Assembly (NCBI GenBank): GCA_964035545.1
Contig: CAXIUT010000143.1
Coordinates: 1 to 33,438 of the forward strand
DNA: 33,438 nucleotides
Direction: 5' to 3'
Source: Bugula neritina
Taxonomy: Eukaryota > Bryozoa > Gymnolaemata > Cheilostomatida > Bugulidae
The notes beneath the pieces were generated by a model. It searched no databases. It was not told where the DNA came from and saw only the letters and a program-made list of their open reading frames with translations. The translations under genes and the position numbers were made by a program. Shown piece by piece: positions 1 through 33,438 of the stretch; positions within the stretch are counted from its first letter, which is position 1; each line of letters begins with the position of its first letter.

Positions 1-81
1 CCCAACCCCAACCCCAACCCCAACCCCAACCCCAACCCCAACCCCAACCCCAACCCCAACCCCAACCCCAACCCCAACCCC
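1..81. repeat. Telomere, CCCCAA repeats
   Basis: About 13.5 perfect CCCCAA units start at base 1, so the left edge is a real macronuclear chromosome end with the G-rich strand running outward to the left. C4A2 is the telomere type of oligohymenophorean ciliates. The mixed C4A2/C3A3 pattern known from Paramecium is not present. Confidence 0.97.
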
Positions 82-567
82 TTATTTATAGTTAATTTAT
101 TCTTATTAATACTTATTTATTTTATGATATTAGATATAATTTGTATTTATATTGTTGATTTCTTAATTTTGGTAGTTTGAAAAATCTGATGAGGTGTTAA
201 ATATAAAATATTCATCTTATTTCGATAGAAAATATCTTTTAAGCAGATTTTAAGTTTAAAATAATAATTAAATAGCTTAAGTTATGTTTTTTTGGCATTT
301 ATTTGATTATTTTTGATAAATAGAAATAATTTAAAAGTTATAAATTATGACTAAACCTCTTTTTTATACCTAATAATGATATTTGAAGGGCCTTGTTTTT
401 ACTTTATTTAGTTTATTTAATCTCTTATTTCTCAATAAAGGTTTCAATTAATGTTAAAATCAATAAAATTATTTATAATTACGACATTTTTCAATAGATT
501 TTGACAAAAGTGAATCCATAGAATAGATTTAGTTTGATAATTTTATTAATTATTAATTTTCAAAGAG
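82..567. other. Subtelomeric spacer, no gene seen
   Basis: Very AT-rich sequence between the telomere and the first start codon. No frame keeps protein-like composition under the TGA-only stop code, and no repeat or RNA gene was recognised. The last part presumably holds the promoter of the kinase gene. Confidence 0.6.
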
Positions 568-2344
568 ATGAATTTCAAACAATCTGTGAATATGGATTCA
601 TTAAAGATAGGTTAGAATTCTAAAATAATGAAAAAGTTAGACGCCGGTTGTAATCCTTTTCTTAGACAGAAATAATTTTGCTATCAGCCACCGTTATCAA
701 AATAAATCATGTATAAAAACATCAAGAAAGATCACTAATAGTAACAAGTAAAAATGTAATAAACATGGCCTCACCAAAATCCTACCTTCCCAATAGAATA
801 AAAAGAAAAATACCACTTTATAAAATAACAGGAATAACCTCTAGTCGATATGGAAACTAAGTTGTCCTTCATATAGATGAAGAAGATGACTACAGATTTA
901 TCACCATTAATCTTAAAATGAAATACATATAAATCATAATCAATGCAGTTGGAAAGGCCACCTACAAACCTCTTAACTTCTATGTCTATGATGACCTTTC
1001 ACTCTCTAGTCTGACCACCACTATCGTTGATGTCGGCAAAAATAGAAGAAAAACTCATGCCATCAGTCCCATCATCGTTGATGAACAATATCTAAAGGTA
1101 GTTCTATTTGATTATGCAGACAAATGTCCTATTGAAACCTTAATCTAAAATAGTTTTTAAAAATTAAAGCAGTGATAATGTTAAGAATTTTTAAGAGTTC
1201 AATATAATAAAAGTTCTAGGAAGAGGAGCTTTTGGTAAGGTAATGCTTTGCTAACATTAAAAGACTAAAAAGTTTTATGCAGTCAAATCAATGAGAAAAG
1301 AAGATTTAGTCGATCATGCTACCATGAGAAGAACCAAAACTTAAAGGTTTCTTCTATAAAAAGGTAAAAAGGATATAAATCAGTAAACCATCCTTTCCTT
1401 GTTAAAATGCAATATGCTTTTCAAACCCGTTAGAAAATATTTTTAGTCATGAACTTCTATAGAGGAGGATAAATGTTTTCTAGAATACAAAAATAAAAAT
1501 ATCTCAGCTAAAATAGAACCAAGTTCTATGCAGCTCAAATCTTCCTGGCCATTGAACATTTGCATTAATTGGGATTTGCTTATAGAGACCTAAAACCATA
1601 AAATATTCTATTTGATAGCAATGGATATTTGAAGTTATCTGACTACGGCTTAGCTGTTTAGTTGAAAAAAGGATAAAAAACTAATTCTTTTATTGGAACA
1701 GCAAGCTATCTCAGTATTTAGTCATTTATTCAGGTCCATAAGTCATTCTAAACGAAGGACACAGTTTCACTGTAGACTGGTGGACCTTAGGTGTACTGAT
1801 ATATGAAATGCTATTTGGAGTTCCTCCATTTTTTAGTAGATATCAGAGCTAAATGTTCCAAAAAATAGTAAATCGATAAATTTAATTTCCTAAATAGCCA
1901 AAAATAAGTCCAGAATGCTAGAATATAATAAAAAGACTTCTCAGCAAATATCCTCAAAAACGTTTAGGTTACAATAGTTCTTAATAAATTAAATAGCATA
2001 AGTGGTTTAGAGATATTGACTGGGAAGCATTGCTTGCAAAAAAAGTAAAAATATAAATAATTAAGATTCAGCCATAATTTGTTCCCCAAGCTGTATCTGA
2101 CAGTGATGTCAGTTATTTTATGGATTAGTTTACTAGCTAGAAGCCAGTTGATACTATTGTCAACTTAGATAGTAAGCTTATCAATAGAATGAATAAATAG
2201 TTCAAAGACTTTAATTTTTAAAGAGGATTTTCAGAAGAGTAAATATAAAAAAAAGAATAAAGACCCTTTTCTCTAACAGATATCGCACACGTCTAAAAAG
2301 TATAATCTAGCCACACATCTCCTAGCTTCATAAAAAAACTATGA
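568..2344 (+). CDS. AGC-family Ser/Thr protein kinase with N-terminal PH-like domain
   Basis: Spliced length is 564 residues using introns 650-669, 1098-1119, 1364-1383 and 1714-1733 (20, 22, 20, 20 nt). Residues about 30-150 resemble the PH-like (myosin-TH1-like) domain common in ciliate kinases, with the pattern KxNHxxKxxxRSLIVT and then GITSSRYG. The kinase domain follows: glycine loop GRGAFGKV near residue 203, AVK lysine near 225, GGEMF, YRDLKPEN near 320, DYG in place of DFG near 338, and SPE as the APE motif near 364. The AGC C-terminal tail ends in the hydrophobic motif FKDFNF near 518, where Asn takes the place of the usual phosphorylated Ser/Thr. The YRD form and the tail place it in the AGC group. 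Membrane recruitment through the PH-like part is inference; the substrate is unknown. TAA encodes the Glu of GGE, KPEN and SPE. Confidence 0.93.
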
Positions 2345-2388
2345 ATTATCCTTTTTAAACAATAATCATTAATAATTATCAACCATAA

Positions 2389-2957
2389 TCATTTTTATTC
2401 TATTTTTTTTTGAACAATTTTCATTTGCTCTCTTTGCACCTCTTCTTTTACTTCACTGTTGCCTTTTTAAGCAAAATTATGTAGATTCAGCCATTTTTGT
2501 TCCTACTCAGTCAACTTAGCCCCTGCCTCCTCGATCGCAACTATCATCTTCTTTTTGGTGCCTACGTATTCTCCTTAACTAATGCTTTTCATATTGTATC
2601 TATGATCGAGATCTTTAACCTTGTTTCTTGTTCCTCTGACTTGCTCTTCAAGTAGTTTTCCCACCACTTCTTCCTTGTTAAACTCAGATTTAAAAGCTTC
2701 AAATATTGATCTTTTTGTTTTTTATATCTAAGATTAAAAAACTGAGTTATTAGGGTCTTTCAGCATATTGTTAAGAGAACTTTGAAAAGTATTTAATTCT
2801 GAGATTGTTTCCTGTTTGAGCTAGCTGTACTCTTCTTCAGTTAAATCCTCCTTGTTTTATTCAAGCTCTTTCAACTGATCGAGCAATCTTGATACAGGAC
2901 TTGATACCTTTTGGTTTGTTGCTGCAAATTGTGAATCATTTGTTGACTATTACTCAT
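2389..2957 (-). CDS. LZIC: LZIC-like protein (leucine zipper, ICAT homologous)
   Basis: Spliced length is 182 residues with one 20-nt intron at 2888-2907, which is needed to join the start MSNSQQ to the coiled coil. An N-terminal leucine-zipper coiled coil (LLDQLKELE) is followed by a stretch matching LZIC: LTEEEYSELKQET, an AFK block, then KKKMIVAIEEAGAKLTEQE. In animals LZIC carries a CTNNBIP1/ICAT-like domain; its role in ciliates is unknown. Length is close to the roughly 190 residues of animal LZIC. TAA at 2857-2859 and a nearby TAG sit where animal LZIC has Glu. The gene is convergent with the upstream kinase gene (44 nt apart) and 71 nt downstream of the next minus-strand gene. Confidence 0.85.
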
Positions 2958-3028
2958 AAATGCTATCGATTATATTTAACTCAATTATGTAGTTAAAAAA
3001 TACAATATAACTTCAAATCAGATTCATA

Positions 3029-3496
3029 TCAATAAACTATCGTCCTTAGTTCTTTGTTTCTTTTGAATAGATCAAGTTTTCTTCCTTCTTTGTTATTTCC
3101 TCTACTAGTCAAAAACTTATCTCTTTTCCATGCTGTTGAGGTCTGTTGGAAAAGTGATACTGGGTCTTTTCTTTTTCTTTTAGTTGTTGTATTATTTCTT
3201 ATTTTAACTGTTAAATTTGTAGTTAATTCTTTATTGGGATGTCTTTCAGTAAGATTCTTTTTGCTATAAACTCCAGAAGCATTAGAATGTTTTTTTTATT
3301 TTAGTTTAGGTCTCAAACAAACTGCTTCTTCATCTTCAAGGTCTTGAGAAACATCTAACTTCAAATTCTTATCTTGGAAACGATCAAATTTAGGTTTGGA
3401 ATCAAAAACTTCTGATTTAGGATATTGTTTAGGTACTATCAACTAATCTTCTTCTTCTTATGAAGAACTGAAGTAGTTTTTCTTTTTACTTGACAT
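3029..3496 (-). CDS. Small basic protein of unknown function
   Basis: A single uninterrupted frame of 155 residues under the TGA-only stop code. The N-terminus is Ser/Lys/Glu-rich with an acidic SSSEEEEDE run. The C-terminal third is basic and has a compact block: DPVSLFQ, then AWKRDKFL, then GRKLDLFKR. The spacing of DPV, aromatic, Trp and Arg/Leu residues reminds me of the C-terminal box of the centriole protein HYLS1, but the match is too weak to name it. It lies upstream of the LZIC-like gene on the same strand and 151 nt from the divergent gene at 3648. Confidence 0.75.
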
Positions 3497-3647
3497 TTAA
3501 CTAACTTTATATTTAACAGAACATTTAAAATAATCAATATCTGTCATCTTTTCATTAACATTTATTTATTATCGCTAGTTTTAAAGAAATATGCTTTTAA
3601 TATTGTTGTCATTTAAATTTTCCTTCTTATAATATCAATTAACGTTT

Positions 3648-4135
3648 ATGTATAGGAAGTAGTAAGGTAGAAGTGATCGCTATGACTCAGCTCGCAATAA
3701 CAAATTCGTAGATCATGTTTCTAAATAAATGCCCATGCGTTCTTCTAAACAAAAAAACGTATCTTCCTTTTAACTCAGAGTCGTATCTTTTCTAATTCAA
3801 ATAAAACAGGTCCTAACCATCTAAATGCCTCAGATATCTACTCACAACCACAAATATTATCTCAGCCTCAAGTGCCTAAATCTAGAAGAGGAACCAGTAT
3901 CATGAGAAACAGTTCAAAGTCAAAATATACGGATAGTATGGGAAAATTCAGAAAAGATTTTATCAAGGATGGTTTTGCTAACTTTGACTATGAAGGCAAC
4001 TCAAAAAGAAATATTAAACAAGAGCCCTAAGCAAGCAATGCTATCAATTTTGATTAAGAGATAGGAGTTTAATAATTGCACTATAAAATGGTCAGATTAC
4101 ATCAAAATGTCAGAAAAATGCAATATGATACCTGA
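3648..4135 (+). CDS. Hypothetical protein
   Basis: Spliced length is 155 residues with a 20-nt intron at 3759-3778 that restores the frame between KQKN and SRIFS. The product is rich in Ser, Asn, Gln, Arg and Lys with no recognised domain. The middle carries SKSRRG/SIMRNSSK-type basic-serine motifs that could be phosphosites. The C-terminus turns helical (YKMVRLHENVRKM). The first in-frame TGA ends it just before a 22-nt minisatellite. A longer product joined to the next gene was considered, but no short GT-AG intron links them. Confidence 0.7.
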
Positions 4136-4179
4136 TAATCTTAAATAGCTATCCAAACCTATCAAATTAAATTAATAGA

Positions 4180-4308
4180 CAATATATATTTGATAAACAG
4201 CTAATATATATTTGATAAACAGCTAATATATATTTGATAAACAGCTAATATATATTTGATAAACAGCTAATATATATTTGATAAACAGCTAATATATATT
4301 TGATAAAA
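4180..4308. repeat. 22-nt minisatellite, about six copies
   Basis: Near-perfect tandem copies of a 22-nt AT-rich unit containing TATATATTTGATAAACAG, with slightly divergent first and last copies. The period is not a multiple of three and each copy carries TGA, so the array cannot be translated through. It fills the gap between the genes ending at 4135 and starting at 4346. No GT donor lies inside the unit, so it is not a chain of introns. Confidence 0.95.
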
Positions 4309-4345
4309 GTCAAAAAGGGTAAAAGTGTCAATACTTTCCAACCCC

Positions 4346-5449
4346 ATGATTTAGTCTAGAATTTTAATTAATACTTTGAATACTCTATTGTATAATCAAT
4401 CTGATGCACTTTCTAAACGTTTAGAGCCTGCAAGAGGCCATAGCTCACCACGAAAACTTTCAAAACTAAATCAAAATCACCAGAATAAACAAGTAACTCA
4501 CAAGACTCCAAACCTTCCAGAACGAACAAGTCACCATCACAGACTATTATCTTTCCAACTATGGCCTTTCTATCAATGTACTTCTCTAGCTATATAGATC
4601 AAAGTCCACCTTGAAAATAGAATTTACAGCTTTGAAGTCTTTCTTGATTTCTAATTTCCCTTCAATAGGCCTCAAATTTTCTATATTAGCGATAATAATT
4701 CCCATGCTTTTTGTCAAGATCTCTTAGACACCTTCCTTGAAAACAAAGTTTGGAGACCAGTGATGGTCCTAGTTGAAATAATTCAACAACTACCTCTTCT
4801 TTCTTAATACATAAGAAATGACAGTCCTAATTTGATAGCAACTTATCATATTGGAGAACCATATGAAGAAGAACTCCTTATTGCGCATAAAGTATCATTA
4901 TTTCGGGTTGAAGAATATCAATGGAAATACATGATCAAAAGCACATCCGAAAAAGTAATAGGACTAAATCCATAAACTTTACTTATTTTTACTTCTTAAA
5001 AAAACACTTTAAAACTTGAATCAGCTATCCCGATAAAGTAACTAAAAGAAGCAAATGCAAAAGTATAAAAAGAAAGATTCAGTTTAGATATTGTTAGTAA
5101 CTTTAGATAAGGTAAGAAAGTATATTACTTTGGAGGATTATAATCAGATCTTCAAAAGATATTATACTTTATGAATCCAATTCAAGTGATAGAAAATAAT
5201 CTCTACAAGTCAGCTGAAAGGAAATATAATGGAGATAATGTTAAAGAAGTAATTCAACAGTATTCTCAATTAATCTAGCATTATTCTTTAAAAGATGCTT
5301 AAAAGATGAAAAAATATGTCAAAATAGTTCAATCTCTTATCAAAAATAACTATCAGCACTAATAATCCAAGTAGAGGTTGTAAGAAGACCACAAGGATAA
5401 AATTCCAGTCTAAAAACTTCAATAAACTGATGAATATCAACAAAAATGA
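4346..5449 (+). CDS. Hypothetical protein with possible ubiquitin-conjugating (UBC/RWD-like) fold
   Basis: An intronless frame of 367 residues starting at the first ATG after a TGA at the edge of the minisatellite. Residues 1-80 are basic and low-complexity. Residues about 84-150 have the rhythm of an E2-like fold: a strand IYSFEVFLDF, a loop FPFNRPQIFY matching the E2 pattern of PF-x-x-P before a strand, a Cys-containing stretch, then a Trp-x-Pro and a closing helix. No HPN motif with an active-site cysteine is visible, so any E2 relative would be a UEV- or RWD-type non-catalytic form. The remainder (about 150-367) looks like a second folded domain followed by a charged tail. The family assignment is inference from the pattern only. 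Confidence 0.75.
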
Positions 5450-5500
5450 TAAAGCCTTTTATTCTCATCTTTATTGTAGAAATATCAACTATTCCATAAT

Positions 5501-6244
5501 TCATTTCATAAATGTTATACACTCCTGAAGTTTACTCTTATTGTTAAAAACCTTTTTACCTTTAGGATTGCAACAACTCATATTTTTTGTATACCTTCTT
5601 GTCATCCCCATCATCCTTCCCTTCCTATGATTCTCTACCTCTCTCTCAGAAATCCACCCCGTCTAGTTCTGCTCTTTCGCAAGAAAAGGATATATAAATG
5701 AGTCATCTGTACTCTTTTCTCTTTTCTTTTAAACATTTTTAATTAAACTTATTGGAGACACTATCTTTTTAAGCATCGGCAAACTGCTATTTCCAGGCTA
5801 GTTAATACTAGATGAAGAATTTTGATGGATAAAACTCGGTACTGGCAATTTTAAATTAACTCTCTTTGGAGATATCTGAGAAGGCTGAGCTGTCAACTTT
5901 TATTCATATCTTTTTAGTGTGTATACTGGTAGTTTATCATACTTTTAAAAGTTAGTTGCTTCTTATTAATTCAGAGGATCCAGCAAATAAGTATACCTGT
6001 ACGATTTCTCTTTTGACTTGTCTTTGAGATAGGAAAGCAGTCTTTTTTTGCCAGTTTTTTTTTCTTCTTCCATATCATTAGTCCACTAAGATATTCCTTC
6101 ATCTTTTGTTTTTCCTATATAAAAGCTTTTCTTAGTAGTGTTATGATACAGCCAACGGATGTGATTCAGTTCTTCCTGCTCCTCGACCTGACTTAATTAT
6201 TTATTAATTTATTACTCACAATATTTCATATTATTATTACTCAT
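5501..6244 (-). CDS. WW-domain protein
   Basis: An uninterrupted 247-residue frame. Residues about 29-54 form a candidate WW domain: W31, the Y33-H-N turn, Y42 and W54, with the spacing expected for binding proline-rich ligands. The rest is basic and rich in Ser, Lys and Pro, with several SP or TP-like sites and a Cys-Cys pair near the C-terminus. The N-terminal 28 residues are a short acidic helix. The start lies only 30 nt downstream of the end of the large EF-hand/WD40 gene on the same strand. The partner proteins are unknown. Confidence 0.75.
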
Positions 6245-6274
6245 ATAACATCATCTAGGACTCAAATTGCATCT

Positions 6275-9200
6275 TCACTTCTGACCAGATATTTTAGGCA
6301 ACTTTATGCTTCCCTTAGCTTTAACCTGTCGTTAAGCCAACTCAATCATCCTCAAAGCCTTAGAATCTTTCTCATTCAGGCTTTTTAAAGCTGCTCCCAA
6401 ACGATATAATGGACTAGTCAAACTCTTTTAAGAAGATCTTTCTATTGCATTTTTTTATTTGACTTTATTAATTGCATATTTAGAAGCGTAGAGGCTACTA
6501 GTTGAAGCATTATGAAATTTATGTTGAGAATTAGCCTTTATTATTTGGGATTGTTAGTCTTCTTCTTTGTTTCTCTACCATCTTTGCTGTAGCTAGACAG
6601 CTTTGTTCAAGTTGAAATCTCTGTTAGAATTATTTTTAACAAGCATCAACTTTTTTGGCTCCTTCTAAAAATTTTGAATACTATCAAGAAGAGCCATCGT
6701 CATTTCTATTGTCTTCCGACTTTCTTCTGCGATTTTTGGATGGAACTTCCAATCTGGGTTAGAAAAAATGTCAATTCTATCATGATAAGGTTCAACCAGA
6801 TTTAAATAAAAAGTTGGATCGAACAATCGTTTGATGTGTTCTTCTTTGGAGTTGGCATTAACAGGTACACTGGTATCTAGAGACTTGATATAGACTGAAT
6901 CATTGTCTTAGTCGAGAAAGAGGATGGGAGGGTTTTGACATTAATGTTGTTTTTAGTTCAATTCAGCTACTTGATTACCATTTTAGCAAGCAATTAGTAG
7001 TATTCTGTTAGCTCCAGAAAGAGCTATAATGACATCTTAACTTTCTATCAAATAAATATCTCTAATGCTCTATCCGAAGTTATTTTTCCAAATATGTCTA
7101 ATAATATGTGTATTTTAATGATCTTCAGCTCCCTATGTGATAATTTATTCATTAAGCCAAAAACAAAGAATTTATCCATTTTAGAATCCAATATAGCAAC
7201 GTTTATTTTTGTGACTCATAGCTACGCTATTTATTTTAACATTTTATTGTTAGCTAACTAAGTGACAAGAAGGTTTAAATTTTTTAACGTGAGGGGGAAG
7301 ATACAATCCAAAAACTTAGGCCTTTTTACTAAACGACAACAAAATCATTTCTTACTAGAAGGCAATAAACTTTTATATTTATCCAGCTTTAGTTTAGCAC
7401 TGACTAATCATTTTGTTTTTATCGATATCCATAAAAAATATTTATCCTGTATTTGTTCCAATGATAAGAGTATTTCTTTTATGTTGATAGTATAAACAGG
7501 TCATGTTAGCGTTTTGAGATAGTTTTCTTATAGATATATTTCTAAAATGAGTAAAATCTCCATTAGAATCTTTCTAGAAGATAGCCACATCGCCATCAGC
7601 TGAAGCACTAAATATCATCTTGCCCTATCTCAACTCCTAAACCAACACAAAGGTCACATTCAACTTATGCTTATACAACTTCTTCACCAAAACACCATTG
7701 TCCAACTTCCTTAAATACAAATTACCCTCCACATCTCCTAGTACTCCCAATCGACTTGTCACAAACATGTCAAAAGCACTGATCTCCCCAGGTATCTGAT
7801 TTCTCAAAGTATTAGCAATACTTCCTGTCAAAAGATCCCAAGCTACGATATGATTCTTAATAGGAGTAAACAAAACAAAAGAAGCAGGATGGTACTTCAG
7901 GCCCAAAGCACTAGAATCATTGACAACATTAGCATCTATGTGAATATATTAATATGCAATAACTCCAAAACCACCAAAAAAGTATCTCAAAGGACTAGCA
8001 TTGGACACCATACAGATAGGTTATATTTTTTGTTAGTGTTTATCAATTGAAAAAGAGCTAACTAGTGAAAACTTATTAATCTATCTAATTTTGATATTAG
8101 ATTCAACATCTAAGGCGATAAGCAAGTTAGTATCTGGAATGATATCTAGTTGTATAAAATTGACATTGCTTATTATTTTGTGAATCAAACTTTGAATATA
8201 AGGGTTCCATACACAGATAGAGTGGTCATAAGCCGAAGTAAACAATAAAATCAAACCTTCATGAAATGCCATACTAGATATTGAACGAGTATGCTCCTTG
8301 TATTTGAATTTTTTAGTTTGAGATATCGTATCCCAAAGAATCAGCTTGCCATCGTATCCTCCAGTAGCCAAAAATTGTAACTTAGGCATCATTATCATCG
8401 ACGATATCATCTAAGTATGGCCATCAGGATCATGCAACTATCTCTATGAGTCAGTTTTAACCATCCACTGATAAATCACAGGAGCTTTCCCGCAACAATA
8501 AAGTATTTAGTTGACGTTGTCCCAAGCCATAGTATGAATCTCATTAGGAAACTGATGATGCATCTTTTAGTCTTCATTTTCAGGCTGTCTAGCTAAAGAA
8601 GGTATATTCGATGATATGTCCCAACCTCGGATCATGAAATCTGTACTACTAGTAATCAACATATCATATTTGTTGTCATTGATATATATCATATCCAGTA
8701 TTAGGGGTTGGGGTTGGGGTTGGGGTTGGGGTTGGGGTTGGGGTTGGGGTTGGGGTTGGGTTGGGGTTGGGGCTATCGAAGTACTCACTGATAAAGATTG
8801 ATGGCTCAATATCAATGTCTTCATGCTCGCCTGAGAACCATCAGTATTATAAAAATTAATTTCATTTGACTCTTAAGTAAATAATGCTATTTTATTGCCT
8901 ACATTTACCATCTTCTGAACCTGGCTTCCATGCTTATTCATTGTTCCATTTAAAGTTAGTTGCTTCATAAGAGCAGTATTCCCAGGCTACTGATTACGCA
9001 AACTTTTAAGATTAAGTCCTTTCTCTATTAACATGCTATTAAACTGATTCCAAGTGATAAAGCCCTTGCCATTGGAGTCAGCTTCTTGAAACAACCTATT
9101 CAAACTATGATGAATCTTCTCGTTTCTATATTTGAGGTCTTTTTGCCAGGATTTAAGGTGTTTCAAGCCTTGAGCAATAAACTCTTTCTGGGAAAGTTGG

Positions 9201-9286
9201 TTATCATAACGCTAAAATGCATCTTTGAAGAATCCTAAGATATACTTATCTATGTTAATAGCTAGGTTTGTAGTTAGTTTATCCAT
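6275..9286 (-). CDS. EF-hand and WD40-repeat protein, WDR49/WDR64-like
   Basis: A single intronless frame of 1003 residues, unusual here because most long genes have 20-nt introns. The N-terminus has EF-hand-like segments; the clearest loop starts at D70 (DSNGKGFITW), but its twelfth position is Gln instead of Glu, so calcium binding may be weak. From about residue 200 to 700 there are many WD40 blades, with markers such as ATGGYDGKLILWD, SAYDHSICVWN and SASADGDVAIF. The C-terminal 250 residues are basic and probably disordered. EF-hand plus long WD40 arrays is the architecture of the WDR49/WDR64 group, which is largely restricted to ciliated organisms; a ciliary role is inference. Residues about 172-194 are Pro-Gln repeats encoded by a telomeric repeat tract. 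Confidence 0.92.
8704..8772. repeat. Interstitial telomeric tract inside a coding sequence
   Basis: 69 nt of TTGGGG on the + strand, so CCCCAA on the coding strand of the EF-hand/WD40 gene. Two hexamers encode 12 bases and therefore stay in frame, giving alternating Pro-Gln. One five-base unit (TTGGG) at about 8756-8760 shifts the internal register, so the first residues read Pro-Thr before the rest reads Pro-Gln. Both flanks are in the correct frame for the WD40 protein. Confidence 0.97.
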
Positions 9287-9419
9287 TTAGTGATTGATTT
9301 TACTAAAAGAAGAGCGAGGAGAGTAGATAGGAGTATAACAAGCCTATTTGGGAAGATCTATGTAGTTCATCAAAGTTATATTATTCCAAATATGCTATCT
9401 AAGTTATATTATTCCAGAT

Positions 9420-9482
9420 GGGGTTGGGGTTGGGGTTGGGGTTGGGGTTGGGGTTGGGGTTGGGGTTGGGGTTGGGGTTGGG
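9420..9482. repeat. Interstitial telomeric tract in a divergent promoter
   Basis: About 10.5 perfect TTGGGG units on the + strand, between the start codons at 9286 (minus gene) and 9547 (plus gene). It begins 133 nt upstream of the EF-hand/WD40 start and ends 64 nt before the PIP-kinase start. Immediately to its left the 16-mer AAGTTATATTATTCCA occurs twice. It can be read as Gly-Trp repeats on the + strand, but that frame shows no gene. Confidence 0.97.
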
Positions 9483-9546
9483 AATAAAGGGTTATTTTGT
9501 ATGAATAGACTCTTTTGTAGTTTCTAAGTTATAATCGTTCAGAATT

Positions 9547-11907
9547 ATGAATTGCTTTACAGGCTGCTTTTCGAAGCACCACAACAATCAATAAAAAATA
9601 ATTATCAACAGGCTTACCAACTTGCCCATGAACTTCACCTCCAACGAAATCAATTAACTTGAAAAAAGGTATCTCTCTTTCTATCAAGATTTATGAAAGT
9701 TTCCAACAACAACAAATAAATCACACTCAATATTTTCAAAAAAAATATGGGAATTCTAGGACTTCATTGTTCTCAAGAGTTTTCATAACGACTCTTTAAC
9801 GCCTTTGACCTTGACAATGATAACAAAGTACTTTTTGATCTATCTAGATTGATTTCAGGGACTTTGTCTAGTATATGTACATTCTGAAAGGCAATAATGA
9901 CAGTCACAAAGCTAGAATATCTTTCAAAATGATCGTCCCTCCTAAAACATCCATCATCACAAAAGACATTTTCAAGAAATTTTTAAGTGACTTTTTTGTT
10001 TCTTGGTCTTTCGTCACCAACATCGACATCACTGAAGATATGACTGAAAGAACCAATAAATATATAGATTTCCTATTTAAAAAGGTATAAAAAGATACAG
10101 GAAAACCATAAATCAATCTTAAATACTATATCACCACTCTCTACAAGGATAAAGACTATATGGAATCATTTTAATTCATCACACATGGAATGGCAGATAT
10201 TTTTATCAGCTAAAAAAGCAACGATCCAGAAACAGTTCTCTTCAAAATCATAAAACAACTTCATTAAATAAAATAAACTGTTTTCTAAATGAGCAACGAT
10301 TAATCTTATCTCTACTAGCCAGTTAGATTTTAGTAGAATCCTCATACTCTACCAACATTTGAAGCTCCTTTGTTCAAAAAACCAAAAAATAATAAAACAG
10401 AACAAGCTAAATACAGAAAATAAAATAATTATACTTTCACTAAAACACACAAAACTTTCTTTTCAAATGTTACCGATTAAAGACAAAGAGTGTTTGAACC
10501 TAGTGATACTCATTCAGGAACGAAATCAAATAATATTTTTTATTAAGAAAAAAAATGGTAAGCTAAATAGCTACTTGAAAACAGCAAGATAGCAGCTTTA
10601 GAAAAAAAACTTAAATTTATAGATTAAAAAATAGATAAGATTGTGCAGTAGACAAAAGTAATGTACGAATCAATGAAAGCTAAGTTTTAAAAGAAAAAAG
10701 AATTTAAAAGTAGAGGTGGATAGGCAGCTCAAAATGTCCATAAAAGAATTAGAACTTAAGGTGATATGGTATTCATTGGCGATTAAAATTGGAATCTTGT
10801 TCTAAATATGATGATAGGCATCCAAATGGCTGTCAGAAGTATCAAAGGACTCCAATAAATTATATGCGAATAGCCTAAAGATTTCGGATTAAAGTATAAC
10901 TTTGAGTTAATTCCTAGAAAATTTGGAAATTAAAACTCAAATTCTACCATCTATTCGTTCACTGACTATGCTCCAAACACATTCAACCACATCAGAAAAA
11001 CATTTAATATTGATAATGAATAGTATATCAATAGTATCGGTCCAAGTAAACTGATGGCTTCTCTCATGATGGGTGAAGTCAGCTCAATGACCTCACTAAC
11101 CAGTCAAGGAAAAAGTGGATCTTTCTTCTACTACACAGCAGATGGCAAATATACACTCAAAACTATTCAACATCGATAATACAAATTTTTGAGATCCATT
11201 CTTGAAGATTACTATTACTACATCAAGAAAAATCCCAATACTCTCATAACTAAATTTTTTGGACTTCATAAACTCATATAAAAAAATTAGAATGGAATAG
11301 AAACAGGTAGAAGCTACTTCATCATCATGGCCAATGTCTTTAATACCAGGGAAAAAGTCATAGAAAGATATGATATTAAAGGCTCATGGTACGGAAGATA
11401 AACTAATGATACTGATCCTTTGGCGACAAAAAAAGATAACGACTTCAAAAAGAGATAACCTGTTCTCCTAGCTTAATAAGATAGAAAAAAACTCCTTTTG
11501 ACAATAAAGAAAGACGTGTAGTTCTTCGAGCAGCACTAAATAATCGATTATTCTCTTTTAGTAGGAGTTATAAAAAAATCTGATAACCTCAGTGACATCA
11601 GTGAAGGTCGATTCTAGTCAAGAATTTTCTAAGAAGGTCCTCCCTTCAGAGACAGTAACATTTACTTCGCAGATTTTTAAAGCTCAGAAGGATATATATT
11701 CGGTATAATCGATATTCTGACCCTTTACGAGTAAGAAATATTTTATTTAGTTCAAGAAAAGTTTTAGAATACTATTTTAAAAGACTTGTCTATGGCTAAG
11801 GCATCTCAGCAGTCCCACCAGAACAATATGCAGAACGATTCTACAACTTTATTTAGAAAAGCGTGTTTGTTTCAAATGAAATTCAAGATAAAAAACTATT
11901 ACGGTGA
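9547..11907 (+). CDS. Phosphatidylinositol-4-phosphate 5-kinase fused to an N-terminal EF-hand (NCS-like) domain
   Basis: Spliced length is 766 residues with three 20-nt introns (9669-9688, 9871-9890, 11731-11750); each is needed to keep the conserved domains in frame. Residues 1 to about 215 resemble neuronal calcium sensor proteins: ERLFNAFDLDND with a good EF-loop start, then further helical pairs. A charged linker (about 300-400) follows. The lipid-kinase domain has the glycine-rich GKSGSFFYYT near residue 508, an HRQYKFL helix, YDIKGSWYGR (the DLKGS-type motif) near 594, IIDYSLLVGV near 651, FGIIDILTLYD near 704 and the specificity loop ISAVPPEQYAERF near 734. It should phosphorylate PI4P to PI(4,5)P2 at membranes, possibly under calcium control. 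Plasmodium PIP5K has a similar NCS-like domain, so the fusion may be old in alveolates. Confidence 0.93.
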
Positions 11908-11995
11908 GTGTTTATTATTTTTTATATGATTTATCTTAATAAGCTACAATAATTTTTATTGATTTTATTATTTTTTCCACAAAATAATAAAGAAA

Positions 11996-12926
11996 ATGAG
12001 TATTTACTAACCCTTCTACTATCCTTATTTGATTCCTCAGCCCTCTATCCACCCGATAACTCTTCCTCTGCGTTCAAAAATAAATGAAATTCAAAGGAAT
12101 AGAGATTATTGCATAAAAGTTGAAGCCTAAAATATTGCTAGATAGAATGAGTAAAGAATAAGACAAGCTAGTATTACTAGAAGTCTTCTTATAAATGAAA
12201 AGTTATAAGATGAGTTAAGAAGATAGGATTTATAAAATTATGCCAATCGACAAATGGTCGAAAGGGCAGAAGCATAAATAAAATATAAATATTTGAAAAA
12301 GATATAGTAACTAAAAAGATAAAGATAAATGATTAATCATCCAGATACTGTTGCTCAGGTTAAATTTCAAAATTAATATTTACAAAATTTGGGTGAAAAA
12401 ACAGATAAAATAAAAGCATAAACAGCTCATAAAAGTTATTTAGATGAACTTGATAAAAGTAAAGATAAAAATTAGATTTTTGATCATTCTTTAAGTAAAA
12501 GAAGAAATAGTAATAAAGGAGAAAGTTTTTATTTATTTGACAGAAATAATAAAAAACAACTTTTTGGTTCTCCTGATTTATCTAAATCTAAAAATAAAAA
12601 ACACAAGAAAAAAGCCAATAAAACAATAAATTATTAAATGAAAAAGAAACAATCAATATCATTGACATAAAGAAAACCTTAACCTTCTAACTTTATCACA
12701 TAAATAGCTCTGAAAAGTACTTCTATTTTAATCAGAAATAAACAATAGGCTAAAAGTATCAGAAATAGTTTATAAAGATTCTAAACTTAGAGGTTAAAAA
12801 CATGAAGCGAATCATCTTTTTAACACCTTTTAAAATGAAGCAAAACTTAGAAAATAAATAAAAAATAAAATCAATAATGATCCCTCTATTCTAAAAAAAC
12901 ATGATTTAGTTACTAATTCTAGATGA
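11996..12926 (+). CDS. Hypothetical basic coiled-coil protein
   Basis: Spliced length is 302 residues with one 22-nt intron at 12756-12777 required to reach the C-terminal helix. It opens with a Pro/Tyr-rich segment (YQPFYYPYLIPQPSIHP-like), followed by a long charged helix (about 30-150) that becomes a plausible coiled coil when TAA/TAG is read as Glu. The second half is Lys/Ser/Asn-rich. No family was recognised. It lies 88 nt after the PIP-kinase gene on the same strand and is convergent, 23 nt apart, with the next gene. Confidence 0.75.
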
Positions 12927-12949
12927 TTAATAAATATTATCTGAATAAA

Positions 12950-14209
12950 TCATTATTTATGATGTAAAAGCAATCCATACAACCCCTCAACTATATTCTC
13001 ATTTGCCAACACCAGCTACATTAATTTCTAAAAATCAAGTTTTTTAAAATCTTATAGAGATACTGGGTTGCCTTCCTTATAAAAGTTAATTGAAGAAATA
13101 TCTTTACGTCTAGTTATATCTTTCTTTATTATTTCAATGCACTTGGCAAAGTAACCTGATACCTCCTGGCGTTTGTTATACTTATAAGATTGTTTTTGAA
13201 TATATTCTCTATCTATATTCGTCTGACCTACCATATTTCTAGAATTCTATCCGTAATCAACAGTGTAGTTTGATTTACTTCTGACACTATTTCTAGAAAA
13301 TCTCTCTATTTTTACATTTCCTTTTGAATTGTTCTCTGTCCTGGAGAATATCTTCCTCTGAAACTCACCAAAAACCTCTGAAACTGCTCTCATTACCTCA
13401 TTCAACATATCTGTATCCAAATAGTTGAGTTTTACTCTCAACTTCCTTGTAAATAACTAGCTTTCTGAATGTACTCCTAGATCCTTAGAAGTAGAGTATA
13501 GAGCACTTTTAGGAGGAGCTATATGAACATGATTAGCTGTAGCTTTTGAAATATTAGCCGAAGTTAGAGTAGTTCTATTTTTATTTCTCATGTAAGTATT
13601 TTTGAATGATCCTGGATTCAAAAGACTAACATCATATTTTTGAGTAAAGTCTTGTTCTTCATTGACTTGATTTTTCTTTTAGAGTTCCATTTCTAATTGT
13701 TTGTTTCTTTTATTTAGGACTTTCAAAGATTCTTAGGTAAATTTTTTATCAGAAGTCATTTCCTCTATTTTGAGTCTCATTTATTAAATTTATCTATCCT
13801 TGCTGACCAACTTCTAAAATATTCTTAAAGACTAATCTCTAAAAATTGATAATTTCTTTTCCAAATATTCAATTATTTATTCATAGCTATTGGAACTACT
13901 AGCCTGAGCCTGAGATTCTCTCTTCAAATCTTACATCTCTTTCTTAACCAAATAAATATGAGTTTTATATGCATTTAGTATTTAAGCTTAGTTCTTTTAG
14001 ACTTTGTTATGAACTGTCTTTTCTAGCTATTCAATATATCGGTTCAGCTGATTATGATTTTGTTTGATTTATTAAAAATTATTATCGATATTTCTCTGAG
14101 TAAGAAACAACTATTTAGACCTATTTTTCGTGACAGGACTTAAAGTACTATCCTCTAGTGATGCATCTCTCAAGTTGACTGTTTTCAGTTAACTCGAACG
14201 TATGTACAT
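12950..14209 (-). CDS. Coiled-coil protein of unknown function
   Basis: An uninterrupted 419-residue frame. Residues about 45-190 form a long coiled coil (NHNQLNRYIEELEKTVHNKV and similar heptads). A Ser/Asn-rich linker follows, then a globular-looking helical domain from about 265 (LNYLDTDMLNEVMRAVSEVF) to the end (LVLANENIVEGLYGLLLHHKE). The arrangement suggests a cytoskeletal or centriolar structural protein, but I do not recognise the family. Its start codon lies 43 nt downstream of the end of the docking-complex gene on the same strand. Confidence 0.85.
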
Positions 14210-14252
14210 CGATAAATAATAATATAACAGATGAATGATGAATATCAAAGTA

Positions 14253-15878
14253 TCATTTCTTCTTAGGACGAATTTATTTCTTCTTCTGTTTCTGACTTTG
14301 CTATTTCTAAATTAATATAAATATACAGAGATAAAGTCTGCAGCTTTTCGACGCAACTCTTCCATAGATAAAATCTTATCGTACTCCTAGTTATCCTAAA
14401 AGTCTTCAAATGTCAACAAAGCAGGTTGAGCAGACCCAAGTCTGTTTTGCTGAGCACCACTAAGCATATTTGGATTTGATAAACGGTTAAATGTTTCCAC
14501 TATCGATACTGCCTTGTGTTCAATTACAGCCAAAAATACTAATAAGTTGGTTTCTGAAATAGACTTAGTGCCTCCTATCTCCTTCACCACCTCACGATCA
14601 CACTCTATTGTCTAAAATATCCTCTATATTAGACCCATTATTGATTTGGCATCTTTTTGATAAGTCCTGTATTTCCCTTCAATGTCTTTAAGATTGGCTT
14701 ACACTGACTTCAGATGAGTTTCCATTTCTTGTAGATACTTTTCTTTTGAGTTGGAAGAATGTTCTTGATGTTCTGCTTCTTCTTCTTTCAGTTTGGCGAC
14801 TTAGAACTCCAACTATTCAATCTAATTACTTTGCAAGTTAACAAATTTAAACATTTGGAAATTTTTCTCTTCATTTCTGCTAAATATTCTCAACAACTAA
14901 TCAAAGTTATCTATCTCAGTTGCTGCTTATATCTTTGCAAAATCTTATCTAAATTTTTGGATCTTTTCCATTTGTTCTGAACTCTTTTTTGTTTGTCTGA
15001 ATAATAGTGGAAATACTTAACAAATTTTGCTTGAGTAGGTTGTGGTTCTTAGATGGCTGAATGATGATGTGAGATATCTTAGTGATTTTTTCCTACTTTT
15101 TTAGCATAAGATGATAATTTAATTTTTTCCATAAGATGACTAATTTCTTTGATTTATTTTTAGAAATCAATTCCTTCTTTTTTCGCTTGAGTTTTCAAAG
15201 AACTCATTTGATTATTAGCTTTATCTCTATCTTAATAGGCATTATTAGCTTTTTCAATAATATCAGCCATTTTTTTTCTTTTTTAGTGTAGTTAGTTTTA
15301 TAATTTTTTATATAAGTTATCAAAAATAACTCTTTATTTTCTTAAACTATCAATAACTAACTTTAGATCTTTATTGACAGCAATGGTTTAATTAAATTTT
15401 TGATTGGCTTTATCTAATCTATTTTATAAAATTTTAATTTGTTTTTGAAGATTATTTAAATTCTATGCTCCAGAATTAATTCCTAAACAATTCTTTTTCT
15501 TTTAAATAATTTTCTTTTGAAAATTACCAATATGAACTTCTATATTTTTTTGAGTTTCTTTTTCTTCTTGAATAGCATTCGATATTTAATTTAAAAATTA
15601 TTTCATCGATTAGGAATTAAGTCCATGTTTAGATTAGTTGTTCTTTTCATTGTTTATTTTGGCCTATATTAAATAAAAAATACTATTAATTCTTTAAGAG
15701 CATCATTTTATTTTTTAAGCTTATCAATAGATAATTTCTGTTTCTTTATGAAGTTAATAGTCTCTTAGGCAAACAATTTTTTATCTGTCTCTAAATTTCT
15801 AAACTTCTTTTGTTGTTCAAACAACTTCTACTGCTTCTTTTTCAACTCCTACTGGTCCATCAACTCATCATTTAGCAT
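14253..15878 (-). CDS. ODAD1: Outer dynein arm docking complex subunit (ODAD1/CCDC114, Chlamydomonas DC2-like)
   Basis: Spliced length is 521 residues with three 20-nt introns (14307-14326, 14997-15016, 15664-15683). The protein is nearly all coiled coil. Family-like landmarks are LRKERVIFDNLYKKLE in the first third and TEIDNFDELLRIF, NEEKNFEMFKFVN and LQSNEIEELE in the middle, matching the conserved core of CCDC114/CCDC63/DC2 proteins that anchor outer dynein arms to the axonemal doublet. The C-terminus is short and Lys/Gln-rich. Reading TAA/TAG as Glu gives NEIEELE as in relatives. Its promoter region carries a 117-nt telomeric tract. It is convergent with nothing and shares a divergent spacer with the carboxypeptidase gene. 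Confidence 0.9.
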
Positions 15879-15934
15879 TTTCTATTTCAGAATTAATAAA
15901 ATATAACTAACTATATTCCAATACCACCTAATTA

Positions 15935-16153
<219 letters not shown>

Positions 16154-16287
16154 TCAACATATTCTATTGATTAGTTTTTATGTTGATTATCTATCTTTTT
16201 AACATTAATATCACCCAATATTATTAAAAATGATATAAAAAAGTTAATTTTATTACAATATTTACAATATATAAACCAAGTGTATCA

Positions 16288-18552
16288 ATGAATGAAAAGC
16301 AATCGAATTGCAACAAGTCTTTCAAAGCATTTTTCTACATCAATTCAGTTAAAGTATATTTCACTGGTGATTTTGATTCGGGGAATCTATAAAAAGCCTA
16401 ACAACTTTCTCCTTATACAGTATATCTCAAATAACTGAGTATAGACTAACTCCAGGATTCGATAAACATAACTAAACAACAAAAAAGAATTTCTTTCACT
16501 TCCAAGTCCAAGGATTCAAACAATGCACAGTCAAATTTCAAATTACAAGATGCTTTATCCTAGAACATCTCATTAAAGTACTTAAATCAACATTTAGTAT
16601 AAATTGTAAAATAACTATCATCCAGTAGTTAAGAAAACATCTTAATCTCCTTTCCAAAAAACAAATAAAAATGTATAAATATACGTAAATCACATTGATA
16701 TACAGTACAATGCCTATAAAGAACCAGAACTTAGCTTTCAATACGAATTTCAAAACGAAAGTAAAGTCTAATTTGCATTCACATATCCCTACTCATATTC
16801 TGATAACCAAAAACTCATCAAAGAACTCTAATAAAAGTATTGCTTTCATTCCAATATCTACTTTCATCGATAAGTTCTCAGCAGAACCAATGCAGGCAGA
16901 AGTCTAGATCTACTGACTATTACAGATATTGATAACTGCAAAGATCAAAGACAACCTCGAATAGAAGGCATACTTGAATAGTATTAAAGACCATTTCAGA
17001 TCAATAGACCCACCATTCTCATTTCAGCTAGAGTGCATCCAGGAGAAACTCCTTCTTCTTTTTGTATGGAAGGAATCCTCAAATTCCTTCTCAACTAAAA
17101 TGATTTCAGATCAGCTCTTTTGAGAAAATACTTTCACTTCATTCTCATTCCCATGGTCAATCCTGATGGAGTTTATCAAGGAATGTTCAGAAATGACCTC
17201 AACGGAGACAACCTGAACAGACTTTACAAACATTTCGATCCTTAAAAACAGTATCTCTCCTATAATTAAGTAAAACTATCTGGAGTATTACGAAATACTT
17301 GAATTCACTATAAAAGATAGATTTCTTTTTCGACCTGCATGCTCATCCGTCTCTGAAAAGATTTTTTATCTATGGAAATTCTTTTGAGGAATTTACTTAC
17401 CAAGTAGAAGCCCAACTCTTTGGAAAGCTAGTTGAATTTAACTGCCCTTACTTTTAAAACTTTGATTCCATATTTACATAGAGAGCAATGAAATCTAAAG
17501 ACAAATTTGACGATCATAACAAGTAAGGATGTGCACGTGTGTACTACCACAAAAAATACAAAATAATTCATTCATATACAGTCTAGTGTGGCTACTTTTT
17601 TCCTACGAAATTAAATCAATTTTAGAAGCAAATAAATTCAGGGTAGTCAAAATTTTATAGTTATACTTCTGATTGGTAAAATTGTCAACTTGACTAATAT
17701 GGTCCATAATCATATATGTTACTAGGTAAAAGTTTATTAGTATCAATTTTGGATTTATTCCAAATAAATCCCTACTCAAGAGTGGGTCCTTGTCATTACT
17801 AGATCGTAAATGGTTTGAGGAAAACAATTGCTCAAAAATTATTTAGTTAATCATAAAAATATCGACTTAAAGATAGAATAAGTTATAAAAGAATTAATTA
17901 AATTACTAATCTAATCTATGATAAATATTATAGATAAAGACTTTAAAAATATAATCTTACTGTCAAATAAATAACTAAATTATAAAAATAAAAAATCATC
18001 AATATACACTCTCTTTAAGCAGATCTAGTTCAAATAGTCAAAAAGAAAAGTAGCATTACACAATAAAACAAATCAAATATTATTAACTAAGATAAAATAT
18101 TAAATAATTAATAAGATAAAGAATAAAATGATAATTTTCATCGACAATTGTTATCTTCTTTCTCAAAATATAACAAAAAACATGTTCTTAAACCGATTGA
18201 TAAGAAAGTAACTAACACCATCAAAATCAGAAAAATAAAAACTATGGAAACTTAAGAACATAATCAAAGATACAATAAAAGCTTCAAAATAAAAACAGAT
18301 CACTCATAGTAATCTCCAATCAAAAAAGTATAAAAATAAGTACTCAATAAAATACTCAAATCTAATGTTAGAGGACCAATCTACTCATAAAAAAAACTAT
18401 AAATTAGAAACATCTACCTCAAAAAAGATCCATAAGATTTCAAATAAGTTTTCCTTAACAACCTCAACAATCGATTTCCTTATCTAAAAAGTCCTCAAAA
18501 AATAAAAGCTCTTAGTCCTCTTAAAAAATCAAAAAAATAACTCCATCTCTGA
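16288..18552 (+). CDS. Cytosolic carboxypeptidase (M14D, CCP5/AGBL5-like), tubulin deglutamylase candidate
   Basis: Spliced length is 734 residues with three 20-nt introns (16420-16439, 16578-16597, 17251-17270). The N-terminal beta domain has FDSGNL and FFHFQVQGF, as in CCPs. The zinc carboxypeptidase domain shows HPGE near residue 237 (two zinc ligands), NPDGV, GDNLNRLY, DLHAH near 331 (third zinc ligand) and YTVEC near 413, whose Glu, encoded by TAG at 17584-17586, is the expected catalytic base. CCPs trim glutamates from tubulin tails and fit a ciliated cell. After the catalytic domain comes a Lys-rich, probably disordered extension of about 270 residues that is much more basic than the enzyme part. 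The LSRTNAGRSLDLLTIT block points to the CCP5 branch, but this is not certain. Confidence 0.93.
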
Positions 18553-18602
18553 TTCTTTTTAATATTATCTTTAATACTATCTACATTTAGAGTGATAACT
18601 TA

Positions 18603-19380
18603 TCAAACTATCCCCAAACTATCCTCTTCAACTTCATCCAAAACTGACTCACTCCCAGATACTTACTCCTCAACAGCGATTACCTGATTCTAAGCTACTT
18701 TAGCCTCAACAATAACTTTAGAATCTACTTACTTTTACTTTTTAGGAGTCTCTTTGATTCCATTTTTCTTTTATTTCTTCAACAACTTCCTGTCCTTTTA
18801 TTTTTATGCTATTTACTGAGGAAATTCCAACCTATATTTTTGCATCCTTTCCTGATACTTTTTCTTTCTTCATCGCATAGTTTTATAAAAGGTTCCTTTT
18901 CTTGTGGTGATAGTTAGGCCCATATTTTTGCAGCAACTTTAGTTTGTTCTGTAACTCCATAGGCAGGATAAGTTTTTGATATATTGCTTTGTTGATCTTT
19001 AAAGAACAATAAAAAACTTGATGCTGGAGCTTTAGGCTTATGACTAACTTTTTTTCCTTTCCTCTTTCCTTTCAATTCCTAACTATCCTTTCCTTCTTCA
19101 TCTCCATCTTTTTTTATTTTCTTACTTTTAGGGGATTTAGGTATTACTATCTAAATAGCAGGCTATTTAAGTTCATTTTAACTTTCTTGTATTTTTGATA
19201 TTTTTTACTATTATAGTTATTACTATTAGCTAATAGATTGCTGATTATTTTTTGAAAGATTTTCCATTTACTTAATACAGATCTAGTTGAGTTCCTGAAA
19301 GGTACTAGCTAATTTTTTAGTTATTTTTTAGAACTAGATAAACAAGTATTTACAAATGAAAAGTATGTCTAAGCACTCAT
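18603..19380 (-). CDS. HMG-box protein, frame broken inside the box
   Basis: One 20-nt intron (19334-19353) joins the start MSAETYFSF to the main frame. The N-terminus is Gln/Glu-rich, then basic (KGKRKGKKVSHKPKAP). A single HMG box follows: PASSFLLFFKDQQ, KIWAELSPQEKEPF, KLCDEERK. At this point the frame is lost: the last helix (KYQERMQKYRLEF) is read one base back, after a five-A run (T run 18859-18863 on the + strand). Total coding length is one base short of a multiple of three, and no GT-AG intron can repair it. After the break the frame stays open to TGA at 18603 with an acidic C-terminal tail, as in HMGB-type DNA-bending proteins. It may be a sequencing indel, a -1 frameshift or a young pseudogene. 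Confidence 0.8.
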
Positions 19381-19449
19381 ATGTTTTATAATCACAAAAA
19401 ATTAATGCCTCCTTTATCATAAATATTTACTAAATAAACATCAATTTTA

Positions 19450-20753
19450 TCATTCCACACTGTATAAGTGCAACTTTGAATCAGAACCTCCACTCACTAC
19501 ACCTTTAGAGCCCAACCATTCGACTACCAAAATCTTCTATTCTTCACTCTGTAAATTCTGCATTGGAAAACCACATCGACTATCCCACACCTTGACAGTC
19601 CTATCATATGATCCTGAAACAAAAATATTCCCTGAACTTCCAAATTTAACACTACTCGCCCATTTAGAGTGAGCCTTGAAAGTTTTAGAAGGCCTCGAAG
19701 GTTCTCTCCTATCCCACATTCGTAGCTGTCCATCTTCATGCGAAGATAAGATCAATGAACCAAAACTATCCATCGACGTTACCACTGAATCTCTAGTTAA
19801 AATAGTTTCTTGTCGTCTCATTTTACTGACATCAGTGATAGCTATCTCATGACAACTAGAAGCTGATAGTACTTCTTGATTATTGATCCAATTCAAACAT
19901 TCAATAGTACCTTTGTGAACCTTTTCTTCAACTAATTTAGGCAATGCATTTAGACTCAATTCTATCTTTTTCTTTTTATTTTTCACACTGTTATGAGATC
20001 CAGGCTGATCAAAATTTTAAGGAATTTGCCAAATAGAAACAATACCTTCAGTACCACCAATAGCCACATGAGAATCAGATCCTGGACTAACAGATATACT
20101 TGAAATATCTCCCTCATGTCTGTTAGATGATATAAGTTGATTTTATACTTTAGACTAATTCACCCTAACGAGATGAACTTGCACTAACTCTCCTAATCCT
20201 CCACTTAAACAGTAATAATTATTCTCTTTTTCACAAGGAACAAAGGCACAGGCCTTAAGAGGATCCTCATCACTATTGATAGTCCCTATTTTCTTTAAAT
20301 TAGGCAAATAAACAGCTATATTTCCATCGTATAATGAAGCAGCTACTGCTGAAGGTCCGTCTGGTCCTTAAATAATCCTGATTGATGAAATCCACTCATC
20401 GGTAGGAACATTTTTTTGATGCTATAATTGAGGAAAGGCAATAATATACTAAATATGAAGAGTTTGTTCAGGAGTAAGTTAATATCTCAAAATATGCGAC
20501 TTCAACTTGCCTCGAAGAATATATCCTTCGACAATAAACTAAAATCTTGGTAACTATTAGTTTCCAATTAGATCTTGGATTAACTAACTAACAACAAAAT
20601 TACTTGATTGAGAGAATCTTCATCAAGATCAGAAGAGAGTTCTAGGTTGGAGTGAGGAAGTTCATAGTCACTCAATTTAGAACTTAACTAAGCAATAACT
20701 TGTTGAGGTATTCTGTTATAGAGCTCTTCTATTTCATTAAGTTCTGCTTCCAT
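19450..20753 (-). CDS. YTM1: Ribosome biogenesis protein Ytm1/WDR12
   Basis: Spliced length is 427 residues with one 20-nt intron in the N-terminal third (near 20585-20605) that joins EDSLN to the NLE domain. The NLE-type ubiquitin-like domain (FQFIVEGYILRGKL, then HIEYIIAF) is followed by a linker with DEWISSIR and seven-blade WD40 repeats, including SSHEDGQLRMWD and VSGSYDRTVKVWD. This is the domain order of Ytm1/WDR12, the PeBoW complex subunit that binds Nop7-Erb1 and is removed by the Rea1 ATPase during 60S maturation in the nucleolus. Yeast Ytm1 is of similar length (about 460). It ends just before the HMG-box gene on the same strand. Confidence 0.93.
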
Positions 20754-20798
20754 TGTTGATGCAACACTTATTATAATAAAGATCACCTTATAACTACG

Positions 20799-21694
20799 AT
20801 GTTCAGAAAAATCAATCAAACATTTATCAAACTCAGACAACCTATGAAACCTTTTTATAATTTTTCAGATATGAAAGTTCAATTCAACAAGATGAACTAT
20901 CTTGTTTTTGATCCAGAAATTGGAGGACGCATACTAGAACTTCATCTAGAAGGAAGACTGATCATCAAAGGAGAAAGAAGTGGACTAGGAAGTGGAAACT
21001 ACCTCATGTTTCCTTGGGTCAACAGAATTTAGAAAGTTCCCTTCCCTGATGTCAAGCACCCATACACTGATGATAATGGCTTACCCATTCATGGTCTATA
21101 CGTTGACTCACCTAGGAATGCTTGTATTTTTACAGCATCTGATAAAAGTATTGGAATATAGTTAACTCCTAAAGTTAAACATGAAGGAATTCCTACATTC
21201 ACATAAACATGGATTTTGAGCAAAGGAAAACTTGAACAAAAGATACAAGTTGATGACTTGAAAGAACATAAACTGCCATACTGTTTTGGATATCATCCAT
21301 ACCTTCAAATCGATGATAATGACATTACTAACTTTAAAATAAATACCAACATCAAAACAAACCTCAACCTCGATCCGGTAATTCATCAACTATTCAGAGA
21401 TTAGTTACACTCTTTCCTTACCAAAAGAAAGATATCGATGTGAAACCTACTTAAAAGTATGATAGTCTTTTTGAAGGAGGAAACTATCTATAAATTAGGA
21501 ATAAAGATCAATTCCATGTTAAAATCAGCAGTTCTCTTCCCTACTGGCAAATATATACACCTCCATGTGGTAAAAGAATAGCTGTTTAGCCTATGTCTTT
21601 CACAGGAAATCTCTATCACATCCATGAACAAGGTCACTCTCCCTCACACAATGAAGGCTCTTTGGTAATAGAGGCAGGACAGTAGTAGCAATGA
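20799..21694 (+). CDS. Aldose 1-epimerase-like protein
   Basis: Spliced length is 291 residues with one 20-nt intron at 21378-21397. Markers of the galactose mutarotase/hexose-6-phosphate epimerase fold are seen in order: GGRILELHL, PWVNRI, GLPIHGLY with the likely catalytic His, CFGYHPYL with the second conserved His, LPYWQIYTPP and IAVQPMSFTGN near the end. The expected activity is interconversion of alpha and beta anomers of a hexose or hexose phosphate in the cytosol. The first 20 residues could be a short N-terminal extension, and a later Met at about residue 17 or 25 is an alternative start. It is divergent from the Ytm1 gene (45 nt apart). Confidence 0.88.
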
Positions 21695-21736
21695 TTAAAT
21701 AGCCATATTCTATAATTAATATTAATTGAAACTACC

Positions 21737-22733
21737 ATGTTAGCAAAAGTATTTTGAGGACTATGTAGGATGGAAACAAAGGAGTACCAAAAAGAGACCA
21801 GATGATCAACTAGCAACGTAAGAAGTTATAATAACGTACACCATTGATAATTAAGTTCGACTTCAAACCTAGTCGTAAAATACAAAATTACTTAAAATTC
21901 AACAAAAAGAAAGATAAGTCGAATCAGAATATCTCAACTAAAAAAAGAAAATGGAATAAACTTTAAAAAAACTAGGAATCTAACAAAAGAAATTCTAAGC
22001 CGAACAAAAAAGAACAACTGCTTAATTTTAAAGCCAAAAATAACAAATCTTCCTCAGTGATAGAAAAAAATAACTCTACAACAAACAAAAAGATGACCTA
22101 GAAATCAGAAATTAACAAAGAAGATAATAAATAAAATAAAAATAATAAAAACTTAGAATAAAAAAAGGACAACTCGATGACATCAGAGCCAACATAAAAA
22201 AGTATCAAGTTTATTAATAATTTCTCAAAGAAGTTAGAAACCTTTCAGACGACTTCGGACCAGCAGATACAGACGAATTCAGTGTGATGATAATTCTTTA
22301 ACGTTTCAAGACAATGTAAAGGAAGAAAACAGAACTAGCATAAGTCCATAAGAGAATAGGACTATAAAAATAACACATATCTAAGTCAATTCAAGAACTA
22401 AAGAAAAATAGAGAACAAGACGCATACAAATACACTCATAAGAGTAAAGTACTAAAAGGAAAGATTGATTAATATAGCTAACAAATCCTACAGTTATAAT
22501 CAGATCTTTAAGGACAACTGAACTAAAACGGATAAAGGCAAAGGTAAATAGGACAAGTTATCTTCAGTATTCGAGGATTGTATCTCAGTATTGTTGGATA
22601 AGATAAACAATCAAAAAATACGATTGAAATGTTAGAAGCAATTCGAGAAGAAAGAAGAAAGTTGAGATAGTATTTAGATCTTTTCCAACAAAAAGTTGAT
22701 GAATCAAAAAAAGCAAATGAAAAGAAATAATGA
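21737..22733 (+). CDS. CCDC42/CFAP73-like coiled-coil ciliary protein (DUF4200)
   Basis: Spliced length is 318 residues with two 20-nt introns (21749-21768, 21836-21855). The first intron follows a four-codon first exon (MLAK). The protein is almost wholly coiled coil, with TKLLKIQQKEREVESEYL at the start of the DUF4200 region, the KYQVYEEFLKEVRN block and SVMIILERFKTMERKKTEL, in the order seen in CCDC42/CFAP73 (the Chlamydomonas MIA complex). In those organisms the proteins regulate inner dynein arms or the sperm manchette. The uncertain part is the very short first exon; without it the first Met is about 80 residues in. It lies 42 nt after the epimerase gene. Confidence 0.83.
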
Positions 22734-22777
22734 TTTTGATTATCTGTAAATATATAGTTAACTATAATTATTGGCAA

Positions 22778-25291
22778 ATGCTGTAAGTAAATGAAAACTA
22801 GCTCGAAGTCTATAGCTGCACCTTCAAACTCATACTGAGTAAAGCACTCATAGCACTAAAAGTCAAAGGTTCACAGTTTTATATCGAATGGAAAATCAAA
22901 AGGTAGGGAACAATCTGTAAAACTTAACTAGAAACTATGGATAACTTTGGAGCTGTCAAGTTTAATCAATAGCTGAAACTTCATACTGAAGTCTTGAAGA
23001 ATATCAGTATGAATAAATTTCTAAAAAAATATGCTCAGATCACTCTCTTTCTAATTTCCAGTAGACAACAATACCGTCCTAAAATAGTGGGAAGCATTCT
23101 TATTAACCTTCATTAAATACTCAACGAAGACAAGTACTCAAAACTCAAAGAAAGGAGACTTACTTTTTCTTCTGTCAATGTTGATTTATAATTCATGTGT
23201 GAAGTGACTGAGTGCAGTAAGTCTTCCATTTTATAAGCCAACCTATAATCAGCTCTTCATGCTGAAGAAGATTTTCTCATGATAGGAAAGGGAAATATTA
23301 GAAGTTTTAGCAGTAGAGATTTGAGTTTTATAAAGAAAAAAATCACCAAATAATATCTAGCTTAAGAGGACGATACTGTGAGTAAGGGAGATTACTCAAT
23401 GATTCAGCCAGATTTCTAAGATACTGCTAGTTGTATTGAAATTCCAAAATAAAATAGAGGACTTAGCTACTCTAATATTCAAATTCTATAAATTGACTAG
23501 AATGAAGAGATTCGTTTGAAGGTTGGAGATAATCGAGGTGTTGGAGATTTATTAAGAGAAAATATGAACTTAAGGAGATTATTGGTGATATCAAAAAGCT
23601 AAAGAAATATATAGATGGACCGATTAGAAGATGAATTAAGAGAACTTGCACACTAGTTAGCTCTTAAAGAGGCAGAAATAATGAAAATATAAGAAAATAA
23701 AGAAACAGGAGATCTAAAAGTAGGCTAACTTCTAGATTAAGTCAATGGATCAGCCTAAAAAATAACTAAAATGGTAAAGTAAAATTAATCTCTTCTTTAA
23801 AAGCTAAATATATAAAAACAAGTCAGTTTCCAGCTTTAATAAAATTATAAACGACTTTAAACAAGACTTTAAGTTGTAAAAGATTGGTAAAAAGAGAGAA
23901 TCAACCTTTTAGCTCGTATAAAGGACCTTTAAGATGAAAATTAAACATTAAAATTAAAATATTTTGATCTCTAAAATAAATCTCACATAAGTGAAGAACA
24001 AAACTAGAAGCTAAACAGTGATATGAAGATTAGACTGTAAGGATTGAATAATGAGTTAACAAAGAAAGATCAAATAATAAGTTTATATGAATAAAAAGTA
24101 AATAAATTTTAAGAATAAATATCCCAAATTCAAGAATAGTAAATAGTACATCGAGTGTAATATACATCAAAATCAGATGATATATTAAATATTTCTTCTC
24201 CATAGTCTAAAAAGCTATCTCGAAATAAAAATTCTAATATGATAAATCAGAAAAGTTTAAAGAAGATAAGTTAAGAATAGCTATAATAAAGTTGTAATTA
24301 AGACTAGCAGTAGTTTACAACAGCTGAAGAATTACCTTGCAGCGGATAATCTGATTTTTATCGAAATATGGTCAAAAATATTCAATAATAACTGGACCAT
24401 CAAAAAAGAATATATAGATAAAAATAGGATGTTTTATTAAAGTAAAACAAAAGAAGTAAAAGCCTTTTTGACTAACTATAAAGACTCAGATTTGAATTTG
24501 TTTATGAGCTTAGTAAAGTAACATCAATGCTGAATCAAAAAGTATTATAAATAAGATAACTTAAATAGTAAAATATAAAATTAAAATCAAAAGATGTCGT
24601 ATCTTTTTAAAATAAAATATCTTATCTCTAAAATTAGATTAATGTTTTGCAAGATCAGAAATTATAATATTTTGATAAATCGTATCGACTATAAGAATAA
24701 AATATCGCCCTTATCCACTTGAACTACCAAAAATAAGATATTTATCAATCTATTCTCAAAAACTAATAACCTTTTGAAGGCGATATCTTAGTCAAAAAGT
24801 TCTAATAAATAGTCAAAATCATGCTCAACAGCAAAGATAAATACCTATAAACAATATCGAAATATGGCTTATCTTTATAAAATAATAGAAAAGTCAAAAG
24901 TCAATAAAATATTAGCTAAATAATAAATAAATTTAGTTTATAAGCAAATCATATTTCAGATTCATAAAGCAATTCTAACTCAATCAGAGAGCAATAACTA
25001 TTGCTTTAGTCTACAGCCAGAGTCAGAACTGATCCCTTTGAAATAAACTCAATTCCCTTAATTCTCAATCAAATGAGCAGCTAGTTACATGAGCTCAAAG
25101 CATAAAGATAAAAAGGAATACCTCTATTGAAAGAACTAGTTGCCAAATCATCAGTAATCTATAATTAACAACCACTATTACAACATGTCATCCAAAAGTT
25201 AAAAAAAAGTATCATAGCTAACTGTCCACAAAACAAAAGACAAGATCTCATAATACTAGTTAAATAACTATAAACTAATCTATGTCAATGA
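22778..25291 (+). CDS. NT-C2 domain coiled-coil protein
   Basis: An uninterrupted 837-residue frame with no intron. Residues about 8-155 form an N-terminal C2 (NT-C2/EEIG1-type) beta domain: CTFKLILSKALIALKVKG, SQFYIEWK, KYAQITLFLISS, KIVGSILINLHQIL. The rest is long coiled coil, interrupted near residue 470 by a Ser/Lys-rich stretch and ending in a helical tail (LLKELVAKSSVI). NT-C2 proteins with long coiled coils occur in cytoskeletal and centrosomal contexts and probably bind membranes or small GTPases through the C2 part. Apart from that I cannot name it. The start ATG at 22778 is the first after the TGA ending the previous gene. Confidence 0.85.
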
Positions 25292-25370
25292 TAATTCAAT
25301 TTCTTTATTTATAATTATTATTAACTATAACAGTTTTATTTAAATTATTCTAAAGGTATATTATAATAAG

Positions 25371-26047
25371 ATGGCCTTCGAGTTTAAAAACAAAAAATAA
25401 AAATAAACCATCTCAATCAATAACATCCTCTTATGGGTCAATCATCTCCTCAATGTACTCACTTAGCTATCCAGTTAAATCTCACAAAAATATAATAACT
25501 TGGCTCAGGAGCCATCTACTGTCATATATTTTCACTTGTACACCCAGGAGTCATTACCATGAATAAAGTCAACTGGAAAGCCAAAAGCTAGCACGAATTC
25601 ATAGATAATCTCAAACTATTACAAAATGGGTTTTCAAAAGTAGGCATCAAAAGGCCTTTATAACCAATCAAACTAGCAAAAGCGAAAGTTCCTGATAACT
25701 TTGAACTAACAGTTTGGCTAAGACGGTACTACTACGAACAATGCATCGACACAGACACAGATAGTACAGTCAACACTCCTGTCCCGTCAAAAGCAGACTT
25801 CAGTTTTGCTCAGAAAAAAATAATCCCTAAACATTTGACTCCGAACACCAACAGAGAAGAAGCCCTCTGTGAATGCTGTATTCGAAGTGAAAGAGAACGA
25901 CTCATAATGAAGAATATTTAGGTTTTAAAAGTCAAGTTTTAAATGATTAGATAAACATTGCAAAGCGGTTAATCTGCTGAGGACAAAGTTACTATAATCG
26001 AGGAAGTTGTTCAGCTGTAATACTCTAACTTAATAGATAAAATATGA
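25371..26047 (+). CDS. EB1-family microtubule plus-end binding protein
   Basis: Spliced length is 218 residues with one 20-nt intron at 25455-25474. Residues about 10-115 are a calponin-homology domain with EB1-type landmarks: ILLWVNHLLNLNLTKIEELGSG split across the intron, GAIYCHIFSLVHPG, KVNWKAKSEHEFIDNLKLL and NFELTVWLRRYY. The linker is short. The C-terminal helix (CECCIRSERERLIMKNI) stands where the EB dimerisation domain lies but has two Cys and is less conserved. The acidic EEY/F tail of animal EB1 is absent (ends SNLIDKI). The expected role is tracking of growing microtubule ends and basal body or ciliary tip function. Confidence 0.92.
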
Positions 26048-26094
26048 ACAATAAAAGATTAAAAAAGACTATTTTGATATTTATATTTCTTTGA

Positions 26095-26735
26095 TCAAAC
26101 AGTTCTTCCATAGAAGACTGTAGTACTTTTCCAGTGATCTTTTGTTTTGGTGGGATTGGTGTTCAAAGGATCTTTTAAACAAAGAGCATACTTTCCTTTA
26201 CTACAATAATGAATCAATCCACATTTTTTCTTGTCTCTTTAATTAGTTGCTTTATATCGTTCAATGCATCAGCAAATGTTTCATTTTTTATCTGAAAATC
26301 GAGATCTCCGCCAGTCATGTCCAATCCTCCAACCATGTAATAGTCATTTTCCTTATCTATATGGCTTTCGTCTAATTTTATTTTGTATTTAGATTGATCA
26401 CTTATTTGGCTATGTTTATTATTTTCTTTGTTTTATACTAGTCTTCGTCCATAAAATACATTAGTACATTGAGGTCCGTACTTTTTATCTTGAGATGGAT
26501 TACAGTTAATTTTGACTTTCAAAAATATCAAAAATGAGCCCTATTTTTCTTTGAAAATTGTTCCACATAGATTTTAGTCATAGTTTATTTTCATTTTGAT
26601 GGCTATTAGAGCTTCCTAGAAAGTAGAAAAACCTTTCTAACTTTAAATATCTCCTCCGTACATATCAAAACCAGAAACCTAGAAATACCCATGTTCGATT
26701 CCATAACTCTTCACTATTTAAGATTTATCTTCCAT
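26095..26735 (-). CDS. Protein with a duplicated PAN/Apple-like module, frame broken in the second copy
   Basis: The product holds two copies of one module. Each has a core like GYFQVSGFDMYGGDI or YYMVGGLDMTGGDL, a helix (FQEALIAIK; FADALNDIK), a Cys-Gly pair, a beta strand and a closing VFYGR. The first copy is intact. In the second the frame stops at TGA 26214-26216, but one base back the missing half continues (KCGLIHYCSKGKYALC to TTVFYGRTV) to TGA 26095-26097. The slip lies in a six-A run (26224-26229). With one base added the length is exactly 213 codons. The module recalls PAN/Apple domains, but that is tentative and no signal peptide is seen. ATG 26735 avoids overlap with the neighbouring gene; ATG 26777 is an alternative. 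Confidence 0.7.
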
Positions 26736-26760
26736 ATAATATAAAATACAATGAAATCTA

Positions 26761-27833
26761 TCATTAAAGTTGATCATTCTACTTACATCTTTCCACCATA
26801 ATTAGCAAATCACTCGCATGCCGCTTGATTTTTATCTTCTCACACTCCAGCTAGTCCAATTTGTTCTAGTATATCTTCTTCATCTTCTGTAAATCACTCA
26901 ATCTCGACTAAAAAGACACAAATTATGCCTTGTAATAAGTCAGCTATCGTTTCATTTAGGCATTCTACTTCATCAATCCCTCTTTTAGCAACTATTCTCC
27001 TTTGAGATGAGCTTCAAGAGTCCTTTGCTTATGCCGGTACTAAGATAAGTTCTTTTATTGTTCTTTTATAGTTTCTTCTAGCACTTTTTTCTATGAAAGA
27101 ATCATTATATTAGATGATCTTACTTGCTAAATATTAGAATTCAACTTATTCTTTTCCTATGTATGAGATCTGATCAATTTATCTTATTTTTTGGAAGTCT
27201 ATTGAATAAAGTGATGAAGTTTATTTTAGATTTGTTATATTTTATCTTTTAGTTAATAATTTTATTTTTAAACTTCTTAAAATTCTTCTTTATAGTTATT
27301 TTACTATGTTTAAATGTGATCACATTGCGTTTATCCTTCTTCTATTAAGATTTATTTAGTTTGAGTTGAAGATTCTTTTTTTATCTTTATTAATACAGCT
27401 GATGTACTTTATTTGATTCTAGATATTTATTTTGATAAATCTTTTGAAATAGTATCTTGTCTATTAGTAAAGAAAGTCCCCATTACTTATTTTTTTAAAC
27501 TTTTTATACTTTTTTTGTTTCATTCACCTGAGATCCAATCAAAGATAGATGATTATTTTTATCTTTTATTAAATTTTTCTTTTAGTAAAGCATACTCTTA
27601 CTTCTTTTTTGTTTTGATGAAGTTTTTTTTTTGGTATTAAAAAAGGAGTGAGGTATTTTATAGTGTATTTAATCATTAGGTAGATTTTATTTTTATTTTT
27701 GAGGTACATCTTTATTATTTCTTTTAATTTTATGTTGAGATTGAAATCCATTTTTAGAACTACTTTTATTAACTTCCATTTTCGTATTACTTTTATTCAT
27801 TCCTAAAGAATTATTTCTCTGCAACTTTTTCAT
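26761..27833 (-). CDS. Coiled-coil protein of unknown function
   Basis: Spliced length is 348 residues with one 26-nt intron at 27461-27486 (GTAATGG to ATAG), chosen because it alone joins the two long open frames and makes the length divisible by three. The first third is basic and Lys/Asn/Ser-rich and probably disordered. From about residue 120 the protein is a continuous coiled coil (KDLSKEISRIKES, then HLKGEELLKEGLMKENAEMKREL). No family was recognised. It ends 25 nt before the start used for the downstream minus-strand gene. Confidence 0.72.
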
Positions 27834-27871
27834 CAATTATTTACTATTAAAATTATAAACTATACTCATTA

Positions 27872-27936
27872 TCATAACATCAAACATCATAACATCATAA
27901 CATCATAACATCATAACATCATAACATCATATATCA
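27872..27936. repeat. 8-nt tandem repeat in an intergenic spacer
   Basis: Six to seven copies of ATAACATC, followed by short ATATC runs, in the spacer 27834-28051 between two minus-strand genes. Nothing else was seen in that spacer. Confidence 0.85.
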
Positions 27937-28051
27937 TATATCATGCTCATGATTATAAAATCAGAATATCATAATACTCATAGTTAGTGATAAATAAATA
28001 CTAAAATAACAGCTATCGAATCAGCTAACTTTGTTTTTGATTTTGATTTCT

Positions 28052-28660
28052 TCAATATCCATTTATGCAAGTTGTTTCTGAAGCACTAATCAATTGAATA
28101 ACACTCATTATTTTTTTAATCACAAATAGCATAGTTCCTATCCGAATAGTAAGAATAGTGTATTTTATCCCAATTGACTCAAATTTAAATTATCTTTGAA
28201 TTTAAGTAAATACCCACTCAGTAGAAATAGTTAATTTCCCAGGACTAGTGTAAATAACACTGGTTTACTTCCATAGTAGATGTTAAGCAGGGCATACTTG
28301 GATTGAGATTGTTTGTGATGCGCACCTTTTAACAAACTTACATACATCTGGTACCAATGAGAAACCAAATCTAGTGCTATATCTCCCAAAAACACCCAGT
28401 TATACTCTGGATAAATAGAAGCCATAATAGCTAAAAAGACAGCATTAGAAGCCCTATCGCAAACCATATCCAGAACAGCTCCAAATCTAGTAGATTGATT
28501 AAAGTGACGAGCAGCCATCCCGTCAAATGCATCCAAAGCCTGACTTGTCCCATAAAATACAACAGTTAGAATAGGCTGATCAAGATAAGGTAAAGAAAGT
28601 AGCAAATAATGCCACAAATCTAAGATAGCCGATTATGTTGGGAACAAAAAGAAATACCAT
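28052..28660 (-). CDS. PIS1: Phosphatidylinositol synthase (CDP-diacylglycerol-inositol 3-phosphatidyltransferase), frame shift near the N-terminus
   Basis: This is a CDP-alcohol phosphatidyltransferase. The full catalytic signature is present: D-x2-D-G-x2-A-R-x8-G-x3-D-x3-D (LDAFDGMAAR, then G..LD...D). Other family blocks are VFLFVPNIIGYLRF at the start, YYGSKPVLFT, GNELF (TAA as Glu) and KKIMSVIQLISA in the last membrane segment. A 20-nt intron lies at 28194-28213. The N-terminal exon reads into TCT-TGA at about 28580-28585, while the rest is in the +1 frame; skipping one base makes 195 codons and a gap-free alignment length to human PIS between VPN and LDAFDG. It makes PI from CDP-DAG and inositol in ER membranes. 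It may be a sequencing indel or a +1 programmed frameshift. Confidence 0.87.
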
Positions 28661-28906
28661 TCGTTTAATCTAATTATTATCTACCTATTAATATCATTAA
28701 CTAACTAATTAATATCATATCATTTACCTATTAATATCACATTATCTACCTATTAATATCATATCATTTAACTAACTAACTAACTAACTAACTAAATGAT
28801 ATCATTTAAGAAACAATGATTTTTAATAATAAAATAACAACTTAATGATAAAATATCAAATTAATGATAAAATAGCAAATTAATAATAAAATAACAACTA
28901 AACTAG
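28661..28906. repeat. Intergenic spacer of simple repeats
   Basis: Divergent spacer between PI synthase and the next gene. It contains repeated CTACCTATTAATATCAT-like units (28680-28770), six or more CTAA tetramers (about 28771-28795) and three imperfect copies of an AATGATAAAATA-type unit (28840-28895). No coding frame was supported. Confidence 0.8.
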
Positions 28907-30434
28907 ATGTAAATAAAAATCAAATCCTTTAGAACCCTGCATCTACAAAATTTAGTAGATGAGAACCAATAGTTACGTAGAAGAATAACAAATCTTTAAT
29001 AGATATAATCATACGTATAAGTTTTAGCTACTAAATTATAGACATCAAATACAAAAGAAAAGACCCATCTAAAAGAAATATCTATTCTTTAATAACAAAT
29101 ACGATAACTATAGATTAAATATGCTAACATCCAAAATACCCATGGTGATGAGATGAGATACGTATTTGGACAACACGATCAGCTGATATAATAAAAAAAC
29201 ATAGCAATAGTTCAATTGAAAACATCATTGTAGCAAGAACAAACCAAAAACAAACTAGTTGGTCACTAATTTAATTCTCATAAAAATAGCTAACAAAAAC
29301 TAATCAACGATTACTAAAATGCTCTTATTACCTATAGAAACAGAGTTGCCTAGTTAGAAAGAGATCTACAGATAGTATACAAGTCTATTTAGTAAGAAAA
29401 GATGCTTTATGAGAAGAGTAAAAATAATTATGGGATAGAATGTGCCCAAATGAAACAAATCAACCAGTAAAAAGATATCACTATTGCTAAATTAAAAGAC
29501 TAATTGAGCACGATGGATATTGACATTAATAAATAGAGAAGATAAAAATAGTAGACTAACATAAATAAACTAAAAACAATAAAGAAGTAATGAAGTACTT
29601 TTACAATAGATATCCTAGTTATAGATGAGTATAAATAAGTTAAGATAAGATAACGAGCTATTCATCGCAGACAACAAGAAGATAATATTTTTATTGTAAT
29701 AATCAGACAGATAGAACACCCATCTCAGACAAAAACAACTAGAACTATAAGATTATTCGGCAGTATAGAACGATAGATTGAAGGTGGACAATGTTCATCT
29801 GCGTTAGTAAAATAAGATAATAACAAAAAACAACACAGAAAGGTAAACATTTATATCAACCAAATTGTTTTAGTTAAAATAATCTAAGTCATAAATCAAC
29901 AATCTGACTATCTCAATACAACAATCACAATCATAAATATGTTTGTTAAGAAAAGAACTCCAGTAAGTATCAAAAGAACTATCAAAATAAAAACAACTCT
30001 CAACTGAACTACAAATAACCATCAAATAAAACTAATAAAAAATAAACCGACTAGAACAATAAAAAATAAACATCAATGATATCAATAACAAAATAAGATA
30101 AGAGAATAATAAACTATAAGACTAAAATCACATGATAAAAAGAAAAATAAATAATCCTAGATAACTAAATAAATAACAACAACTGTAAATCAATAAAATG
30201 CTATGCAATTTTCAATAGGAAAGATAAAGTCTTAATAGAAAATATCAAATATAAAAAAATAAATTTATTAACTGTATTTAGTATTAATACCAACAAAAAG
30301 AACAATAAATGATCAGAAAAATTCACATCCTCTAATCATAAATCAATAAAAATAAAGAACTAGAAATACTCACTTCAAGAATCAACCTCAAACACAGTAG
30401 AAACACCACCTCAAAAACACCATTCAAGTCCTGA
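28907..30434 (+). CDS. Long coiled-coil protein of unknown function
   Basis: About 497 residues if a 34-nt intron at 29551-29584 is removed (GTAGACTAAC to AATAAAG; a 3' site three bases later also works). Almost the whole protein is a heptad-type coiled coil (LVDENEELRRRITNLEE at the start), and the product only looks like one when TAA/TAG is Glu. The upstream frame ends at TGA 29591-29593, so without splicing it would be a 228-residue protein followed by a second frame. The intron is longer than the 20-nt norm, so the join is less certain than others. The C-terminus is short and Ser/Thr-rich. No family was recognised. Confidence 0.7.
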
Positions 30435-30636
30435 TCATCATATTTATATCATATTACTCTTATATCAGTATATTACATTAATACAAACTATCATATACTC
30501 ATGTCATACACTAAACTATCATGAACTATCATGAACTATCATGAACTATCATGTACTATCATGAACTATCATGAACTATTAATAAACTGTCATGAACTAT
30601 GATTAGTTGTTTTTTTTCTTATAATATATTTAAACA
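30435..30636. repeat. Intergenic spacer with 10-nt tandem repeat
   Basis: About seven copies of ATGAACTATC (one with TAC for AAC) lie at about 30519-30598. The repeat abuts a short AT-rich promoter-like stretch before the start codon at 30637. Nothing else was seen. Confidence 0.85.
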
Positions 30637-31161
30637 ATGTACCAAAACCAGACTGCTATCAAAGAAGAGGTTCTAAAAAGCTACATCTAACAAATCTACA
30701 ATCGCTATGATAGTCAAAACACTGGTTCTTTAAGCTTCAACGACATCAACAACTTCTTCAACGACCTCTTCAGATCAGTAGATGTCGACTTGACTCTAAC
30801 TCCCCAGCAATCCCAAGAAGCCATCAAAGCAGTCTTCCCCAACCAACTCCAGCACAATCACCAAAACTTAACTGGTCTAAGTTTTCAAGGTGATGCTGGG
30901 ACAGTAGATAACAACTAATATAGATCTAATTCGCCACAAATTCAGCCCACAATAAACTACCCTCAATACAACTACAACCCGGTGTTAAACAATCAAGCCT
31001 ATTTGCCTTCCCAGCAATACTATAATCAGAACTATTTACCTCAAATGAGCCAAGGGCAAAACTATTATATGGCTCCAGTGCTAGGACAACCCAACAGCTA
31101 CCAAATCAATATGAATGGCTTCAATCCTCAAAACAACAACAATCCTCAATTCAGAAGATGA
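30637..31161 (+). CDS. Small protein with one EF-hand-like motif and a Gln/Asn/Tyr-rich tail
   Basis: A 174-residue uninterrupted frame. Residues about 17-45 contain an EF-hand-like helix-loop-helix (YNRYDSQNTGSLSFNDINNFF) with Asp, Ser, Asn, Gly and Asp in roughly the right positions. From about residue 95 the tail is prion-like: rich in Gln, Asn, Tyr and Pro with few charges. The tail uses CAA and CAG for Gln almost throughout, while TAA occurs only twice in the gene. This contrasts with the coiled-coil genes and supports TAA as Glu. Tail-mediated condensation is only a guess. Confidence 0.82.
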
Positions 31162-31275
31162 TTTGAATTCAAATATATTATAGCTATTGTTTATTCATAG
31201 TTATTGTTTATTCATAGCTATTCTTTATTTATAGTTTTGTTATTAATGGTTTATGGATAGTTGTGGCATATTAAT

Positions 31276-32302
31276 ATGATATATAGATTGCTCACGAACG
31301 ACATTCGTAGGTAAATCGGTAGGAATAATAAAAAGTATAATCACAGGTAGTATTTAAAGGCGTTGACTTATAAGTAGAAAATACCATATTGGATCAGCTA
31401 CCACAAAAAAAAACTAATCTTCATGGTTCTAATGGGAATCATCAGCTACACCTATGACCTTCACATATCAGCTAAAAATAAAATACTAAGTCTCAGATCT
31501 CCTAAACTAGTACTATCTCACCTTTTATTCGGATCATAAAAACTATAAAAAACTATCAACGACCAAAGAATAGTAGGGTGGCAATTTGACAACTCAACCA
31601 AACTCCTACTCACATAGATCTACTACTAAGCAGATAAGAGGTTGATATTTGGTTTAGGAAGAAATTATTTATTTCAAGTACTATCTGATATGAATCTACT
31701 TCAAAAATAGTAAGATATCAATAACTATTGGCCGGAGGAGGGTTCTACAAAAAAAGAAATCAAATCGTATCAGGAGTGGGCTATAAATAATTTATGACTT
31801 TATTCTAGTAAGGCTATAGAAGTCTTCTTAAAACTAATCCAGAACTAACACAATAGTAGTATTCAAAAGATTTATAACAGTTGTTGATTATGAAAGGCCC
31901 AGGTATAATTCAATGGTAAAAAGAATTCAATAAACTAAGATTCGGTAATACCTAAAAACCCTATTAAGCGACACAGATAAAAAAACATAATAAATATGTC
32001 TACTAATGAAATAAAATGTATAAATATCATAGGAGTAACTAGATAAGAAGTTGATTTAAATGGGAATGAAAGGACTATCCATCAGAGATAAGTGGATCTA
32101 TTGGAGAAATAAATAAATATTAAATTCACTAAGATAGTACAGCCTTCATAAAAGACTAAATTTAAACATCCATTAAGGATACTAAAAAATAGACCTAATC
32201 AAAAAATTAAAAAATATCTAATCTATACTACAATCTATCAAATCAAAAAAATAATATCTTTAAAATCAGTATAAAAATATATACGAGTAAAATCTATTAT
32301 GA
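31276..32302 (+). CDS. Hypothetical protein with one predicted membrane segment
   Basis: About 319 residues if introns 31742-31773 (32 nt) and 31998-32032 (35 nt) are removed; both are longer than usual here and the model is provisional. Support is that the frame becomes fully open, divisible by three, and Glu-rich where expected. The N-terminus is basic (a possible mitochondrial targeting region) and followed by a hydrophobic segment near residues 48-62 (LIFMVLMGIISYTYDL). The rest is soluble, charged and helical, ending in KKLKNIESILES-type heptads. No family was recognised. The stop is 10-15 nt before a 22-nt minisatellite. Confidence 0.6.
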
Positions 32303-32314
32303 TCTTTTGCTGCA

Positions 32315-32516
32315 TTATCATCTCACCTTTATACCTCATCATCTCACCTTTAATACCTCATCATCTCACCTTTAATACCTTATCATCTCACCTTTAATAC
32401 CTTATCATCTCACCTTTAATACCTTATCATCTCACCTTTAATACCTTATCATCTCACCTTTAATACCTTATCATCTCACCTTTAATACCTTATCATCTCA
32501 CCTTTAATACCTTATT
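32315..32516. repeat. 22-nt minisatellite, about nine copies
   Basis: Tandem copies of a 22-nt unit containing ATCATCTCACCTTTAATACC; the first is one base short. It follows the stop codon of the preceding gene by about 12 nt and makes up most of the 336-nt spacer to the next start (32303-32638), which otherwise shows only AT-rich sequence. It has the same period as the array at 4180-4308 but a different sequence. Confidence 0.95.
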
Positions 32517-32638
32517 ATTATTAACCTTTTAGGATCATTATTAACCGTTTAAGTTATTTGATATTATGAATGATATTTTGTTGATATTAATAGTAAATAT
32601 AAAGAGGTTTATTAATACTATAATTCAAATAATGTAGG

Positions 32639-33438
32639 ATGCCACAACAAAGAAAAAGAACTAACAAAAATTCAACATTTATAACAAGTTTCAATAGATA
32701 TTTGAAAGTAGTCCTTAGTGGGGCAAAATCTAATACAGAATACAACTATCATATGCCAATGTATCTGCCTCTCTCAAGAAAGTATATTCCATAGGTAAGA
32801 TACTAGTAATCTAGTTAACTCAGTCAACTAGACCAAGTTCATGAATCGACATTAAGATAAAGTATTGATGGATTTCATTGTTAACTAGTCACAAGTAAAA
32901 CAGCCATAAGATTTTACATCTATCTGCTAAAAAGGATTTCACGACATTATGAATCTGACTTATGGACATCTATAACTCGAAAGAAAACCTAAAGAAAATT
33001 AATAGTATTTCTAAGTTATGATATGTAGAGCAGCAATAGGTAAAACTTATATATTTCCAAGTAAAAATTTAACCTAATCTATTCCCTTCAGCTAAAAGCC
33101 ATAACTAATGTCCAACTAGTTCGACTCGCTCTTTATCTATGACTAGCAATAAGTAACCAGATAATTCAAGCAAAATTATATCATCTATAAGTCTAATTAA
33201 AATATCCTCCCTCTCTTCATAGTTCATTTCACCATCAACTAGTCCAAATACAGATAACTCAGAGAAGTACTTTACTAGATATATAGAAAATAACATGCTA
33301 ATTATGTGAAGACAATATCGCTCGGAAGTATTGTTAGACCTAGAATGCCTACCTTTGTATATCTTGTGACCACTCTCATCACGCGAATCGACTCCAACAT
33401 AAACATAAAAGAACATAATTAGCATAAAAACCTAAAGT
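32639..33438 (+). CDS. Hypothetical protein, 3' end outside the window
   Basis: It starts MPQQRKRTNKNSTF and is open without interruption for 167 codons to a TGA at 33140-33142. From 33143 a second frame is open to the window edge, reached either by an intron of 28 nt (GTTCGAC to GACTAG) or by one of 31 nt near 33061-33091 (GTAAAAA to TTCAG). The product contains a conserved-looking stretch (MPMYLPLSRKYIPEVRYEE) and a basic helix (AIRFYIYLLKRISRHYE), but no family was recognised. The splice sites are uncertain. Confidence 0.55.

Follow-up and report, generated by a model that had tools for sequence, protein, structure and literature searches.

In the window (the whole stretch of 33,438 nucleotides that was analysed), TAA and TAG codons lie in frame within recognizable genes, which raises the question of what these codons encode and from which organism the DNA derives. 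We are highly confident that this contig comes from the macronucleus of a ciliate, probably an oligohymenophorean and most likely a peritrich, that was sequenced together with an animal, and that in its cytosol UAA and UAG specify glutamate and only UGA terminates translation (NCBI table 30). This rare code is already known from peritrichs, and the ciliate described here is an additional bearer of it, confirmed from the conserved columns of some 45 genes in one assembly. If the standard or the usual ciliate code is applied to this assembly, gene finders will break or mistranslate these genes.

Source of the contig and its genes

The left end of the contig is a telomere made of (CCCCAA)n. This C4A2 repeat is a mark of oligohymenophorean ciliates, and the contig is a telomere-capped ciliate chromosome end within a mostly animal-like assembly. 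In two of three protein searches, the listed match of highest identity with an organism name is likewise from this class. We infer that the source ciliate is most likely a peritrich, and the code fits table 30. Furthermore, no stops are present in 14 of the 16 rows of kinase matches on contigs C1-C8, which we counted in favor of the ciliate origin and its code.

The features of the window are collected in Table 1. All eight codons on which an earlier note had based its argument for glutamate were found where it placed them, as in-frame TAA or TAG codons in the context it described. With two 20-nt GT..AG introns spliced out, the protein kinase, whose ORF at 1176-1796 aligns with RSK and PKA, reads without interruption as an AGC kinase. 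The glutamate attributed to its APE motif is indeed encoded by TAA, but after splicing the motif itself reads SPE. For the cytosolic carboxypeptidase (CCP), alternative introns of 32 and 35 nt leave the frame open just as the 20-nt candidate does; a 23-nt guess was wrong and has been superseded by that candidate, and an automatic intron scan was uninformative. The TAG codon at 17584, previously regarded as the catalytic glutamate, is opposite alanine in both aligned CCP5 chain sequences.

In-frame TAA and TAG codons number 28 and 14, respectively, in the phosphatidylinositol phosphate kinase gene, and 29 and 18 in the WD40-repeat ORF, whose 5' part extends over two GGGGTT arrays and probably includes noncoding sequence. 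The name LZIC, which the earlier note gave to the gene with the TAA at 2857, found no backing, with no Pfam family recovered for the ORFs at 2392-3012 and 3029-3634. Likewise, the count of 24 genes was not reproduced by a codon-usage scan, which returned 20 coding segments and is an undercount that misses both the kinase and the PI synthase.

Table 1. Features of the window, with positions, strands and the evidence for each
Feature	Position	Strand	Evidence or remark
Telomere (CCCCAA)n, 13.5 copies	1..81	+	Sequence; tandem repeat finder
AGC-type protein kinase with Pkinase_C tail	1015..2344 (exons to 1363, 1384-1713, 1734-2344; 5' start not fixed)	+	Pfam Pkinase, Pkinase_C; spliced reading
TAA, Glu of TERFLL (T[TAA]RFLL)	1342..1344	+	Codon read in frame
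Kinase intron, 20-nt GT..AG	1364..1383	+	Frame joining
TAA, GGE of kinase (GG[TAA]MFS)	1470..1472	+	Aligned RSK residue is Asp (GGD)
TAA, KPEN of kinase catalytic loop (KP[TAA]NIL)	1599..1601	+	RSK/PKA alignment, codon read
Kinase intron, 20-nt GT..AG	1714..1733	+	Frame joining, giving ASYLSPEVIL
TAA, APE-motif Glu, here SPE (P[TAA]VIL)	1739..1741	+	Spliced reading
TAA in LEEN (LE[TAA]NKED), unnamed coding ORF	2857..2859	-	Codon read in frame
WD40-repeat protein ORF	6275..9538	-	Pfam
Phosphatidylinositol phosphate kinase	9839..11929	+	Pfam PIP5K, 195 bits; PDB PI5P4K
ODAD1-like coiled-coil protein, two ORFs	12950..15702	-	Pfam ODAD1_CC in each ORF
Cytosolic carboxypeptidase (M14, CCP5-like)	16439..18552 (exons 16439-17250 and about 17271-18552)	+	Pfam Peptidase_M14; PDB 8v3m/8v3q human CCP5
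TAA, HRE of CCP (HR[TAA]VLS)	16871..16873	+	Codon read in frame
Candidate CCP intron, 20-nt	17251..17270	+	Frame joining
TAG, SYTVEC of CCP (YTV[TAG]CGYF)	17584..17586	+	Codon read; CCP5 alignment
PI synthase-like CDP-alcohol phosphatidyltransferase	28120..28719	-	Pfam CDP-OH_P_transf, 46.1 bits
TAA, GNELF of PI synthase (GN[TAA]LFL)	28231..28233	-	Codon read in frame

Meaning of UAA, UAG and UGA

UAA and UAG both encode glutamate. To establish this, four conserved proteins encoded in this assembly (eRF1, an Aurora-type kinase and two alpha-tubulins) were compared with 99 to 115 external relatives each (115, 115 and 99 references used of the 120 per search). In the pooled columns, 35 of the 36 TAA codons were scored, one being dropped for low coverage, as were all 13 TAG codons. 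Glutamate is favored over the runner-up, aspartate, by 57 log10 units for TAA and by a factor of 10^27 for TAG. Where columns are conserved to at least 80%, glutamate stands opposite TAA in 16 of 19 (the rest being P, V and S) and opposite TAG in nine of nine, and the nine control codons (GAA, GAG, CAA, CAG, AAA, AAG, GAT, AAT and TAT) were all read correctly. Six columns with TAA or TAG (TAR) in eRF1 are glutamate in 115 of 115 relatives, and nine of the ten TAR sites of the C16 alpha-tubulin are glutamate in a solved alpha-tubulin. Counting against the assignment, a residue other than glutamate leads 5 of the 17 scored TAR columns in eRF1 and 5 of 15 in the Aurora-type kinase. Relatives of the Aurora-type kinase, eRF1 and the C78 alpha-tubulin were retrieved with TAR already translated as glutamate, a mild bias that cannot account for columns in which 115 of 115 relatives have glutamate.

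A larger set comprises 41 ciliate kinase domains (10,310 codons, with 312 TAA and 145 TAG), aligned with TAA and TAG masked. These were taken in rank order from the small-contig matches, out of 130, leaving out C1-C8, C194 and lower-ranked small-contig matches. At the motifs that we name helix-C, APE, hinge, VAIK and DLKP, TAA or TAG supplies the helix-C glutamate in 24 of the 41 kinases (TAA 15, TAG 9), and the APE glutamate in 18 (TAA 15, TAG 3, alongside one CAG and one CAA); the hinge glutamate is TAA in nine and TAG in ten. Some columns count against glutamate: TAA occurs three times in Gln-led columns (with CAA 17, CAG 11 and GAA 2), four times in Lys-led columns (with AAA 15, AAG 4 and GAA 3) and three times in Asn-led columns. 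A self-consistent inference from the kinases ranked glutamate first for TAA and TAG, with lysine second by 48 and 24 log10 units, respectively. However, it was set aside with nine of its 15 control codons wrong (GAA, for example, was called lysine). This failure arises because masking a codon strips columns of most of its amino acid, and we therefore rely on the external-reference test and the raw per-column codon counts.

For two kinases scored against Pfam Pkinase under five codes, glutamate for both codons was best in each case (274.2 and 260.4 bits), compared to 264.0 and 251.7 bits for glutamine at both and 271.3 and 254.2 bits for lysine at UAA with glutamate at UAG. In side families, the Lys/Glu code scored higher than Glu/Glu for kinase L002 (158.8 versus 157.7; PF07714), and Gln/Gln scored higher in both kinases (PF14531). 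Glutamine for both codons, lysine for UAA, and glutamine or lysine for UAG alone were each scored and rejected using the Pfam codes and the external columns. The claim that these codons mean glutamate rather than glutamine is thus upheld by the masked kinase columns, the four proteins and the Pkinase scores, which all agree; the proposed check of conserved columns gave no result favoring glutamine.

The claim that TGA is the sole stop had been drawn from TGA-delimited ORFs, which cannot themselves test it, but it is supported by kinase codons and gene ends. TGA is absent from all 10,310 codons of the 41 kinases, a count under mild selection, since the search had recovered the pieces as open matches; seven small-contig kinase matches that contain TGA lie outside this set. 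The eRF1 gene ends in TGA with last residues that match those of relative P0121, and the alpha- and beta-tubulin genes end in TGA at what are presumably the expected positions. A TAA lies six codons upstream of the TGA stop in the C78 alpha-tubulin. UAA and UAG as glutamate and UGA as stop agree with the proposed assignment to NCBI table 30.

tRNAs and release factor

The search for cognate tRNAs gave a mixed outcome. Two genes for tRNAs with a CUA anticodon were found, and their sequences do not reveal the amino acid; no UUA-anticodon tRNA was found in the assembly by a strict or a relaxed pattern, which is weak evidence because the ciliate part of the assembly may be incomplete. Against the ciliate tRNA-Glu(UUC), identity reaches just 57.5% and 49.3% for the two CUA tRNAs, compared to 61.1-64.9% and 56.9-60.8% against animal tRNA-Gln, and one of them (L080) is nearer to animal tRNA-Lys (69.3%) than to tRNA-Gln. 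To judge from these sequences, the bodies of the CUA tRNAs are not Glu-like. No ciliate tRNA-Gln was found with two patterns.

The strict UUA pattern produced 14 matches, four of which are host tRNA-Lys genes. Run on the other ten, ARAGORN called no tRNA at seven of them. At C196 it reported ordinary tRNAs, and C65 carries a pair of near-identical genes for which it could not set the anticodon ('ta'). The latter may still be UUA tRNAs but were not counted as such, as C65 looks mitochondrial. Of the 19 relaxed matches, the three on small contigs were run through ARAGORN as well, and none gave a tRNA.

The ciliate eRF1 is missing one residue of its GTS motif, aligned as Thr32, and carries RASQIKD in place of TASNIKS. 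Thr32 reportedly lies opposite the third base of UAG. An eRF1 altered at the GTS and NIKS motifs would not compete at UAA and UAG and would still read UGA, and the CUA tRNAs, together with UUA tRNAs (none of which was seen), would be charged with glutamate. Both the missing eRF1 residue and the CUA tRNAs provide concrete, testable parts for the freeing of UAA and UAG and their transfer to glutamate, which are inferred and not explained in the excerpts of the literature cited here. Tentatively, and with considerable doubt, we suggest that the code change may be built into eRF1 (a lost GTS residue, and (R/K)ASQIKD for TASNIKS) and into UAG tRNAs with a body other than that of tRNA-Glu. These possibly came from Gln- or Lys-type suppressors that were kept while their amino acid was switched to glutamate at the synthetase step. 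That animal tRNA-Lys is nearer than tRNA-Gln to one CUA tRNA makes this scheme less probable. Such an eRF1 route is not described in those same excerpts.

Alternative readings and related codes

In the excerpts of PMC10553269, the oligohymenophorean ancestor is inferred to have used the commonest ciliate code, with UAA and UAG as glutamine (NCBI table 6), and the CUA tRNA bodies lie marginally nearer to animal tRNA-Gln than to tRNA-Glu, with L080 closer still to tRNA-Lys. Nevertheless, this code is extremely improbable here: the pooled columns put glutamine 65 log10 units below glutamate for TAA, Gln columns conserved to at least 80% hold 26 CAR codons and no TAR, and conserved glutamate residues of the kinases and CCP would be lost. 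We assign virtually no probability to lysine for UAA with glutamate for UAG, the code of PL0344, which is known in one uncultured oligohymenophorean (excerpts of PMC10553269). Although four TAA codons share one Lys-led kinase column, lysine falls 68 log10 units below glutamate for TAA, the equivalent Lys columns contain AAR 52 times and TAA not once, and the VAIK and DLKP lysines are TAR in none of the 41 kinases. Mixed decoding, in which UAA and UAG are mostly glutamate and partly another residue such as glutamine, with decoding tRNAs descended from another kind, would suit the slight resemblance of the CUA tRNAs to ciliate tRNA-Glu(UUC) and the order of glutamine, then glutamate, proposed for peritrichs (excerpts of PMC10553269). 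We judge it very unlikely, since TAR makes up 457 of the 894 glutamate codons in the 41 kinases, and frequent misreading would be costly because TAR is used freely at conserved glutamate positions. Moreover, the resemblance to tRNA-Gln is closer than that to tRNA-Glu by no more than a few of 72 bases, and for L080 tRNA-Lys is nearer still.

It is also unlikely that a non-peritrich oligohymenophorean acquired the same code independently. Pointing toward such a source, no named peritrich sequence is among the matches listed for the Aurora kinase, eRF1 and alpha-tubulin (best 120 each), and the listed match of highest identity that carries an organism name is from Ichthyophthirius in the Aurora search and from Tetrahymena in the eRF1 search. 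The alpha-tubulin list is led by long animal entries. However, UAR as glutamate was found in Peritrichia within the sample of PMC10553269 and inferred to have arisen once, according to its excerpts, and in a tree of 62 of the 120 eRF1 relatives the ciliate protein clusters, with support 1.0, with four sequences whose organism is not given, and separately from Tetrahymena. A peritrich is the source that we prefer.

Genera under NCBI table 30 include Vorticella, Opisthonecta, Campanella and Carchesium. Their nuclear code has the same glutamate codons and UGA stop, without difference in the code itself, whereas its bearer here is known from contigs inside an animal-like assembly. Under table 6 (Tetrahymena and others), UAA and UAG are likewise sense codons and UGA the sole stop, but the amino acid is glutamine there and glutamate here. 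PL0344 has UAG as glutamate, UGA as stop and CUA-anticodon tRNAs in common with this ciliate. In contrast, its UAA is lysine rather than glutamate, and all ten of its CUA tRNAs have tRNA-Glu as their closest match (69-93%; excerpts of PMC10553269), whereas the two found here are not Glu-like. Finally, the nonstop code of Blastocrithidia, as given in the excerpts of PMC12153298, also reads UAA and UAG as glutamate; there, however, UGA is tryptophan and UAA also stops, whereas here UGA, which is missing from the 41 kinases and ends eRF1, is a stop.

Meaning of TAA and TAG

Three tests, based on kinase alignment columns, on four proteins compared with external relatives, and on Pfam scores, agree on the meaning of TAA and TAG (together, TAR). 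The kinase test aligned 41 ciliate domains, which comprise 10,310 codons (312 TAA, 145 TAG and 0 TGA), after masking of TAA and TAG. These codons recur at the helix-C Glu (15 TAA, 9 TAG), the hinge Glu (9 TAA, 10 TAG) and the APE Glu (15 TAA, 3 TAG, 1 CAG, 1 CAA), and none of the 41 kinases has them at the VAIK or DLKP lysines. Together they account for 457 of 894 Glu codons. Contrary counts exist, with TAA occurring 3, 4 and 3 times in Gln-, Lys- and Asn-led columns, and GAA is also found in Gln-led (2) and Lys-led (3) columns.

The external test used 115 references each for eRF1 and Aurora and 99 each for two alpha-tubulins. Glu was the best fit for both TAA (n=35) and TAG (n=13). Asp, Gln and Lys were worse for TAA by 57, 65 and 68 log10 units, respectively, and Asp was worse for TAG by 27. 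Among columns conserved at 80% or more, Glu stands at 16/19 TAA and 9/9 TAG codons, and all nine control codons were read correctly. Six TAR codons of eRF1 fall in columns where 115/115 relatives have Glu, including Glu55 (human eRF1 numbering), and a residue other than Glu leads 5/17 scored TAR columns in eRF1 and 5/15 in Aurora. Likewise, nine of ten TAR sites in the alpha-tubulin of contig C16 face Glu in solved alpha-tubulin, and the tenth faces Ser. When two kinases were scored against Pfam Pkinase under five codes, Glu/Glu was highest, although it was not top in every overlapping side family. The earlier note had read TAA and TAG as Glu from sequence alone; the eight codons it cited are all correctly placed and in frame, and its reading was right, as conserved-column alignment favors Glu over Gln for both codons.

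A beta-tubulin gene (L108, contig C10) contains no TAA or TAG, unlike the other ciliate genes translated. Highly expressed genes may avoid TAR codons.

Sanchez-Silva (2003) reportedly assigned UAR to Glu in peritrichs, and Chen et al. (2020) are said to have described peritrich stop codon usage. The portions consulted of PMC11687900 and PMC10553269 treat the Glu assignment in peritrichs as established. The window's code is the same as NCBI table 30, labelled "peritrich nuclei," to which it had already been attributed. What supports the probable placement within Peritrichia is the code, together with the telomere and with the named matches of highest identity, rather than a tree with named peritrichs. 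The window is a well-supported further example of an already known rare code.

Release factor, termination and tRNAs

Translation of UAR requires both UAR-reading tRNAs and a release factor blind to UAR. In the ciliate eRF1 the GTS motif is one residue short (the gap aligns as Thr32), and RASQIKD stands in place of TASNIKS. Among 62 aligned relatives, this GTS residue is missing in four (P0121, P0123, P0152 and P0175) and kept in 53, and five are truncated there. These four group with the ciliate eRF1 and the truncated P0176 in one clade (support 1.0). P0175, without the same GTS residue, is filed under a seahorse ("Hippocampus zoster...") as "LOW QUALITY PROTEIN" and is probably a ciliate contaminant in that assembly. 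In the parts consulted, PMC5304391 reports a contact between Thr32 and the third base of UAG, and PMC4698671 describes the GTS loop as important for stop specificity. Loss of the GTS residue might lead to UGA-only termination. We found no earlier report of the missing residue in the literature searched, with the eRF1 alignment figures of PMC4967479 outside it, and claim no novelty.

The eRF1 gene ends in TGA after the same final residues as P0121, and the alpha- and beta-tubulin genes also stop at TGA. A sense TAA lies 6 codons ahead of the alpha-tubulin stop, so that a position-dependent use of TAR as a stop is excluded for this gene.

The earlier note had named UUA and CUA as the anticodons to seek. 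Two CUA genes were found, on contigs C10 and C236, and pattern searches of the assembly revealed none with UUA. C236 carries a TAR-rich kinase and the C10 stretch a 430-codon ORF with 24 TAR, and therefore both contigs are ciliate. The two tRNAs (L080 and L082) share 75% identity. Compared with the ciliate tRNA-Glu(UUC) they reach only 57.5% and 49.3%, with two animal tRNA-Gln genes 61.1-64.9% and 56.9-60.8%, and in a wider comparison their nearest matches are animal tRNA-Lys to L080 (69.3%) and tRNA-Ile to L082 (63.5%), differences that decide nothing about charging. In PL0344, an Oligohymenophorea species with UAA=Lys and UAG=Glu, all ten CUA tRNAs are described as most like tRNA-Glu in the part of PMC10553269 consulted, whereas the two bodies here are not near the ciliate's tRNA-Glu.

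Origin of the window

The window is an entire contig (C137, 33,438 bases) of a 215.8-Mb, 295-contig assembly. Its left end carries a CCCCAA telomere (13.5 copies), which its right end lacks. The assembly is mixed in origin. Among the large contigs C1-C9, the eight with length given measure 10.9-35.6 Mb. Kinase matches on C1-C8 lack stops in 14 of 16 rows, and we take the tRNA-Gln and tRNA-Glu genes of C2 and C9 to be animal. In contrast, every small-contig kinase match has in-frame TAA or TAG, except two on C194. Therefore, the window comes from a ciliate that was sequenced together with an animal or lived on or inside it.

Contig C65 (70.6 kb) encodes a UCA-anticodon tRNA of 71 nt, too short for tRNA-Sec, as well as a duplicated tRNA for which ARAGORN left the anticodon unset; it is probably the ciliate's mitochondrial genome, with UGA=Trp. 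Contig C196 (65 kb) has 13 tRNA genes inside about 4 kb (locus L045). It resembles a contig from an organelle or a bacterium and may belong to a third organism.

Genes, introns and repeats

Once two 20-nt introns are removed, the kinase is one continuous AGC kinase; its ORF has ribosomal S6 kinases as aligned matches (1e-36), and its C-terminal end matches Pkinase_C (Pfam). For the CCP the aligned match is human CCP5 (5e-20). Both aligned CCP5 chain sequences, which we take for catalytic mutants, have Ala at the TAG site. Pfam also supports PIP5K, ODAD1, WD40, HMG-box, NT-C2, CH, M14 and CDP-alcohol phosphatidyltransferase genes, and did not confirm the name LZIC given previously. We counted 20 coding segments, an undercount, and did not reproduce the 24 genes claimed before.

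Coordinates of features in the window and on other contigs of the assembly
Feature	Position	Location or remark
Kinase ORF	1176-1796	window
20-nt intron	1364-1383	kinase
20-nt intron	1714-1733	kinase
Candidate 20-nt intron	17251-17270	CCP
Interstitial GGGGTT array	8704-8772	window
Interstitial GGGGTT array	9419-9482	window
Interstitial GGGGTT array	16015-16131	window
Interstitial telomeric arrays elsewhere	L063 1621-1690; L064 192-242	inside C171 and C257
Tandem array, 22-base unit, 9.2 copies	32315-32515	window
Tandem array, 22-base unit, 5.8 copies	4181-4307	window
eRF1 gene	L050:2540-3850	contig C288, - strand
CUA-anticodon tRNA	L080 1469-1540	"tRNA-Pyl" by ARAGORN
CUA-anticodon tRNA	L082 1490-1561	"tRNA-Pyl" by ARAGORN

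GTA...NAG spacing in the window peaks at 20 (66 versus 31-55 for other lengths). In 155 kb of ciliate sequence the count at 20 is 261, with 244 at length 31 next and most near 200. The length-20 peak was not seen in a reversed control.

The interstitial telomeric arrays have 10.7-19.5 GGGGTT copies and share one orientation within the window, where they are probably intergenic. For the array in C171 the nearest contig end is about 22 kb away, and for the one in C257 about 3 kb. Such arrays could be true internal telomere repeats or joins at alternative chromosome ends. Both arrays of 22-base units have 98-100% matches.
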